Positions 1-64,000 of a stretch of DNA of 64,000 nt are shown in pieces. Under the pieces are notes generated by a model that saw only the letters and a program-made list of their open reading frames with translations, was not told the DNA's origin and ran no database searches. The position numbers and the translations under genes were made by a program. The stretch's first letter is position 1; every line of letters begins with the position of its first letter. The DNA comes from Cardiobacteriaceae bacterium (lineage in GTDB: Bacteria; Pseudomonadota; Gammaproteobacteria; Cardiobacteriales; Cardiobacteriaceae): assembly GCA_030529365.1 (NCBI GenBank), contig JAUMXB010000013.1:1-64000 (forward strand). The letters run 5' to 3'.

Positions 1-2
1 AC

Positions 3-155
3 GCCGACCGCAAAGCGCTCTACCAGGCCATTGCCAAAGCCAACAACCAACCGGGCTGGGCGGCACAAATCCAGGGCACCTTCGCCGAACGCTGGATCAG
101 CCAGGCACGCGGCGGCTGGTGGTATCAAAGCGGCGGCGCGTGGAAGCAGAAGTAA
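3..155 (+). CDS. YdbL/DUF1318-type periplasmic protein, 3' end only
   Basis: This is the last 50 codons of a gene that begins before the window, ending in TAA. The peptide contains ADRKALYQAIAKANNQPG and a Trp-rich end (ARGGWWYQSGGAWKQK). This matches the C-terminus of the YdbL (DUF1318) family, where a Y-x-x-I/L-A-x-x-N-N segment is followed by a G-x-W-x-x-K end. Such proteins are small, exported and usually sit beside ynbE and ydbH, which would lie to the left. The assignment rests on a short fragment. Confidence 0.6.
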   Translation, partial: ADRKALYQAIAKANNQPGWAAQIQGTFAERWISQARGGWWYQSGGAWKQK

Positions 156-213
156 CCTTTCAACCGCAGGGTGGGCTTTAGCTCGCCGTTGCGTACGCGA
201 TTCGCCGTATCCT

Positions 214-238
214 GTAGGTCGGCCACTTGGTGGCCGAC
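214..238 (+). repeat. GTAG-headed REP-like palindrome
   Basis: GTAG is followed by a 9-bp inverted repeat (GTCGGCCAC / GTGGCCGAC) with a 3-nt loop. It resembles the GTAG-headed hairpins near 28.1-28.7 kb and 48.2-48.8 kb, and probably belongs to the same REP-like family. Confidence 0.6.
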
Positions 239-321
239 AAGCCATGCCGAGCAAAGCAGGCGATGCCATCGGCTTGACCGTATCCGCGCTGTGCACCGCG
301 ACCAAAACCCACCGAATCCTC

Positions 322-1122
322 ATGCTTCCCACCCCCGAGCAACAGCAATTCATCGACACCCATTTTGGCGAAGGCGCACGTTACAGCCGCGCAGCCTTCG
401 CGCAATTGACGACAACTGCCGAGCTCCACTATCTCCTCACCAACCACAACTGGGATGACGATAATCGCGTCTTGCAGTGGATAGCCGAAAGCCCGCTGTG
501 CAGCCGTGCCACTGCCCTGGAAATGTTCTGGCTGGCGCAGCCCCAGGATTTTCAGGCGTATCCCCTGGGCAAAAAGCTGAAAAACCGCGCCGATGCTGAA
601 ACTTTCCATCTGCTGCAAACCTTGCTCACCCGCTATCCGCAGGGCTTTTATGCCGAAAGCGAGCGCCATTTCGACCCCAGCCCGCACTTTGCCCAACCCG
701 TCGCCATCCCTGCAAGCCTCTATCTGCCGAGCGCAGGCGAAGAACCGTATCTTTACTGGGATGCCGAGGAAATCAACTGCAAACCGGGCGGAGAATTCGT
801 CTCTGCCGTGCAGCGCTGCGACCGCATGGATTTGTACAACTTTGCCGTCCTCCTTGATGACCGCGAGCTGCTGGAAAACCACGCCCTGCTCCTGGCGCAT
901 CCGCTTTGCGATCGCGGCATTGCGCAACTGCTGTTTTGGCGCCTGCAAACCCGTTGGCCGATCAGCGGCGATCATCTCTTCCGCCGCGACTTTATCCGCG
1001 ACTGGCAAGCCGACCGCTGGCCACAAGCGCATATCGCCTATCATCCGCCCGCCCCATCTTCTCCTGAAGCGGCTAAAAAACCCGCCTGGCTCATCCCCGA
1101 CATTTTTTACCAACCCGTCTGA
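322..1122 (+). CDS. DUF4274 domain-containing protein
   Basis: The protein has 266 residues if started at the ATG that gives MLPTPEQQQF. The frame is open further upstream, but that extension runs through a REP-like repeat and is not protein-like. Around residues 33-75 the stretch ELHYLLTNHNWDDDNRVLQWI...PLCSRATALEMFWL carries the hallmarks of DUF4274: a YN/HNWDD block and a PLC-x-x-x-TAL-x-x-FW block. A related PLCDRGIAQLLFW motif recurs near residue 193, so the domain may be duplicated. No signal peptide or membrane segment is visible, so it is probably cytoplasmic. The biochemical function of the family is unknown. The next gene starts 3 bp after its stop codon, suggesting co-transcription. 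Confidence 0.75.
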   Translation: MLPTPEQQQFIDTHFGEGARYSRAAFAQLTTTAELHYLLTNHNWDDDNRVLQWIAESPLCSRATALEMFWLAQPQDFQAYPLGKKLKNRADAETFHLLQTLLTRYPQGFYAESERHFDPSPHFAQPVAIPASLYLPSAGEEPYLYWDAEEINCKPGGEFVSAVQRCDRMDLYNFAVLLDDRELLENHALLLAHPLCDRGIAQLLFWRLQTRWPISGDHLFRRDFIRDWQADRWPQAHIAYHPPAPSSPEAAKKPAWLIPDIFYQPV

Positions 1123-1125
1123 CCC

Positions 1126-1899
1126 ATGCACAACATCCTCGTCTTCGATATCGAAACCGTCGCCGATACCGCCGGTTACCGCCTGCTCCATCCCGAACTC
1201 GCCGCCCTTTCCGATGCCGACGTGCTCGCCATCATGCAGAACGAGCGCTTGGCCGACAGCGGCAGCACCTTCATGCGCCATCATTTGCAGAAAATCGCTG
1301 CCATCTCGGTGGCCTTCAAGCATGGCGAGCAATTTGCGCTGTGGACCCTTGGCGAAGAAGCGAGCGACGAGGCCGAACTCATCCGCCGCTTCTTCCAGGG
1401 CATCGACAAATATTCGCCCACTTTGGTGAGCTGGAACGGCAGCGGCTTTGATTTGCCGGTGCTGCAATACCGCGCCCTCATCCACGGCATCGACGCGCAG
1501 CGCTATTTCGAGATCGGCGACGACGACCGCGATTTCCGCTACAACAACTACCTCTCCCGCTTCCATTGGCGCCATATCGACATGATGGACGTGCTATCCG
1601 GCTTCCAGCCGCGCAGCGTGGCGAGCCTGAACGACATCGCCGTGCTCTGCGGCCTGCCCGGCAAACTCGGCATCGACGGCAGCGCCGTGCAGGGGCTGTA
1701 TGATGCAGGCGATCTGGCGCGCATCCGCGCCTACTGCGAAACCGACGTGATGACCACCTATCTGCTGTATCTGCGCTTCGAGCGCTTGCGCGGCAATCTC
1801 AGCGCCAAGCAGCTCGCGGCGGAAAACGCGAAAATCCGCGACTGGCTTGAGGAAAAAACCGATGCGCATTGGCAGGAATATCTCGCCGCGTGGCCATGA
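1126..1899 (+). CDS. PolB-like predicted 3'-5' exonuclease
   Basis: This 257-residue protein carries a DEDDy exonuclease signature: D8 and E10 in FDIET (ExoI), D109 in SWNGSGFDLP (ExoII), and Y203/D207 in YCETD (ExoIII). All the metal-binding residues are in place. The layout matches the stand-alone exonucleases related to the proofreading domain of family-B DNA polymerase (the PF10108-type group). The expected activity is Mg-dependent removal of nucleotides from 3' ends, with a role in DNA or RNA processing that cannot be told from sequence. It follows the DUF4274 gene by 3 bp and is probably in the same operon. Confidence 0.85.
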   Translation: MHNILVFDIETVADTAGYRLLHPELAALSDADVLAIMQNERLADSGSTFMRHHLQKIAAISVAFKHGEQFALWTLGEEASDEAELIRRFFQGIDKYSPTLVSWNGSGFDLPVLQYRALIHGIDAQRYFEIGDDDRDFRYNNYLSRFHWRHIDMMDVLSGFQPRSVASLNDIAVLCGLPGKLGIDGSAVQGLYDAGDLARIRAYCETDVMTTYLLYLRFERLRGNLSAKQLAAENAKIRDWLEEKTDAHWQEYLAAWP

Positions 1900-1940
1900 T
1901 GCCGTCACCGTTGTCTTGATATTGCATTTCAGGAGCTTAT

Positions 1941-2705
1941 ATGCAGTCTTTTTATTCCCCGAGCGCGCAGTGCCATATCCGTTTTCACGATTTGCCCGGC
2001 CACGGTCTGCCCTGCGTCTTCGTGCACGGGCTGGGCTGCGCCTCGTCCTATGAATATCCGCGCGTGGTCATTGACACGGCATGGCAGGGCAGGCGCGCCA
2101 TCCTCCTCGACCGCCCCGGCAGCGGCTTCAGCGACTGGCCAGAAGATTTTTCCTACACCACATCAGCGCAGGCGCAAGTCATCGTCGAACTGATCGAACA
2201 TCTCGGCTTGCAACACTTTGCCCTCTATGGACACAGCATGGGCGGCAGCATTGCTATCGAAGCGGCAAGCCTGATGCCGGAACGCATCGCCGCCCTGCTG
2301 GTGTCGGAATGCAATTTCCATGCGGGCGGTGGCTTTTTCAGCCAGCAAATCGTCGCGCAAGGCGAAGCCGAGTTCGTGGCGCACGGACATACGCAGATGG
2401 TCACCGCAGACGGCACGCCGTGGGCAGGCTGCTTGCAGCGCAGTGCACCTTGGGCGGTATGGCGTGCGGCGAAAAGCCTGGTGGAAGGCGTCTCCCCTTC
2501 CTGGATGGAACGCTTCCTCGCCCTGGATGCCCCGCGTCTTTTCATCGTCGGCGAACACAGCCTACCGGACGACGACATCGCGTTTTTCGCCGCGCGCGGG
2601 ATTGAAAGCGCCATCGTTCCCGCCACCGGACACAGCATGTCGTGGGAAAATCCGCATGGTCTTGCGGGCGTTCTCTCGGCATGGTTGCAGAAAGCGGGCG
2701 TTTGA
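1941..2705 (+). CDS. alpha/beta-fold hydrolase
   Basis: This 254-residue alpha/beta hydrolase has an oxyanion HG at residues 29-30 (FVHGLG), a nucleophile elbow GHSMGG with Ser99, and a C-terminal GH with His231 as the catalytic base. The acid is probably one of the acidic residues in GEHSLPDDD near 205-212. An AGGAG ribosome site (caggagctt) lies just before the ATG. There is no signal peptide, so it is cytoplasmic. The substrate cannot be inferred; an esterase, a thioesterase or a lipid-related hydrolase are all possible. An AAGCGCTT element begins about 55 bp after the stop. Confidence 0.8.
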   Translation: MQSFYSPSAQCHIRFHDLPGHGLPCVFVHGLGCASSYEYPRVVIDTAWQGRRAILLDRPGSGFSDWPEDFSYTTSAQAQVIVELIEHLGLQHFALYGHSMGGSIAIEAASLMPERIAALLVSECNFHAGGGFFSQQIVAQGEAEFVAHGHTQMVTADGTPWAGCLQRSAPWAVWRAAKSLVEGVSPSWMERFLALDAPRLFIVGEHSLPDDDIAFFAARGIESAIVPATGHSMSWENPHGLAGVLSAWLQKAGV

Positions 2706-2761
2706 GGCGCTGTTGCACCATTTCTACGATCCTTTCCCGACCGGAGACGCTTTTCGAGAAA

Positions 2762-2854
2762 TAGGCGATAAAAAATTACTATTCTAAGCGCTTATCATAG
2801 TGATTTTTTACCGCAGTAAGCGCTTATTGATGGTAAAAAACAACCATTTTTATG
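2762..2854. repeat. AAGCGCTT palindromic element, paired copy (L1)
   Basis: Two AAGCGCTT cores at 2786-2793 and 2818-2825 lie 32 bp apart, flanked by T-rich left arms (gattttttaccg) and A-rich right arms (tggtaaaaaacaac). The right edge reaches the first codons of the LysE-type gene. Confidence 0.85.
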
Positions 2855-3454
2855 CAAAATATGGATACATCTTTGCTGCTTGCGCTTGCGCAAACCCTTT
2901 TCCCTTTCGTGATCAGCCCGGGCGCAAGTTTCGTGCTCACGCTGTCCGCAAGCACGGCAGGCGTGCCTTTTGCCGCGCTGAAAGTGTGGGCGGGTACGGC
3001 GCTGGGTTTGGCTGTGCTGGCGGTGGCAAGCGCGCTCGGCGTTGCCCGGCTGGTGTTGCATTATCCGCTGTTGCAAACGCTGCTGGCGATGATCGGCGGC
3101 GCCTTGCTGGTTTTCTGGGGCGTGCGCCTTTGCCAGCATTCGCCCGCACAGGCAGAGCGACCCTTGCCGCCGCGGCTCGTGGCGAGCGCGTTCACGATAG
3201 TGGTCAGCAATATCAAGGCGATTACGCTCTATGTGGTGCTGCTGCCCGCCCTGTTGCACAGCGTTGATCCATTCACCTTTTATGCGCACGCGCTGGGGCT
3301 GCATGCCGCGATGCTGCTCGCGTGGCTGCTGCTGGTGAGCCTTGGTTTGCGTCATCTGCCGCATCTGGCCGCGTTGCGCCATGGGCTGCTGAAGGCAAGC
3401 GGCCTTTTCATGATCTGGCTCGGCGGCAAAAGCCTGTTGTCCGTATGGGAATGA
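2852..3454 (+). CDS. LysE/RhtB-type transporter
   Basis: A hydrophobic protein of about 200 residues with around six membrane segments. It has a PGASF motif after the first helix, equivalent to the PGP motif of LysE/RhtB amino-acid exporters, and an SNIKAITLYVVLLP segment corresponding to the NPK motif region. The family exports amino acids or related small molecules across the inner membrane; the substrate here is unknown. Either the ATG at 2852 or the one at 2861 could be the start, and neither has a good Shine-Dalgarno because the palindromic element runs up to the gene. That placement could influence expression. Confidence 0.75.
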   Translation: MQNMDTSLLLALAQTLFPFVISPGASFVLTLSASTAGVPFAALKVWAGTALGLAVLAVASALGVARLVLHYPLLQTLLAMIGGALLVFWGVRLCQHSPAQAERPLPPRLVASAFTIVVSNIKAITLYVVLLPALLHSVDPFTFYAHALGLHAAMLLAWLLLVSLGLRHLPHLAALRHGLLKASGLFMIWLGGKSLLSVWE

Positions 3455-3497
3455 GATATCGGGAGCGCTTCGCCATTCAATCTTGCCATAACAGCAA

Positions 3498-3541
3498 AGC
3501 GCAACCTGCCGGGCAATCAAGGGATTGTGGCAGGTTGCGCT
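3498..3541. terminator. strong hairpin between convergent genes
   Basis: A perfect 13-bp stem (agcgcaacctgcc / ggcaggttgcgct) with an 18-nt loop lies between the converging LysE-type and binding-protein genes. No T-run follows on either strand, so a bidirectional transcription-end role is inferred from position only. Confidence 0.45.
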
Positions 3542-3571
3542 GTCATGCACAGGTTGAAAAGTGGTGCCGCC

Positions 3572-4537
3572 TCAGCCAAACAGGCTTGCGTCAGGCGCGG
3601 CACCGCCGACGATCTTGGGATTGAGCTGATACATTTCGTTCAGGAATTGCAGGATTTCCGCACTGATATCTTTAGTGCGAACAGCGGTCAGCGCTGAATG
3701 CGGGAAGGCCTGCTCCAGCGCGGGGACGGGAGCGGGCATGTAGTTGGCAGCGATTTCTGCTGCACTTTTCGGGTGTGCCGCCACCCAGTCAACGGCCTTG
3801 AGCAGGTCTTCATCCAGCGCGGCGAGGAATTCGGCGTGGCTGCTGGCGATATTTTCCGAAACCATCAGGCCGGCTTGCGGGATGCCGTTCTGGCTGCCAA
3901 AGCTGCTGTCCCAGACTTTATCCAGGGAGATACCGCGCGTAACCTGCACACCGGACTGCTTGCCGCGCAGGATGGAAGCACTTGCCAGCGGCTCGGGGAG
4001 CAGTGCGTTGGGGAAATCCTTTTGCAGGAAGAGGAGTACGGCTTCCGGTGGCGTGGCGGTGTAGCTGACCAGGCCGTCGAGCGAGACGCCGCTGCGTTTG
4101 GCAAGAATTTGCAGCACAAGATCGGGCATGTCGTTCTTGAATGGCATGACGATCTTCTGCCCGGCGAGCTGCTCGATGCTGCTGATGACCTGCCCCTTGC
4201 TCATGAGGGCAAGCAGCCCCCGCGTCATGATGTTGTGCAGGATGACGGGCTGGCCCTGCGCACGCAGGTTGGCTGCAACATAGCTGGGCACGATGCTGAT
4301 TTCGATGCTGCGGTTGAGCAGACCGGCACGCAGGTGATCCGGCGTGCGCCAGCTTTGCACCCGGAAGGGGCGGATTTTCCGGGCGTTGCCGATCTGTGCG
4401 GCAATGGCCAGCAGCACGGTTGGCGTTACCGGAGGCCCCCACAGGGTCAGGGTATCGTCGGCCCGCAAGGGCAATGCGCTGGCAGCTCCGGCGAGCGCGC
4501 CCATGCGCAGCAGATGGCGGCGGGTAAGATGCATCAT
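3572..4537 (-). CDS. ABC-type substrate-binding protein with Tat signal
   Basis: About 321 residues. The N-terminus TRRHLLRMGALAGAASALPLRA resembles a twin-arginine signal with a hydrophobic core and an A-x-A-like end, so export to the periplasm is likely. The body looks like a periplasmic binding protein of the NMT1/SsuA type (PFRVQSWRTPDHLRAGLLNRSIEISIVPSYVAANL; GQKIVMPFKNDMPDLVLQIL). It lies 12 bp downstream of the TonB-type receptor gene, so the pair is probably one operon for uptake of one compound. No cognate permease or ATPase is nearby. The ligand is unknown. The start may be either of two adjacent ATGs. Confidence 0.75.
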   Translation of the reverse strand: MMHLTRRHLLRMGALAGAASALPLRADDTLTLWGPPVTPTVLLAIAAQIGNARKIRPFRVQSWRTPDHLRAGLLNRSIEISIVPSYVAANLRAQGQPVILHNIMTRGLLALMSKGQVISSIEQLAGQKIVMPFKNDMPDLVLQILAKRSGVSLDGLVSYTATPPEAVLLFLQKDFPNALLPEPLASASILRGKQSGVQVTRGISLDKVWDSSFGSQNGIPQAGLMVSENIASSHAEFLAALDEDLLKAVDWVAAHPKSAAEIAANYMPAPVPALEQAFPHSALTAVRTKDISAEILQFLNEMYQLNPKIVGGAAPDASLFG

Positions 4538-4549
4538 GAGGTGTCTCCG

Positions 4550-6433
4550 TTAGAAATTGAAGTGGAAGCCCAGCCAGTAGGTGCGCTCGGGTGCGCCCAC
4601 GGCGCGGGTGCTCTGTGCGGCGATGTGCGGCTGCTCGTTGAAGGCGTAGTACTGGCGGTCAAAGAGGTTGTTGACGCCAAGGGTGAGCGCAAAGCGGTCG
4701 CGGGTTTGCAGGCCGGCATAGAGATTGACCGTGGCGTAGCTTTGATGGTTCAGGGGATTGTCCAGCCCCAGACCGCGTTTTTTGTCGCTGTCCAGTCTGC
4801 TGTTTCTGTGGGAATAATGCAGGCTGGCGCCCAGGTTGTAGCTGCCGAATTCGGCATAATCGCGATAATCCACGGCAATGTCGGCACTCATGGGACGCAC
4901 GTTGTACAACGCGCGCTTGTCGGTGTCGTTTTCTCCATACTGGTAGCGAATCTTGCCGCGCACGGCGAGATTGTCCGTGAGACTTTTGGCCGCGCTCAAC
5001 TCCGCACCGATCAGGGTGGCATCCACGTTGCGGCTGATGATGTTGCTGTCTGCCTGCAAGATGCCAGGCTGCCGGCGGGCACGATCCAGCGTGATGAAAT
5101 TGCTGACTTTGTCATAGTCGGCCTGGGCCTCGATTTTCCAGGCGCCGGCCAGATCGCCATGCGCAACCTTGCCATAATCCCGGTAGCCTTCTCCCTGCCA
5201 GCTGCCTTGCAGGCTGATGCGGTTATGGCGTTCCGGCTTCAGGAAGGGGTTGCCGATCCAGCCCGCCCCGTTTTCACCCGGCAGGGCATGGAAGCGCTCG
5301 GTGTTGTCAGGCTGGCGCAGCAGGCTGTCAACACTTACCCGATAGCTTTGCCGTTCGCTGGGCTGGAAGCGGTAGCTCAGGGCAATGCCGAAGCCGTCGG
5401 TCTTTTGCTTGCCCGCAAGCTTGCGTCCGTAATATTTCTGCCAAAGCTGGGCTGGCGCGGGGAAGGTGTTGTTGCCAATCCTGGCCGGCGTGTTTTTAGC
5501 GCGGGGATCAGCACGCAGCACGTCATAGCTCAGGCCGCCACTCAGCTGGTGCGCCGGGGTGATATCCCAGAAATGGTCATAAAAAAGATGCATGCGGTCG
5601 CTGTGGATATCAGGGAAGCGGTAGGCATTGCGCTTTTTCCCCTGCGGCGTGAAGACGAAACGGCTGGCCAGATGCTGGTCATGCCCGTAGGTCAGGCCGA
5701 ATTGCGAGCGCTGCTCGCCATAATGGAGACGGTAATCGGCATTGAGCGTGGTCATTTGCCGTTCGATTTCCATGCCTACGCGCGGTTGTCCTGCTGCCGG
5801 GCGACGCAGGCTGTGGTTGTCGGCAGCGCGTTCCAGATCCACATGGCGCACGTTGAAATTGAAGGTATTGCTTTGATCCTGTGCGCCGATGCGTGCCGTA
5901 CCGTTCAGGACGATGCGCCGGGTGCTCTTGGCATCGAGCTGGAAATGCGGCTGCCTGTCGTCATCGATGCGGTCGTGAATCACGCCCAGACGGTATTCTT
6001 GCCGCGCATCCGGCACCAGGCCGGCCACTACGGCCTGGCCATTGCGCAAATAGCCTGCATTGACCGTCTTTCCGTTGCCATCCTTGTAGCTGTTGAGATT
6101 ATGGCGATAGGCGTGGCCAACGACATAGGCATTGCTGCCACGGAAACGGAACAGGGCACGCTCGCCATCGCTGTAGGGATTGGCTTGCAGGCCAATCAGC
6201 ACGGGTCGGCTCGTCACGCTGCCCACATCCTGCGCCACCGATGCATCTGCCCACGGACGCAGATAATCAAACTGGTTTTCCACCGGCATGGTGAAATCGG
6301 TTTGCGGCGTGATGACTGGCGGCGGGCCGAAGGAAAGCTGCATCTTGTATGCTTCGGCGGAAGCCAGGTTGACTCCCTCTTCCGCATGAAGCGTGGAGAT
6401 GATCAAAGCGGGCAGGAAATAGCGGACGCGCAT
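4550..6433 (-). CDS. TonB-dependent copper-receptor-like outer-membrane protein with most of the plug missing
   Basis: 627 residues ending in YWLGFHFNF, the aromatic C-terminus of outer-membrane barrels. A short signal-like N-terminus is followed by a barrel whose segments (SYKDGNGKTVNAGYLR; a DNHSLR block) recall the OprC/NosA copper-receptor family. The N-terminal plug is strongly shortened. After FDYLRPW (near residue 57), where the plug would start, the sequence passes almost directly into the first barrel strands. There is no RG...LLDG segment, no ERIEVLRGP-type segment and no GGVINI-type segment. About 75 residues of plug core appear absent compared with my recollection of the family. 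The product could be a plugless channel, a decaying receptor or a divergent receptor. Confidence 0.75.
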   Translation of the reverse strand: MRVRYFLPALIISTLHAEEGVNLASAEAYKMQLSFGPPPVITPQTDFTMPVENQFDYLRPWADASVAQDVGSVTSRPVLIGLQANPYSDGERALFRFRGSNAYVVGHAYRHNLNSYKDGNGKTVNAGYLRNGQAVVAGLVPDARQEYRLGVIHDRIDDDRQPHFQLDAKSTRRIVLNGTARIGAQDQSNTFNFNVRHVDLERAADNHSLRRPAAGQPRVGMEIERQMTTLNADYRLHYGEQRSQFGLTYGHDQHLASRFVFTPQGKKRNAYRFPDIHSDRMHLFYDHFWDITPAHQLSGGLSYDVLRADPRAKNTPARIGNNTFPAPAQLWQKYYGRKLAGKQKTDGFGIALSYRFQPSERQSYRVSVDSLLRQPDNTERFHALPGENGAGWIGNPFLKPERHNRISLQGSWQGEGYRDYGKVAHGDLAGAWKIEAQADYDKVSNFITLDRARRQPGILQADSNIISRNVDATLIGAELSAAKSLTDNLAVRGKIRYQYGENDTDKRALYNVRPMSADIAVDYRDYAEFGSYNLGASLHYSHRNSRLDSDKKRGLGLDNPLNHQSYATVNLYAGLQTRDRFALTLGVNNLFDRQYYAFNEQPHIAAQSTRAVGAPERTYWLGFHFNF

Positions 6434-6814
6434 GACAAAACCCTCATCATTTGTAAATGTGCGCGGATAGTAATTATTATCTTTTCCCGTGTCCAGATGC
6501 CTAGGTCAAGTGCATATATATCATATTGAAAATCATAAATATATTTGCAAAAATCACCCATATGGAAGACTGTGATACTGCCGGCTGCGCACTTTGTCAG
6601 CATTAATGCACAGGATTTTGCATTGCACGATACGGCGCTTCAGGGCATCTTCCGATTCTCCTGCCCGCCACGCAGGAATCATTCAACACCCATTTCCTGG
6701 CAGCTCCCTGTTCAATAGACCATCCTGCTGACGCAAGAATTTTCCGCCAGCGCTGGCGATGGGGTTTTGCCCGCAACCCTGCTAGAATCCCGCCTCCGCC
6801 CCGAGAGCATTCCG
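6434..6814. other. intergenic region upstream of the receptor and the DUF1820 gene
   Basis: This 381-bp divergent spacer is AT-rich next to the receptor gene, and I see no credible gene in it. It holds the imperfect palindrome noted at 6466-6481. It presumably contains promoters for both flanking genes. Confidence 0.6.
6466..6481. promoter_or_regulatory. AT-rich imperfect palindrome upstream of the receptor gene
   Basis: gatagTAATTAttatc is a 16-bp imperfect dyad about 33 bp before the receptor start codon. It looks like an operator and partly resembles a degenerate Fur box, but it matches the Fur consensus too poorly to be named. Confidence 0.3.
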
Positions 6815-7126
6815 ATGAGCAAGCCCACGATTTACCGCGTCCAGTTCAAAACCGACAGCCACCATTACGATCTTTATGTCCGCCATGTCTATCCTTCCGA
6901 CATGCACGGCTTCGTCTGCCTGGAAGACTTTCTTTTTCATGAGGAAAGCCGCGTGCTGATCGATCCGCGCACGGAAAAGCTCCATGCCGAATTCGGCGAC
7001 GTGACCACCGCGTTCATTCCCTATCACCAAATCATCCGCATCGATCAGGTCAGCCGCGAAGGCGACAGCCGCATCCAGCCGGCAAGCGGCGGCAGCGGCA
7101 ACAAGATCACGCCGTTCCCGCAATAA
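6815..7126 (+). CDS. DUF1820 family protein
   Basis: 103 residues starting at MSKPTIYRVQF. The pattern YRVQF...YDLYVRHVYPSDMHGFVCLEDFLF...VIDP..EKL..EF..V...IPYHQIIRIDQV matches the DUF1820 family of small gammaproteobacterial proteins. It is soluble and probably cytoplasmic; the function is not known. The C-terminal 20 residues are low-complexity (GGSGNK). The ATG was chosen because homology begins there; the open frame upstream is non-coding in character. It converges on the DUF2798 gene. Confidence 0.8.
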   Translation: MSKPTIYRVQFKTDSHHYDLYVRHVYPSDMHGFVCLEDFLFHEESRVLIDPRTEKLHAEFGDVTTAFIPYHQIIRIDQVSREGDSRIQPASGGSGNKITPFPQ

Positions 7127-7146
7127 TGGCGGCACGGGTCGGCTAC

Positions 7147-7377
7147 TCAGGATCCGGTCGTCCAGCGCGTCAGCCTCATCACCAGCGGGCGCACCGTCAG
7201 CAGGCTCACAAAGGCAATCGGCCAGGCCAGCGCGTAAGAACGCAGGGTGCGAGGCAGCCATTCGCTGTTCACGCCATTATTGAGCGCCACCAGCACCGCG
7301 CTCATGATGAAAGCCATCATCATGGTGGCGTAGAAAGTGAAAACGATGGGGGCGAATTTGGCCGGAATTTTGCTCAT
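7147..7377 (-). CDS. DUF2798 family small membrane protein
   Basis: 76 residues starting at MSKIPAKFAPIVF, with two hydrophobic segments (about residues 9-31 and 44-64) separated by a short loop (NNGVNSEWLPRTLRSYALAW). This is the two-helix architecture of DUF2798 inner-membrane proteins, whose function is unknown. I chose the internal ATG because the longer frame upstream reads into an AAGCGCTT palindromic element. Confidence 0.75.
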   Translation of the reverse strand: MSKIPAKFAPIVFTFYATMMMAFIMSAVLVALNNGVNSEWLPRTLRSYALAWPIAFVSLLTVRPLVMRLTRWTTGS

Positions 7378-7399
7378 GCTTGTTAACAACATCGATATG

Positions 7400-7490
7400 A
7401 TAAATTTTCTCACCAATAAGCGCTTACCATGCAAAAATTTCTCGCAATAAGCGCTTATATTTGGTAAAAAATAACTATTTTTGCAGTTTT
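7400..7490. repeat. AAGCGCTT palindromic element, paired copy (L2)
   Basis: Cores at 7418-7425 and 7449-7456 are 31 bp apart, with aaaaattt between them and ggtaaaaaataac on the right edge. The element fills the space between the DUF2798 gene and the lipoprotein gene. Confidence 0.85.
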
Positions 7491-7496
7491 TATGAA

Positions 7497-7676
7497 TTAA
7501 TTGCCAGTGTGCGCGCTGATGCCGACGCTGCCATAGGCCTGCGTTTGCCCGCCAGCGTTGGTGATGCCGATGGTGTTGTGGCGCGCGGGATCGTTCTGCT
7601 CGAAGCGGTAGGTCACATCATGGTTGCCGCCGCAGGCCGCGAGCAGCAGGGCGAAGGTTGCGAGCGCGATTTTCAT
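7497..7676 (-). CDS. small lipoprotein
   Basis: 59 residues: MKIALATFALLLAACGG..., a typical lipoprotein signal with lipobox LAAC (Cys15). The mature peptide is only about 45 residues (NHDVTYRFEQNDPARHNTIGITNAGGQTQAYGSVGISAHTGN) and belongs to no family I recognise. A gagttt purine stretch lies upstream of the ATG as a modest ribosome site. It sits 65 bp downstream of the CDP-alcohol phosphotransferase-like gene on the same strand. Confidence 0.65.
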   Translation of the reverse strand: MKIALATFALLLAACGGNHDVTYRFEQNDPARHNTIGITNAGGQTQAYGSVGISAHTGN

Positions 7677-7741
7677 AACAAACTCCACGGAAAAGAGCGG
7701 ACAGCATAGTGCAGTTTGCCGGGCAATGTCACGGGCAAATA

Positions 7742-8335
7742 TCAGGCCAACCCCCTGCGTACCCGCTGCCAACAAGTCATGACCAGAAGCACGACGAGTA
7801 TCCACATCACGACGGCGAACCACGCCGGCAACGGTGCGAAAAGCGCGTGGCACAAGGCGAGCACTCCCATCGCAAAGGCACGGTCGCTTTTGCCCAGCGG
7901 ACCATCGTAGCGGCGGCCATTGCCATACACTTGCCCGAGCGCGCCGCACATTTCCGAAAGCGTCGCGAAAAAAATGAAAAGCCCGGCGGCAAGCGGCGAA
8001 AAAGGTGCGACAAAGGCAAAGGGCAGATAGAGCGCGGCATCCGCCACCACATCGGTGATTTCATTGAGATAGCCGCCGAGGCGCGATTGCTGGCCGAATT
8101 CGCGCGCGAGCATGCCGTTCATCGCATTCAACGCCATGCGCACGAACATCCACAGCGGCAGCATAATGAAAAGCCATGATTTTGCGGCAAGAACTGTGAG
8201 CAACACGCCAAGCGCCACGGACACGGCACAGGCAAACAACGTCACCTGATTGGCGGTGATGCCGCGCGCGTGCAGCTTGCGCACCGTGGGGCGCAGCAAG
8301 TTCTGGAAGCGGGGTTTGAAATCATAGATGCTCAT
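7742..8335 (-). CDS. CDP-alcohol phosphatidyltransferase-like membrane protein (YnbA-like)
   Basis: 197 residues, polytopic. The region RMALNAMNGMLAREFGQQSRLGGYLNEITDVVADAALYLPF aligns with the CDP-alcohol phosphatidyltransferase motif D-x2-D-G-x2-A-R-x8-G-x3-D-x3-D. The first two acidic positions are Asn here (N..NG) and the third is Asn as well, leaving only the last Asp. My recollection of E. coli YnbA is NALDGMLAR, with one motif Asp retained. If the Asn substitutions are real, classical two-metal catalysis is doubtful. Family members make phospholipid headgroup transfers at the inner membrane. A GAGAGCAAG ribosome site precedes the ATG. Confidence 0.75.
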   Translation of the reverse strand: MSIYDFKPRFQNLLRPTVRKLHARGITANQVTLFACAVSVALGVLLTVLAAKSWLFIMLPLWMFVRMALNAMNGMLAREFGQQSRLGGYLNEITDVVADAALYLPFAFVAPFSPLAAGLFIFFATLSEMCGALGQVYGNGRRYDGPLGKSDRAFAMGVLALCHALFAPLPAWFAVVMWILVVLLVMTCWQRVRRGLA

Positions 8336-8343
8336 CTTGCTCT

Positions 8344-8400
8344 CAAAAATATCGGTTTTTTGCCAGCATGAAGCGCTTGTCGCGATAAAAAACGTCTATA
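8344..8400. repeat. AAGCGCTT palindromic element, single degenerate copy (L3)
   Basis: One core at 8371-8378 with degenerate arms (atcggttttttgccagcatg / tcgcgataaaaaac). It lies between the DUF2238 gene and the CDP-alcohol phosphotransferase-like gene. Confidence 0.65.
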
Positions 8401-8403
8401 ACA

Positions 8404-9045
8404 TCAGGAAACATAATCCATCTTCCGGTCAGGCCGCACCACGAGATAGATGGCGAGCGCGGTGAGCGCGCCCAGCGTATCGGCGAGAATATCCTTCTGC
8501 GCATCCCAGATGTCGCCCTGCGAGCCGAGAAATTCGATGCCGGCGTCGCCCCCTTCGATCACCGCATATTGCCATTCGATGATTTCGTAAGCGCCAGCCA
8601 CGCTCATGATGAAAAAGAGCGCAAAGAAAAAGGCGAGCTTCGGGCCGCAGAGCTTGCGGCGCAACAGCCATTCCATCATCGGATAGCTGTAGAAGCCGAT
8701 GATGTAGTGGGCGAGGCGGTCGTAATGGTTGCGGTCCTCGCCGAGGATGGGCGTGAGCAGGCGGTTGCCCCATTCGAAAGGCACGTTGGCGAAAGTGTAG
8801 TGCGCGCCGACGAGGTGCATGAGTAGCCACAGGCTCATCAGAAAATAGGCGAGATTGCTGAAACGGAAGCGCGGATAGGTGATGACGAGCGCGGCAAAGA
8901 CGGCAAAAATCGGAATGACTTCCGCCCACCACACGGCGCGATCGAAAGGCGCGATGCCCGACCAGACGGCCACGGCAGCGATGAAGACGGCCAGCGCGGC
9001 AGGAAAGGCATGGGATTCACGATGATTCATAAAGCCAGCGTCCAT
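8404..9045 (-). CDS. DUF2238 (YjdF-like) membrane protein
   Basis: 213 residues with about six membrane helices. Diagnostic parts are MHLVGAHYTFANVPF, DRNHYDRLAHYIIGFYSYP, EIIEWQ and SQGDIWDAQKDILADTLGAL. His, Asp and Glu residues lie within helices, as in DUF2238/YjdF inner-membrane proteins. The family function is unknown; the conserved polar residues in the membrane suggest metal or lipid chemistry. The start is uncertain between the first ATG and an ATG five codons later. Confidence 0.8.
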   Translation of the reverse strand: MDAGFMNHRESHAFPAALAVFIAAVAVWSGIAPFDRAVWWAEVIPIFAVFAALVITYPRFRFSNLAYFLMSLWLLMHLVGAHYTFANVPFEWGNRLLTPILGEDRNHYDRLAHYIIGFYSYPMMEWLLRRKLCGPKLAFFFALFFIMSVAGAYEIIEWQYAVIEGGDAGIEFLGSQGDIWDAQKDILADTLGALTALAIYLVVRPDRKMDYVS

Positions 9046-9184
9046 GGAAAATATTCGCGGCTTTTTATCACGTCCGCACCGGCAAGGGGGATTTTTTTCC
9101 GTCCGCGCAGATTGGGCATACTCGCCGTTGCGCAGCGATTGCGGGATTTCGCCTGCTGCGTCCCGTAAAACCAGGAAGCGCTTC

Positions 9185-9370
9185 TAGAGCATTTTTGATT
9201 CATCTAATAGCAGGATTTGCTGAGGAAAGGATGTGGAAAGCTTTGTTTCTGCCCTCACCCCAACCCCAATCTCGCTTCGCGAGCTCTGACGAGTCCCACG
9301 GGATTCGAAGAACTCGCGAAGCGAGATTGGGGCTTTGAATTCTGTTCACATTTGAGTCAAAAACGCTCTA
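9185..9370 (+). mobile_element. MITE-like element, copy 1 (182 bp plus TA on both sides)
   Basis: The element starts GAGCATTTTTGATTCA and ends with the near inverse TGAGTCAAAAACGCTC, flanked by TA on both sides, as for IS630/Tc1-type insertion. Internally it has a long stem (ccaatctcgcttcgcgag / ctcgcgaagcgagattgg). There is no coding capacity. A second copy in the opposite orientation lies at 54998-55176. Confidence 0.75.
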
Positions 9371-9612
9371 GTACCCGCAGGGCAAATCCTATCGGCATCG
9401 CTTTGCGAAGCCGCAGGTCGATATTGGTTTGCTGTCGGCTATCCATGGCCGGGCACTCACAAAAATCGCTGCGCGACGGTGGGTTCCGCTTCCCATAAAA
9501 ATGCGTTCGCATTTTTATGGGTACCCGGACAACATCCACCCTACGGAAAATGTGCGTCGTAGCTGGCAAACCTATCCCGTGCGGCGGCTCAGCTGAAGCC
9601 CACTTTTTATTC

Positions 9613-9690
9613 ATAAAAATTGCAAATATGGTTATTTTTTACCACAAATAAGCGCTTATTGTGGTAAAAATGATGATACATTGCTTCAAT
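9613..9690. repeat. AAGCGCTT palindromic element, single copy (L5)
   Basis: Single core at 9650-9657 inside a nearly perfect inverted repeat: ttttttaccacaaataagcg against cgcttattgtggtaaaaa, differing by one base. Left edge tgcaaatatggtta. It sits immediately 3' of truD. Confidence 0.85.
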
Positions 9691-9698
9691 ATACGTTT

Positions 9699-10700
9699 TT
9701 ATGCCGTTTCGCCGCTTGCACTGGCGGGGCGGCTGGCGTCTTGCACGGCAAAGAGCGCGTCGAGCAGGGTGGTGGCAAAGGCGCCGGCGGGGAGGATGAA
9801 GTCGAGGACAAGGGTGGCGTCGTCCTGCCATTGCCATTGCACGTCGCGGGCGCGCAGCCACATGGGGCGCCAGTCACTTTCGGCATGCGCCTGCAAATAG
9901 GCGAGCATCGCCGCTTCTTCGGCGAGAATGGGGGCGCGGATGGCACCGGCTTCGCCAGCGAGCGGCACTTCGCCTTTGCCTGCGAGCCAGCCGCCGGGGG
10001 CGATGTCGCCGCTTTGTGCGCGAGCGCGCAGGGCATCATCCACGGCTTCGACGGCAAAATGGCTGTGGCTGCCGGCAAGCATGGCGCGATCGCCGGAGAG
10101 GATTTCACGGGCACGCTCGCCGCGCACTTCAAGTTCGCAGTTGAAAAGCCAGGCGCGCAGCACGGAGAGCACACGGCCGCGTTCGTCATGCTTTTTCGGC
10201 AGGACGCCGCGCGCGACCCATTCGCGCGCCCAGGCGAGGTTGTCGCGGCCGAAGCGCTGCACGCCGAAGGCATTGGCAAAGCCTTGGTCGCGCAGATCGG
10301 CGAGGGCGCTGTCGATGGCGGCGCGTTCGCCCTGCACATCGCGCAAGGTGAGCACGAAGCGGTTTGCGCGGTGGGTGCCGATGCGCAACTTTTTCTGGTG
10401 GCGCTGGTATTCCAGGATGCGCCAGCCGTCGCCGCAAGACGGCAGGGCATCGCGGTATTTCCACGGCAGCGACAGCCATTGTTCGGTAACGGCGTGGCGG
10501 TCCTTCAGGCCGCTGTGGGCGATGTCGCGTTCCGGGCAGCCGCTCGCGCGGGCGATGTCCTTTTTCAGCCAGGCGGTGTTCATGGCGGTTTTTTCCACGC
10601 GCAGCCAGAGATGCTCGCCATCGCCGCTCCACGGGATGTTCATGATTTCGAAGACTTTGAAATCGGCAGGCTGGGTGCGGATGGTGGCATGGGCTTTCAT
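9699..10700 (-). CDS. truD: tRNA pseudouridine(13) synthase TruD
   Basis: 333 residues. The TruD family signature is present: GLKDRHAVTEQ with catalytic Asp67, and NAFGVQRFGRDN near residue 140. The N-terminus carries the expected PADFKVFEI segment. The enzyme isomerises U13 in tRNA-Glu. The start codon overlaps the stop of the upstream dehydrogenase gene by 4 bp (ATGA), so translation is probably coupled. The gene ends about 9 bp from a palindromic AAGCGCTT element. Confidence 0.93.
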   Translation of the reverse strand: MKAHATIRTQPADFKVFEIMNIPWSGDGEHLWLRVEKTAMNTAWLKKDIARASGCPERDIAHSGLKDRHAVTEQWLSLPWKYRDALPSCGDGWRILEYQRHQKKLRIGTHRANRFVLTLRDVQGERAAIDSALADLRDQGFANAFGVQRFGRDNLAWAREWVARGVLPKKHDERGRVLSVLRAWLFNCELEVRGERAREILSGDRAMLAGSHSHFAVEAVDDALRARAQSGDIAPGGWLAGKGEVPLAGEAGAIRAPILAEEAAMLAYLQAHAESDWRPMWLRARDVQWQWQDDATLVLDFILPAGAFATTLLDALFAVQDASRPASASGETA

Positions 10701-12844
10701 GGGGCGTTTCCGGCAAGCTGGTTCAGGAAAAGTTCGCGTTCGCGCGCGAGCGTCATGCTGAGCGAGAGCATGGGGGTGGCGCTGTCGGCGGCAAAGAGGG
10801 TGAGCATGCGCCGGTAGAGTTCGGGATCGCGCAGGGTATCGGCGCGCGCGGCCAGAAGGGAGAGCGCTTCTGCCGACAAGGCGGGCTGCGGCACGCGGTA
10901 GCTGCGCGGCAGCCGGGCGTTCAGCCAGGAATGGGCGAGGTCGCTGGTCATTTGCGGCAACACGGCGCGGTTCATGACGAACATGTCCTGGGCGCGGGCG
11001 AGGCCGAGTTCGCGCATGCGGTGCACGCCGATGCCGCCCTGCTTGTTGATGAGGTGGGCGAGCACGGCATGGATTTGCTCGAGGTGCACGGTGAGGGTGA
11101 GGGAAGGCAGGCGGCGCAGCCATTCAAAGGCGATAGCGCCGAACGGCAGCAGGCCTTGCGCAGGCGCGGCAAGATGGCAACGCAGGTCCATGTCGCTGAT
11201 GATGCGGTCGGCCTGCATGAGGATGGCGCAGCCGCTGTCGTGCACATCGCCGGTTATCGAGGCGAGCACGGGGCGGGGCAGCATGCGCAGTTCCATGAGC
11301 AGGCGGCTGAGGGCGGCACTTTCTTCGGCCACCTCTTGCGGCGCGCTGTGGTGCAGTTGCCGCCAGTCGTGAGCATGGCCGAAGGTTTCGCCGCGGTGAT
11401 AGAGGAGGAGCATGCGGTGCTCCTGCTTGGCATCGGTGCAAATGGTGGCAAGCTCGTCGAGGGTTTGCCGGTCGAGGGCAAGGCGGGTGTGCCTCGGCTG
11501 CCAGATGAGCAGGCCTTCCTGGTAACGCCAGCTGCTGCTGTTGCGCAAATCGCGCCATTGCCGGCTTTTGTCGGCAAAGGGGTTGGGCAGCTGGCGGGCG
11601 TCGCTGTCTTCGCTGTTGCGCCGCCCTTTGAGGCTTTTCAGCACGGAGGGCGGATTGCCCAGGGTTTTCAGCACTTTTTTCGGGTTGAATGCCAGCAGCA
11701 GCTGGTGCGGCTGTACCTGCCAGGCAAGGCCATGGCGCACGAGGATGTCAAGCGCTTCCGGCGGAAGGGCCAGTTCCCGGCTGACGTGGGCAAGCGCTGT
11801 CCAGATGTCGCCCAGCCAGGCGCAGACGAAGCGCGCATGTGCATGGTCGAGGCTTGCCAGCGCGGCCCAGTCGTAGGCGCGGAAGGCGGAGAGCGTCATG
11901 TCGTCCGGCGCTGCCGCATGGTATGCCGGCGCGGTTGCGTTGTCTCCGGCAAACAGGCCGCCGGCAAAGGCGCGGGCATTGCCGTGGCGCTCCGCCATGC
12001 TGGCAATCCACGGCGGCAGGGTGATTTTGTCGCCCCACAGGGCATAGTCGCTGGCTGGCGTGCGGGCGTGGATGTCACAGAAGCGCTGCCAGCCAATGCG
12101 GTCAAGCAGGCCGATCAGGCCGCCATCGTAGCGGCCGCAGACGAGCGCGGTGAGGCTTGCCACGTCTTCCAGCGGCAGCGCCAGATGGGCGGCATGGTGA
12201 AAAGCGCTGGTGACGGCGAGCACCTGAAAACGGTTGGCGGCGAAGTTGTCGCTGTCGGGCACGACGACGATTTCCGCACCGAGCAGGTCGCGAAAAAAGC
12301 CCTGCACACGCTCTTGCGTGCGCGGCTCGGTGCGCGAGGCGGGAATGAGTTCGATGGCACGCTGGAAGCGCGGCGGGCGGAAAAAGTGGGCGCCGAGGAA
12401 ACGCGGCCGACAACCGGCAGGCAGGCATTGGGCAATGGCTTCCACTGACAGCCCGCCGCTGATGGAGAGGATGACGGCATCGCGTTGCAGGCCGGGGGCT
12501 ATGCGGCTCAGGATACCCTGCTTGACGGCCAGGTCGTCGCCCGCGCATTCAATGACGAGATCGTGCTCGGCCAGCATCGACCAGTGATCGCGATAATTGC
12601 GCGCATCCATGAGCGATGCCGCTTCCTGTCCGGCAAACGGCAGGGGGCGCATTTGCAGCAGCGCGGTTATCGCGGCCTGCGCGCGGGCATTGGGCGCGTC
12701 GGCGCCGGCCCTGTCGTACAGGCGCACACGCACGCCGGCATCGGCAAAACGCGCGGCAATCAGCGCGCCCATCGGCGTCGCGCCGAGAATGGCGGGGCGC
12801 TGAAAGGTAAATGCCTGGGTGCTTGCCGCTTCGGGTCGGTTCAT
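10697..12844 (-). CDS. 3-hydroxyacyl-CoA dehydrogenase / enoyl-CoA hydratase-like fusion
   Basis: 715 residues. The N-terminal half is an NAD-binding hydroxyacyl-CoA dehydrogenase: ILGATPMGALIA (about 19-30) as the dinucleotide fold, IECAGDDLAVKQ as the family IE-block, a GAHFFRPP segment with the catalytic His near 150, and NRF near 205. The C-terminal third looks like a crotonase fold (LLLYHRGETFG; PVLASITGDVHDSGCAILMQADRII) but lacks the usual GGG oxyanion-loop pattern and obvious Glu pairs. Hydratase activity is therefore uncertain. The order (dehydrogenase first) is like B. subtilis FadN rather than E. coli FadB. It overlaps truD by 4 bp. A GAGGAAA ribosome site precedes the ATG. Confidence 0.8.
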   Translation of the reverse strand: MNRPEAASTQAFTFQRPAILGATPMGALIAARFADAGVRVRLYDRAGADAPNARAQAAITALLQMRPLPFAGQEAASLMDARNYRDHWSMLAEHDLVIECAGDDLAVKQGILSRIAPGLQRDAVILSISGGLSVEAIAQCLPAGCRPRFLGAHFFRPPRFQRAIELIPASRTEPRTQERVQGFFRDLLGAEIVVVPDSDNFAANRFQVLAVTSAFHHAAHLALPLEDVASLTALVCGRYDGGLIGLLDRIGWQRFCDIHARTPASDYALWGDKITLPPWIASMAERHGNARAFAGGLFAGDNATAPAYHAAAPDDMTLSAFRAYDWAALASLDHAHARFVCAWLGDIWTALAHVSRELALPPEALDILVRHGLAWQVQPHQLLLAFNPKKVLKTLGNPPSVLKSLKGRRNSEDSDARQLPNPFADKSRQWRDLRNSSSWRYQEGLLIWQPRHTRLALDRQTLDELATICTDAKQEHRMLLLYHRGETFGHAHDWRQLHHSAPQEVAEESAALSRLLMELRMLPRPVLASITGDVHDSGCAILMQADRIISDMDLRCHLAAPAQGLLPFGAIAFEWLRRLPSLTLTVHLEQIHAVLAHLINKQGGIGVHRMRELGLARAQDMFVMNRAVLPQMTSDLAHSWLNARLPRSYRVPQPALSAEALSLLAARADTLRDPELYRRMLTLFAADSATPMLSLSMTLARERELFLNQLAGNAP

Positions 12845-12933
12845 GTCTTTCCTCGTTCCTGTCCGGCAAGGGATATTGCCGGGCCGGTGTACGCGAGGTT
12901 TGCAGACATGTTTTTCATGATTCCGTCAAAATT

Positions 12934-13016
12934 GAGAAAATTTACCACTATTAAGCGCTTTCTGTGATAAAAAATCACTATCTTAAGCGCTTACTATAGT
13001 AGATTTTTATCATCTT
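12934..13016. repeat. AAGCGCTT palindromic element, paired copy (L6)
   Basis: Cores at 12953-12960 and 12985-12992 are 32 bp apart. The right arm overlaps the stop codon of proS. Confidence 0.85.
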
Positions 13017-14734
13017 TTACCGGACTTACTGGCCGCCACGAGGAATTCCGGCAGGCTGGCAAGCGCCATGCGCTGCGCTTCCGCGCCACGGCGGTGCTTG
13101 TATTCGGCTTCACCGTTTTCCAGCGTCTTGTCGGAGATAACGACGCGGTGCGGAATGCCGATCAAGTCCATGTCGGCAAACATGAAGCCGGGGCGCTTGC
13201 CACGGTCATCCAGAGCCACGTTCACGCCCTGCGCCAGCAGCGCCTGATAGAGCTTTTCGCTTTCCTCGCGCACGGCATCGGATTTCTGCGCGTTCACCGG
13301 CAGGATGACGACGGTAAACGGCGCCAGCCCTTCCGGCCAGATGATGCCGTTGTCGTCATGGTTCTGCTCGATCGCGGCCGCGACAATGCGCGTCACGCCA
13401 ATGCCGTAGCAGCCCATCAGCGGAATGGCGGAGCCGCCGCCTTCGAGCGGCACCTTGAGGTTCATCGCTTTCGAGTATTTGTCGCCGAGCTGGAAGATGT
13501 GCCCCACCTCGATACCGCGACGGATGGACAGCGTGCCCTGCCCGTCGGGTGCGCGATCGCCGGCCACCACATTGCGCAGATCGGCAACGCGGCCCGGTTT
13601 GGCATCGCGTTCCCAGTTGACGTTGATGTAGTGGTAGCCGTCTTCATTGGCGCCAACGGCAAAATCGGCAGCCAGCGCCGCGTGGTGATCGATCACGACG
13701 ACCACGTCCTCGGGCAGGCCCACCACGCCCAGCGAACCGAATCCGGCACCCGCTTTCGCCTTCACCGCCTTTTCGTCGGCCAGCGTCAGCGGCGCTGCCA
13801 CTTCTGGCAAATGCTCGGCCTTCACCTTGTTCAGCTCATGATCGCCGCGCAATACCAGGGCAACCACGGTATCGTCCACGCCGTTGACAAAGAGCGTTTT
13901 CAGGGTGCGCTCCACGGGAATGCCGTGCTTTTCCACCAGTTCGGCAATGGTCTTCACGCCTGGCGTGGCAATCTTTTCCATCGCGGCACCAGGAGCAGGG
14001 CGCGTGCCTTCCGGCAGCGCGGCCACGGCTTTTTCCATGTTCGCCGCATATTGCCCGTCGGAAGAAAAGACGATGTCGTCTTCGCCGGTATCGGCCAGCA
14101 CGTGGAATTCGTGCGAGCCGGTGCCGCCGATGGCGCCGTTGTCGGCAAGCACCGGGCGGTAATCCAGCCCGAGGCGCTCGAAAATGCGGCAATAGGCATC
14201 GAACATCGCCTGATAGGTTTCCTGCAAGCTCGCTTCATCAAGGTGGAAGGAATAGGCATCCTTCATCAGGAATTCGCGGCCGCGCATCACCCCGAAACGC
14301 GGACGGATTTCATCGCGGAACTTGTTCTGGATCTGAAAGAGATTAACCGGCAGCTGCTTGTAGGAACTCAAATCACGGCGCACCAGATCGGTGATCACTT
14401 CCTCATGCGTCGGCCCCAGGCAGTAATCGCGCTGGTGCCTGTCCTTGATGCGCAAAAGCTCCGGGCCATATTCTTCCCAGCGCCCCGATTCCTGCCACAG
14501 CTCCGCCGGCAGCACGCCGGGCATCACCATTTCCAGCGCGCCGGCGCGCACCATTTCCTCGCGCACCACATTCTCGACCTGCTTCAGCACGCGCAAGCCC
14601 AGCGGCATCCACGAATAGATGCCGGTGGCGGTCTGGCGGATCATGCCGGCACGCAGCATGAGCTGATGGCTGATGACTTCGGCTTCTGCCGGAGTTTCTT
14701 TCTGGGTAGTTAACCAAAACTGGGAAAGTCGCAT
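13010..14734 (-). CDS. proS: prolyl-tRNA synthetase
   Basis: 574 residues, the usual length of the bacterial-type ProRS with an inserted editing domain. The N-terminus [34 protein letters not shown] is characteristic. Class II motif 2 ([17 protein letters not shown]) and motif 3 ([17 protein letters not shown]) are present. The YbaK-like editing insert lies between them (about residues 220-400). It charges tRNA-Pro and deacylates mischarged Ala. The stop codon lies within the edge of a palindromic element. It follows the DUF4124-like gene by 26 bp, so the two may be co-transcribed. Confidence 0.96.
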
Positions 14735-14760
14735 AAATCTATCTGAAAAACAATGAAAAA

Positions 14761-15267
14761 TTACTGAGGGCTACAGAACTGGTCGATGCTCTGCTGCGCC
14801 TGGGTCTTGCGGTTCATGATTGCCGTGCTGTCCAGCGGCACCAGATTGCCGGCGCTATCTTCCTCGTAAATGGTTTTTTTGGTGTTCATCACCTCGAGGT
14901 CTCTCAGCGCGGTTTCGCAACGCTGTTCGCGGGTAATCGTGCCCGGCGTCATTTCTGCCGGTTTTTCCGCAGCCTGGGCGGTTTGTTGCACGCCCTGTGC
15001 AGCAGGCGCTTCCGCCTCGCCACCAGCCGGACGCATCGGCTTCAGCACATAGAAGGACTCCATGTCCGGACGCTCGTTGATCACCAACCCGTGCTCGTTG
15101 AGCTTGACGTAATTCTGCACGCCATGCGGCGGCACTTTCGCATAATGCGCGCGGCCATTCTGATACCACTTGTAAATCACGAACTGCTCTTCGCCGCTTT
15201 TCACTTGCGCCTGCGCCAGCGAAACGCATCCCATGGCAACCATTCCCAAAACGACTATTCTTTTCAT
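14761..15267 (-). CDS. exported DUF4124-like protein
   Basis: 168 residues. The signal peptide [21 protein letters not shown] has an A-Q-A cleavage site. After it, [23 protein letters not shown] resembles the DUF4124 pattern (YKW-x-x-x-G-x-x-HY-x-x-x-PP). The rest contains an Ala/Gln/Glu-rich linker (about 92-120) and a terminal segment with two Cys (QRCETAL; DQFCSPQ) that could form a disulfide. The role is unknown, probably periplasmic. An AAAGGA ribosome site precedes the ATG, which was preferred to the longer frame. It lies 26 bp upstream of proS. Confidence 0.7.
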
Positions 15268-15520
15268 GGCTAGAATCCTTTCAAAAAAACCCTTGGACAT
15301 TCTACATGTTGCGCCCGGTTGGCGTCTGCGCATCCCTTGCGGAAACGTGCGCCTGACCGGCATGCCTGCTGCCCGGCAGGGCAGAACACCGCTTTCACAA
15401 AAGCAGTCATGCAGAAGTATAACGGCATCCCTTGGATGACTTCAAAAAATTTCTGTACTTTTGTACAGATTTGCCGCTGCTCCCTGATATTTTGGCGTCC
15501 GCAGCACGGCGGGCATCTGC

Positions 15521-15526
15521 TATACT
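15521..15526 (+). promoter_or_regulatory. probable -10 box of mdh
   Basis: TATACT lies 40 bp before the chosen mdh start codon. No convincing -35 hexamer is seen at 16-18 bp, so this may be an extended or activator-dependent promoter. Confidence 0.45.
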
Positions 15527-15565
15527 CCGCCTTCTGTCTTATTCGTAATTATGGAGAAAAACCCG

Positions 15566-16546
15566 ATGAAAGCACCCGTTCGCGTAACCATCACCGGCGC
15601 CGCCGGCAATATCGGCTATGCCATGGCCTTCCGCATTGCCGCTGGCGACATGCTCGGCCCTGACCAGCCCGTCATCCTGCAATTGCTGGAAATCACCCCG
15701 GCGCTCGGCGCGCTCGAAGGCGTCGTCATGGAATTGAAAGACTGCGCCTTCCCGCTCCTCAAAGACATCATCGCCACTGACGACCTCGCCACCGCCTTCA
15801 AGGATACCGATTATGCCCTGCTCGTTGGCGCCCGTCCGCGCGGCCCCGGCATGGAGCGCAAGGATCTCCTCGAAGCGAACGGCGCCATCTTCGGCCCGCA
15901 AGGCAAAGCGCTCAATGACCACGCCTCGCGCAACGTCAAAGTGCTCGTCGTCGGCAACCCCGCGAACACCAACGCCCTCATCGCCCAGGCCAGCGCCCCC
16001 GATCTCGACCCGCGCAACTTCACCGCGATGACCCGCCTCGACCACAACCGGGCGCTGTCGCAGCTCGCCGACAAGACCGGCAGCCACACCACCGCCATCC
16101 GCAAGATGACCATCTGGGGCAACCACTCCTCCACCCAATACCCGGACATCAGCAACGCCACCGTTGACGGCAAGGCCGCCGCCGGTTTGGTTGATGAGGC
16201 TTGGTATAAAGACACCTTCATCCCCGACGTCCAGCAACGCGGCGCCGCCATCATCAAGGCACGCGGCGCATCTTCCGCTGCTTCTGCCGCCTCTGCTGCC
16301 ATTGACCACATGCGCAGCTGGGCGCTCGGCACCGACGGCGACGACTGGGTCAGCATGGCAGTCCCCTCCGACGGCTCCTACGGCATCGCCCCCGGCATCA
16401 TCTACTCCTACCCCTGCCGCTGCAAAAACGGCAGCTACGAAATCGTGCAGGGCCTGGAAGTCAGCGCCTTCAGCCGCGAGAAAATGGACGCCACCGACCG
16501 CGAACTGCGCGAAGAACGCGCCGCCGTCGAGCATCTGCTGAAATAA
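15566..16546 (+). CDS. mdh: malate dehydrogenase
   Basis: 326 residues. NAD-binding GAAGNIG is at 11-17, followed by the LLEI-type end of the second strand. The active-site loop carries [14 protein letters not shown], with two Arg for malate binding, then [20 protein letters not shown] (substrate Arg and Asp) and the catalytic His in [11 protein letters not shown]. This is the type-2 cytosolic-like malate dehydrogenase group. It interconverts malate and oxaloacetate in the TCA cycle. The ATG at 15566 was preferred because GGAG lies 9 bp before it; the ATG at 15551 overlaps that ribosome site. A clean terminator follows. Confidence 0.95.
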
Positions 16547-16560
16547 GCCCCCAATAAAAA

Positions 16561-16590
16561 GAGACCTTGCCTGCAAGGTCTCTTTTTTTA
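16561..16590 (+). terminator. intrinsic terminator of mdh
   Basis: A 10-bp perfect stem (gagaccttgc / gcaaggtctc) with a 2-nt gap is followed by eight T residues, 14 bp after the mdh stop codon. Confidence 0.92.
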
Positions 16591-16591
16591 C

Positions 16592-16662
16592 AAAAATATC
16601 AAAAATAATTATTTTTTACCATCATAAAGCGCTTATCATGCAAAAAATTCTCACACAAAGCA
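16592..16662. repeat. AAGCGCTT palindromic element (L7), at the 5' end of the GNAT gene
   Basis: Intact core at 16627-16634; a degenerate second core (acaaagca) lies at the usual 31-bp offset. The inter-core sequence atcatgcaaaaaattctcaca matches that of L12 apart from one base. Confidence 0.75.
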
Positions 16663-17142
16663 CAACTCCTCGCCCTGCAACAGGCATTTGACGCCCGCGG
16701 CATCATCCTCGCCGCTGGTGCCATCAACCGCTTCCCCGACTACGAAAGCTGGCTCGCCTTCTGTCAGGCGCCCGCTGGCAGCCTTCGCCCGGACGGCTAC
16801 CGCAAAGTGGCAGATTCCACCTTCATCGCCTGGGACGACAGCGCACAACGCCTGCGCGGCATCATCCAAATCCGCCACACCCTCAACGACTTCCTGCGCG
16901 AATACGGCGGCCACATCGGCTACTCCGTCCACCCCGACGACTGGGGCAAAGGCCATGCCACCCACATGCTCGCCCTCGCCCTGCAACACTGCGACACCCT
17001 CGGCATCCGCGACATCCTCATCACCTGCGACCCCGACAACATCGCCTCCGCCCGCGTCATCGAAAAAAACGGCGGCATCTACGACAAAACCGTCACCGTC
17101 GCCGGCCGCCCGGTCAAACACTACTGGATCACCCGCCCCTAA
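16645..17142 (+). CDS. GNAT-family N-acetyltransferase, 5' end abnormal
   Basis: The open frame encodes a GNAT protein of about 165 residues: QQAFDARGIILAAGAINRFPDYESWLAF..., GGHIGYSVHPDDWGKGHATHMLALAL (acetyl-CoA-binding motif A) and DNIASARVIEKNGG (motif B). It lacks the usual first strand and helix. No ATG, GTG or TTG lies in frame before GTG 16804, which would remove a third of the domain; only CTG 16672 is available. The ATG at 16638 belongs to the palindromic element and is out of frame by one base. The gene probably lost its 5' end to the element, or a one-base error joins that ATG to the frame. The substrate is unknown. Confidence 0.6.
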   Translation, partial: KFSHKAQLLALQQAFDARGIILAAGAINRFPDYESWLAFCQAPAGSLRPDGYRKVADSTFIAWDDSAQRLRGIIQIRHTLNDFLREYGGHIGYSVHPDDWGKGHATHMLALALQHCDTLGIRDILITCDPDNIASARVIEKNGGIYDKTVTVAGRPVKHYWITRP

Positions 17143-17207
17143 CGGCCTATGCCATTTTTCCCGCCAAGCGGCTATATTGCCCACCCGCAAACCTTTTGGA
17201 GAACCCC

Positions 17208-17822
17208 ATGCACCTCTACCTAAGCCCCACCTCGCCCTACGGCCGCCTCATCCTCGTCGGCGCCCTGAACGCCGGCATCCGCGACATCGCCCTCACCTTC
17301 GTTGACCCGTGGAGCAATCCCGCCGAACTCGAAGCGAAAAACCCCTTCTCGCAAATCCCCACCCTCGTCACCCGCGACGGCCATGTGCTCTACGACAGCT
17401 TCATCATCGCCGACCATCTTCTCGACCACCCCATCCGCGGCGGGCAAGCCGCAGCAACGCTTGCCTACGCGCGCATATTGCTCGAGCAAACCGTCAAATA
17501 TTTCTCCCTGAACCGCGCCAAACCCGAGCGCGGCGAAACGCACCCGCATATCGCCCGTGCCCGCGACGCCGTCATCCGCGCCCTGCCGCGCGCGCCGCAA
17601 CTCAGGGCAGACAGCCGCGATTTCGCGCAACTCGCGCTCGGCTGCGCCCTCTCCTACCTCAAACTGCGCCTGCCGGAACTCGCCGAGCAATATCTCTCTG
17701 CCGACAACCAGCGCGCACTCGCCGCCTTTGCCCAACGCGCCGACATCGCCGCCACCGCCCCGGAAGCGCTGGAAAGCCGCCCCAGCAACATCAATAACAT
17801 ATTTGCAAAAATCGGCAAATAA
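17208..17822 (+). CDS. glutathione S-transferase family protein
   Basis: 204 residues. A thioredoxin-like N-terminal domain (MHLYLSPTSPYGRLILVGAL; NPFSQIPTLVTRDGHVLYDSFIIADHL) contains the cis-Pro of QIPTL and the D-S pair that binds the glutathione gamma-glutamyl group. An all-helical C-terminal domain follows. The SPTSPYGR start suggests a Ser-type active site. The ATG follows a GGAG ribosome site by 8 bp. The final codons (IFAKIGK, stop) lie in the edge of a palindromic element. The substrate is unknown. Confidence 0.85.
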   Translation: MHLYLSPTSPYGRLILVGALNAGIRDIALTFVDPWSNPAELEAKNPFSQIPTLVTRDGHVLYDSFIIADHLLDHPIRGGQAAATLAYARILLEQTVKYFSLNRAKPERGETHPHIARARDAVIRALPRAPQLRADSRDFAQLALGCALSYLKLRLPELAEQYLSADNQRALAAFAQRADIAATAPEALESRPSNINNIFAKIGK

Positions 17823-17912
17823 TAGTTATTATTTACCGCGATAAAGCGCTTGTTGTGAGAAATTTTCTTACAACAAGCGCTTCGAGATGAGAAAAAACCA
17901 TTATATTCTGGC
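17812..17912. repeat. AAGCGCTT palindromic element, paired copy (L8)
   Basis: Cores at 17844-17851 and 17875-17882 are 31 bp apart. The arms read gttatttaccgcg, tgtgagaaattttctta and gatgagaaaaaacc. The element lies between convergent GST and dusA genes and contains both stop codons in its edges. Confidence 0.85.
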
Positions 17913-18890
17913 TTTCGCCACTTTCTCCCAGGCGCGGAGAATCAGCGCGGCGTCGTTGTCTTTCAGCAAGTCCGCGTCGGAGAGCATGCGCCGCCAGTGG
18001 CGCGCGCCGGGCAGGCCGTGCATGAGCCCGAGATAATGGCGGGTGAGATGGCGCAGTGACGTGCCGCGCGCGGTTTCCGTGCGCGCGTAGTCATGAAGAC
18101 GCATGACCAGCGCTTCGTGCGTGACCGGCGGAGCATCATCCTGATAGAAAAGCCTGTCCCAGTCGGCAAGAAGCATGGGGTTGTAATAGGCTTCGCGCCC
18201 GACCATCACGCCATCGACGGCCTGCAATTGCCGGGCCACGGCATCATTGTCGGCGATGCCGCCGTTGATGATGATTTCCAGATCGGGAAATTCCGCTTTC
18301 AAACGGTGCACATAGTCGTAGCGCAGGGGCGGGATGTCGCGGTTTTCCTTGGGCGAGAGGCCATCCAGCCAGGCGTTGCGCGCATGTACGATAAAGGTGC
18401 GGCAGGCCGTTTTTTCGCGCAGAAATCCCACAAAATCAGCGAGCGGCTGGTATTCGGTCTGGCGGTCAAGCCCGATGCGGTGCTTGATGGTCACAGGAAT
18501 TTGCACGGCATCCTGCATGGCATTCAGGCAAGCGGCGACCAGCGCGACGTCGAGCATGAGGCAGGCGCCAAACGCGCCTTTCTGCACGCGCGGGCTGGGG
18601 CAGCCGCAGTTTAGGTTGATTTCGTGGTAGCCGTAGCGCTCGCCGATTTTCGCGGCCTGCGCCAGCACTTGCGGATCGGATCCGCCGAGTTGCAGGGCAA
18701 CAGGCGTTTCACAGGCGTTGAAGGCGAGATGCCGTTCGTGATCGCCATGCACGATGGCGAGCGCATTGACCATTTCGCTGTAGAGCCAGGCGTGGCGCGT
18801 GATTTGCCGCGCCATGAAGCGGTAGTGGCGGTCCGTCCAGTCGAGCATGGGCGCGGTGGAGAGGCGGCGGGGCGGGAGTGGTGTGGACAT
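17901..18890 (-). CDS. dusA: tRNA-dihydrouridine(20/20a) synthase DusA
   Basis: 329 residues. Characteristic segments are TAPMLDWTDRHYRFMARQI, the active-site loop INLNCGCPSPRVQKGAFGACLM with its catalytic Cys, TIKHRIGLD for FMN binding, FIVHARNAWLDGLSPKENRDIPPL, and IINGGIADND. This is the DusA pattern of the TIM-barrel flavin enzymes. It reduces U20/U20a in tRNA D-loops using NADPH and FMN. The C-terminal helical domain is complete (HLTRHYLGLMHGLPGARHWRRML). Confidence 0.95.
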   Translation of the reverse strand: MSTPLPPRRLSTAPMLDWTDRHYRFMARQITRHAWLYSEMVNALAIVHGDHERHLAFNACETPVALQLGGSDPQVLAQAAKIGERYGYHEINLNCGCPSPRVQKGAFGACLMLDVALVAACLNAMQDAVQIPVTIKHRIGLDRQTEYQPLADFVGFLREKTACRTFIVHARNAWLDGLSPKENRDIPPLRYDYVHRLKAEFPDLEIIINGGIADNDAVARQLQAVDGVMVGREAYYNPMLLADWDRLFYQDDAPPVTHEALVMRLHDYARTETARGTSLRHLTRHYLGLMHGLPGARHWRRMLSDADLLKDNDAALILRAWEKVAKARI

Positions 18891-19188
18891 GTTTTTTGGG
18901 ATGGTAGCAAGGGACGGATTATATGTCGTTTTTCGTGCTACTGTTGATGAAGGTAACTCTTTTTTCTTTGGAGCAAAACAAGTTTTCCATCATGTTTCAA
19001 CATCTTTTCTTCTTCGCGATTGCGCTTTACGGCCGCACGGCCGGTTTCAAAAACAGGAACACTTTCTTTGCGTCGCCAAAGGACGTGTTCCTGTTTTTGG
19101 AACCAAAGAAAGGCGCTCCCGCGTCTGCGGCTGCGCCCAAGGGGTTCTATGCACTATGTAGCCAAGATGGAACATCTATTCAGACGCA
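18891..19188. other. intergenic region with a large inverted repeat
   Basis: About 300 bp between dusA and fbpC without a credible gene. It contains 15-bp perfect arms caaaaacaggaacac (19048-19062) and gtgttcctgtttttg (19085-19099), plus an interleaved ctttctttg / caaagaaag pair. It is likely a structured dispersed repeat of unknown role. Confidence 0.6.
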
Positions 19189-20211
19189 TCAGCGAATATC
19201 AATGCCGAGATGCACGCGCTCGCCGACTTGCAGGCGGTTCTTGCAGAGCACGTCGGCGCGCTGGTCGTCGAGGCAGATGCGATAGAGGGAAAAATCGCCG
19301 AGGAAGCGCGCCTGTTCGACGATGCCGTTGCCGCTCGCGTCGCGACGCAAGATGAGCTGGTGCGGGCGCAGGAAGATGTCGGCGTGCTCGCCATGCTCGG
19401 CGCGCAGCATGATGCGCGCGCCGGCGGCAAAGGGGATGCGTCCGGCGCTGTTTTCCCAGCCGTCCGCGCCGCGCACGAAACGCAGGGTGGCGCCGTGGCC
19501 GAGGAAGGCGGCAATTTCGTCAGTCGCAGGTCGATCATAGAGCGCGGTCGGCGTATCCATCTGGCCGATCTCGCCTGCCTGCAAGACGGCGACGCGATCG
19601 GCAAGGGCAAAGGCTTCCGCCTTGTTGTGGGTGACAAAAATGGCGCTGATGCCGCGCGCGCGGAAAAGGCGCTGCATGTCGTCCATCACCGCTTCACGAA
19701 CGGCATTGTCGAGATTGGAAAACGGCTCGTCCAGCAGCAGACAGGAAGGTTCGCGCACCAGCGCGCGGGCAATGGCGACGCGCTGCTGCTGGCCGCCAGA
19801 AAGCTCGTGCGGATAGCGCCCTTCGAGGCCGTCGAGCTGCACCACGCCCATCATCTCGCGGGCGCGTTGTTCGCGCTCGTCCTTGCCGAGGTGCTCGAGG
19901 CCAAAGGCAATGTTGCCGAGCACGTCGAGATGGGGAAAGAGCGCGTAATCCTGAAAAATCATCCCGACCTGACGGCGCTGCGGCGCAATATGCACGGCGG
20001 GCGAGGAGACCACTTCGCCCTGCATGATGATTTCCCCGCCCTTCACTGGCATCAGGCCGGCAATGGCGCGCAACAGGGTGGACTTGCCGCCGCCAGAGGA
20101 TCCAAGCAGGGAAAGGATTTCGCCGCGCGCGAGGGCAAAGCTCACGCCGCGGATGATATCCGCGCCATCATAGGCAATATGGACATTTCGCAGTTCAAGG
20201 CAAGGATTCAT
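19189..20211 (-). CDS. fbpC: ferric iron ABC transporter, ATP-binding protein
   Basis: 340 residues. Walker A GSSGGGKST (37-45), Q-loop FQDYALFPHL (85-94), signature LSGGQQQR (136-143) and Walker B CLLLDEP (156-162) are all intact. The C-terminal regulatory domain is shared with FbpC and other CUT1/FeCT ATPases. It powers import of Fe3+ with FbpB, from the periplasmic binder FbpA. An AAGCGCTT element sits between fbpB and fbpC. Confidence 0.9.
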   Translation of the reverse strand: MNPCLELRNVHIAYDGADIIRGVSFALARGEILSLLGSSGGGKSTLLRAIAGLMPVKGGEIIMQGEVVSSPAVHIAPQRRQVGMIFQDYALFPHLDVLGNIAFGLEHLGKDEREQRAREMMGVVQLDGLEGRYPHELSGGQQQRVAIARALVREPSCLLLDEPFSNLDNAVREAVMDDMQRLFRARGISAIFVTHNKAEAFALADRVAVLQAGEIGQMDTPTALYDRPATDEIAAFLGHGATLRFVRGADGWENSAGRIPFAAGARIMLRAEHGEHADIFLRPHQLILRRDASGNGIVEQARFLGDFSLYRICLDDQRADVLCKNRLQVGERVHLGIDIR

Positions 20212-20227
20212 ACCATTTTTCTCTTAA

Positions 20228-20286
20228 ATATATTGATTTTTTACCATAATAAGCGCTTCTTGATGGTAAAAAATCATTATTTTTAA
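20228..20286. repeat. AAGCGCTT palindromic element, single copy inside the fbp operon (L9)
   Basis: Core at 20251-20258 with arms gattttttaccataat / cttgatggtaaaaaatc. It fills the gap between fbpB and fbpC, which would otherwise be contiguous operon genes. Confidence 0.85.
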
Positions 20287-20289
20287 TCA

Positions 20290-21927
20290 TCATCTGTCTT
20301 CCATCGAATGCATGAGGAGCAGCACTGTCGGCAGCCCGGCGACGACCATCACCAGCGCCGGCATCGCCGCCATTTCAAAGCGCTCGGCGCTCATGTATTC
20401 ATAAATATAGGTGGCGAGCGTCTGCACATTGAAGGGGCGCAGCAGCATGGCGGCAGAGAGTTCCTTCATGCTTTCGAGGAAAACGAGCAGGGCGGCAGTC
20501 AAAAGACTGTTGCGCAGCAGCGGCAGCCACACCCGCCGCGCCGTGGCCCGCGGCGATTTGCCGAGCAGCCAGGCGCTTTCATCGAGGCTTGCCGGAATCT
20601 GGTTGAAACCGCTTTCCACCGCGCCGATGCCAACGGCGGCAAAGCGGCAGAGAAAGGCATAGCCCATGGCGAACAGCGTACCGCTGAAAACGAGGCCGGG
20701 CAGGCCAAGGCCGTAAGCCCTGGTGAAACCGTTCAGGGTATGGTCAAGACCGGTGGTGACAATGAGCACACCGATGGCGAGCACGGTGCCGGGTACGGCA
20801 TAGCCGGTGCTGGCAAGGCGCACGAACACATGGGTTTGCGGGCGCAGACGGCTGCCCGCGAGCATCACAAAGGCGAGCAGCATGGCAATGCCTGCCGCAC
20901 TGCCTGCAACGATCAGCGAATGGCCACTCATCTGCAAAAACTCGGGCCAGTCGGTATCGGCGAAATAATGCACCGCCGCTTGCGCCAGCCACGTGGCGGG
21001 CAGGCCAAATCCAAGGAAGAGCACGAGTGCGCACCAAAAAACAGCAAAGAAGCGCTTGCCGCCAGTGAGCGTTTTTCGAGGCAGGATGCCCGCGTTGCGC
21101 GCAGCCGGGCGCAAATGGCGGCGCTGGTGCTTTTCGAGCATGACAAGAGTAATCACGAACAGCAGCATCAGGCAGGAGAGCTTGGCAGCAGCGGACAAAT
21201 CATGGTGCGCAAGCCAGACATCGTAAATGCCGGTGGTGAGATGCCACACGGAAAAATAGGCGACAGTGCCAAAATCGGCGAGCGTTTCCATGGCCACCAG
21301 CGTGCAGGAAACGGCTATCGCCGGGCGCGCGAGCGGCAAGACTACCCGGCGGAAAATGCGCCATTCGTCCGCGCCGAGGAGACGCGCCGCCTGCACCTGC
21401 GAAGCGGGCAGACGCGCGAAATTGAGCGATACGATCCAGTACACATAGGGCGCGAACATCAGCGACAGCACGAACATCGCTCCGCCCATGCTGCGGATTT
21501 CAAAGAAGGGATAATCCGCAGCCGAGGTGAAGCCAAAGAGGCGGCGGATCGCGGTTTGCACGAACCCGGCGTAATCGAAAATATTGGTATAGACAAAGGC
21601 CGCAAGATAGGCGGGCATGGCGAGCGGCAACAGCAGCGCCCAGCGGAAAAAGCGGCGGCCGGGAAAATCGCAGCGCGCTACCAGCCACGCACAGGGCAGC
21701 CCCCACAAGAGGGCAAGGAGGCACACGCCAACGACGAGCACCAGGCTGTTCTGCACATAGGCGCCGAGCACGGTATCGGCGAGATGGGTGAAAATCGGGG
21801 AAGGCGCGGAGACGGCGGTTACCACCAGCATGGCAACCGGCGCGATCAGCGCAAGCGCCGCCCACAGCGCGGGCGACAGTAAAACAGCAAGACCCGGCCT
21901 AAGCCGGGTCGGAAAAAAAGCACGCAT
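20290..21927 (-). CDS. fbpB: ferric iron ABC transporter, permease protein
   Basis: About 545 residues, a fused permease with two copies of the binding-protein-dependent transport domain. EAA-like loops are seen at QVQAARLLGADEWRIFRRVVLPLARPAI and SLDESAWLLGKSPRATARRVWLPLLRNSL. Around twelve membrane helices are expected, as in FbpB/SfuB. It forms the inner-membrane channel for Fe3+. The ATG lies 11 bp after the fbpA stop codon; the longer frame would need a TTG inside fbpA. A GC-rich hairpin (gacccggc / gccgggtc) falls within its first codons. Confidence 0.9.
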   Translation of the reverse strand: MRAFFPTRLRPGLAVLLSPALWAALALIAPVAMLVVTAVSAPSPIFTHLADTVLGAYVQNSLVLVVGVCLLALLWGLPCAWLVARCDFPGRRFFRWALLLPLAMPAYLAAFVYTNIFDYAGFVQTAIRRLFGFTSAADYPFFEIRSMGGAMFVLSLMFAPYVYWIVSLNFARLPASQVQAARLLGADEWRIFRRVVLPLARPAIAVSCTLVAMETLADFGTVAYFSVWHLTTGIYDVWLAHHDLSAAAKLSCLMLLFVITLVMLEKHQRRHLRPAARNAGILPRKTLTGGKRFFAVFWCALVLFLGFGLPATWLAQAAVHYFADTDWPEFLQMSGHSLIVAGSAAGIAMLLAFVMLAGSRLRPQTHVFVRLASTGYAVPGTVLAIGVLIVTTGLDHTLNGFTRAYGLGLPGLVFSGTLFAMGYAFLCRFAAVGIGAVESGFNQIPASLDESAWLLGKSPRATARRVWLPLLRNSLLTAALLVFLESMKELSAAMLLRPFNVQTLATYIYEYMSAERFEMAAMPALVMVVAGLPTVLLLMHSMEDR

Positions 21928-21937
21928 GGCAGACGTT

Positions 21938-22945
21938 TTACAGGTCAAACTGCACTTCGTCGATGAGTTTCAGCGCCGCGCCATAGTGCTTGGCAATATC
22001 GAGCACGTTCAAATCGTCTTCCTTGAAGGTGCCCCAGGAAGCAACCAGCTCGGAGGCGGGAACGCCTGCTTTCACCGGATACTCGTTGTTGTCTTCGGCA
22101 TATTGTTTCTGCGCTACGTCGCCGGTGAGGAAGTCGATGAGCTTCATCGCCTCGGCCTTGTTCGGCGAATGCTTGGCGAGCGCCACGCCGGAGACGTTCA
22201 TGTGCGTGCCGGTGGTTTCCTGGTTGGGGAAGTTGATTTCCACCGCTTTTGCCCACTCTTTCTGCTCGGGGTTCTTCTCGTTTTTCAGCATGGCGCCGAG
22301 GTAGTAGGAGTTGCCGAGCGAGTAGTCGCACTTGCCTTCCATGATGGCTTTCACCTGATCACGGTCGCCGCCCTGCGGTTTCTGCGCGAGGTTGGCTTTC
22401 AGGCCTTCCAGCCATTCCTTCGCCTTGGCTTCGCCGTCGCGCGCGATCATGGAAGCGAGCAGGGAGACGTTGTACGGGTGCTTGCCGGAGCGCACGCAAA
22501 CCTTGCCTTTCAGCTCGGGCTTGGCGAGATCCTGGTAAGTGAAAGAGGCAGGCAGCTTGCCGACGCGCTCTTTCGAGCTATAAACGGCGCGAGCGCGCTT
22601 GGTGAGCGCTACCCAGTTGTCGCCGCGCAGATGCGCCGGCACGTTGGCATTGACCACATCGGAAGCGATCGGCTGAGTCACGCCCGCTTCAACAAGCGCT
22701 TCCAGGCGGCTGATGTCCACAGTAAGGACGATATCGGCGGTGCTCAGCTCGCCTTCCTGCTTCAGGCGATCGACGAGGCCGTCCTTGATATAGACGGTAT
22801 TGACCTTGATACCGGTTTCCTTGGTGAATTCCTCAAGCATGGGCTTGATCAGGAATTCCTGGCGGTAGGAATAGACGTTGACGTCCGCGCTTGCCACGGC
22901 AGCAGCGCCGAGAGCAACCAAACCAGCAATCATCTTCTTGTTCAT
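21938..22945 (-). CDS. fbpA: ferric iron ABC transporter, periplasmic binding protein
   Basis: 335 residues starting at MNKKMIAG, with a signal peptide ending ASA and mature protein DVNVYSYRQ. The paired tyrosines of NSYYLGAM (Y214/Y215) are the Fe3+ ligands typical of bacterial transferrin-like FbpA proteins. The mature N-terminus VNVYSYRQE is also family-typical. An AGGAG ribosome site lies at good spacing before the chosen ATG. A Fur-like sequence lies in the divergent spacer, so iron repression is expected but not proven. Confidence 0.93.
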   Translation of the reverse strand: MNKKMIAGLVALGAAAVASADVNVYSYRQEFLIKPMLEEFTKETGIKVNTVYIKDGLVDRLKQEGELSTADIVLTVDISRLEALVEAGVTQPIASDVVNANVPAHLRGDNWVALTKRARAVYSSKERVGKLPASFTYQDLAKPELKGKVCVRSGKHPYNVSLLASMIARDGEAKAKEWLEGLKANLAQKPQGGDRDQVKAIMEGKCDYSLGNSYYLGAMLKNEKNPEQKEWAKAVEINFPNQETTGTHMNVSGVALAKHSPNKAEAMKLIDFLTGDVAQKQYAEDNNEYPVKAGVPASELVASWGTFKEDDLNVLDIAKHYGAALKLIDEVQFDL

Positions 22946-23003
22946 CAAATACTCCTGAGCGGGTTGAAAGAGCTCGCATCTTACCCTGCACATCATGCAA
23001 TTT

Positions 23004-23022
23004 CAATTGCATTCTCATTTGC
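23004..23022. promoter_or_regulatory. possible Fur box between fbpA and the rhodanese gene
   Basis: Read on the minus strand the site is GCAAATGAGAATGCAATTG. The central AATGAGAATGCAATT resembles the Fur consensus AATGATAATCATT, matching about 10 of 19 positions. It lies 59-77 bp from the fbpA start. Confidence 0.45.
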
Positions 23023-23132
23023 AATCCCGTTTGCGCATCTGGCAGGCCGAGTCTGCGCAGCCCATCCGGATATGGTTTTTTGAAAATTGCGCCGATATAC
23101 TTCACAGCCGTCTTCACCCTGGAATTTCCATT

Positions 23133-23474
23133 ATGAACTCTATGTTTAAAAAAATTTTTTTCCTTTCCCTGTTGCCGACTTGCGCGGCTGCCGACGTGCT
23201 GATCGACGTGCGCACGCCGGAAGAATACAACGCCGGCCATCTCGAGCCGGCCTTTCTCCTGCCCGTGCAGCATCTGGATGAGGGTATTGCCGCCATCGCG
23301 CCCGATCTCGATGAGCCCGTCTATCTGTACTGCCGCAGCGGTAACCGCTCGGAAGTCGCGCGCAGGTTGCTGGTGGAAAAAGGTTACCGCCACGTTTACA
23401 ACCTTGGCGGCATGACGGCCGCTCACGACTGGCTGCAAGCGCAGCCTGAAGTGAAGCCACGCGCTGCGCCATAA
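23133..23474 (+). CDS. periplasmic rhodanese-like protein (PspE type)
   Basis: 113 residues. The signal peptide MFKKIFFLSLLPTCAAA is followed by a single rhodanese domain: DVLIDVRTPEEYNAGHLEPAF and the active-site loop CRSGNRS with Cys67. The length and export signal resemble PspE-type sulfurtransferases, which transfer sulfane sulfur in the periplasm. The start may be this ATG or one three codons later. It is divergent from fbpA. Confidence 0.85.
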   Translation: MNSMFKKIFFLSLLPTCAAADVLIDVRTPEEYNAGHLEPAFLLPVQHLDEGIAAIAPDLDEPVYLYCRSGNRSEVARRLLVEKGYRHVYNLGGMTAAHDWLQAQPEVKPRAAP

Positions 23475-23775
23475 AAATAACCCCGGCCCGGGACAAGTGC
23501 TTGATGATTCTTGAATGATTTCTCGAATTTTTTCATGAAATGACAAAATCTTGCCTCCCCCCGCAAACGGGGAAGGAAAACTGGCCGGGGAACAACGCCA
23601 TATCAGAGGGCATATCCGCTTTTCTCGTCCTAACCTAATATCAAAAATATCATTTTTTAACCAAAAATAGTGTATTTTTACCGCGACAAGCGCTTATTGA
23701 TGGTAAAAATACACTATATTTTGCCTTATGGCGTATGCGATATAATGTCTTTCCCTGTTGCTGTCGCCGCCTGCC
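23475..23775. other. intergenic region before the M50 protease gene
   Basis: About 300 bp. The left part has short C-rich and A/T-rich stretches with a small hairpin (cccccgcaaacgggg). The right part is a palindromic element (see L10). No gene is seen. Confidence 0.6.
23640..23730. repeat. AAGCGCTT palindromic element with extended arms (L10)
   Basis: Core at 23688-23695. Outer arms atagtgtatttttacc (23667-23682) and ggtaaaaatacactat (23702-23717) form a perfect 16-bp inverted repeat. Their sequence differs from other copies on both sides together. A second T-rich arm (tcattttttaacc) lies further left. Confidence 0.85.
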
Positions 23776-25362
23776 ATGTCGCTCCTTTTCATCGTCTTCC
23801 TCGTTGCGCTCATCAGTCTGCTCGGGGCGTTGCGCCAGATTTTTACCGCTACGCTGCCCGTCGCCACAGCCCTGCACGAGCAGCCGGGCAAACTCATCCA
23901 CCCCCTGATCGAGCCGATGTTCGATGAAGCGCATGCGCAATTGTCGGCACTCGGCTTTGCGCTCGACAGCCATCTGGACATCGCCCTGCAACCGCCGCAC
24001 TTGCTGCATGCCGGCGTGGTGCGCCTGTATCGCAGCGCCGACAATCTCACCCTCGCGCTGGTGACGACCACGCTGGCTTTGGAAGACGCGGCCGACTGCC
24101 AGCTGCATTTTTACAGCCGCGACGCGCACAGCCGCCTCTGCCACACTGCGGGCTGGTCGGCGCTATCGCCCGCCTTCAACGGCATTGGCGCACTGGACAC
24201 GCAAACCGGCATCTATGCCGATGCCGCCGCGCAACATGCGGCGCACCGGCAATGGCTCGCAGGCAGGGCGCTGATGCCATGGCCGGATACGGCGGCGTGC
24301 GTCCGTTTCGTTGAAGCGATGGATAACGAATGGTTGCAGGCCATGCAGACGCGCGGCCTGCTCGTCGCGCATCGCGGCGCGCTGCATTTCACCCTGAAGG
24401 GCGCGCTGCGCCTCTTGCCCGCGCTGTTGCGCCGCCCGGCGCAAACGATTGCCGATACCGACGCCGTACCGCCCGCTCGCCTTGCCCTGCTCTGGGAAGT
24501 GTGGCAAAGGCGCAAGACGCAAACGCCGCCGCGCGCTGCGGTGCAATGGGGGCTGTTTGCCTTCTCCGCCCTGCTCTTTTTCCTGCTGGGGGCAGTGTAC
24601 TGGTCGGTGCAGGCGACGGCGCTGGTATTCGCGGTAATTGCCCTGCACGAAGCCGGGCATTGGCTCGCGATGCGCGCCCTCGGCTATCGCGACGTGCACA
24701 TGATGATGCTGCCGCTCACAGGCGGCGTGACCTTCGGCGAGGAGCGGACGGCAAACGCCCGCGATCGCGCCTGGGTGGCGCTGTTGGGGCCGTTGCCCGG
24801 CGTGGCGCTGGGCGCGCTGCTCATGCCCTTTGCCGCGCAGCATCCGCTGCTCGCGCAATTCGCCCTGCTGCTGGTGGTGATCAATTTGTTCAACCTGCTG
24901 CCGGTGCTGCCGCTCGATGGCGGCCATCTCCTGCAAGCGCTGCTCGGCCAGCGCGCGCTCGTGTGGTCGCAGGCGTTTTGCGCATTTTCCGTCGCGGCCA
25001 TGCTGGCGCTGGCCTGGTGGCAGGGCGTGGCGGCGTTCGCGGTTTTGGCACTGATGCCGTTTTTTGCCTGGCGCCAGCTCGCGCAGCAACGCCGCTGGCA
25101 ACAGGCCTGGGCAAACCAACCCGCACCGGAAACCCTGCTCGACGAGCGCCTGCTCGCCCTGCGTCTGGTCGCGCATCCCGCCCGCCCCAAAGCGGTGCAA
25201 CGGGTAATGCTTGCCGAACAATTGCTGCGCAGCGTAAATTTTCGCGCCATGCGCGACGGCGAGGGCGTGCTGATTATTGTGCTGTGGCTGGCGGCCTTTC
25301 TCGCGCTGCTGCTGCCGCCGTTGCAGCACTGGTGGCAAGTGTTCTGGCCGGGCTGGCAATAG
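23776..25362 (+). CDS. site-2 protease-like M50 metallopeptidase
   Basis: 528 residues. An N-terminal membrane helix is followed by a soluble region to about residue 255, then several membrane helices. HEAGH at 291-295 is the zinc-binding HExxH motif. NLLPVLPLDGGH with Asp381 supplies the third ligand, as in the NPDG motif of site-2 proteases. The predicted activity is intramembrane proteolysis of an unknown substrate. The soluble N-terminal part carries no PDZ domain I can recognise. It converges on the PepSY gene with a bidirectional terminator between them. Confidence 0.8.
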   Translation: MSLLFIVFLVALISLLGALRQIFTATLPVATALHEQPGKLIHPLIEPMFDEAHAQLSALGFALDSHLDIALQPPHLLHAGVVRLYRSADNLTLALVTTTLALEDAADCQLHFYSRDAHSRLCHTAGWSALSPAFNGIGALDTQTGIYADAAAQHAAHRQWLAGRALMPWPDTAACVRFVEAMDNEWLQAMQTRGLLVAHRGALHFTLKGALRLLPALLRRPAQTIADTDAVPPARLALLWEVWQRRKTQTPPRAAVQWGLFAFSALLFFLLGAVYWSVQATALVFAVIALHEAGHWLAMRALGYRDVHMMMLPLTGGVTFGEERTANARDRAWVALLGPLPGVALGALLMPFAAQHPLLAQFALLLVVINLFNLLPVLPLDGGHLLQALLGQRALVWSQAFCAFSVAAMLALAWWQGVAAFAVLALMPFFAWRQLAQQRRWQQAWANQPAPETLLDERLLALRLVAHPARPKAVQRVMLAEQLLRSVNFRAMRDGEGVLIIVLWLAAFLALLLPPLQHWWQVFWPGWQ

Positions 25363-25374
25363 CCGCCGGACACG

Positions 25375-25402
25375 AAAAAAGCGCCTGAAAAGGCGCTTTT
25401 TT
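25375..25402. terminator. bidirectional intrinsic terminator
   Basis: aaaaaagcgcct-gaaa-aggcgctttttt is a symmetric A-stem-T hairpin between the convergent M50 and PepSY genes, working on both strands. Confidence 0.93.
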
Positions 25403-25418
25403 CATTTGGAGACGAGGA

Positions 25419-25838
25419 TCAACTCTTGTCGTTATCATCATTGTCGTTATCGTCGTCGCGATCATCCTTGTCATCGCGATCGTCTTTGTCATCGCGGTCG
25501 TCATCCTTGTCATCGTCGCGATCATCATCCTTATCCTTGCGTGTCTTGCCGGCGGCCTGCTTGCGATCGTCATCATCATCGTCATCGCGGTCGAGATGGC
25601 TGTCCACGACCCTGCCATCACGCGCATCCACCCAGACTTCATGACGGCGGCCATCTGCCGCAATGATATCGACTTCATATTGTCCCCGCTTTGTCCGGTA
25701 ATCGACATCCACGACCTTGCCGGCAATATGCGCTTTGGCCGCATCGGCAGCCTGTGCAGCATTGATCTGTGCCTGGGCTGTCATGCCGGCCGCTGCCAAT
25801 GCAACAGCCATCGCCAGAAGATGCTTTCGGTTAAACAT
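25419..25838 (-). CDS. exported PepSY-domain protein with Asp-rich tail
   Basis: 139 residues. The signal peptide MFNRKHLLAMAVALAAAGMTAQAQ is followed by a PepSY domain (AAQAADAAKAHIAGKVVDVDYRTKRGQYEVDIIAADGRRHEVWVDARDGRVVDS). The last 57 residues are almost entirely Asp, Arg and Lys: a D7 run and then repeating RDD/KDD units. The underlying DNA is a degenerate tandem repeat, so tail length may vary between strains. PepSY domains often regulate proteases or bind small ligands; the tail could bind Ca2+ or other cations in the periplasm. The ATG has an AAGGAG ribosome site. Confidence 0.82.
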   Translation of the reverse strand: MFNRKHLLAMAVALAAAGMTAQAQINAAQAADAAKAHIAGKVVDVDYRTKRGQYEVDIIAADGRRHEVWVDARDGRVVDSHLDRDDDDDDDRKQAAGKTRKDKDDDRDDDKDDDRDDKDDRDDKDDRDDDNDNDDNDKS

Positions 25839-26144
25839 GATGTACTCCTTGAACGAGGTAATTTGGTTACATGAAAAGCGGCCATGGCCGACGCCATCCC
25901 GCGCGCCAACTCTAGCCAATTTTCTGGCAGATGACTCATGAAGGCTTGGTTACGTTTCTGTTGCATGACTCCATGGTCATCTCGCAACGAAGCAAAAAAG
26001 CACGGTTTTTTACCGTAAGGAAGCTTTTATCTAGATAAAAATCATTTGTTTTTATGGTCATAAACAACAAAACGGGCAAACAAAAAATAACCACATCCTG
26101 CGCCATGCGCGTACAATGTCAACGTTTTTTTGAAGGAGACCGTA
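25839..26144. other. intergenic region between PepSY and cpdB genes
   Basis: A 306-bp divergent spacer. It holds a decayed palindromic element at about 26005-26055 (ttttttaccgtaaggaagcttttatctagataaaaatc, core reduced to AAGCTT) and presumed promoters, including TACAAT at 26112. No gene is seen. Confidence 0.55.
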
Positions 26145-28112
26145 ATGGACAGAAGACGTTTCTTGCAACTCGGCGCCGGTGCCGTGCTCGTTCTTGCCAA
26201 CAGCCGCCATGCCTTTGCCGCCGCGTCTGACAAAGTGCAGCTGCGCATCGTCGGCACTACCGACGTCCACAGCTTCCTCACCGATTTCGACTATTACAAG
26301 GACGCGCCCACCGATGCCTTCGGCTTTGCGCGCACCGCCACGCTCATTGAACAGGCGCGCGCGGAAGTCGCGAACAGCGTGCTGGTCGATAACGGCGACC
26401 TCATCCAGGGCAACCCCATCGCCGACTACCAGGCCGCCGTCGGCCACAAGGAAGGCAAGCCGCATCCCGCCATTGAAGTGCTCAACCTCATGCACTACGA
26501 CGTCGGCACCCTCGGCAACCACGAATTCAACTACGGCCTGCCCTACCTCGACGAAGCGCTCAAACAGGCCACCTTCCCCATCATCAACGCCAACATCGTC
26601 AAACCCGGCACGGAAGAACCCGTCTATCAGCCCTATGTCATTCAGAAAAAAGAAGTGAAAGACGAACAGGGCAACACGCACACCCTCAACATCGGCTACA
26701 TCGGCTTCGTGCCGCCGCAAATCATGGTATGGGACAAGGCGCATCTCGACGGCAAGGTGGAAACGCGCGACATCGTCAAAACCGCGGAAAAATACGTGCC
26801 CATCATGCTTGAAGCGGGTGCGGACATCATCGTCGCCCTCGCCCACACCGGCCCTTCCGACGAGCCCTACCAGGAAGGCGCGGAGAACAGCGCGTTTTAT
26901 CTGGCGGGCGTCAAGGGCATCGATGCCGTCATCTTCGGCCATGCGCACCGCCGCTTCCCGCACAAGGAATTCGAGAAATCGCCCAACGTCAACCTGGAAA
27001 AAGGCACCGTGCACAACATGCTGCAAAGCATGGCAGGCTACTGGGGCAACCACATCAGCGTCATCGACCTCGAACTCGCGCGCACCAATGGCGTCTGGCA
27101 TGTGACTGACGGCAAGGCCGCGCTGCGCGGCATTTACGATGCCGACAACAAATCCGCCCTCGTGGCCAACCATCCCGAAATCGCCGCCTTCCTCACCCCC
27201 GTGCACGACGCCACGCGCGCCTTTGTCGCCCAGCCCATCGGCAAGGCCAGCGACAACATGTACAGCTATCTCGCCCTCGTGCAGGACGATCCCACCATCC
27301 AGATCGTCAACCAGGCGCAAAAAGCCTACGTGGAAAACGTCGTGCAAAGCCTTCCCGAACTCGCGGGCATCCCCATCCTGAGCGCCGGCGCGCCGTTCAA
27401 AGCGGGCGGCCGCAAAAACGACCCCAACGGCTACACCGAAGTCGATAAGGGCGAACTTACCTTCCGCAACGCCGCCGATCTCTATCTCTACCCCAATACC
27501 CTGGTCGTGGTGAAAGTAAGCGGCGCCGAGCTTCGCGAATGGCTGGAATGCAGCGCCGGCATGTTCCGCCAGATCGATCCGGCGAGCAGCGAACCGCAAG
27601 CGCTTCTCGACTGGGAAGGATTCCGCACCTACAACTTCGACGTCATCGACGGCGTCGAGTACCAGTACGACATCACCCAACCCGCGCGCTACGACGGCGA
27701 ATGCAAGCTGATAAATGCCGACGCGCGCCGCGTCGTGAGCCTCACCTTCAACGGCAAGCCCGTACAAGATGGCGATACCTTCCTCATCGCCACCAACAAC
27801 TACCGCGCCTATGGCAACAAATTCCCCGGCACCGGCGACAGCCACATCGTCTTCGCCGCCCCCGATGAAAACCGGCAAATCCTTGCCAACTACATCGGCG
27901 CGCAAAGCAAGGCGCATGGCGAAGTAAGCCCCAGTGCAGACAAAAACTGGCGCTTCGCCCCCATTGCCGGCGACAAGCTCGACATCCGCTTTGAAACCTC
28001 AGCATCCGACAAGGCCAAGGCCTTCATCGCGGAAAAAGCGCAATACCCGATGGAAGCCGTCGGCACCGACGACACCGGCTTTGCCATTTACCGCATCGAT
28101 TTGCGCCAGTAA
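26145..28112 (+). CDS. cpdB: 2',3'-cyclic-nucleotide 2'-phosphodiesterase / 3'-nucleotidase
   Basis: 655 residues. [15 protein letters not shown] is a twin-arginine signal, so the folded protein goes to the periplasm. The calcineurin-type metal sites are seen as [23 protein letters not shown] (about 123-130), ALAHTGPS and GHAHRRFP. The C-terminal 5'-nucleotidase domain contains [10 protein letters not shown] and the substrate-stacking segment TNNYRAYGN. CpdB releases nucleosides from 2',3'-cyclic nucleotides and 3'-nucleotides. A Tat rather than Sec signal is a point of difference from E. coli. AAGGAG lies 8 bp before the ATG. Confidence 0.9.
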
Positions 28113-28127
28113 CACCGCAAAGTGATG

Positions 28128-28710
28128 GTAGGGTGGGTGTCAACCCACCATTTGCGGTTTAACGTCGGGCACAGAGTGCCCGACCTACAATCGCTTCGCG
28201 ACGGTGGGTTGAATGGCGGTTGTTGCCAGATGCGACGTAGGTACGGTTACGGCTTCGCCTAACCGTACCTACGTCGCACGTTCGTGGGTGCACGGCCATT
28301 GATGCCCGACATCAAACCACCGAACGCAGCCGTAGGGTATGCGGCGGCAACGCCGACACGCACGCGCAACCGAACACCGCAAACCACGTGCGTGCCGCTA
28401 AGCGGCACACACCCTACTCACACCAACAGCCCCCATAAGTTCGCAGGTTGGCCATTGATGGCCGACATCAAAAAACGTCAGGCACAGATTGCCCGACCTA
28501 CGGCGCAGCGATTCGTAGGGTGGGTGTCAACCCACCGTCGCGCAGCGATGGTAGGTACGGTTAGCCCGCAGGGCGTAACCGTACATGATGGTTTTTTCGT
28601 ACGGTTATGGATTCGCCTAACCGCACCTATGTCGCACGTTCGCAGGTTGGCCATTGATGGCCGACATCAAAAAACGTCAGGCACAGATTGCCCAACCTAC
28701 AGCCTGCTTT
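28128..28710. repeat. cluster of GTAG-headed REP-like palindromes
   Basis: Identical GTAGGGTGGGTGTCAACCCACC units lie at 28128-28149 and 28515-28536 (each GTAG plus a hairpin). An inverted unit lies at 28164-28188. A hairpin with 18-bp arms and a 10-nt loop lies at 28232-28277. A 63-bp direct repeat is present at 28439-28501 and 28638-28700. The GTAG head plus imperfect palindrome is the layout recognised by RAYT transposases. Confidence 0.75.
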
Positions 28711-28738
28711 CGCGAAACCGTGACCAGGAAGCGATAAT

Positions 28739-28832
28739 GTTTTTTCTCACTAATAAGCGCTTATCATGCAAAAATTTCTCACAATAAGCGCTTATTAATG
28801 AGAAAAAACGATAATTTTTGCAATATTTTTGT
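28739..28832. repeat. AAGCGCTT palindromic element, paired copy (L12)
   Basis: Cores at 28755-28762 and 28786-28793, 31 bp apart, with outer arms ttttttctcac / atgagaaaaaa. Right edge gataatttttgcaa. Confidence 0.9.
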
Positions 28833-29018
28833 AGCAGAATATTGGGTTGATGGCATCAGTGAATACCCGACATCGATGACGGGCATCAAACAGATGGCCG
28901 CCTCGCCAATGAGGGAGGTGCCCGCAGGGCAGACATGGCAGGAACGCTGCCGGCAACATCCTGCGCAAAGCCAAGTCGCGCTACAATACGCGCATTCCCA
29001 TCTTATGATTCCAAGGCA

Positions 29019-31970
29019 ATGTCATCCCGGATTTCTCCTCTTGTGCAACGCTTCCTCGAAGCGCTTGCCGCGCGCGGCTTTCGCGGCGATATCGGCGCCA
29101 GCGCCGCCGAGCGCGCGGTCTATGCCACCGACAATTCCATTTACTACCGCCTGCCGCAGGCGGCGCTTTTCCCGCGCGATCATGATGACGTGGTGCGCAT
29201 CATGGCCTTGCTCGGCGAAGACGCTTTTCGCGGCGTGCATATCGCCGCGCGCGGCGGCGGCACCGGCACCAACGGCCAGTCGCTCACCGACGGCATCATC
29301 GTCGATCTCTCGCGCCATATGCACCGCATCCTCGCGATCGACCCGGAAAAGCGCACGGCCACGGTGCAAGCCGGCGTCGTCAAAGACCAGCTGAACGCCG
29401 CGCTGAAGCCGCACGGGCTGTTTTTCGCGCCGGAACTTTCCACCTCCAACCGCGCCACCATCGGCGGCATGATCAATACCGACGCCAGCGGCCAGGGCAG
29501 CTGCACCTACGGCAAAACGCGCCATCATGTGCTCGCCTTGCAGACCGTGCTCGCCAGCGGGGAAACGCTCACGTCCGAAGCGCTGTCGCGTGCGGACTGG
29601 CAGGAAAACATTGCCGACAAACCGCCCGCGCAACAGGCGCTTTACCGCGCGCTTTATCAACTCGCCGATGACAACCGCGACGTGATCGCGAGCGCCTTCC
29701 CCGCACTCAACCGCTCGCTGACCGGCTATGACCTGCCCAATCTCCTCGATGCGGAACAATTCAATATCAACAGCGTGCTGTGCGGCGCGGAAGGATCGCT
29801 CGGCATCGTCACGCAGGCGACGCTCAATCTTCTGCCTATTCCTAGGCATCGCGTGCTCGTCAACATCGGCTATGCCGATTTCATGGCGGCGCTGTCGGAT
29901 GCGCGCACCCTGATGGCGCTCAGTCCCCTTTCCATTGAGACCGTGGATTCCACCGTGCTCGCGCTCGCGCAGAACGACATCGTCTGGCAAAGCGTCGCCG
30001 AATATTTCCCGGTGCCGGTCGCGGGCATCAATCTCGTCGAATTCAATGCCGACAGCGCCGAAGCGCTTGGCGAAACGCTCGCCGCCTTTCTCAAGCATCT
30101 GGAAAACGATCACAGCGTCACTCGCCTTTCTATCACCCAGGCGCACGGCGCGAATGCGATTGGCGCCGTTTACAACATGCGCAAGCGCGCTGTCGGCCTG
30201 CTCGGCAATGTGCAGGGCGAAGCGCGGCCGCAGCCGTTCGTGGAAGATACCGCCGTGCCGCCCGAGCATTTGCCGGAATTCATTGCCGAATTCCGCGCCA
30301 TTCTCGACCGCATGGGGCTTTCTTACGGCATGTTCGGCCATGTGGACGCCGGCGTCCTCCATGTGCGCCCCACACTCGACATGAAAGACCCGCAAAGCGC
30401 AGACAGCATCCGCACGATCAGCGACGAAGTGGCTGCGCTCACGCGGCGCTACGGCGGCGTGCTCTGGGGCGAACACGGCAAGGGGCTGCGCTCCGCCTAC
30501 GCGCCCGATTTCTTTGGCGCGGCCTATCCGCTCGCGCAGGCAGTGAAAGCGCTGTTCGACCCGCACAACCAATTGAATCCCGGCAAAATCGCCACGCCGG
30601 ATGCCAGCGCGCTGACAGGACTCACCGACATCACCCTGCGCGGCAGCCGCGACCGCGCCATTGCCGCGCCGGACTGGCAAGCCTTCGGCGCCACCATGCA
30701 CTGCAATGGCAACGGCGCCTGTTTCAACTACGACCTCGCCGATCCCATGTGCCCGTCGTGGAAAGCCACGCGCGACCGTCGCCATTCACCCAAAGGCCGC
30801 GCCACCCTGATCAAGGAATGGCTGCTGCAAGAGGCGCCCGCGCCGCGTGCCTTTGCCGGATTATGGAAAACGCGCGCGCAAGGCTTCGAGCGCGAAGTCT
30901 ATGACGCGCTGCACGGCTGCCTTTCCTGCAAATCGTGCAGCGGGCAATGCCCGGTGAAAGTCGATATTCCCGACAGCAAGGCGCGCTTTCTCGAGCGCCA
31001 TCACCGCCGCTACCGCCGCCCCCTGCGCGACCATGTGATTGCCAACCTCGAACACCTGCTGCCGCGCTTCGCCTTTGCCGCGCCGCTTTACAACGCCGTG
31101 CAAGGCAGCCGCCTCATGCGCGCCCTGCACCGCCGTTTTCTCGGGCTGGTGGACGCACCGCTCTTTGCCACCCACGTAGCCCTGCCCGCCACTATCCTCC
31201 TGAAAGACCCGGCGCAACTCGATGCTGCCGACAAAGCCAACAGCGTGATTCTCGTGCAGGACGCCTTCACCCGCCATTTCGATACCGCCGTGTGGCGCGA
31301 CTGGCTCATGCTGTTGCAAACCCTGGGACTGACGGTATATGTGCTCCCCTATGCGCCGGGCGGCAAACCCCTGCATGTGCACGGTTTTCTGAAGCGCTTT
31401 GCCAAAGTCGCGGCGAAAAACCACGCGCGCTTTGCGCAATACGCGACAAGCGGCATCGCCATGATCGGCCTCGATCCGGCCATGACCCTGATTTACCGCG
31501 ACGAATACCGCAAGGACTACGGCCATCCGCGCCCGGCAAGCGCCGACTGGCACATTCTCCTGCCGCAGGAGTTTCTAAGCCATTGGCTGCAAGGCAAACC
31601 CCCGCACGCCGCGCGCGACGCCGCGCCGTATTACCTTGCCGCGCACTGCATGGAAAAAACGCAAATGGCGGGCAGCGGCAAAGCCTGGCAGCGCATCTTC
31701 GCCCACTTCGGGCTGGAACTGCGCGAAATTGCCACCGGCTGCTGCGGCATGTCCGGCACCTACGGCCACGAAGCCGAGCATCTCGAGCTCTCGAAAACCC
31801 TCTACGCGCAATCGTGGCAGGACAACGTGGCAAAGCACGGCGAACGCCTGCTCGCCACCGGCTACTCCTGCCGCAGCCAGGCCAAGCGCGTGGACGGACA
31901 AACCCTGCCGCACCCCTTGCAAGTGATTTTGCAAGAAATCAGAAAAAATGGTGATTTTTTACCATCATGA
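29019..31970 (+). CDS. ydiJ: FAD/FeS D-2-hydroxyacid dehydrogenase, YdiJ type
   Basis: 983 residues. The N-terminal VAO-type FAD domain reads ARGGGTGTNGQSLTDGIIVDLSRHMHRIL and FFAPELSTSNRATIGGMINTDASGQGS. The FAD-oxidase C domain ends ALFDPHNQLNPGKI. A 4Fe-4S ferredoxin motif follows (CLSCKSCSGQCPVKVDIP, near residue 632) and then a CCG domain (GCCGMSGTYG, near 907). This is the full YdiJ layout; the E. coli protein oxidises D-2-hydroxyglutarate. The final residues (RKNGDFLPS) are encoded by the left edge of a palindromic element, so the tail is probably acquired. An AAGG lies just before the ATG. Confidence 0.9.
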   Translation: MSSRISPLVQRFLEALAARGFRGDIGASAAERAVYATDNSIYYRLPQAALFPRDHDDVVRIMALLGEDAFRGVHIAARGGGTGTNGQSLTDGIIVDLSRHMHRILAIDPEKRTATVQAGVVKDQLNAALKPHGLFFAPELSTSNRATIGGMINTDASGQGSCTYGKTRHHVLALQTVLASGETLTSEALSRADWQENIADKPPAQQALYRALYQLADDNRDVIASAFPALNRSLTGYDLPNLLDAEQFNINSVLCGAEGSLGIVTQATLNLLPIPRHRVLVNIGYADFMAALSDARTLMALSPLSIETVDSTVLALAQNDIVWQSVAEYFPVPVAGINLVEFNADSAEALGETLAAFLKHLENDHSVTRLSITQAHGANAIGAVYNMRKRAVGLLGNVQGEARPQPFVEDTAVPPEHLPEFIAEFRAILDRMGLSYGMFGHVDAGVLHVRPTLDMKDPQSADSIRTISDEVAALTRRYGGVLWGEHGKGLRSAYAPDFFGAAYPLAQAVKALFDPHNQLNPGKIATPDASALTGLTDITLRGSRDRAIAAPDWQAFGATMHCNGNGACFNYDLADPMCPSWKATRDRRHSPKGRATLIKEWLLQEAPAPRAFAGLWKTRAQGFEREVYDALHGCLSCKSCSGQCPVKVDIPDSKARFLERHHRRYRRPLRDHVIANLEHLLPRFAFAAPLYNAVQGSRLMRALHRRFLGLVDAPLFATHVALPATILLKDPAQLDAADKANSVILVQDAFTRHFDTAVWRDWLMLLQTLGLTVYVLPYAPGGKPLHVHGFLKRFAKVAAKNHARFAQYATSGIAMIGLDPAMTLIYRDEYRKDYGHPRPASADWHILLPQEFLSHWLQGKPPHAARDAAPYYLAAHCMEKTQMAGSGKAWQRIFAHFGLELREIATGCCGMSGTYGHEAEHLELSKTLYAQSWQDNVAKHGERLLATGYSCRSQAKRVDGQTLPHPLQVILQEIRKNGDFLPS

Positions 31971-32032
31971 AGCGCTTATCATGATAAATATTATCGTAAA
32001 AAGCGCTTATTGATGAGAAAATTTCTCACCGT
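31943..32032. repeat. AAGCGCTT palindromic element, paired copy (L13), overlapping ydiJ 3' end
   Basis: Cores at 31970-31977 and 32001-32008, 31 bp apart. The left arm (ggtgattttttaccatca) encodes the last residues and stop of ydiJ. Confidence 0.88.
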
Positions 32033-32056
32033 CGCTACTGATGCAAATATGACTGT

Positions 32057-32262
32057 TCAACCTGAAAAGGCTCACATAACTCTCCAGCCACAGACGGCGC
32101 AGGTGTAGGGACGTAGCCTGCTACGTCCCAAATATTGTCGATCTCGTCTATCGGACGTTGCAGGCAACGTTCCTGCACAATCATTCCGCCGTTACGCAGC
32201 GAGAGGGGCGTGGCTGGGATGCATTTTGACTGGCTCAATAACCGGCGTAGCCGAACCCCAAC
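32057..32262. repeat. 206-bp direct repeat, copy 1
   Basis: It is essentially identical to 32352-32557, offset by 295 bp. It includes a GTAG-headed palindrome (gggacgtagcctgctacgtccc) and cgttgcaggcaacg, and ends in a ccgaaccccaaca tail also found near 55251. Confidence 0.85.
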
Positions 32263-32351
32263 ATTTTGGTCATCTGTGCTGTAATTCGCTTATCGAGAAC
32301 CATCAGGCAGCTGTGAAAATGCGGCTGTTGTTCAAATGCACATATGGCTGC

Positions 32352-32557
32352 TCAACCTGAAAAGGCTCACATAACTCTCCAGCCACAGACGGCGCAGGTG
32401 TAGGGACGTAGCCTGCTACGTCCCAAATATTGTCGATCTCGTCTATCGGACGTTGCAGGCAACGTTCCTGCACAATCATTCCGCCGTTACGCAGCGAGAG
32501 GGGCGTGGCTGGGATGCATTTTGACTGGCTCAATAACCGGCGTAGCCGAACCCCGAC
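32352..32557. repeat. 206-bp direct repeat, copy 2
   Basis: Second copy of the unit at 32057-32262. The only mismatch I see is near the 3' end (ccccgaca against ccccaaca), so the duplication is recent or kept homogeneous. Confidence 0.85.
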
Positions 32558-32573
32558 ACTAATGCAGCTGTTG

Positions 32574-32655
32574 TTCATCGGTATCCGCCAGCCAGCTTTC
32601 GTTCCGCCTGTTTTTTGGAGAGCGGTTGCAGATTTTTTGAATTGAATGGCTATAC
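32574..32655 (+). repeat. dispersed segment, copy A
   Basis: About 80 bp (catcggtatccgcc ... ttgcagattttttg ... tggctata) similar to the reverse complement of 54880-54960. No coding role is apparent. Confidence 0.6.
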
Positions 32656-32667
32656 ATCCGCTGGCAC

Positions 32668-32699
32668 AAAAAAACGGCAGGATTTCCTGCCGTTTTTTT
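32668..32699. terminator. intrinsic terminator of the dehydrogenase gene
   Basis: A7 - cggcagg - attt - cctgccg - T7, symmetric and 22 bp beyond the stop codon of the minus-strand dehydrogenase. Confidence 0.9.
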
Positions 32700-32720
32700 G
32701 TAGGGCAACCTGCCGCTGCG

Positions 32721-33764
32721 TCATTTCGGCGACACGAGGATTTTCACCTGGCTTTTTTCTTTCACCAGCGCCTCGAAACCTTCGGCGACGATGTCCGCCA
32801 CCTTGATGCGCTTGGTGACCAGTTTGTCCCTGGCGAAATAGCCTTGCTCCATCAGCTTGAGCACGGCCGGGAAGCAGTCGCGATAGGCGATGATGCCTTT
32901 CACGGTTTTTTCCTTGATGACGATTTCATTGGGATGAATCGAGGCTTCGTTCTCCCAGATGCTGACGATCACGCATTCGCCGTCGTTGTGCACGGCTTCG
33001 ATGGCCTGCTTGAGCACGGGCGCGACGCCAGTCACTTCAAACGACACATCCGCGCCGCCATCGGTGGCTTTCCTGATGGCTTCCACCGGATTGTCCGCCT
33101 TGGGATCGATGACGATGGCGCCGAGTTCGCGCGCCTTTGCCTGGCGTTCCGGCGAGAGTTCCACGGCATAGATATCGGTCGCGCCAGCAGCGCGCAGCGC
33201 TTCAATAATCAGCAAGCCAATCGGGCCGCAGCCGAAAACGGCGGCATTGTCACCCGCTTTCAGCTTGCTCTGACGCACGGCATAGAGGGCAACCGCTGCC
33301 GGCTCGGCCAGCGCGCCCTGTTCGTAATCCACGCCATCCGGCAGCTTGTGGCAGAGCTCGCCGTCCACCACACAAAATTCGGCAAAGCCGCCGTCCGCCG
33401 CGAGGCCGACAAAGCCGAGATTGGGATCGAGATTGTATTTGCCGGTGAGGCCGTTTTTGGCGAGTATCGGCTCGACGCAGACGCGATCGCCCACTTTCAA
33501 ATGCTTGACTTCACTGCCGACTTCAACGATTTCACCGGCAAATTCATGCCCCATGGTCAGCGGCGCTTTCTGTTTGGAATAGGGATGCTCGCTTGTCACC
33601 GGAATGAAGATGGGGCCGCCCAGGTATTCGTGCAGATCGCTGCCGCAGATGCCGGTGTATTTCACCGCGATTTTCACCTGTTTGGGGTACTGGATGGACG
33701 GGACGGGGATGTCTTCGACGCGGATGTCGCGCTGGCCGTACCAGCGGGCTGCTTTCATGGTCAT
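32721..33764 (-). CDS. 2,3-butanediol dehydrogenase-type zinc alcohol dehydrogenase
   Basis: 347 residues of the medium-chain dehydrogenase superfamily. It has GICGSDLHEYLGGPIFIP with the catalytic Zn Cys, GHEFAGEIVEVGSEV with the second ligand, and an NAD-binding GCGPIGLL followed by AVELSPERQAKARELGA. The opening MKAARWYGQRDIRVEDIP and the GGPIFIP insertion are typical of (R,R)-butanediol dehydrogenases. The four structural-zinc Cys are not evident, as in that subgroup. It probably interconverts acetoin and butanediol with NAD. AAGGAG lies 7 bp before the ATG. Confidence 0.85.
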   Translation of the reverse strand: MTMKAARWYGQRDIRVEDIPVPSIQYPKQVKIAVKYTGICGSDLHEYLGGPIFIPVTSEHPYSKQKAPLTMGHEFAGEIVEVGSEVKHLKVGDRVCVEPILAKNGLTGKYNLDPNLGFVGLAADGGFAEFCVVDGELCHKLPDGVDYEQGALAEPAAVALYAVRQSKLKAGDNAAVFGCGPIGLLIIEALRAAGATDIYAVELSPERQAKARELGAIVIDPKADNPVEAIRKATDGGADVSFEVTGVAPVLKQAIEAVHNDGECVIVSIWENEASIHPNEIVIKEKTVKGIIAYRDCFPAVLKLMEQGYFARDKLVTKRIKVADIVAEGFEALVKEKSQVKILVSPK

Positions 33765-33835
33765 GATGTACTCCTTTGCGAGGGGGAAAGCGTTACGAGC
33801 AGATTGTAGGAAGTTATGACGTTGAAATCAAATGG

Positions 33836-33935
33836 TCATGATAAATATTATCGATTTTTACGCCAGTGATATATGTTTTTTACCACAATAAGCGCTTCAT
33901 GATGATAAAAAACAACTATCTTGCAGGAAGATTTA
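33836..33935. repeat. AAGCGCTT palindromic element (L14)
   Basis: One intact core at 33890-33897 with arms gttttttaccacaat / catgatgataaaaaacaac. A T-rich arm lies further left without an intact second core. Confidence 0.8.
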
Positions 33936-34004
33936 ATTTATTATTTGCACATATCAGCTTTATTGCAGAATAATGAATTTCCGATAAATCGGCATGCACT
34001 CCTG

Positions 34005-35243
34005 CTATTTTCCGCCCATCCGCGCCTGTACGGCTTCCAGCAGCACCTGCGCCCCTTGCAGCAGGTGCGCATCATCGGTGTACTCACGCGGGTTATGGCT
34101 GATGCCGTCGCGGCTGGGCACAAAAATCATCGCTGCCGGGGCGATGCGCGCGATCATTTGCGCGTCATGACCAGCGCCGGAGGTCATGCGCTTGTAGGGA
34201 TAACCCAGGGTTTGCACGGCCTGCTCGATCGCGTCAGCCAGCGCGGCATCGAACTGCACCGGCTGGAAGCGCGCCAGACTCTCGCGCTCGACGCGCACGC
34301 CTTCACGCGCGGCAATCTCGTCGGCAAAGCGGGCAATCATCGCTTCCGCCTGCTGCAACAGCGCTTCGTCCGCGCAGCGCAAGTCGATGGTGAACACCGC
34401 TTCGCCGGGAATGACGTTGATGGCATCGGGCAGCAAACGCAGGCTGCCAACCGTGGCGCGCATGATGGCAGGCGCGAGTGCCACGACCTGTTCGCGCAGG
34501 AAGGTGACAAAAGCAGCGGCGGCATAACCGGCATCGTGGCGCAAATGCACCGGCGTGGTGCCGGCATGGTTGGCGGTGCCGCGAATGGTCACGCGTTGCC
34601 AGGAGATGCCTTGCAGGCTGTCCACCACGCCGATGGCAAGATGTTCCGCTTCCAGCACCGGCCCCTGCTCGATATGCAGCTCGAGGTATTCGCGCGGGCG
34701 AATGCTGCCTGCGGGCATGTTGCCCGCGTAGCCGATGCGCGCGAGTTCGTCGCCGAGACGCTTGCCGTCATCATCACGCGCGTCGAGCACGTCGGCGACG
34801 CTGATGCCACCGGCGTGCGCCAGCGAACCCATCATGTCGGGATGAAAACGCACGCCTTCCTCGTTGGTAAAGGCAGCGACAACAACGGGGCGCGGCGGCA
34901 CGATGCCTGCCGCACGCAAGGCACGCACCACGGCCAGCCCGGCAAGCACGCCGTAGCAGCCGTCGAACATTCCTGCCTGACGCACGGTATCGATGTGCGA
35001 ACCGATCATCAGCGCGTCTTCATGGCCGCCCTGCGCGGGATAAACGCCGAAGATATTGCCGATTTCATCGACGTGCACTGCCATGTCCAGCTCGCGCATC
35101 CAGTCGCACAACTGGTCGCGCGCCGCCTTGTCTTCATCGCTGGCCGCGAGGCGGGTGCGTCCGCGCCCTTCTTCCGCGCCAATGTTGCCGAGAATGTGCA
35201 GTTGCGCGAGCAGGGTTGCGCCGTCGATGGATGCGAGGTTCAT
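34005..35243 (-). CDS. M20-family amidohydrolase (N-carbamoyl-amino acid hydrolase / allantoate amidohydrolase type)
   Basis: 412 residues. Metal-binding motifs of the hydantoinase/carbamoylase group are visible: GSHIDTV, then AFTNEEGVRFHPDMMGS with the catalytic and bridging Glu, LELHIEQGP, and SGAGHDAQMIARIAPAAMIFVPSRDGISHNPREYT at the C-terminus. The dimerisation insert contains GTANHAGTTPVHLRHDAG. The enzyme hydrolyses N-carbamoyl amino acids or a ureide such as allantoate; sequence alone does not decide. The ATG was chosen because the longer frame needs TTG. Confidence 0.85.
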   Translation of the reverse strand: MNLASIDGATLLAQLHILGNIGAEEGRGRTRLAASDEDKAARDQLCDWMRELDMAVHVDEIGNIFGVYPAQGGHEDALMIGSHIDTVRQAGMFDGCYGVLAGLAVVRALRAAGIVPPRPVVVAAFTNEEGVRFHPDMMGSLAHAGGISVADVLDARDDDGKRLGDELARIGYAGNMPAGSIRPREYLELHIEQGPVLEAEHLAIGVVDSLQGISWQRVTIRGTANHAGTTPVHLRHDAGYAAAAFVTFLREQVVALAPAIMRATVGSLRLLPDAINVIPGEAVFTIDLRCADEALLQQAEAMIARFADEIAAREGVRVERESLARFQPVQFDAALADAIEQAVQTLGYPYKRMTSGAGHDAQMIARIAPAAMIFVPSRDGISHNPREYTDDAHLLQGAQVLLEAVQARMGGK

Positions 35244-35267
35244 GTTGGTGTTTTCCGGTTGAGTCAA

Positions 35268-35365
35268 TGGGATTTTTTCTCACCAACAAGCGCTTCTTGC
35301 GAGAAATTTTCTCACCATAAGCGCTTATGTTTGGTAAAAATACGATATTTTATCAAGATTATTGC
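35268..35365. repeat. AAGCGCTT palindromic element, paired copy (L15)
   Basis: Cores at 35288-35295 and 35319-35326, 31 bp apart. The inner arms (cttgcgagaaattttctcacc) form their own dyad; right edge tttggtaaaaatacgat. It reaches the end of the FAD oxidoreductase gene. Confidence 0.87.
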
Positions 35366-36498
35366 AAAAATTCGCTTTGCGCTGACCACGGGTGCGTGCC
35401 GACGCGCGGAATTTGTCCGCTTTGGAAATCGGGATTGTCGTTGGCGGGCGGTAACAGGGCAACGAGGCGCTCGGCGAGCAGCGGCGCGAAAGTGAGCTTG
35501 CCCGGCCAGGCAATGAGGTTGCGGCCGCGCTGGACGATGACGGGTTCGTGTACGTCTTCTTCATCGCCATGGCCGCTGATGCGCTCGACGGAAAAAGGAT
35601 AGAAGGCCTTGTCGGCAAGCCAGTCCTTGTTGATCCACGGCAGGGCCTTGAGCAGCGTGGCGCGCAAGCTGGCAATTTGCTCGTTGGCGCCGAGATAAAT
35701 GCCATCTTCGGCGGGCTGGCCGCCGAGATAATAGATTTTGCAGTTTTTTTCGCGATGGGTGGTGATGGTGATGGCAAGGCGGCCATTGCTGTCCAGATGA
35801 TGGCCGAAAATATCCGGCGCATTTCTTGGCACGCGCAGGGCTGCCATGTGCAGGGGCTGGTAGCGCTGGCTGTTGCCGGTGAGTTCGCTGTTGGCGCGCC
35901 CGGCAGTGTAGATGACGCGGCGCGGCTGGAAACGGTGCATGGCGCCACCGCAAAGCACATTGATGTAGCGCCCGTTTTCCTTCCAGAAGCAGTCCGTCAA
36001 TATCCACGGCGCATATTGCCTGGCCACGGTGTGCAACACGCTCGGCATATCGAGCACGATGGCGTTCAGGGTATAGCAATTGCCGCGAAACTGGCCGGGC
36101 AGGAAGGGCGGATAGGCTTCGGCACTGCATTTTTCCAGCTGGCCGCCAAGACGGCGCGAAACGAGATAGCCGCTGATTTTGCTGGTGAAATTGGCGTTGG
36201 TCCACAGATACTGGTGCGCGCAGAGAATTTGCGCGTCACACAGGTTGAGGTCGCCATGCCCGCGCAATGCTTCTTGCCAGCGGCCGGGCATGATGCTGGT
36301 GGCGGGCTTGCTCTCGTCGGGGTTGCCGATCAGGCGGTAACGGCTGTCGCTGTGGATGATGCCCTGGCTGGCAAGCGTCTGCATGCCGCCAAGCGCGCCG
36401 ATATCCAGCAAGACTGCGCCATAGCCTCTTGCCCGCAAGGTGGCAAGGGTCCACAACCCTGCCATGCCGCCGCCGATAATCAGGGCATCTATTTTCAT
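35359..36498 (-). CDS. FAD-dependent oxidoreductase
   Basis: 379 residues. The N-terminal dinucleotide fold is IIGGGMAGLWTLATLRARGYGAVLLD, followed by GGMQTLASQGIIHS, which suggests a glycine-oxidase/DAO-like fold. A C-terminal block is RNLIAWPGKLTFAPLLAERLVALL. I recognise no closer family and no transmembrane segment. Substrate and partner are unknown. The stop codon lies at the edge of a palindromic element. Confidence 0.7.
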   Translation of the reverse strand: MKIDALIIGGGMAGLWTLATLRARGYGAVLLDIGALGGMQTLASQGIIHSDSRYRLIGNPDESKPATSIMPGRWQEALRGHGDLNLCDAQILCAHQYLWTNANFTSKISGYLVSRRLGGQLEKCSAEAYPPFLPGQFRGNCYTLNAIVLDMPSVLHTVARQYAPWILTDCFWKENGRYINVLCGGAMHRFQPRRVIYTAGRANSELTGNSQRYQPLHMAALRVPRNAPDIFGHHLDSNGRLAITITTHREKNCKIYYLGGQPAEDGIYLGANEQIASLRATLLKALPWINKDWLADKAFYPFSVERISGHGDEEDVHEPVIVQRGRNLIAWPGKLTFAPLLAERLVALLPPANDNPDFQSGQIPRVGTHPWSAQSEFLQ

Positions 36499-36586
36499 CC
36501 GGATGATATCTTGCTTAACAGACGTTCATTCTGCCATCAATATTTTTTATCGGCAACTGAGTTTATGTTTCATTAAGCATCGTGAA

Positions 36587-36650
36587 ATAGAGATTTTTTA
36601 TCACGGCAAGCGCTTTGTTATGGTAAAAAATAACTATATTTTGCTATTTT
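36587..36650. repeat. AAGCGCTT palindromic element, single copy (L16), inside a gene 3' end
   Basis: Core at 36608-36615 with arms gattttttatcacggc / tttgttatggtaaaaaataac. The right arm encodes the last residues (KIAKYSYFLP) of the pseudouridine synthase. Confidence 0.85.
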
Positions 36651-37361
36651 ATGAAAAACATTCTGCCATGTTTCATCCGCCGGCGCGCGAAAGCGCACGC
36701 GTCTGCCATCAGGATGCACGAAGGAAAGGCTCGCCGCATGCAGCCACAGGCGGCTTGCACCGCACCATTCGGCGAAGGCTCGGTTCTGTTTGAGATCGCC
36801 ATAGCTGGTATCGCCGATGATGGGATGGAAAACATGCTTCAGATGGCGGCGCAACTGGTGCCGCCGCCCGGTTTCCGGCGCAAGCGCGACCAGCGCGTAA
36901 CGCGAGGCGGGATGGCGCGCATGGGCAATCGGCAGTTCGTAGCGGGCGATGAGGCGCAGGCGGCTTTGCGCTTCTTGGTGTTCGCCGCTTTTTTTGGCAG
37001 TGACGGCATCGAGGGTTTGCAGCGGATAATCGATGCGTTGGCTTTGCGGCCAGCCGCGCACCAGCGCGAGATAGGTTTTCTGTACCGCGCCGCTTTCAAA
37101 CTGCGCGGCAAGAAAGCGCGCCGCTTCGGGATGGCAGGCAAAGACCATGATGCCGGAAGTGGGGCGATCGAGGCGGTGCACGGGATAAAGCCGCGCGCCC
37201 ACGTCATCGCGCAGGCGTTGCAGCAGGAATTCGTGGGCATGGCGATCGACCGGCGAGCGGTGCACGAGCAGGCCTGCCGGTTTGTCGGCAATCACGATGT
37301 CGGCATCGCGATAGCGCACGGCGGATTTCGGGATGGGGGCAAAATGGCTTAGACTGTGCAT
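36618..37361 (-). CDS. RluA-family pseudouridine synthase (TruC-like)
   Basis: About 247 residues. It has the RluA-family catalytic motif HRLDRPTSG, an early ADKPAGLLVH block and a TGRRHQLRRHLKHVFHPIIGDTSYGD block. The compact length without an S4 domain, together with the FHPIIGDTSYGD pattern, resembles TruC, which modifies U65 in tRNA; assignment within the family is tentative. The C-terminal 10 residues are encoded by palindromic element L16. The start could also be seven codons upstream. Confidence 0.82.
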   Translation of the reverse strand: MHSLSHFAPIPKSAVRYRDADIVIADKPAGLLVHRSPVDRHAHEFLLQRLRDDVGARLYPVHRLDRPTSGIMVFACHPEAARFLAAQFESGAVQKTYLALVRGWPQSQRIDYPLQTLDAVTAKKSGEHQEAQSRLRLIARYELPIAHARHPASRYALVALAPETGRRHQLRRHLKHVFHPIIGDTSYGDLKQNRAFAEWCGASRLWLHAASLSFVHPDGRRVRFRAPADETWQNVFHKIAKYSYFLP

Positions 37362-37464
37362 CTTTTTCGTGTCGGCTGGCATGCGCGGTTTGTACCGCCC
37401 GCGCGCGTTTCGTGCAAGCCCTGGCGCGGATGTTTTGGCAGAAATTTGTTTGTAATGAGTTTTT

Positions 37465-38199
37465 ATGTCCGACCAGCGCTATATTCTTTGCATGAAATGG
37501 GGCAGCAAATACCCTGCGGAATTCGTGAACCGCCTGTATCGCATGGTAAAACGCCATCTCACCCTGCCCTTTACCATGGTGTGCCTCACCGATGACGCAA
37601 GCGGCATCAACCGCGAAGTGGTCTGCCATCCCATCCCGTCGCTGCAATTGCCGGAAGGGCTGCCGGAACGTGGCTGGAAAAAGCTCACCACCTTCACCCC
37701 CGATCTCCATGGCCTTTCCGGCACTGCGCTCTTTCTGGATCTCGATGTGGTGATTTTGCGCAACATCGACCATTTCTTTACCCACCACGCCGAGGACGAC
37801 GGCCTTTTCATCATCAAGGACTGGAAATACCCGCGCCGCATCACCGGCAACAGCTCGGTGTACCGCTTCCGCCTCGGCAGCTTTCCCGACCTGCTCGACG
37901 ATTTCCGCGCGCGCTTTGCCGAGATTCGCCGCAGTTTCCGCAACGAGCAGGCCTACCTGTCATGGTATGTGCATGCGCAGAACCGCCTGTGCTACTGGCC
38001 GCCAAGCTGGTGCCGCAGCTACAAATATCACGCGCTCTACCCCTTCCCCCTCGACTTTTTCCTGACCCCGAAAAAGCCCGATTGCGACATCCTCATCTTC
38101 CACGGCGAAATCAATCCCGACTCTGCCATTGCCGGTGGCGGCGGCAAATGGTACCGCCATGTGCGCCCCGCGCCGTGGCTTGCGCAATACTGGAGCTGA
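37465..38199 (+). CDS. putative LPS-core glycosyltransferase
   Basis: 244 residues, cytoplasmic. The ALFLDLDVVILRNIDHFF segment holds a D-x-D motif and flanking pattern of GT-A glycosyltransferases. The start (MSDQRYILCMKWGSKYP) and the close of the protein (ILIFHGEINPDSAI...WYRHVRPAPWL) are consistent with a small sugar-transferase family found beside LPS-core genes. It is the first gene of a tight run (1 bp to the next gene) ending in msbA, so it probably adds a core sugar. Donor and acceptor are unknown. Confidence 0.7.
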   Translation: MSDQRYILCMKWGSKYPAEFVNRLYRMVKRHLTLPFTMVCLTDDASGINREVVCHPIPSLQLPEGLPERGWKKLTTFTPDLHGLSGTALFLDLDVVILRNIDHFFTHHAEDDGLFIIKDWKYPRRITGNSSVYRFRLGSFPDLLDDFRARFAEIRRSFRNEQAYLSWYVHAQNRLCYWPPSWCRSYKYHALYPFPLDFFLTPKKPDCDILIFHGEINPDSAIAGGGGKWYRHVRPAPWLAQYWS

Positions 38200-38200
38200 C

Positions 38201-39790
38201 ATGTATCGCCTGAGCGTGGTGATGATCGTGAAAAACGAAGCCGCCAATCTGCGCCGCACCCTGCCCGTTATCGCCCGGGTTGCCGATGAAATCATCGTGC
38301 TGGATTCCGGCAGCGCGGATGAGAGCGAGCACGTCGCCCGCGAACACGGCGCGCAGTGGCACACGAACACCGACTGGCAAGGCTACGGCATCCAGCGCCA
38401 GCGCGCGCAGGCGCTCGCGAGCGGCGACTGGATATTGGCGCTCGATGCCGACGAAGTGCCGGATGACGCGCTGTTACAAGCGCTTGCCGCGAAAAAGCAC
38501 GAAGCGCCGGGCAATACCGTGTATGGCATCCGCCGCATCGATTACGTCTTCGGCCATGCCATCGATTCGCCGCACTGGCGACTGAAAGCGCACTGGCGGC
38601 TGTACCCCGCGCGCTTTGCCTACAACGCCAACCCCGTGCATGAATCCGTGCAACTCAATGACGCAGAAACCGTCATCCTTCCCGGATTCTTGCAGCACCA
38701 CACCGCCGATACGCCGCATTTCTGGCTGGAAAAACGCCTCGCCTACGCGCTCACCTGGGCAAAAGACCGCGCTGCCCGCGGCAAGCGCGTCTCCGCACTA
38801 GGAGCAGCGGCGCGCGCGCTGTGGGCATTTTTCAAGCAATATCTGGCCGACGGCCGCTTTTTGTGCGGGCGCCATGGCTGGAGCTACGCCTGGCTTTTCG
38901 CGCAATACACTTTCAACAAATACGCGCTCTTGAACGACCTCACCCACCGCCCGCAAAGCTATCGTGATGATTTCGAGCCGCATGCCATCAACCGCCACCA
39001 TCTGCCGCCCGTGCCGAAAGCGCCCGGCAATCCGCATCCCCTGAGCGCCGTCTTCATCGTCAAAAACGAAGCGCGCCATCTGCCTGCCTGCCTGGCGAGC
39101 ATTGCCGATCTTGCCGATGACATCGTGCTGCTCGATTCCGGCAGCACGGATGAAACGGAAAGCATCGCCCGCCATTTCGGCGCCCGATGGTATGTGAACA
39201 CCGACTGGCAGGGCTTCGGCATCCAGCGCCAGCGCGCCCAGGCGCTCGCCACAGGCGAATGGATTCTGGTGCTCGATGCCGACGAGCAGCCCGATGCCGA
39301 ACTGAAAGCCTCCATTCGCAAGGTCATTGCCCACGCGCCGGATGCAAATACTGTCCATGCCGTGCGTCGCCCCAATATTTTCTGCGGCACGCCGGTGCAT
39401 GCCTGGTATCGCGACGAAATCGTCCGCCTCTATGGCCGCGAACATTTCCATTACCATCCCTATGAAGTGCATGAATCACTGGACAGCGGCCACGCCGCAG
39501 TGCAAACGCTTGCCGGCGATCTGCGCCATTTCACCAACGACAATCTTCACCACTTCCTCGCCAAAAACGTGCGCTACAGCCACATCTGGGCAGAAGAAAA
39601 AGCGCTTGCCGGCAAAAAAGCGCCCAATCTGTGGACGCTGCCGCTCAAAAGCAGCATTGCCTTTTTGCGCGAATATGTGTTGCGCGGCGCCTTTCGTGGC
39701 GGGCGCTACGGCTTTTTCCTCGCCATGGCCAGCGCCGGCTATCATTTCAACAAATACCTGATGCTGGCCTTTGCCCGCAAACCGTCATGA
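38201..39790 (+). CDS. tandem two-domain GT2 glycosyltransferase (WaaE/KdtX-like duplicated)
   Basis: 529 residues made of two homologous family-2 glycosyltransferase modules. Module 1 starts LSVVMIVKNEAANL and has VLDSGSADESE, TDWQGYGIQRQRAQALASGDWILALDADE (D-x-D near 82). Module 2 starts near residue 281 (LSAVFIVKNEARHL) and repeats LLDSGSTDETE, TDWQGFGIQRQRAQALATGEWILVLDADE. Each module ends in a FLREYVLRG-like or FFKQYLADG segment and HFNKY. WaaE-type enzymes are normally one such module adding glucose to heptose in LPS core. A duplicated fusion may add two sugars in sequence. It overlaps waaL by 4 bp. Confidence 0.85.
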   Translation: MYRLSVVMIVKNEAANLRRTLPVIARVADEIIVLDSGSADESEHVAREHGAQWHTNTDWQGYGIQRQRAQALASGDWILALDADEVPDDALLQALAAKKHEAPGNTVYGIRRIDYVFGHAIDSPHWRLKAHWRLYPARFAYNANPVHESVQLNDAETVILPGFLQHHTADTPHFWLEKRLAYALTWAKDRAARGKRVSALGAAARALWAFFKQYLADGRFLCGRHGWSYAWLFAQYTFNKYALLNDLTHRPQSYRDDFEPHAINRHHLPPVPKAPGNPHPLSAVFIVKNEARHLPACLASIADLADDIVLLDSGSTDETESIARHFGARWYVNTDWQGFGIQRQRAQALATGEWILVLDADEQPDAELKASIRKVIAHAPDANTVHAVRRPNIFCGTPVHAWYRDEIVRLYGREHFHYHPYEVHESLDSGHAAVQTLAGDLRHFTNDNLHHFLAKNVRYSHIWAEEKALAGKKAPNLWTLPLKSSIAFLREYVLRGAFRGGRYGFFLAMASAGYHFNKYLMLAFARKPS

Positions 39791-40977
39791 ACATTACCTG
39801 TACAGTCAATCTCGCAACCTTTCTGTTCTTTGCCCTGAGTCTCGTCGTGAAAAGCGGCTATGGCTACGGTGCCGCGCTGCTGCTCATACTCGCCATCATC
39901 ATTCTGGCCAGGGAACAAAAAAATCTGCGCGCCCGCCGCGACCTGCACGCAATCGCTCTCCTTTTGTTGCTCGCTGCCCTGTTCGGCGCGTTTGATGCCT
40001 GGCGCTCGCACCTATTGCTCAGGGATTACGAATTGCCGGGCAAATACCTGCTCGTGCCCGTCATTCTTTATGCGCTCGCCATCCGCCCTCCCGATGCGCG
40101 CGCCATCTGGCTGGGCGCGGCAACCGGCGCCCTGCTCGGTGCAACAAGCGCCTGGTATTACAGCCAATACACGCCGGAACTGCTCGCCATGGGACGCGGT
40201 GCGCGTTATCTCCATCCCATCCAGTTCGGCAATATTGCCGCCGTGCTTGCCGTGTTGAGCGCCTGCGGATTGCGCGAAGTGAAAGGCTTGCCAGTGCGCC
40301 TTTATCTCGGCGCGGGCATCGCTGCCGGACTTTATGCCATGCTGCTGTCGGAAACACGCGGCAGCCTGCTCGCGCTGCTCCTGCTCGGCATCATTCTGCT
40401 CTGGCAGGGGCGGCGGCACGTGAACGGGCGCTTCTGGCTTGCCACCCTGGCTGCATTCGCGATGCTGTGGTGGGCGGGAGGAGAGACGCTTTCCCGCCGC
40501 TTTGCCGATATCCGCAATGATCTTGTCCACTATCAGCAAGGCCATAGCGCAACCTCCATCGGCGCGCGCCTGGAACTCTGGCAATTTGCCTTGCAGGAAG
40601 GCGCACGGCATCCTCTGCTCGGCGCGGGTACCGCCGGTTTTCGCCATGACAAGACCGCCTGGCTGCACGACCATCCGGCACGCGAATTCATTGGCGAGCT
40701 CGGCCATGTGCACAACGAATATCTCGATGCCTTTGCGCGCCGTGGCGCGACTGGCCTTGCCCTTGTGCTCGCGCTGATCATCGTACCGCTTGTCGCCTAC
40801 CGCCGCCTGCCGCCCTCTGCCGCACGCACGGCAGGCATCGCCCATCTTGTGCTCTACGGCGGTTTCGGCCTCACGCAAACCGCGCTTTTCGGCCACAACA
40901 GCGGCATGCTTTTCTTCGCCTTGCCGCTCTGTCTGCTGTACAGTGCCGCCTGTCGTCCGCGCGAGAAAGCCGCATGA
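39787..40977 (+). CDS. O-antigen ligase family protein (WaaL-like)
   Basis: 396 residues with about ten to twelve membrane helices. The Wzy_C/O-antigen ligase region is seen at ARLELWQFALQEGARHPLLGAGTAGFRHD and HVHNEYLDAFARRGATGL (His near 307), which carries the family's conserved H-x-H-N and following G. It would join O-chain or similar glycan to lipid A-core in the periplasm. Wzy polymerases share this domain, so the exact role is inferred from the LPS-core context. It overlaps the genes on both sides by 4 bp. Confidence 0.8.
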   Translation: MNITCTVNLATFLFFALSLVVKSGYGYGAALLLILAIIILAREQKNLRARRDLHAIALLLLLAALFGAFDAWRSHLLLRDYELPGKYLLVPVILYALAIRPPDARAIWLGAATGALLGATSAWYYSQYTPELLAMGRGARYLHPIQFGNIAAVLAVLSACGLREVKGLPVRLYLGAGIAAGLYAMLLSETRGSLLALLLLGIILLWQGRRHVNGRFWLATLAAFAMLWWAGGETLSRRFADIRNDLVHYQQGHSATSIGARLELWQFALQEGARHPLLGAGTAGFRHDKTAWLHDHPAREFIGELGHVHNEYLDAFARRGATGLALVLALIIVPLVAYRRLPPSAARTAGIAHLVLYGGFGLTQTALFGHNSGMLFFALPLCLLYSAACRPREKAA

Positions 40978-41957
40978 AAATCCTCCACGTCCATTTGACA
41001 GACCACCCCATCCCGCCCGTGGACTACGGCGGTACCGAGCGCGTGCTGTGGGCGCTGGTGCTTGGGCAGCAGACGCTGGGGCATGAAGTGCGCATCCTCG
41101 CCAAAAGCAATCCGGGGCGGCATTCTTTCGTGCAATGTCTCGATGCTGCACGCCCGCTTGAAGCGCAACTCGACGGCTGGGCAGACATCGTCCATTTCCA
41201 CTGGCCGCATGACGGCGATCTCGCGACCCCTTTCGTCTGCACCCAGCACGGCAATCGCGGCAACCAGACACCCTATCCGCTGAACACCATCTTTCTCTCG
41301 CAAAAGCACGCCGCCATCCACGATGCCGAGTGCCACGTTTACAACGGCCTGCATTGGCCGGAATACGGCGACGTGCAATGGGACACGCCGCGCACGGGCA
41401 TCCATTTCCTCGCCAAGGCCTCGAACGGCAATAAAAATTTGCGAGGCGCCGTCCGCATCGCGCGCAAGGCCGGGCTGCCCTTGCGCGTACTGGGCGGCAG
41501 GCGCCTCAATCTCAAATCCAACAAATATTTCTATGCAGGCCGTGATCTCGCCTTTCACGGCATGGTGAACGATGCCGAAAAGCGCTTCCTGCTCAACCGC
41601 TCGCAAGCGCTGCTTTTCCCCGTCTTGTGGCACGAGCCTTTCGGGCTTGCCATCATCGAAAGCCTGTATTACGGCTGCCCGGTGATAGCCAGTGCTTACG
41701 GCTCGCTGCCGGAACTCGTGCACGACGATATCGGCCTGGCCAGCAACAGCGAAAGCGCACTGGTTGAAGCGCTTCATCATCTCGGGCGCTTCGACCGCCG
41801 CGCCTGCCACGAATACGCGAGAACCCGCTTTGACCATCTCACCATGAGCCGCGCCTATCTCGATTGCTACGCGCGCGTGCTCGCCGGTGAAACCCTGAAT
41901 CCACGGCCGCCCGCAACCCGCACCGACGCCCTTGTCTCCCTCACCCTCGAACCCTGA
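40974..41957 (+). CDS. GT4-type glycosyltransferase
   Basis: 327 residues of the GT-B fold. The N-terminal loop DYGGTERVLWALVLGQQTLGHEV is typical of GT4 enzymes. The C-terminal donor site is FPVLWHEPFGLAIIESLYYGCPVIASAYGSLPELV, with the E-x7-E pattern. It overlaps both waaL-like and msbA genes by a few bases, so it is co-translated with LPS-core genes and probably adds a core sugar from a nucleotide-sugar donor. Confidence 0.82.
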   Translation: MKILHVHLTDHPIPPVDYGGTERVLWALVLGQQTLGHEVRILAKSNPGRHSFVQCLDAARPLEAQLDGWADIVHFHWPHDGDLATPFVCTQHGNRGNQTPYPLNTIFLSQKHAAIHDAECHVYNGLHWPEYGDVQWDTPRTGIHFLAKASNGNKNLRGAVRIARKAGLPLRVLGGRRLNLKSNKYFYAGRDLAFHGMVNDAEKRFLLNRSQALLFPVLWHEPFGLAIIESLYYGCPVIASAYGSLPELVHDDIGLASNSESALVEALHHLGRFDRRACHEYARTRFDHLTMSRAYLDCYARVLAGETLNPRPPATRTDALVSLTLEP

Positions 41958-43699
41958 TGCTTTTCAATCCTGACGACCGCGCCCGCTACAAGCGCCTCCT
42001 TTCCTACATCCGCCCGCACTGGAAAGTCGTGCTTGTGCTCCTTGCCGCAACGATTGTCTATGGCCTCACCGAACCGCTCGTTCCCATGGTGATGAAGCCC
42101 TTGATCGACGGCGGCTTTGCCGCGCGCGACATGGGCACCGTCTATCTCATGACCGCGCTGCTGTTCGTCGGCTTTGCCGTGCGCGGCGTGGCCAACTTCA
42201 CCTCGTCGTATCTCATGACCTGGCTCTCGCAAAACGTCGTCTATACCCTGCGCGACGCCATGTTCGCCAAGCTCTTGAAGCTCCCCATGCGCTATTTCGA
42301 CCAGCACAGCCAGGGCAGCATCATCTCGCGCTTCACCTACGACGTCCTCCAGCTCATGAGCGCTTCCACCGACGCCGTCGCCATCCTCGTGCGCGAAACC
42401 ATCACCATCACCGCGCTGCTCGCCTACCTCCTCTGGCTCGACTGGAAGCTCACCCTCCTCGTGCTCCTCTGCGCGCCCTTTCTTGCCATCCTCATCATCA
42501 AGTTCTCGCGGCGTTTGCGCAAAATCGCCCACGCCCTGCAAGCCGACATGAGCGGCATGAACCACGTCCTCGACGAAACCCTGCGCGGCCGCGCCATCAT
42601 CCGCATCCACGGCGGCGATACCTACGAATACCAGCGCTTCAGCCGCCAGGCCGACACCGTGCGCCGCCATATCCTCAAGTCCGGCAAAATTGCCAACCTC
42701 ATCTCGCCCGTGGTCGAAATCATCATCATCGCCGCCCTCTGCGCCATCATCCTCATCGCCGCGCACAAGGCGCAAAGCGCGCCCGCGCAGATGACCACCG
42801 GCACCTTCATCGCCTTCCTCGGCACCATGGCGCTGCTCTTCCCGCCGATCAAGCGCCTTGGCAAAGTCACCGAACCCATTCAGCGCGGCCTTGCCGCCAC
42901 GCAAAGCATCTTCGACTTTCTCGACGAAGAAAACGAAGAACAGGCCACGCTCCCGCCCTTCGTCATCACCCGTGGCGACATCCGCTTTGAAAACATCCAC
43001 TTTGCCTACCAGAGCGGCCATCCCGTGCTCAGCGATTTCAGCCTGCACATCCGCGCCGGGGAAACCGTCGCCCTCGTCGGCGCTTCCGGCAGCGGCAAAT
43101 CCACCATCGCAGCGCTGCTCGCCGGATTCTACCTGCCAGACAGCGGCCACATCTTTCTCGACGACCGCGACATCCGCGACATCAGCCTGAAAGACCGGCG
43201 CCGCGCGCTCGCCTACGTCGCGCAGGACACCATCCTCTTTGCCGCGAGCGTCACCGCCAACATCGCCTATGCCGACGACAACCCCGATCCCGCGCGCATT
43301 GAAGCCGCCGCCCTTTCCGCCAACGCCGCCGACTTCATCGCCAAACTCCCCGAAGGTTACCAGAGCGACATCGGCCAGCAGGGCGGCAAACTCTCCGGCG
43401 GACAACGCCAGCGCCTCGCCATTGCCCGCGCCCTGTACAAAAACGCGCCCATCCTCATCCTCGACGAAGCCACCTCCGCACTCGACAGCGAATCCGAACG
43501 CAAAGTGCAGCAGGCCATCGAACGCCTGCGGACAAACCGCACCGCCATCATCATCGCCCATCGCCTCTCCACCATCCGCAATGCCGACCGCATCATCGTG
43601 CTCGAACAGGGGCGCATCGTCGAAAGCGGCAGCCACGCCGAACTGCGCGCACAAAATGGCCGCTACGCGCACATGCTCGCGCAGAATACTTTCGAATAA
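41957..43699 (+). CDS. msbA: lipid A export ATP-binding/permease protein MsbA
   Basis: 580 residues, the usual length. An N-terminal six-helix exporter domain (YGLTEPLVPMVMKPLIDGGF; QGSIISRFTYDVLQL) is fused to an ATPase with Walker A GASGSGKST (about 375-383), signature LSGGQRQR (near 480) and Walker B ILILDEATSALDSESE. This is the MsbA-type half-transporter that flips lipid A-core to the outer leaflet of the inner membrane. Its location at the end of the core-sugar gene run supports the assignment. An AAGCGCTT element follows. Confidence 0.92.
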   Translation: MLFNPDDRARYKRLLSYIRPHWKVVLVLLAATIVYGLTEPLVPMVMKPLIDGGFAARDMGTVYLMTALLFVGFAVRGVANFTSSYLMTWLSQNVVYTLRDAMFAKLLKLPMRYFDQHSQGSIISRFTYDVLQLMSASTDAVAILVRETITITALLAYLLWLDWKLTLLVLLCAPFLAILIIKFSRRLRKIAHALQADMSGMNHVLDETLRGRAIIRIHGGDTYEYQRFSRQADTVRRHILKSGKIANLISPVVEIIIIAALCAIILIAAHKAQSAPAQMTTGTFIAFLGTMALLFPPIKRLGKVTEPIQRGLAATQSIFDFLDEENEEQATLPPFVITRGDIRFENIHFAYQSGHPVLSDFSLHIRAGETVALVGASGSGKSTIAALLAGFYLPDSGHIFLDDRDIRDISLKDRRRALAYVAQDTILFAASVTANIAYADDNPDPARIEAAALSANAADFIAKLPEGYQSDIGQQGGKLSGGQRQRLAIARALYKNAPILILDEATSALDSESERKVQQAIERLRTNRTAIIIAHRLSTIRNADRIIVLEQGRIVESGSHAELRAQNGRYAHMLAQNTFE

Positions 43700-43715
43700 T
43701 GCTTCCAGATCCAAC

Positions 43716-43812
43716 GTGAGAAATTTTCTCATCGATAAGCGCTTATTATGCAAAAATTTCTCATTGAAAGCGCTTATTGATGAGAAAATATACCGTTTTT
43801 TTGTTATTTTTG
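43716..43812. repeat. AAGCGCTT palindromic element, paired copy (L17)
   Basis: Cores at 43737-43744 and 43768-43775, 31 bp apart, with arms gagaaattttctcatcg, tgcaaaaatttctcattg and tgatgagaaaatata. Confidence 0.9.
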
Positions 43813-43891
43813 ACATTTTTCCATAGAACAGGCCTTGCCGCCATTTGCCACAGGGTAAACATGGCATGGGCTGTTGCAGTTCGCGGCGTGC

Positions 43892-44110
43892 TTATCGATC
43901 CTGCCGGGATGCCCTGTCGCCCGCATCCCGATGCTGCTTTGCCAAAGATTGCTTTTTCCTTTCCCAATACAGCGATGCAAGGATTGCCAGCGAGAAGAAA
44001 ATCGCCATCGCGACATATTTGTGCCATTCGATGCCCACTTTCGGGTAATAAACGTCCCAGAAAATATTGAACAGCATGTTCGAGAAAAGTGCGATCAAGA
44101 AAGTACGCAT
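43892..44110 (-). CDS. small two-helix membrane protein
   Basis: 72 residues: MRTFLIALFSNMLFNIFWDVYYP, then YVAMAIFFSLAILASLYWERKK and a charged C-terminus. Two hydrophobic helices and a positively charged end suggest an inner-membrane hairpin. No family recognised. The ribosome site is weak. It follows another small membrane-protein gene by 142 bp on the same strand; the pair may be related in function. Confidence 0.5.
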   Translation of the reverse strand: MRTFLIALFSNMLFNIFWDVYYPKVGIEWHKYVAMAIFFSLAILASLYWERKKQSLAKQHRDAGDRASRQDR

Positions 44111-44252
44111 AATGGTTCTATGGCTATCCTTTGAAACTGGCACGCAATGCGGCAGAAAACCATTGCATGGCAATGGATTGTTTCCCCTCGCATCCCGCCC
44201 GATTTTACCGAGGAATCGGAAAAACCCGCAATCTGTTCCCTTGCCGAACAAT

Positions 44253-44447
44253 TTACTCCTTGAGACGCGCTTCCGTTCCGCCGCGCGGCAGCTTCAAAAC
44301 ATACTTTGCAAAGAGATGCCCTGTGAAAACTCCTGCGGCAATGACCAGAAAAGCAATAATTCCATTGAAATCGAATAGATAATTTATACCGTAAGCTACC
44401 GTAAAAAAGAAAATGATGGTCAGCGATCTGGGCAGCGAATGTTTCAT
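44253..44447 (-). CDS. small two-helix membrane protein
   Basis: 64 residues: MKHSLPRSLTIIFFFTVAYGINYLFDFNGIIAFLVIAAGVFTGHLFAKYVLK. It has two membrane segments and a basic end. A near-perfect Shine-Dalgarno AGGAGG lies 6 bp before the ATG, the strongest evidence that it is a real gene. No family recognised. Confidence 0.65.
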   Translation of the reverse strand: MKHSLPRSLTIIFFFTVAYGINYLFDFNGIIAFLVIAAGVFTGHLFAKYVLKLPRGGTEARLKE

Positions 44448-44849
44448 GTTTCCTCCTGTTATCCCGGCAACTGGATTGCCATCTTACCCGGCTTCAGGCA
44501 AGAGGCGCTGGGTTTCATGCAAAACCGCTTCGCAATGTTACGGAAACCTGATGCAAGTCCATGCTGTACGGTTGCGACTTCGCCCAACCGCCCCTGCCAT
44601 TTGCCCTGTGAAAACTCCATCACGCCATTTTTGATGATAAAAATCATCCATTCAAAGCGCTTTATGTAATGATTTTTTACCGCACAAAGCGCTTATGCAT
44701 GATAAAAAATAACTATTATCAAGATATTTTTGAAAAATTTCCTTGTTCAAAGCCTGTTTGCCCCTTATTGGCCGAAATATTGCACTTTGGTTAGGTGCGC
44801 CGTATTATCGCCCGTTCGTATTCAAACCAAGAACCATGAGGAGTAGGCA
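44448..44849. other. intergenic region before the peptide transporter operon
   Basis: About 400 bp. The left half holds a REP-like fragment (gtacggttgcgacttcgcccaaccg); the right half holds an AAGCGCTT element and the presumed operon promoter. No gene is seen. Confidence 0.55.
44630..44735. repeat. AAGCGCTT palindromic element, paired copy (L18)
   Basis: Cores at 44655-44662 and 44687-44694, 32 bp apart. Outer arms tgatgataaaaatcatc and gcatgataaaaaataac. Confidence 0.87.
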
Positions 44850-46568
44850 ATGGCGGATTCTCCCCTGCTGCGTGTAGAAGATTTGCAAGTGGTTTTCCCG
44901 TCGCGGCATGGCGATTTCCACGCGGTGCAGAAGGTTTCCTTCGATCTGCATGCGGGCGAGATTCTGGGGATTGTGGGCGAATCCGGTGCGGGCAAATCCA
45001 CGATAGGCAATGCCATTGCCGGCTTGCTCACGCCGCCCGGTTATGTGGCAGGCGGGCGCGTGTTTCTCGATGGCGTGGACGTGCGTGCGCTGTCGCCTTC
45101 GCAGATGCGGCGCGTGCGCGGCAAAGATATCGGTTTTATCTTCCAGGATCCGATGACGTCCTTGAATCCGCTCTTTACCATCGGCGAGCAATTGATGGAG
45201 CCGATGCTCGAGCATCTGGACATGACACCCGCACAGGCGCGCGAACGCGCCATCGCGCTTCTGAATGATGTAGGGATTATCGATCCCGAAACGCGCATGG
45301 ATCAGTATCCGCACCAGTTTTCCGGCGGCATGCGCCAGCGCGTGGTAATCGCGATCGCCCTTTCCACCCATCCCAAATTCGTGATTGCCGACGAGCCGAC
45401 CACGGCGCTGGACGTCTCCATCCAGGATCAAATCCTGCAACTCCTGCGCAAGCTTTGCCGCGAGCAGCAAGTAGGCTGCATGTTGGTCACGCACGACATG
45501 GGTGTGGTCTCGTCCGTGACCGATCGCGTGATGGTCACCTATCGCGGGCGCATGGTGGAAATCGGCGATACCGCGCAAGTGCTCGGCAATCCGCAGCACG
45601 ATTACAGCAAAAGCCTGATTGCCGCCGTGCCGCCTTCCGGCTACAAGCTGGAGCGCTTCCCGCTGGTGAGCTATATCGAGGACGCCACCGAAAGCAAGGC
45701 GCTGGACATCAAAACGCACTGGCTCGGCCAGGGCGCGGACAGCCACGGCATCGCGCGCGGCGAACCGCTTTTGGTCGTCGATGACATTTCCCTGCGCTTC
45801 CAGACGCGTGCCTCGATTTTCCCGAGCAAGCGCCGCTATGTGCAGGCCGTCGATCATGTGAGCTTCGAGATTCTCGCCGGCGAAACCTTTGGCCTCGTCG
45901 GCGAATCCGGCTCCGGCAAATCCACCATTGCCCGCGCCATTACCGGCCTCTATCCGCCGGATTCCGGGCGCATTCTCTTTGCCGGGCACGACATTTCCAC
46001 GCATCCGCGCCGCGACCGCAAGCAGGCCGCGCTGCGCCGCCAGATGCAGATGGTCTTCCAGAATCCCTATTCGTCCATCAATCCACGCATGCGCGTGGAA
46101 GACATCATCGCCGAGCCCATCCGCTTCCACCAGCTCACGGAAAACGACGCGCAAACCCGCGCCGTGGTGCGCGATCTGATCGAGCACGTCGGTTTGGCAG
46201 CGAACGCCGGGCGCAAATTCCCGCACGAATTTTCCGGCGGCCAGCGCCAGCGCATTTCCATTGCCCGCGCGCTGGCAAGCCGTCCGCAGCTGCTGATTTG
46301 CGACGAACCCACGTCTGCGCTCGATGTTTCCGTGCAGGCGCAGATTCTGAACCTGCTGAAAGACTTGCAACAGGAACTGCACCTCACTTTGCTCTTTATC
46401 AGCCACGATTTGCCGGTCATCCGGCAGATGTGCGACCGCATCGGCGTGATGAAGCACGGCAAGATGGTGGAAATCAACACCACCGACCAGCTTTTCGCCC
46501 ACGCCGACGACCCGTATACGCGAGAACTCATCGCGTTGATGCCGCGTTTTGAATACCACGCGGCCTGA
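44850..46568 (+). CDS. peptide-type ABC transporter, dual ATP-binding protein
   Basis: 572 residues, two ATPase domains of the DppD/DppF type in one chain. Walker A motifs GESGAGKST (near 43) and GESGSGKST (near 351), signatures FSGGMRQR and FSGGQRQR, and Walker B sequences FVIADEPT and LLICDEPT are all intact. The fused arrangement resembles GsiA or YejF. It energises import of peptides or related solutes. Downstream lie the binding protein and, after a repeat-filled gap, two permeases. GAGGAG lies 8 bp before the ATG. Confidence 0.9.
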
Positions 46569-46596
46569 CCTTTCCGTTCATATAGAGGAGAAACCC

Positions 46597-48138
46597 ATGT
46601 TGAAGAAAACCCTGCTCTCTGCCGCCTTTTTCGCGGCCATGAGCGCTTACGCCGCCGACATCCGCATTGCCTACGATGCCGATCCCGAATCCATGGATCC
46701 GCAAGAGCAGCTTTCCGGCGGCACCCTGCAAATGTCGCACCTGCTCTTTGACCCGCTCGTGCGCCACAACAGCAAGCTCGAAATCGAGCCGCGCCTGGCC
46801 GAAAAATGGGAACAGATCGATGACAAAACCCTCCGTTTCCACCTGCGCAAAGGCGTGAAATTCCACTCCGGCCGCGAAATGAACGTCGATGACGTACTCT
46901 TCACCTGGAACCGCATGCTCACCTCGCAGGATTTCAAGGGTCTGTTCACCCAGTACGAAGGCATCAAAAAAGTCGATGACTACACCTTCGACGTCGTCAC
47001 CAAAGAGCCGTATCCGCTGGTGCTGCCGAACATGACCTACTTCTTCGTCATGGACAAGGACTTCTACTCCGGCACTGACGACAAGGGCAACGACCGCGGC
47101 AAAATCGAAAAAGCCACCGGCACCTTCGCCTCGCACAACGTCTCCGGCACCGGCCCGTTCAAGCTCGAAAGCCGCCAGCAGGGCGTGAAATCCGTGTACG
47201 TGAAAAACCCGGACTACTGGGGCGAGCGCGGCAACGTCGATAAAATCGAACTCGTCACCATCAAGGAAAACGCCACCCGCGTCTCGGCGCTGCTCGCCGG
47301 CGATGTGGACTGGATCTATCCGGTGCCGCCGACCGATCTCGAGCGCGTGAAGGGCAACGACAAGCTCGATCTGCACAGCCTTGCCTCTGACCGCATCATC
47401 TTTATCGAGATGAACCAGAACGTCGTCGAACCCTTCAAGGACAAGCGCGTGCGCCAGGCCGTCGTCCATGCCGTCAACAACCCCGGCATCGTCGAGAAAA
47501 TCATGCGCGGCTTTGCCACCCCTGCGGCGCAATTCTCGCCGGACGGCTACAGCGGCTACAACGCCGACCTGAAGCCACGCTTCGATCTCAAGAAAGCACA
47601 GGAACTCATGAAAGAAGCCGGTCATGAAAAAGGCTTCAGCATCACCATGATTTCGCCCAACGACCGCTACGTCAACGACGAAAAAATCGCCCAGTCGGTC
47701 GCTGCCATGCTCGCGAAAATCAACATCAAGGTTGAGCTCACCACCATGCCGAAAGCGCAGTACTGGACCGAATTCGACAAATGCGCCGCCGGCCTGCAAC
47801 TCATCGGCTGGTCGTCCGACACCGGCGACTCCGCGAACTACAGCGAATTCCTGACCATGACCCGCAATACCGACACCGGCGAAGGCCAGTACAACTGCAA
47901 CGGCAACAGCCACGCCGAACTTGACGCGCTGGTCAAGGAAGCGAATGCCACTGTCGATGAAGCCAAGCGCAACGAACTGCTGCGCAAGGTCAGCCAGATC
48001 GAATTCGACGAAGCCTTCGTCATCCCGCTGCACTGGCAGAACCAGGATTGGGGCTACAGCAAGAAGTTTGAAAACTTCCCCGACATCGTCAACATGAAAA
48101 ACTTCCCGCTCTTCGGCGACCTCAAGGTCAAAGAATAA
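46597..48138 (+). CDS. peptide-type ABC transporter, substrate-binding protein (SBP family 5)
   Basis: 513 residues. Signal peptide MLKKTLLSAAFFAAMSAYA; mature protein starts ADIRIAYDADPESMDPQEQLSGG, a family-5 extracellular binding-protein opening. Family features include LAEKWEQIDDKTLRFHLRKGVKFHSGREMNVDDVLFTWNRML. The ligand is likely an oligopeptide, but family 5 also binds nickel, heme, glutathione and opines. It follows the ATPase gene by 28 bp with a GAGGAG ribosome site. Confidence 0.9.
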   Translation: MLKKTLLSAAFFAAMSAYAADIRIAYDADPESMDPQEQLSGGTLQMSHLLFDPLVRHNSKLEIEPRLAEKWEQIDDKTLRFHLRKGVKFHSGREMNVDDVLFTWNRMLTSQDFKGLFTQYEGIKKVDDYTFDVVTKEPYPLVLPNMTYFFVMDKDFYSGTDDKGNDRGKIEKATGTFASHNVSGTGPFKLESRQQGVKSVYVKNPDYWGERGNVDKIELVTIKENATRVSALLAGDVDWIYPVPPTDLERVKGNDKLDLHSLASDRIIFIEMNQNVVEPFKDKRVRQAVVHAVNNPGIVEKIMRGFATPAAQFSPDGYSGYNADLKPRFDLKKAQELMKEAGHEKGFSITMISPNDRYVNDEKIAQSVAAMLAKINIKVELTTMPKAQYWTEFDKCAAGLQLIGWSSDTGDSANYSEFLTMTRNTDTGEGQYNCNGNSHAELDALVKEANATVDEAKRNELLRKVSQIEFDEAFVIPLHWQNQDWGYSKKFENFPDIVNMKNFPLFGDLKVKE

Positions 48139-48160
48139 GCGTATAACCAACCTCTGACCC

Positions 48161-48242
48161 GTAGGATGGGCATCAGCCCATGCGGTTTGCGAATGTGCCA
48201 TATGCACTTGCATACCATCGTTTCGTGATACCGCATGGATTG
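48161..48242. repeat. REP-like palindromes upstream of the RAYT relic
   Basis: GTAGGATGGGCATCAGCCCAT (GTAG head plus hairpin), followed about 50 bp later by an inverted-looking atggattgcccatcc. It resembles a second set at 48660-48802 on the other side of the relic. Confidence 0.6.
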
Positions 48243-48278
48243 CCCATCCACGGCCAAACACAACCAAGGAATCCGACC

Positions 48279-48550
48279 ATGACGGCGTACCGCCGCCACC
48301 AAGCGTCAGCCAGGCGCAAAAAAGCGAACTCGGCATCTGGCAACGCCGCTTTTGGGAACACGCCATTCGCGACGATGACGACCTGCAACGCCACGTTTTC
48401 TAGACCTACTACAACCCGGTCAAACACGGACATGTGCGACGGGTGGTGGACTGGCCGCACTCCTCCTTTCAGCGCGACGTGCGTCGCGGCTTTTTCGTGC
48501 CGGATTGGGGCGGCGAATTGCGCCTTCGCTACGGAACTGTACGACGAATA
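48279..48550 (+). pseudogene. REP-associated tyrosine transposase (RAYT) relic
   Basis: The first seven codons read MTAYRRH, the usual RAYT start, with an AAGGA ribosome site. After an internal deletion and frame change, the other end reads GIWQRRFWEHAIRDDDDLQRHVF, then TAG, then [37 protein letters not shown]. This is the C-terminal signature of REP-associated tyrosine transposases (IS200/IS605-like Y1 fold). The in-frame TAG at 48401 and the missing catalytic core show it is dead. It lies between REP-like palindromes, the typical genomic setting of RAYTs. Confidence 0.85.
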
Positions 48551-48569
48551 AAGAAAATTCACAAAATGA

Positions 48570-48657
48570 TGCAAAATAGTATATTTTTACCATCCATAAG
48601 CGCTTATCGTGAGAAAATTTTTCATGAAAAGCGCTTATGGATAGTAAAAAATACCAC
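48570..48657. repeat. AAGCGCTT palindromic element, paired copy (L19)
   Basis: Cores at 48598-48605 and 48629-48636, 31 bp apart. The outer arms (atttttaccatccataagcg / gcttatggatagtaaaaaat) pair with each other across both cores. Confidence 0.9.
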
Positions 48658-48659
48658 TT

Positions 48660-48802
48660 GTAGGATGAGTGTAAACCCATGCGGTATTGCGCAGCGATTT
48701 TGCATCGGTGCATACACGCACCATTGCAAACCGCATGGGCGAGGGTTCCCACGCCAAAACGCTGCGCGTTTTGCGTGGGTGCCCGGGATTACGCCCATCC
48801 TA
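48660..48802. repeat. REP-like palindromes downstream of the RAYT relic
   Basis: GTAGGATGAGTGTAAACCCAT at the left and the inverted gattacgcccatcctac at the right bracket about 140 bp of imperfect dyads, including a ttcccacgc / gcgtggg pair. Confidence 0.6.
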
Positions 48803-48872
48803 CGGCTCAATCACGAACCCGCATCGTGGTACGCATTAAAAACCCACTCTCTTCAACGCTAACGGACTGCCC

Positions 48873-49856
48873 ATGCTGACCTTTCTCGCCAAACGACTCG
48901 CGCAACTCATCGTCGTGATGTTCGTTATCTCCTTCATCGCCTTTGCCGTGCAAAGCAAGCTCGGCGATCCCATCAACGAACTCACCGCGCAATCCACTTC
49001 CGCCGCGGAAAAAGAACTGCTGCGTGAAAAGCTCGGCCTGAACGACCCCTTCCTCACCCAATACGGGCGCTATCTGAAAAACGCCGTGCAGGGCGATTTC
49101 GGCACCAGCTATTTCTTCAAGCGCCCGACCATCGACATCATTCTCGAAAAGCTGCCCGCCACCATCGAGCTCGTCTTCGTCGCCTCCCTCATCATCATCG
49201 GCTTTTCCATCCCGCTTGGCATCTACACCGCCATCCATCCGCGCAGCGCGGCAACCAAAGTCATCATGGGCTTCTCCATCCTCGGCATCTCCGTACCCGT
49301 CTTTTTGACCGCCATCCTGCTCCTCTTCGTCTTCTCGCAAACCCTGCACTGGCTGCCGAGCTTTGGGCGCGGCGACGTGGTGCATGTCGGCAGCTGGTGG
49401 ACGTCAGGCCTGCTCACCAAAGACGGCTGGGCGCACGTCATCCTGCCCGCCCTGGCGCTCTCTTCCATCATGCTGCCGCTTTTCATTCGCCTCGTGCGCG
49501 CGGAAATGATGGAATCGCTGGGCCAGGAATACATCCGCTTTGCCAACGCCAAAGGTCTGCGCAACCGCCAGATCTGGTACAAACACGCGCTCAAGAACAC
49601 CATGCTGCCCGTCATTACCGTGGGCGGCGTGCAGCTCGGCACCATGCTTGCCTACACCATCTTGACCGAAAGCGTCTTCCAGTGGCCAGGCATGGGCTTC
49701 ATGTTCCTCGAAGCAGTCAAACGCGCCGATATTCCGCTGATTACCACCTACATCGTCTTCGTCGGCTTCATCTTCGTCGTCACCAATACCGTGGTTGACC
49801 TGATCTACGGCTTCATCGACCCGCGCGTCAACCTCACCGGAGGCAAAAAATCATGA
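48873..49856 (+). CDS. peptide-type ABC transporter permease (DppB-like)
   Basis: 327 residues with about six membrane helices. The DppB-type opening MLTFLAKRLAQLIVVMFVISFIAFAV and the cytoplasmic EAA loop RAEMMESLGQEYIRFANAKGLRNRQIWYKHALKNTMLPVI are clear. With the next gene it forms the inner-membrane channel of the transporter. The stop overlaps the start of the second permease by 4 bp. Confidence 0.9.
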   Translation: MLTFLAKRLAQLIVVMFVISFIAFAVQSKLGDPINELTAQSTSAAEKELLREKLGLNDPFLTQYGRYLKNAVQGDFGTSYFFKRPTIDIILEKLPATIELVFVASLIIIGFSIPLGIYTAIHPRSAATKVIMGFSILGISVPVFLTAILLLFVFSQTLHWLPSFGRGDVVHVGSWWTSGLLTKDGWAHVILPALALSSIMLPLFIRLVRAEMMESLGQEYIRFANAKGLRNRQIWYKHALKNTMLPVITVGGVQLGTMLAYTILTESVFQWPGMGFMFLEAVKRADIPLITTYIVFVGFIFVVTNTVVDLIYGFIDPRVNLTGGKKS

Positions 49857-50764
49857 AAAACAGCGCTTTTGCCAACAGCGATTTCTTCTATTATTTCAAG
49901 CGCGACAAAACCGCGATGTTCTCCTTCATCGTGCTCCTCGCCCTCATTCTCGCCGCGCTCTTTGCGCCGTGGCTCGCCACGCAAAATCCCTACGACCTCA
50001 TGGTCATTGACGTCATGGACGCGGAAAACCCGCCGCGCTGGATAGAAGGCGCCGACCCGCGCTTCTGGCTCGGCAGCGACGACCAGGGTCGCGACATCTA
50101 TTCCACCATCCTCTACGGCCTGCGCACCTCGCTCGCCATCGGCCTCGGCGCCGTTGCCCTGCAAATGGTGATTGGCATCGTCGTCGGCCTTTTTGCCGCG
50201 TGGTACGGCGGCTGGCTCGACAACATCCTCATGCGCATCACCGACGTGCAGCTCTCCTTCTCCACCCTGATGATCGCCATCATCATCTCGGCACTGTTCA
50301 AAACCGCCTTCGGCGCGGAATTTTTCGCGCAACACGCCGTGCTCATCCTCGTGCTCATCATCGGCATCTCCGAATGGCCGCAGTATGCGCGCACCATCCG
50401 CGCCACCGCGCTCGCGGAAAAAAGCAAGGAATACGTGGAAGCCGGGCGCGTCATGGGCTTTGGCTCTTTACGCATCATGTTCCGCCACATCCTGCCCAAT
50501 TGCCTGACGCCCATTCTCGTCATCTCCACCGTGCAGATTGCCAACGCCATCATGAGCGAAGCCGCCCTCTCCTTCCTTGGCCTCGGCATGCCGCCTACCA
50601 AGCCCTCGCTCGGCTCGCTGATCTCCATCGGCTTTGAATACATCACCAGCTCGTGGTGGATCACGCTCTTCCCCGGCCTGGTGCTCGTGCTCCTCGTGCT
50701 CGTCGTCAACCTGTTGGGCGACTGGCTGCGCGACGTCTTCAATCCCAAGCTCTACAAGGGCTGA
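49853..50764 (+). CDS. peptide-type ABC transporter permease (DppC-like)
   Basis: 303 residues with an N-terminal cytoplasmic tail (NSDFFYYFKRDKTAMFSFIVLLALI), as in DppC/OppC. EAA loop: ARTIRATALAEKSKEYVEAGRVMGFGSLRIMFRHILPNCLTPIL. DPRFWLGSDDQGRDIYSTILYGLRTSLAIG is the family's conserved periplasmic to first-loop segment. It partners the preceding permease, with overlapping reading frames. Confidence 0.9.
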   Translation: MKNSAFANSDFFYYFKRDKTAMFSFIVLLALILAALFAPWLATQNPYDLMVIDVMDAENPPRWIEGADPRFWLGSDDQGRDIYSTILYGLRTSLAIGLGAVALQMVIGIVVGLFAAWYGGWLDNILMRITDVQLSFSTLMIAIIISALFKTAFGAEFFAQHAVLILVLIIGISEWPQYARTIRATALAEKSKEYVEAGRVMGFGSLRIMFRHILPNCLTPILVISTVQIANAIMSEAALSFLGLGMPPTKPSLGSLISIGFEYITSSWWITLFPGLVLVLLVLVVNLLGDWLRDVFNPKLYKG

Positions 50765-50841
50765 TATAACGACGTAAATACAGGTGACTCTTTGTAACGT
50801 CGCAACTTTTGCAGCGTTTTTTCCATTGGAAGGATTTTTAC

Positions 50842-52044
50842 ATGAACGACTACATAACTCATTCTTCTGTTCTAGAAGAAATTGGACGCAACATCCGGGA
50901 AAAAACAGAGCATAATCAAAAAAGTATATCTGATTTTAACATTATGAGATTTGTCAGAAAAAATGAAATGGGCCTATCAGCCATTCTTGCTTTTTTCTTA
51001 GACCCAAATGAATCCCATAAACAAAGAGACTTTTTTCTAAAAAAACTCCTAAAGGAAATTGCAAGAGAAGATTTTTTAGACTATGAATCTGTATCGGTTG
51101 AAACTGAAAAAATCACAATAAATCGAAGAAGACATGATATTTTTATTGAAGGCAGAAAAAACAACAAAGGCATATGGGGAATTTGTATAGAAAATAAATT
51201 ACTGGGAGCAGGAGATGCAGAAAATCAATTAAGCGACTACATTAAAGATTTAAGAACACTATACAATGAAAACTTCTTCGTAATTTATTTAACCAGAAAT
51301 AAAAGACCACCTTCCCGTATTTCGATTTTAGAAGAAGATTGGGATGAACTAAATAAAGCAAACAAAGCAAAAATTTTTGACCCAGAAGATATTATTAGAA
51401 TTTTATCAGAAAAAACCTTAGAAAAAGATAATATTGATTTCTTCCACCATGACTTTATTGCGTTTTTGAGGACTCTTATGTTTCAAGAAAAAATACCGCC
51501 AAGTTGGGTAAAAAATATAACAAACAATCAGAATCTTGTAAAAACATCCATAGAATTAATAGAAAACCAAGAATTTATATATCACTCTCTTATAGAGATC
51601 TTAATAAAGCAACTAAATAATAAATGTGAGATTTTTGATTCATTAATAAAAAACGGTTTCAAAATATAGAAATATGGAGAAATTTCAGCAAGATACTTCA
51701 GCATTGGCTTCTACCCAAAAGAAAAATATAAAGTAGGAGTTTCTTTTGAATTCGGCAAGAAATATTTCAGGGATTGCTATTATGGAATTTGGCATGATCA
51801 TTCTTACAGGACCGATCAAGAAGAAAAGTTCAAAAAAATAAATTCGATAATAATCGATCACTTAGGAAAAAATAAAAAATCGTCGTCTTCTTGGTTTTTT
51901 TATGATTATTTTGATGGAAATTTATTGAATTGGAATTCAGAAGTCTGGAGCGACTTACTGCATTCAGGAAAGTTGGCTGAAATAATTTTCGCAAAATGGG
52001 AACCATTAATTAAAATCCTTCAAGATAACTATGAGGACTTATGA
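50842..52044 (+). pseudogene. PD-(D/E)XK nuclease-family gene interrupted by an in-frame TAG
   Basis: The AT-rich frame codes for 275 residues to TAG at 51667-51669 and continues in the same frame for about 124 further residues to TGA at 52042. The nuclease core is intact: D99 in HDIFIEG and E117/K119 in CIENK, followed by AENQLSDYIKDL, as in PDDEXK_4-type proteins (PF14281). No sequence loss is visible around the TAG, so it looks like one nonsense change. The truncated product could still fold. AAGGA lies about 10 bp before the ATG. Base composition and codon use differ sharply from neighbours, implying transfer. Possible roles include phage defence; unproven. Confidence 0.78.
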
Positions 52045-52087
52045 GAACCGTACAATGCGCTTCCTTTCATAACGGTGCGCAAACACG

Positions 52088-53131
52088 ATGGATTCTTTGA
52101 CGCAGGCGGTGCTCGGCGCCGCCGTTCAGGGCGCGGGCATGGGCAAATACCAGGGCCGCAGGGCGCTCGCCTATGGCGCGATGCTCGGCACGCTGCCCGA
52201 TCTCGATGTGCTCATCCGCTACAGCGATCCGGTGTCGTCCATGACGTATCACCGCGGCTTTTCCCACAGCGTGTTCGTGCTGGCGGCGCTCGCCGCGCTC
52301 ATCGCGTGGGCAGTGAAAAAGCGCTATCCCGATGCGCCCTACAGCCAGAGCCGCCTGTTCTGGACGACGGCGGCAGCGCTCATCACCCATCCGCTCATCG
52401 ATGCCTGCACAGTGTACGGCACGCAGCTTCTCTGGCCGTTTGCGCCGGTGCCGCAGCAGTGGTCGGCAGTGTTCATCATCGATCCGCTTTATACCGTGCC
52501 GATGCTGCTGGCGCTGGTGGCCGTGCTGTGGCGCGGCATCACGCGGCGCACGCATGCGGCGCTGCTGGCAACGCTTGCCTTCAGCACGGCCTATCTCGTC
52601 TGGGGCGCTTACGGGCAATGGCATCACGAGCGGCGTGTTGCCGAACATCTGCGCGCGCAGGGCGTAACCGTCACCCACATCATGGCCACTCCGCTGCCGC
52701 TGAATACGCTTACTTTCCGCGTGGTGGCGCAAAGCGATCACGGCGACTATATCGAGGCGATCAGCGGCTGGCGCGATCATGCCGCGCCTGAATACATCCG
52801 CTTGCCGCAGGGGCTGGCGTGGGCGGAGCCGTTGCGCAATGATCCGCTCTACCAGCGCCTGCAATGGTTTACTGACGGCTGGCTGCGCGTGGACGAAGAA
52901 GGCGGCAAGCTGGTGGTGAGCGATTTGCGCATGGGCATCAGCGGCGCGCTGACTTTCCGCTTCGTGATGGCAGAGCGCGATGGCGGCGCATGGCAAGCGG
53001 TGGTGCCTTATCGCTACGGCGAGCAGATACCCGATATCGCACCGTTGCTGGAGCGCCTGTGGCCGCGTATCTGGCGCGGCGAGCCGTTGCCCCTGAGCGA
53101 ATGGGCGAAGATTACGGCAGCGCTGCCGTAG
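52088..53131 (+). CDS. YdjM-like metal-dependent membrane hydrolase
   Basis: 347 residues. The N-terminal half has membrane helices with His/Asp motifs: DSLTQAVLGAAV, LGTLPDLDVLIRY, TYHRGFSHSVFVL, THPLIDACTVYGTQLLWPF. These match the YdjM (DUF457-like) family of predicted metal-dependent hydrolases. The C-terminal half is soluble and of unknown function. The last 20 bp overlap the converging SulP gene. Confidence 0.8.
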   Translation: MDSLTQAVLGAAVQGAGMGKYQGRRALAYGAMLGTLPDLDVLIRYSDPVSSMTYHRGFSHSVFVLAALAALIAWAVKKRYPDAPYSQSRLFWTTAAALITHPLIDACTVYGTQLLWPFAPVPQQWSAVFIIDPLYTVPMLLALVAVLWRGITRRTHAALLATLAFSTAYLVWGAYGQWHHERRVAEHLRAQGVTVTHIMATPLPLNTLTFRVVAQSDHGDYIEAISGWRDHAAPEYIRLPQGLAWAEPLRNDPLYQRLQWFTDGWLRVDEEGGKLVVSDLRMGISGALTFRFVMAERDGGAWQAVVPYRYGEQIPDIAPLLERLWPRIWRGEPLPLSEWAKITAALP

Positions 53132-54806
53132 CCGTTTCCTGCCCTTCCGCCAGATAGGCCAGCGCTTCGTGGCGGTTGCTGAAAAGATGGGCGGGCGGAA
53201 TCTTTTGCAGCCAGCCGGAGCGGGTGAGCATGTCGAAGGGCTGCTCGCGCAATCCGCAGACGAGCAGGATCACGCCACGATCGGCATAACTCTCACGCAG
53301 GGTTTCCAGCGTATCGGCGCCGGAGCTGTCGATATAAATCACGCCGGAAAAATCCAGCACCAGCGCGCGTGACGGCCAGTGCCCTTCCAGATGCTCGAGC
53401 AGCTTGGTCGCGCCGAAAAACAGTGCGCCGGTGAGACGAAATGCCAGCACGCCTTCCGGACTGGCCTCGCCATCCACCGCTTCGGCTACCGTCAGGCTGG
53501 AAATGCGGTAAATGAAAATAAAGCAGGCGAAGAAAATTCCCGCTTCCACCGCAACCGTCAAATCCACCATGACAGTGAGCAAAAACACTGACAGCAGCAC
53601 GATGCGATAGGGCATGCGGAAGCTGCGCAAGCGCGCAAATTCATGCCATTCGCCCATGTTCCACGCCACGAACACCAGAATGGCCGACAGAGCCGGCAGG
53701 GGAATGTACTGCGCCAATGGCGCGGCCACCAGCACGACCACGAGCAACCCCAGAGCGTGCACCATGCCGGCCACCGGGCTGCTGCCGCCGTTCTTGATAT
53801 TGGTAATGGTGCGGGCGATGGTGCCAGTGGCTGGCATACCACCGAAAAACGGCACCACCATATTGGCAAAACCCTGCGCCAGCAATTCCTGGTTGGCATC
53901 GTGGCGGTCACGAATCATGCCGTCCGCCACCCTGGCGCACAGCAGCGACTCGATCGCACCGAGCAGGGCAAGCGTCAACGCCGGGAAAAACAGCGATTTC
54001 ACCAGCGCCAGACTGTAGGCCGGCACGGTAAATGCCGGCAAGCCCTGCGGAATCCCGCCGAAACGGCTGCCAATCGTCGCCACCTGCAAATCCAGCAAGG
54101 CAACGACCAGCGTCGCCACCACCAGTGCAATAATCGAACCAGGAATCAGCGCCAGCGAGCCGGAAACGCGGGGCAACACCCCAACCTCGGCCGGAAGATG
54201 CACCCGTTTTTGCATGAAGCGCTGCCAGGCGATGATGATGGCCAGCGACAGCAGCGACACGAAAACCGCCTGCGCATTCCAGGTCGGCAATGCCTGCCAC
54301 AGCGTTTGCAGCAGCGCGAAAAACTCCGCCGGCACCTTGCCCGCAATATCCAGCCCGAGAAAATCCTTCACTTGCGAGAGCGCGATCAATACCGCGATGC
54401 CATTGGTAAAACCGATAATCACCGCCACCGGAATGAACTTGATCAGCACGCCCATGCGCAGCATGCCCATCAACCACAGCATGGCGCCCGACATCAGCGT
54501 CGCCAGCAGCAATCCCGATACACCGTGCTGCTCCACCACGCCATAGACAATCACGATAAATGCGCCAGCCGGCCCGCCAATCTGCACGCGTGACCCGCTG
54601 AAAAGCGAAATCAGGAAACCGGCGATAATCGCGGTAAACAGCCCCGCTTCCGGCTTCAATCCCGAGGCAATGGCAAATGCCATCGCCAATGGCAAAGCCA
54701 CCACACTGACCGTCAGACCCGCGCCAAAATCGCGGACAAAACGCGCGCGCGAATAACCATGGCGCAATTCGTAAATCTTGGGATTGAAGCGAGGGATCAA
54801 CAACAT
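53112..54806 (-). CDS. SulP-family anion transporter with STAS domain
   Basis: 564 residues. It contains the SulP core (FGAGLTVSVVALPLAMAFAIASGLKPEAGLFTAIIAGFLISLFSGSRVQIGGPAGAFIVIVYGVV) with about 11-14 membrane helices. A C-terminal STAS domain is present (RALVLDFSGVIYIDSSGADTLETL). Such proteins transport sulfate, bicarbonate or dicarboxylates. The substrate is not clear from sequence. The end overlaps the converging YdjM-like gene by 20 bp. Confidence 0.88.
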   Translation of the reverse strand: MLLIPRFNPKIYELRHGYSRARFVRDFGAGLTVSVVALPLAMAFAIASGLKPEAGLFTAIIAGFLISLFSGSRVQIGGPAGAFIVIVYGVVEQHGVSGLLLATLMSGAMLWLMGMLRMGVLIKFIPVAVIIGFTNGIAVLIALSQVKDFLGLDIAGKVPAEFFALLQTLWQALPTWNAQAVFVSLLSLAIIIAWQRFMQKRVHLPAEVGVLPRVSGSLALIPGSIIALVVATLVVALLDLQVATIGSRFGGIPQGLPAFTVPAYSLALVKSLFFPALTLALLGAIESLLCARVADGMIRDRHDANQELLAQGFANMVVPFFGGMPATGTIARTITNIKNGGSSPVAGMVHALGLLVVVLVAAPLAQYIPLPALSAILVFVAWNMGEWHEFARLRSFRMPYRIVLLSVFLLTVMVDLTVAVEAGIFFACFIFIYRISSLTVAEAVDGEASPEGVLAFRLTGALFFGATKLLEHLEGHWPSRALVLDFSGVIYIDSSGADTLETLRESYADRGVILLVCGLREQPFDMLTRSGWLQKIPPAHLFSNRHEALAYLAEGQETATAALP

Positions 54807-54879
54807 GGTGGCAACAAGCAGTAACAGGAAAAGCGCAAATTATAGTGAGCGCGCCGCAAAAATGACATGCTTGCGCAAG

Positions 54880-54960
54880 CTATAGCCACTCCACGCAAAA
54901 AATCTGCAACCACCCTGCCAAAAAACCACTGGAACAAAAGCAGGTTGGCGGATTCCCATG
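54880..54960 (-). repeat. dispersed segment, copy B
   Basis: Reverse complement similar to 32574-32655 (catgggaatccgcc ... ttgcagattttttg ... tggctata). It is adjacent to MITE copy 2. Confidence 0.6.
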
Positions 54961-54997
54961 AAGAAAAGCAGCCGCATTTTCATGGGTGCCCGGTGAT

Positions 54998-55176
54998 TAA
55001 AGCATTTTCGATTCAAATGTGAACGGAACTTAAAGCCCCCATCTCGCTTCGCGCGTTCTTCGAATCCCGTGAGACTCGCCAGAGCCCGCGAAGCGAGATG
55101 GGGTGAGGGCACAAACGAAGCTTTCCACATCCTTGTTTCAGCAAATCTTGCCATTAGATGCATCAAAAAAGCTCTA
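54998..55176 (-). mobile_element. MITE-like element, copy 2 (175 bp plus TA on both sides)
   Basis: Ends AAGCATTTTCGATTCA and TGCATCAAAAAAGCTC with flanking TA on both sides; internal stem ccatctcgcttcgcg / cgcgaagcgagatgg. It is the reverse of copy 1 at 9185-9370 and has diverged from it. Confidence 0.75.
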
Positions 55177-55343
55177 TAGCCAAATAAATAAAAAACAGAA
55201 CGAAACTGTAGGTTGGTGATGCATTTCGGCAGGCTCAATATCCGCCGTCAGGCGAACCCCAACATAATGAATTCTAAAATGTTGGGGTTCGTGCTGCGCA
55301 CTCACCACCAACCTGCTCGCTACTTGTTTTTTGAATGGCCATA

Positions 55344-55368
55344 AAAAGGCCGGCATATCGCCGGCTTT
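55344..55368 (-). terminator. intrinsic terminator of the atp operon
   Basis: On the minus strand the stem gccggc / gccggc with a short loop is followed by a T-run, about 22 bp after the atpC stop codon. Confidence 0.85.
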
Positions 55369-55389
55369 TGCATCAGCATGAATCGTCTG

Positions 55390-55815
55390 TCAGCGCTTCT
55401 TGCTGCGTTTGAGGGCAGCCAATTGTGCAGTCGCCTGTGCCAGTTCGACCTGCGCCTTGGCATAGTCCATGCGGTTTTTGGCGCCTTCACGCATGGCGGC
55501 TTCCGCACGCGCTTTGGCAGCCTGGATTTTTTCTTCGTTCAGACTTTCCGCGCGCTCCGCTTCGTCCGCCAGAATCACTGTCTGCCCCGGCTGTACTTCG
55601 AGAAAACCACCGGATACATAAATGATCTCTTCCTTGCCATCCGCCAGAGTCAAGCGCACCTGACCCGGCGTCAACATGGCCAGCAAGGGCGTATGGCCGG
55701 CAAGCACGCCGATCTCACCCGTGACGGTCGTTGCAGCAATCGACACAACTTCGCCATTGAACAACTGGCGATCCGCGCTGACCATATTCACATGGAACGA
55801 TTTGGCCATGTTCAC
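55390..55815 (-). CDS. atpC: ATP synthase epsilon subunit
   Basis: 141 residues. The beta-sandwich domain is seen at FHVNMVSADRQLFNGEVVSIAATTVTGEIGVLAGHTPLLAMLTPGQVRL and the C-terminal helical pair at AKARAEAAMREGAKNRMDYAKAQVELAQATAQLAALKRSKKR. It is part of the F1 central stalk and can inhibit ATP hydrolysis. It is last in the operon. Confidence 0.95.
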   Translation of the reverse strand: MNMAKSFHVNMVSADRQLFNGEVVSIAATTVTGEIGVLAGHTPLLAMLTPGQVRLTLADGKEEIIYVSGGFLEVQPGQTVILADEAERAESLNEEKIQAAKARAEAAMREGAKNRMDYAKAQVELAQATAQLAALKRSKKR

Positions 55816-55831
55816 TCCTTATCCGCGAGGA

Positions 55832-58100
<2,269 letters not shown>

Positions 58101-58111
58101 AGTGTTTCCTC

Positions 58112-59653
58112 TTACCAGACGCCCTTGTCGACAAAACTGCTGACGACGGCTTTCAAGCCTGCCTGAATCTCGTCGCTGTAATCACCCTTGGCATCGATCT
58201 TGTCAAGCAAATCCTGGTGATCACTGTGCATGAAGGCCAGCAGCGCCGCTTCAAAGGCTTGCACTTTATCCAGTGCAACGCCGTCGAGATAACCATGTTC
58301 GGCCGCATAGAGGGATGTTGCCATCTCGCCCACGCTCATCGGCGAAAACTGCTTCTGCTTCATCAGCTCGGTGACGCGTTGGCCACGCTCAAGCTGCTTG
58401 CGTGTGGTTTCGTCCAGGTCGGAGGCAAACTGGGCGAATGCTGCAAGCTCACGATATTGCGCCAGCGCCAAACGGACGCCGCCACCCAGTTTTTTGATGG
58501 CCTTGGTTTGCGCCGCGCCACCTACCCGCGAAACGGAAAGACCCGCGTTGATCGCCGGGCGGATACCCGCGTTGAACAGATCCGTTTCGAGGAAAATCTG
58601 GCCGTCGGTAATGGAGATAACGTTGGTCGGAACAAATGCCGATACGTCGCCAGCCTGCGTTTCGATAATCGGCAAGGCGGTCAGAGAGCCTGTCTTGCCT
58701 TTGACTTCGCCGTTCGTCAAGCGCTCTACTTCATCGGCATTGATACGCGACGCCCGCTCCAGCAGACGGGAATGGAGGTAGAAAACATCGCCCGGGTAGG
58801 CTTCGCGGCCTGGCGGACGACGCAGCAACAGGGAAACCTGACGGTAAGCCCATGCCTGCTTGGTCAAATCATCATAAATGATCAGGGCATCTTCGCCACG
58901 ATCGCGGAAATATTCGCCCATGGAGCAGCCAGCATATGGCGCGATGTACTGCATGGCAGCAGAATCGGCAGCAGCGGCTGCCACGATGATCGTATGTTTC
59001 AGGGCATCATGCTCTTCCAGCTTTCGCACTACGGCCGCAATGGAAGAAGCCTTCTGACCGATGGCCACATAGATACACTTCACGCCAGTATCTTTCTGGT
59101 TGATGATGGTATCCACGGCAATTGCAGTTTTTCCTGTCTGACGGTCACCGATGATAAGCTCGCGCTGACCACGGCCAATCGGCACCATCGCATCGATTGC
59201 TTTCAAGCCGGTTTGCAGCGGCTGATCGACCGACTGGCGCTCGATTACGCCCGGTGCAATTTTTTCAATCGGAGAAAGGCCATCGTGCTTGATGGGCCCT
59301 TTGCCATCAATGGGCTCGCCCAAGGCATTGACAACACGCCCGAGCAAACCGCGCCCCACCGGAACTTCAAGGATTTTGCCTGTGCAGCGTACCTTATCGC
59401 CTTCCTTCATTTTGGTGTAATCACCCATGATGACCGCACCAACGCTGTCACGCTCAAGGTTCAAGGCCAGGCCATAAGTATTGCCGGGAAACTCAATCAT
59501 TTCCCCCAGCATGACTTCGCTCAATCCTTGAATCTGGGCAATACCATCAGACAGACTGATAATGACGCCTTCCGTTTTGCTCTCGACTTTGTTTTCGTAG
59601 TCGGCAATTTTTTCTTTGATGAAACCGCTAATTTCCGCAGGGCTTAATTGCAT
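58112..59653 (-). CDS. atpA: ATP synthase alpha subunit
   Basis: 513 residues from [17 protein letters not shown]-loop GDRQTGKTA (about 169-177), conserved [17 protein letters not shown] and [10 protein letters not shown]-like segment [19 protein letters not shown]. It is the non-catalytic nucleotide-binding subunit of F1. The internal ATG was preferred to the longer frame that reads into atpH. Confidence 0.97.
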
Positions 59654-59663
59654 GGTAATTCCT

Positions 59664-60209
59664 CTAGTCGACGAGTGAATGGGCAAATCGGGCAATACGC
59701 CCTTTCATCGTTTGATCAATCACTTGCCCGTCATATTCAATATAGACGCCGGCCAACAGTGTTTCGTCGATCCTGGTAGACAACTCAACGGCTTTGCCGG
59801 TCTTTTTCGCCAATGCCTTTTTGATCAGATCCAGCTCTTCAGCCTGTAGAGGCTTGGCGCTGGAGATTTCGGCAAGGCAAATATTCTTGCTCTGGGAGAG
59901 CAGCTTCGCATACAACGCAGCAATAGCTGGCACGACAGGCAATCGATCGTGCTCTGCCAGCAGACGCATGAAATTATGCTCCTGCTGGGTGACTGGCAAT
60001 GCGCGCTGCTTTTTCATCCACTCTTCTACCCAGCCCGTCAATGTTTCGAGCATATCCGGGCTGCCCAGATGACGACGCAATTCAACGTTTGCCAGCATAC
60101 TTGCCAGCGCATCCAGAAAAAGTTGCCAGTTTTCCTTTTCTTTCTGATCTTTTGCCTGTGCCAAAATTGCTTTGGCATAAGGCCGTGCGATGGTTTCTGC
60201 GTGGGCCAT
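59664..60209 (-). CDS. atpH: ATP synthase delta subunit
   Basis: 181 residues: [22 protein letters not shown]... and the C-terminal block [31 protein letters not shown], a good match to the OSCP/delta family. It joins F1 to the b-subunit peripheral stalk. Confidence 0.95.
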
Positions 60210-60213
60210 AGAC

Positions 60214-60684
60214 TTATAGTTTCTCGCTTAATTCACGTAACAGTGCATCATGATCACTGGCTTTGATTTCACGGCCAACAACCTGCTGAGCACCTTCGAT
60301 AACCAAACCAGCCAACTGCTTGCGCAAATCACCAACCACGCGCAGTTTTTCCTGTTCAATCTGCTCACGCGCACGAGACAACTCAAGCGCTCCAGCATCT
60401 TTTGCCTGCTGACGGGCTTCTTCGATCATCTGATCCGCCTGTTTGTGCGCACGGGTCAGAATGTCTCCAGCCTGGGTTCTGGCCTGACTAAGCAATTCTG
60501 CCGATTCTTCCTCGGCAGCAAACAGCGTATGCTTGGCTTTGTCCGCCACACTCAGCCCTTCGGCAATTCTTTGTTGGCGTTCTTTGGCAATGCGCGCAAA
60601 AATCGGCCAAACGTATTTATTGACGAACCACCAAAAAACCAGGAAGGTACCCATCTGCCCGATGAGGGTCAAATTCAAGTTCAT
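60214..60684 (-). CDS. atpF: ATP synthase b subunit
   Basis: 156 residues. One N-terminal membrane helix (LNLTLIGQMGTFLVFWWFVNKYVWPIF) is followed by a long polar helix (ARIAKERQQRIAEGL ... EQIEQEKLRVV) forming the peripheral stalk dimer. It lies 4 bp before atpH. Confidence 0.95.
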   Translation of the reverse strand: MNLNLTLIGQMGTFLVFWWFVNKYVWPIFARIAKERQQRIAEGLSVADKAKHTLFAAEEESAELLSQARTQAGDILTRAHKQADQMIEEARQQAKDAGALELSRAREQIEQEKLRVVGDLRKQLAGLVIEGAQQVVGREIKASDHDALLRELSEKL

Positions 60685-60720
60685 GTTGTGGCGCCTCCGT
60701 TATGGCTTTGATTGTAAAAA

Positions 60721-60993
60721 TTAGCCAAGAGGTCCTAACAGCGGGTTACCGAACACCATGATCAGAGCCACAACCACCGCAATCATTGCCACCGCATCCA
60801 ACAGGCCGGCAATGATGAAGAATTTTCCTTGCAGTGGGTTCATCATTTCAGGCTGACGTGCGCTGCTTTCTATGTATTTGCCGCCCAGAAGCGCAAAACC
60901 GATACCGGTTGCAAATGCTGCCATGCCCAAAATGATGGCTACTGCAATTGCCGTGTAGCTCTGAAGTTGAGCAAAGTGCGCCAAGTTTTCCAT
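60721..60993 (-). CDS. atpE: ATP synthase c subunit
   Basis: 90 residues, two hydrophobic helices with a polar loop SSARQPEMM. The ion-binding carboxylate is Asp in [12 protein letters not shown], and no Q/S signature of the Na+-type c ring is seen near it. A proton-driven synthase is the likely type. Confidence 0.96.
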
Positions 60994-61034
60994 GATAAGC
61001 CTCCAATAGTTACAGTTAAATGGAAAAGTTTAGG

Positions 61035-62185
<1,151 letters not shown>

Positions 62186-62203
62186 GTTTGCGACAGCGGC
62201 GGG

Positions 62204-62232
62204 ATTATAAAAGCTTGGTAAGGTGCGGTCAA
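62204..62232 (-). promoter_or_regulatory. sigma70 promoter of the atp operon
   Basis: On the minus strand TTGACC (-35, at 62232-62227) and TATAAT (-10, at 62209-62204) are separated by exactly 17 bp. They lie 18 bp before the atpI ATG, so the 5' leader is very short. Confidence 0.88.
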
Positions 62233-62255
62233 CGACTGGTTTAAAAAAAACCAGA

Positions 62256-63134
62256 TTATTTGATACCCCATTTCGCCAGGATACTGTCCAGCTCATCCAG
62301 ATCGCGGTATTTGAGGATCAGCTTGCCATTGCCTTTTTTCTGGTGCTGCAAACTGACACTCGCAGACATGAATTCGCTGATTCTTTGTTCCAAGGCATCG
62401 ATATCGACAGACCGCTCTGGCGCCATTTTGGCGGGTGCACCTTCATGCAAGGCACGAACCCGCGCTTCCGTTTGCCGCACGGTCAGATGGCGGGCCATGA
62501 TTTCATTCAGCACCGCCTGCTGCTGCGCGTCCGGCAACGACAGCAGTGCACGCGCATGCCCCATCTCGATGCGATCATCGCCCAGCGCTTTCTTGACCGG
62601 TTCACTGAGCTCCAGCAAACGCAAGGTATTGCTGACTGCCGAGCGCGAACGCCCGACCAGTTGGGCAATATTGTCATGCGTCAGGGAAAAGTCTTTTGCC
62701 AGACGATGCAACCCCTGCGCTACTTCCAGGGCATTGAGATCGCTGCGCTGCAGGTTTTCAATCAACGCCACTGCCAACGCCTGGCGATCATCGTAATGCT
62801 TGACGACACAGGGAAATTTCGCAAGTCCAGCCTGCTGCCCGGCACGGAAGCGGCGCTCGCCTGCGATGATTTCGTATTTTTCATCACCGACCGGCCGCAC
62901 CACCAACGGCTGCAAAATGCCATGCTCGGCAATGGAACGCGCCAGTTCATTCAGCGCTTCCTCGTCAAAACGGCGACGCGGCTGATAGACGCCAGCGCGA
63001 ATCCGGCCCACGTCGATCTGCTTCAGCACCTCGAAATCCGGCTGGTGCAGCGCTTCCTGCCCAACCCCGCTCAGCAGCGCATCCAAGCCATGGCGCAAGG
63101 CGCGTTTCTTGTTTTTGTTCATATCGTTTTTCAT
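62256..63134 (-). CDS. parB: chromosome-partitioning protein ParB
   Basis: 292 residues. The ParB CTPase/clamp motif is GERRFRAGQQAGL, with the preceding YQPRRRFDEEALNELARSIAEHGILQPLVVRPV, and the helix-turn-helix is LTHDNIAQLVGRSRSAVSNTLRLLEL. It binds parS sites near the origin; no obvious parS sequence is seen in this window. The ATG overlaps the parA stop codon by 4 bp. Confidence 0.95.
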   Translation of the reverse strand: MKNDMNKNKKRALRHGLDALLSGVGQEALHQPDFEVLKQIDVGRIRAGVYQPRRRFDEEALNELARSIAEHGILQPLVVRPVGDEKYEIIAGERRFRAGQQAGLAKFPCVVKHYDDRQALAVALIENLQRSDLNALEVAQGLHRLAKDFSLTHDNIAQLVGRSRSAVSNTLRLLELSEPVKKALGDDRIEMGHARALLSLPDAQQQAVLNEIMARHLTVRQTEARVRALHEGAPAKMAPERSVDIDALEQRISEFMSASVSLQHQKKGNGKLILKYRDLDELDSILAKWGIK

Positions 63135-63901
63135 GCGGATCCGATCCGTTCGAGAAGTTCTGCGGCAATATCGCGATACGACTGCGCCCCCTTGGAGCGC
63201 CCGTCGTACTGAATGATGGTCTGGCCATAACTGGGCGCTTCCGCCAACCGCACATTGCGCGGCACTACCGTTTCAAATACCAGTCCTTTCAAATGGGCAA
63301 ACAGGTTCTCCGACACCTCCCGGGTCAGGCGCGAACGCGGGTCATACATGGTGCGGACAAACCCGGCAATGCGCAGCCCCGGATTGACGGTCTGACGGAT
63401 TTTACCCACCGTATCCAGCAAGCCGCTCACCCCTTCCAGGGCAAAATATTCGCACTGGATCGGCACCAGCACATAATCGGCCAACACCAGCGCATTAACG
63501 GTCAGCAAATTCAGGGTCGGCGGGCAATCCACGAATACCCAGTCAAAGCGCTCCACCCAGCTGCCGGCCGTAAGCCTGAGCAGCGCATGACGCTGGCTTT
63601 CGCCCATCAAATGGTCATCGCTCGCCGTCAGGCTGTCATTGGCAGGCAACAGCCATACTGCCGCTTCCTCGCAATACACGCAGGCCGCTTCCGGGTCGGC
63701 ATCGCCCAGCATCACTTCCATGACGCCGCTGTCCACGCTGCGCTTGTCCACTCCCAACGCCACGGTGGCATTGGCCTGGGGATCCATGTCAATCAGCAAG
63801 ACCTTGTCGCCTTTCTCGGCAAGCGCTGCCGCCAGACTGACCGCCGTGGTCGTCTTCCCGACGCCGCCTTTCTGGTTGGTTACGGCAAGAATGCGGGTCA
63901 C
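63131..63901 (-). CDS. parA: chromosome-partitioning ATPase ParA
   Basis: 256 residues. The deviant Walker A is VTNQKGGVGKTTT (8-20), Walker A' is LLIDMDPQANAT, and VDCPPTLNLLTVNAL is the Walker B region. The C-terminus has TMYDPRSRLTREVSENL. The start is a GTG with GGAG 8 bp upstream; it overlaps the rsmG stop by 4 bp. It moves ParB-bound origins apart at cell division. Confidence 0.95.
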   Translation of the reverse strand: MTRILAVTNQKGGVGKTTTAVSLAAALAEKGDKVLLIDMDPQANATVALGVDKRSVDSGVMEVMLGDADPEAACVYCEEAAVWLLPANDSLTASDDHLMGESQRHALLRLTAGSWVERFDWVFVDCPPTLNLLTVNALVLADYVLVPIQCEYFALEGVSGLLDTVGKIRQTVNPGLRIAGFVRTMYDPRSRLTREVSENLFAHLKGLVFETVVPRNVRLAEAPSYGQTIIQYDGRSKGAQSYRDIAAELLERIGSA

Positions 63902-64000
63902 GATGCACACTCCAGTCTGGCCGCATATACAGTTCGCCGCGCATCCAGCAACGGCACTTCAATCTGCACGGGCGCCTCCACCAAAAAACCTTCCACGTCG
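63898..64000 (-). CDS. rsmG: 16S rRNA (guanine527-N7)-methyltransferase RsmG, 3' end only
   Basis: The last 33 codons of a frame that continues beyond the window: DVEGFLVEAPVQIEVPLLDARRTVYAARLECAS. Its position just upstream of parA and the pattern ...VPLLDARRTVYAAR support rsmG, which normally precedes parA-parB. Confidence 0.65.
   Translation of the reverse strand, partial: DVEGFLVEAPVQIEVPLLDARRTVYAARLECAS

Follow-up and report, generated by a model that had tools for sequence, protein, structure and literature searches.

What is the palindromic octamer AAGCGCTT, which recurs, often in pairs, in the gaps between genes along a 64-kb stretch of DNA from a member of the Cardiobacteriaceae? 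An earlier note on this DNA had left the choice between a site for a two-site protein, a structured RNA and a mobile unit. As detailed below, recognition of the element as DNA stood up to analysis, whereas the structured RNA and recent mobility did not.

The stretch as a whole (the window) belongs to a genome of 2.30 Mb, G000. GC content here, at 57.6-58.0%, compares with 58.0% recorded for Cardiobacterium valvarum (PMC11881992), and the order, judged by its make-up, is probably the Cardiobacteriales, an assignment on which none of the results depends. Detailed statistics were obtained from 415 kb of G000 (18% of the genome), 472 kb of a sister species (G001, assembly 78% complete), 330 kb of another genus of the same family (G009), 400 kb of a motif-poor comparison genome (G003) and 160 kb of G007, and whole-genome pattern counts were used beside them. 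Genes were called with a simple hexamer-model caller. Expected counts were derived from 100 dinucleotide shuffles for the window and from shuffling synonymous codons within genes for coding cores.

Elements in the window

The core, a perfect 8-bp palindrome, occurs 39 times in the window, compared with a mean of 2.5 and a maximum of 7 in the shuffled sequences. Twenty-eight of the 39 cores are grouped into 18 elements located within gene gaps or at their margins; the remaining 11 are lone cores inside genes. Both the abundance of the octamer and the roughly eighteen intergenic loci of the earlier note were thus recovered, as were all ten pairs it had named, with core starts 31 or 32 bp apart, and a perfect 16-bp arm pair formed by positions 23667-23682 and 23702-23717. 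Coordinates below are those of the window, and no strand is assigned.

2760-2851: paired element, cores 2786 and 2818 (32 bp); codirectional gap; same pair in the orthologous G001 gap
7392-7482: paired element, cores 7418 and 7449 (31 bp)
8345-8404: single-core element, core 8371
9150-9209: single core in a gap, core 9176; arms degenerate or absent
9624-9683: single-core element, core 9650; flanked on each side by GGTAAAAA arms
12927-13018: paired element, cores 12953 and 12985 (32 bp); orthologous pair in G001
16601-16660: single-core element, core 16627
17818-17908: paired element, cores 17844 and 17875 (31 bp); convergent genes on either side
20225-20284: single-core element, core 20251; G001 ortholog identical in length and layout
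23662-23721: single-core element, core 23688; bears the perfect 16-bp arm pair
28729-28819: paired element, cores 28755 and 28786 (31 bp)
31944-32034: paired element, cores 31970 and 32001 (31 bp); first core starts at the last stop-codon base of gene 29043-31970
33864-33923: single-core element, core 33890
35262-35352: paired element, cores 35288 and 35319 (31 bp); orthologous pair in G001
36582-36641: single-core element, core 36608; ortholog in G001
43711-43801: paired element, cores 43737 and 43768 (31 bp)
44629-44720: paired element, cores 44655 and 44687 (32 bp)
48572-48662: paired element, cores 48598 and 48629 (31 bp)
11750-11757: lone intragenic core; substituted in G001
21050-21057: lone intragenic core; conserved in G001
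22694-22701: lone intragenic core; substituted in G001
27598-27605: lone intragenic core
29059-29066: lone intragenic core; substituted in G001
30061-30068: lone intragenic core; substituted in G001
31392-31399: lone intragenic core; substituted in G001
38478-38485: lone intragenic core; substituted in G001
39600-39607: lone intragenic core; substituted in G001
41580-41587: lone intragenic core; substituted in G001
41767-41774: lone intragenic core; substituted in G001

In one stretch, a 15.4-kb end is free of elements and lies beside atp and parAB genes, a neighbourhood typical of an origin region.

Architecture and placement of the gap elements

Each gap core is embedded in an oriented frame, in which a TTTNNCR block is positioned 4 bp off one side of the octamer and a YGNNAAA block 5 bp off the other. 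This 4/5 or 5/4 rule is obeyed by 36 of 37 resolved single cores in G000 and by 33 of 34 in G001, and a 4/4 arrangement does not occur among them. Resolved paired cores are nearly all arranged as N5-core-N4 facing N4-core-N5, i.e. as two oppositely oriented units (in G000, 57 cores in first and 57 in second position; in G001, 70 of each; no more than five exceptions in either genome). The pairs have a 15-bp inner block, TGAGAAAWTTTCTCA, in common, and the core spacing of 31 bp arises because the core (8 bp), a spacer (4 bp), the inner block (15 bp) and a further spacer (4 bp) follow one another. The outer arms read GGTAAAAAATNACTATTTTT or TGAGAAAATTTCTCA; since one of each is usually present (32 of 47 resolved cases in G000 and 46 of 53 in G001), the paired element is itself oriented. 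It extends over about 92 bp, ends in a sharp right boundary and has the consensus AAAAATAGTGATTTTTTACCATCAT-AAGCGCTT-ATCGTGAGAAAATTTCTCACGAT-AAGCGCTT-ATTGATGAGAAAATTTCTCAT. On the 5-bp side of the G000 core, A/T tracts peak at distances of about 12, 23 and 33 bp, measured from the edge of the core, which is near the helical period, and tracts phased by about 10.5 bp are found on both sides of the gap copies of this genus (g1). The fixed 4/5 spacers, the distance of three helical turns between cores and the phased A/T tracts bear out the DNA-recognition part of the two-site reading.

The placement of the cores is equally regular. In the 415 kb of G000, core-to-core distances below 60 bp are limited to 31 bp (73 cases), 32 bp (7) and 30 bp (2), the next distance being 63 bp, and core density amounts to 2.58 per kb between genes versus 0.25 per kb inside genes. 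Lack of a preferred spacing and lack of intergenic enrichment had been named in advance as what would speak against the element; the 31-bp peak and the higher density between genes are what was found. Elements of G000 are mostly located 20-60 bp 3' of a stop codon, and gaps of at least 60 bp hold an element in 83 of 126 codirectional, 25 of 34 convergent and 13 of 38 divergent cases, the latter mostly long gaps. Gap elements are conserved, as every one of the 12 orthologous gaps that hold a core in G000 also holds one in G001, and two further orthologous gaps have a core in G001 only.

Cores that share one face of the helix, combined with phased A/T tracts, would be suited to bending or wrapping, and the elements could represent sites of a nucleoid-associated or topology protein behind genes, comparable to BIME elements, which are used by gyrase and IHF, or of a macrodomain protein. 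The 31-bp core spacing, the phasing on both sides, the orientation-independent position shortly after stop codons and the element-free end beside atp and parAB are all consistent with such a role. However, armless cores in genes and thousands of armless copies in G009 would be left unexplained, and the origin-side gap is one stretch only. We consider sites of this kind decidedly unlikely.

The arms had been described as varying while remaining complementary. In the 72 pairs whose cores are 31 bp apart, the arms match no better than arms shuffled between elements, with 7.04 of 11 versus 7.01 positions for the inner and 8.86 of 14 versus 9.02 for the outer arms; the complementarity stems from the palindromic consensus and not from paired changes. 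Neither orientation prevails relative to neighbouring genes, both for single elements (11:12 in G000, 8:12 in G001) and for pairs (21:17 and 17:23, respectively). Reading outward from the pairs, a T-rich tail follows in 14 of 164 cases; of 28 terminator-like sites in the 20 kb scanned, none is located on an element, in agreement with the earlier description as the reverse of an intrinsic terminator, and no Rfam family was matched in the window. Because the arms do not covary, orientation is independent of the genes and a U-tract is missing, the element is regarded as DNA and not as a structured RNA or a terminator. A structured RNA was rejected on the equal complementarity of shuffled arms and a terminator on the missing U tract. 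Placement after stop codons and self-complementarity would suit an RNA element at 3' ends, either a terminator or an mRNA stabiliser, but neither covariation nor strand bias is seen, T-rich tails and terminator-like sites are distributed as given above, and cores are enriched within genes, which makes an RNA element highly improbable.

Alternatively, the gap elements could descend from a palindromic unit of the MITE or REP kind that was mobile long ago, spread through gene gaps and is now fixed. The orientation of the paired element, with its mixed GGTAAAAAATNACTATTTTT and TGAGAAAATTTCTCA ends, its sharp right boundary and the non-independent variation of its columns (sd 0.071 versus 0.049 shuffled) are consistent with such an origin. 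On the other hand, recent copies are missing from G000 (best identity 0.82, within the shuffled range), positions are common to the sister species, with elements at the same gene ends, and genic cores correspond to octamers changed by substitution. Nor would such a unit account for the core enrichment in genes, and it was absent from the phages, plasmids and IMG/VR viral contigs searched. Recent mobility is not borne out by these data, and a mobile unit as the sole explanation appears very unlikely.

The octamer inside genes and across genomes

High abundance of AAGCGCTT is confined to few lineages. Whole-genome counts gave 1,674 cores and 462 pairs in the 2.3 Mb of G000 (729 per Mb), 1,427 cores and 446 pairs in G001, and 4,391 cores in the 1.6 Mb of G009 (about 2,740 per Mb, one per 366 bp), where the site is extended to CAAAGCGCTTTG. 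The cores of the genome-wide G000 pairs are 31 bp apart, rarely 30 or 32. Among 32 genomes of the order, only these three are rich in cores and the others contain 4-235; in a survey of 370 genomes of the class Gammaproteobacteria, more than about 100 per Mb was found in G000 only. The ratio of perfect to one-mismatch copies is 3.11 in G009, 0.66 in G000 and 0.06 in two motif-poor genera, the value of G000 being tenfold over the motif-poor genera, yet below 1. In G009, cores reach 5.88 per kb between genes and 2.34 per kb in genes and are spaced more evenly than random (CV 0.90, with a deficit below 50 bp); neither flanking A/T tracts nor a fixed pair spacing was detected around them. DNA of foreign appearance is devoid of cores, as seen in an AT-rich island carrying an integrase and a nonribosomal peptide synthetase (L022, zero cores over 10.7 kb) and in a low-GC stretch in L030/L031, likewise with zero. 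Among the matches listed for the octamer letters in the open-access literature, none is related by title, and an earlier description elsewhere is possible.

In a tree of ProRS sequences, g1 and g5, both motif-rich genera, group with the motif-poor g3 and g6 (90/90), and the branch of G009 is long. Because this leaves the placement of G009 unsure, the core may have had a common origin followed by loss or may have been gained in parallel.

The octamer is also favoured inside genes, and more strongly so in the second genus, where it has no arms. Coding cores number 80 in G000 compared with 15.4 expected from the synonymous-codon shuffle (5.2-fold), 61 compared with 14.8 in G001, 676 compared with 46.5 in G009 (14.5-fold) and 13 compared with 5.1 in the motif-poor G003. 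In G000 genes, AAGCGCTT is the most over-represented of all palindromic octamers, and its coding copies carry no A/T arms. Codon choice is bent toward completing the octamer: leucine is encoded by CTT in 11% of cases overall in G000, in 36% where the octamer is completed and in 16% after other GCG codons, the corresponding values being 13%, 96% and 24% in G009 and 8%, 6% and 11% in G003. The proteome of G009 is marked as well, with 187 occurrences of QSAL versus 3 expected in the sample read. Coding cores kept in G001 amount to 3 of 19, no more than control octamers, and these cores therefore turn over and are not fixed sites. Of the 19, 16 have an ungapped, substituted octamer as their counterpart in G001, only ungapped octamers being counted; this bears on whether coding cores arise by point mutation, as uptake sequences do, or by insertion.

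Enrichment in coding DNA brings in the strongest rival explanation, a palindrome of 8-12 bp of the HIP1 kind, which would be kept by selection or repair bias for upkeep of the chromosome (methylation, mismatch repair or segregation) and not for uptake. The density of 729 per Mb in G000 lies inside the HIP1 range of 300-2,700 and that of about 2,740 per Mb in G009 marginally above it, and the palindromic nature, the extended form CAAAGCGCTTTG in G009 and the coding enrichment agree with this explanation. We know, however, of no paired, arm-bearing form of HIP1 behind genes. Moreover, a matching methyltransferase was reported for every HIP genome (PMC4390886), and no such link is apparent in G000 and G001 for the two domain families searched. 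The C5-methyltransferase domain PF00145 was found in neither G000 nor G001, the latter 78% complete, and once in G009; PF01555 is represented by one protein in G000, none in G001 at the same completeness and two in G009. A link to a C5-methyltransferase was rejected on the absence of the domain from G000 and G001. A palindrome kept for upkeep appears unlikely, while retaining an appreciable chance.

LacI-family sites often have a AAGCGCTT-like centre, and exactly one PF00356 protein each is encoded in G000 and G001 and none in the other ten genomes of the family, as might be expected if the cores were operators of such a regulator. However, the lone PF00356 gene adjoins genes for a sugar kinase of the PfkB type and for an ABC permease, G009 as the genome richest in copies has no PF00356, and there are 1,674 sites, many of them genic. 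With its sole regulator in a sugar operon and missing from G009, a LacI operator was rejected and is scarcely credible.

A possible uptake signal and its relation to known systems

Judged from sequence, AAGCGCTT may, with about an even chance, be the palindromic core of a DNA uptake signal for natural transformation in this lineage. We infer that a putative receptor of the uptake apparatus would recognise the GC core together with A/T tracts one helical turn apart on either side, and that this recognition would lead to preferential intake of DNA from the same species. Signals would accumulate by drive wherever they are tolerated, because signal-bearing fragments, once taken up, would recombine back. 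The tolerated form would be bare cores in genes and, in the gaps behind genes, full units with both arms, often two of them head to head. Acquired DNA without the core, as in the 10.7-kb island L022, argues for this reading.

ComEC, which is needed for transformation, is encoded in G000, G001 and G009 and, beyond these, in eight genomes of the family that are poor in the motif and is therefore not specific to the motif-rich ones. If the order is indeed the Cardiobacteriales, a 1985 study listed among the references of PMC3630211 is relevant, in which Cardiobacterium hominis was reportedly identified by genetic transformation. The distance between core and tracts exceeds that in Pasteurellaceae, and the cores of standard uptake signal sequences (USS) and DNA uptake sequences (DUS) are not palindromes; both observations count against an uptake signal. 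The same holds for the oriented and bounded paired element of about 92 bp, which could have spread by copying, and the paired unit could have been mobile long ago and still serve in uptake. Since cores in G009 and coding cores in G000 are devoid of A/T tracts, the arms may serve something else.

More specifically, and with a probability a little short of even, the site is tentatively proposed to be a two-sided palindromic uptake signal that a dimeric receptor recognises and that would be present as a paired, arm-bearing 4/5 unit in one genus and as one site per 366 bp in another. To our knowledge, Pasteurellaceae and Neisseriaceae are the only families for which sequence-specific uptake of a cell's own DNA is well documented, and we know of no prior description of a palindromic two-sided uptake signal of such architecture. 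If the proposal holds, codon choice and protein sequence would have been bent genome-wide by uptake, as in the 187 versus 3 QSAL motifs, and an uptake dialect with an architecture that is new as far as we know would exist outside those two families. This third lineage, in which copies reach about 2,740 per Mb, would provide an independent origin for comparison. Related genera at about 730 per Mb, at 2,740 per Mb and at background would then allow a clean test of signal build-up, and there would be a receptor to seek. If the octamer is instead HIP-like, such a palindrome would occur outside cyanobacteria, beside motif-free relatives, and its purpose could be tested there.

Among known systems, the combination of features appears to find its best match in USS and DUS, the core being unusually palindromic for such a signal, and HIP1-type palindromes are the main rival. 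REP and BIME sequences resemble the elements in being palindromic units repeated behind genes, some as inverted pairs, but differ from them in that the arms here are AT-rich, the octamer is also favoured in genes and recent copies are missing from G000. HIP1 of cyanobacteria (GCGATCGC) is likewise a perfect palindrome of similar density that occurs throughout genes and has extended flanks in some genomes. It differs in sequence (AAGCGCTT here) and phylum and by its cognate methyltransferases, of which no C5 kind was found in G000 or G001.

The USS of Pasteurellaceae (AAGTGCGGT and ACAAGCGGT) resemble the octamer in their short GC core at roughly one copy per kb, in being favoured in gaps but common in genes, in inverted pairs, in an excess of perfect copies, seen here in G009, and in A/T tracts that flank the core about one turn from each other, seen here in the gap copies of g1. 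Published USS and DUS show a density near one per kb, an excess of perfect copies as a hallmark, a preference for gaps combined with use of genes, inverted pairs, regular spacing and dialects between related genera, and segments 2 and 3 of the USS are 12 bp apart (PMC1626085). In contrast to the USS, the core described here is a perfect palindrome, the tracts are placed on both sides and farther out, the spacers follow the 4/5 rule, pairing is fixed at 31 bp and the family is a different one, with uptake inferred only.

A precedent for the dyad symmetry is found in the DUS of Neisseriaceae, which also label the genome in and between genes and form dialects that differ among related genera. In one genome with such dyad DUS, as known from Simonsiella and Kingella, more than 1,000 dyad-symmetric overlapping pairs are present; for Simonsiella, 1,294 dyad-symmetric uptake sequences were counted and dimer-based recognition was suggested (PMC3630211). 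The sequences are unrelated, and the dyad there is composed of two overlapping DUS, whereas here it is a single palindrome of 8-12 bp.

Core-free stretches

No copy of the palindromic octamer core AAGCGCTT lies in the final 15.4 kb of the window (48637-64000), an absence that could reflect operon structure or depletion on the origin side. Among the genes encoded here are those for ATP synthase subunits and ParA/ParB, a gene content typical of a replication-origin region. Within L022, one of the genome stretches read, an AT-rich island (1147-11900, GC about 30-35%) harbors genes for a nonribosomal peptide synthetase, an SHMT-like protein, an EamA transporter, a GMC oxidoreductase, a phosphopantetheinyl transferase and a phage integrase, and contains no cores.

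Repeats in gene gaps

A second repeat family of the genome (G000), with the ends GTAGGGACGT...ACGTCCCTAC, is located at 14455-14600 of stretch L033 and elsewhere; 34 copies of ACGTCCCTAC were counted across 415 kb of G000, compared to 0.2 expected. Further gap repeats, of the CCCTCACCCCAACCCC-type and the GTAGGCTGGGTTAG...CTAACCCAGCCTAC-type, are found at 9031-9698 of the window and at loci L204, L209 and L211 of the sister species (G001), and the two species differ in these repeats at orthologous gaps. In L207 of G001, the two paired elements at 4289 and 4603, which lie 314 bp apart, are 95% identical and have similar flanks, a local duplication.

Coding imprint and depletion in related genera

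In the sample (L173-L190) of the core-richest genome, G009, the tetrapeptides QSAL (187 versus 3.2 expected), KALC (29 versus 0.5) and KALW (24 versus 0.7) are all encoded by CAAAGCGCTTTG. In two genomes of genus g6 of the same order AAGCGCTT is nearly missing, with 4 copies in G010 and 7 in G011 (reversed control: 49 and 41). This scarcity, in combination with 7 and 5 C5-methyltransferase matches, respectively, suggests restriction-site avoidance.

Follow-up and report, generated by a model that had tools for sequence, protein, structure and literature searches.

A conserved plugless barrel derived from TonB-dependent transporters and its linked periplasmic binding protein in Cardiobacteriaceae and other bacterial families

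Two adjacent genes on the minus strand of the window (the whole analysed stretch of 64,000 nucleotides) encode an outer-membrane barrel protein of TonB-transporter ancestry and a periplasmic binding protein. The following features are considered.

4550..6433, minus strand: plugless TonB-transporter-derived outer-membrane barrel protein, 627 aa (open reading frame; PF00593 only; nine further full-length relatives; 22-strand AlphaFold2 model)
6383..6433, minus strand: putative signal peptide, about residues 1–17, read from the sequence, with an inferred cleavage site
6203..6382, minus strand: N-terminal tail in the place of the plug, about residues 18–77, with pLDDT <50 at residues 30–75
6305..6331, minus strand: conserved tail motif F35-x-P37-P38-x-x-I41-x-P43 (positions invariant in 10/10 proteins)
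4553..6202, minus strand: barrel, residues 78–627, 22 predicted strands
5822..5830, minus strand: R202-x-A204 at the place of the OprC copper-ligand His-x-Met
6468..6482, minus strand: Fur-box-like site upstream of the receptor, 11/14 positions of the consensus (p 0.08 for this site alone)
3572..4537, minus strand: twin-arginine-type NMT1/SsuA-like periplasmic binding protein, 321 aa, 12 bp downstream of the receptor (open reading frame, Pfam, NCBIfam, relatives)

The receptor frame is uninterrupted and ends in F, and its product matches PF00593 (TonB receptor barrel) at 55.1 bits with a cut-off of 27, so that the barrel, the C-terminal aromatic residue and the lack of a stop or frameshift described in the first-pass annotation all hold. 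TonB-dependent transporters are generally described as having a plug; the window protein shares with them the 22-strand C-terminal barrel, but not the PF07715 plug. Pfam lists PF07715 neither for the receptor, nor for any of ten close plugless proteins and four distant relatives; in a control with the same library it is found in all three plug-bearing OprC-like relatives. The closest NCBIfam model is TIGR01778 (TonB-copper), scoring 129.6 bits, far below the cut-off of 472.45, and the alignment starts only at profile position 142. Among the 52 TIGR01778 rows of the class, 51 begin at profile position 17 or earlier, the exception being one of the two halves of a gene broken across contigs. By column count, 71 residues precede the barrel in the receptor vs 153–155 in three plug-bearing relatives, hence about 80 are missing; the shortening reported earlier is real, while its extent is somewhat larger than the suggested 75 codons. 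The plug, described earlier as mostly missing, is absent, and a tail of about 60 residues stands instead; this tail is a different segment with no recognisable plug start, contrary to the suggestion that the beginning of a plug is fused to the first barrel strand.

The AlphaFold2 model built from 39 sequences has mean pLDDT 81.0 and pTM 0.82 (a 9-sequence model made first was poor, with pLDDT 63.7). Twenty-two main strands are counted between residues 78 and 625, pLDDT is below 50 at residues 1–21 and 30–75, and the latter segment contains no strand. The 28 best Foldseek matches of the model are OprC chains, and among the families in the VIA list OprC is the best match by VIA-align (Z 24.6, rmsd 2.6 Å, 507 aligned residues). 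With 22 strands modelled at this pLDDT and an OprC-like fold, the structure prediction proposed in the first-pass annotation yields a barrel that is complete by prediction, preceded by a disordered tail; the model is silent on whether the tail enters the lumen.

Plugless full-length receptors are present in Cardiobacterium hominis, C. valvarum, three other Cardiobacteriaceae genomes, three Pasteurellaceae, and one genome of another gammaproteobacterial family (G627). The records include C. hominis NCTC10426, C. valvarum NCTC13294, two Cardiobacteriaceae MAGs, a Lonepinella koalarum MAG, and Gallibacterium genomosp. 3. In a search of 40 genomes, matches in five other Cardiobacteriaceae extend from query residue 1, 1, 24, 9 or 24 to the end, with 40–66% identity to the window's receptor; counting the window's genome, full-length plugless receptors occur in six of 12 Cardiobacteriaceae genomes. 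The order-level search yielded six of 32 genomes, again with the window's genome included, all of them Cardiobacteriaceae, and in the family of the Gallibacterium genome G398 the receptor was found in 3 of 140 genomes. In the phylum sample, 14 of 398 genomes have a match at E<=1e-60: three are full-length and plugless (G000, G005, G627), four from one family of another class (G602, G609, G637, G708) also lack the plug, and the six read among the other seven, all but G547, carry CPNRMDPP plugs (that of G079 judged from the search row alone). In the class sample, 17 of 369 genomes matched; two of these have plugless receptors, and in the other 15 the receptor bears a plug or is split between contigs. 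The first-pass annotation would have been refuted by close relatives whose receptor at this locus has a complete plug; such relatives were looked for and not found, and the Cardiobacterium orthologues lack the plug too. A natural barrel derived from TonB-dependent transporters and devoid of the plug is conserved across several bacterial families. The four plugless receptors of the other class (L176, L177, L178, L179) have a different tail with an F-P-[DE]-hydrophobic motif, and in L176 and L177 a response-regulator gene adjoins the receptor.

In a barrel-only tree, all 14 plugless proteins, ten close and four distant, group in a single clade (100/99), and 35 plug-bearing OprC/NosA-like proteins lie opposite them, which, together with the best fold and sequence matches, bears out the earlier assignment of the barrel to the OprC/NosA-like group. 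As the tree is midpoint-rooted, plug loss is deduced not from the root, but from the presence of plugs in the wider family. In a first barrel tree, the outgroup TonB receptors sat on long branches and their placement was uncertain. In our preferred reading, the clade split off from OprC/NosA-like TonB-dependent transporters, its plug disappearing and its ligand chemistry being altered.

OprC/NosA receptors (TIGR01778) and the window protein share a homologous 22-strand barrel, but differ in the residues expected to bind copper. The copper ligands of OprC are reported to be two plug residues of a CxxxM motif, Cys143 and Met147, and two barrel residues, His323 and Met325 (PMC8610252). For comparison we used thirty TIGR01778-like proteins from the class, all aligned through the plug. 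The plug Cys column holds Cys in all thirty and a gap in 9/9 plugless proteins; the barrel pair is H-x-M in 30/30 and R-x-A in 9/9, the tenth plugless protein agreeing. In the four distant plugless proteins, the position of the His is occupied by L, I or V, and A or D stands near that of the Met; H-x-M is absent. Moreover, the plugless barrels contain on average fewer Met (6.1 vs 11.6 in plug-bearing proteins) and more His (21 vs 10.4, in the A7 barrel columns). As both the plug half and the barrel half of the copper site are gone in this alignment with copper receptors, proposed in the first-pass annotation, an OprC-type copper receptor is rejected, and copper handled in the OprC manner is an unlikely substrate judging from these residues.

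The gene 12 bp downstream of the receptor does encode a binding protein, as had been stated: it matches PF13379 (NMT1_2) with 26.5 bits at a cut-off of 24.7, while its TIGR01728 score is far below the cut-off. Its twin-arginine pair is invariant in 7/7 relatives, with PF10518 at 19.5 bits, under the cut-off of 22.7. The earlier description of this protein as an orphan does not hold. There is no permease among the listed window frames (positions 1–12000) or the four window proteins scanned with Pfam, but another contig of the same genome (C14 of G000) carries a second binder, an SsuC-like permease, an ATPase and NnrS at about 16130–20187 (L076 5131–9188). The same second set is also seen at L100 (G001) and L098 (G010), in genomes without a plugless receptor. 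NnrS (PF05940) scores 136.1, 166.4 and 165 bits at three Cardiobacteriaceae loci, with a cut-off of 28.

The binder lies directly downstream of the receptor in nine of ten close plugless cases. The C. valvarum receptor has no adjoining binder; the orthologue, 76% identical to that of the window, is encoded elsewhere in the genome. Next to this receptor, two similar genes, each of about 880 aa, lie in tandem (L034 2775–8203); by eye their products look like parallel beta-helices. At three Pasteurellaceae loci (L042, L043, L086) the receptor gene is followed by those for binder, permease and ATPase and then by a short frame resembling a part of NnrS; the two short Pasteurellaceae frames scanned have no Pfam hit. 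In G627 (L173) a small other frame separates the binder from the permease; receptor, binder, permease and ATPase otherwise succeed one another in the same way, with a NnrS match further on. More distant binder homologues in G162 and G192 adjoin plug-bearing receptors, and the G162 cluster also contains ferritin. The G192 cluster (L082 6281–12013) has the same gene types in the same order, receptor, binder, permease, ATPase and NnrS, but its receptor retains the plug and is nearest to the heme-receptor model TIGR01785, making it an apparent plug-using counterpart. Binder, permease and ATPase resemble NMT1/SsuA-type ABC importers (PF13379, TIGR01728), from which the present system differs by its association with an outer-membrane barrel and by the NnrS-like genes after it; no described system linking NnrS with a TonB receptor was found in the literature searched. 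No binder is present within the fetched flanks of the four distant plugless receptors. Strict co-evolution of receptor and binder was considered, as two binder classes separated by the A4 profile score fitted receptor presence perfectly, and rejected: since A4 was built from linked binders and the receptor-linked binders do not form one clade in the binder tree, this count is not used as proof.

Candidate Fur boxes are a further common feature. When 150 bp upstream are scanned, the strongest Fur-like match falls within 60 bp of the start in 9/9 receptors; of its 14 positions, all agree in Gallibacterium, 12 in three other receptors and 10–11 in the remaining five. The combined p of 4.5e-7 is favourable, as it assumes independent relatives and the 15-position form of the consensus was chosen after viewing the sequences; a first consensus of 19 positions gave mixed results. 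These boxes hint at iron, and taken together with NnrS and the ferritin of the related cluster they weakly suggest iron or N-oxide metabolism. The substrate may be iron- or N-oxide-related.

The best explanation of these observations, to which we give about an even chance based on sequence and model, is a channel that has no plug, probably works independently of TonB, and supplies an ABC importer via the periplasmic binder. The complete 22-strand barrel might stand open at all times, be constricted by extracellular loops, or have the N-terminal tail as a loose gate. The solute would cross the outer membrane with no need for TonB to pull on a plug. The neighbouring exported binder would catch the solute in the periplasm and pass it to the NMT1/SsuA-type permease and ATPase, and ATP use at the inner membrane would give the transport its direction. 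Conduction by the receptor, TonB independence and cooperation with the ABC importer are what we infer from the gene content and the architecture. The wider proposition, that an old clade spanning at least two proteobacterial classes constitutes such a TonB-independent 22-strand import channel, with binder and importer providing direction, we hold with slightly less than even confidence. Of the original idea of a plugless channel with a periplasmic binder, the architecture and the pairing prove to be conserved across families; the orphan status does not stand, and the barrel is no OprC-type copper receptor.

The main rival is that the tail folds back into the barrel as a mini-plug with a Ton box and is still pulled by TonB, so that the protein would have a reduced plug and remain dependent on TonB. 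As a free 22-strand pore could damage the barrier, a hidden gate is plausible. Six tail positions (F35, P37, P38, I41, P43, N53) are invariant in all ten close plugless proteins, hinting at a role for the tail, and in the distant group 75 mature residues precede the same barrel column, so that the tail is similarly long. The segment at the Ton-box-like site contains ITP in Cardiobacteriaceae (VITP in the window) and IPP or IAP in Pasteurellaceae and G627; the resulting PIPP or PIAP are, however, unlike Ton boxes. Moreover, residues 30–75 are those of low pLDDT and without strand. Still, PPVITP of the window resembles PSVVTGV, reported as the OprC Ton box (PMC8610252). On balance, we regard a TonB-driven tail as possible, though rather unlikely.

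The lumen could also be closed in trans, by the binder attaching on the periplasmic side or by some other protein serving as the plug. This agrees with conservation of the receptor–binder pair and with laboratory data on FpvA, where a separately expressed plug is reported to partly restore the plugless protein (PMC10994204). But the distant plugless group has no linked binder, and we found no detached plug: all but one of 44 PF07715 matches in nine receptor-bearing genomes are in frames of at least 654 aa, and the sole short one (192 aa) is the front of a frameshifted siderophore receptor split between plug and barrel (L108 1270–3297, G005). A separately encoded PF07715-type plug is thus rejected for these nine genomes. 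The window's genome has three PF00593 barrels and two plugs. Closure in trans therefore seems improbable.

Even less probable is that the barrel serves another purpose, such as adhesion or a surface decoy, or is decaying. The patchy distribution would fit this, as would a frameshift in the signal-peptide region of one MAG receptor (L004, around 1500), which may be a sequencing error or early decay. But the receptor is intact in nine of ten close plugless cases, and importer genes stand in order at four loci. Besides, in the barrel, third codon positions vary about twice as much as first and second ones between relatives: window vs C. hominis, 257 third-position changes vs 134 and 107 in 550 codons (in the tail, 29 vs 18 and 15 in 61 codons, the excess being less clear). 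Given this pattern of selection and the conserved relatives, a pseudogene is rejected. Finally, an assembly error, or a plug retained in close relatives, has nothing in its favour and a negligible probability, as independent genomes, including the named Cardiobacterium and Gallibacterium isolate records, share the plugless architecture.

In the literature searched we found no natural plugless TonB transporters, only laboratory, detergent-induced or unrelated cases. Laboratory plugless FpvA is likewise a barrel without a plug, but an engineered one, and is reported to be deficient in ferripyoverdine binding and uptake (PMC10994204). A conserved natural clade would allow one to test the purpose of the plug, the way a plugless 22-strand barrel is tolerated, and whether binding proteins can replace TonB energy. 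It may also provide animal-associated bacteria, Cardiobacterium among them, with a further route of uptake, which could be under iron control.

A 943-aa open frame (3698–6529, plus strand) runs antisense to the receptor and binder genes and is most likely an effect of codon usage.
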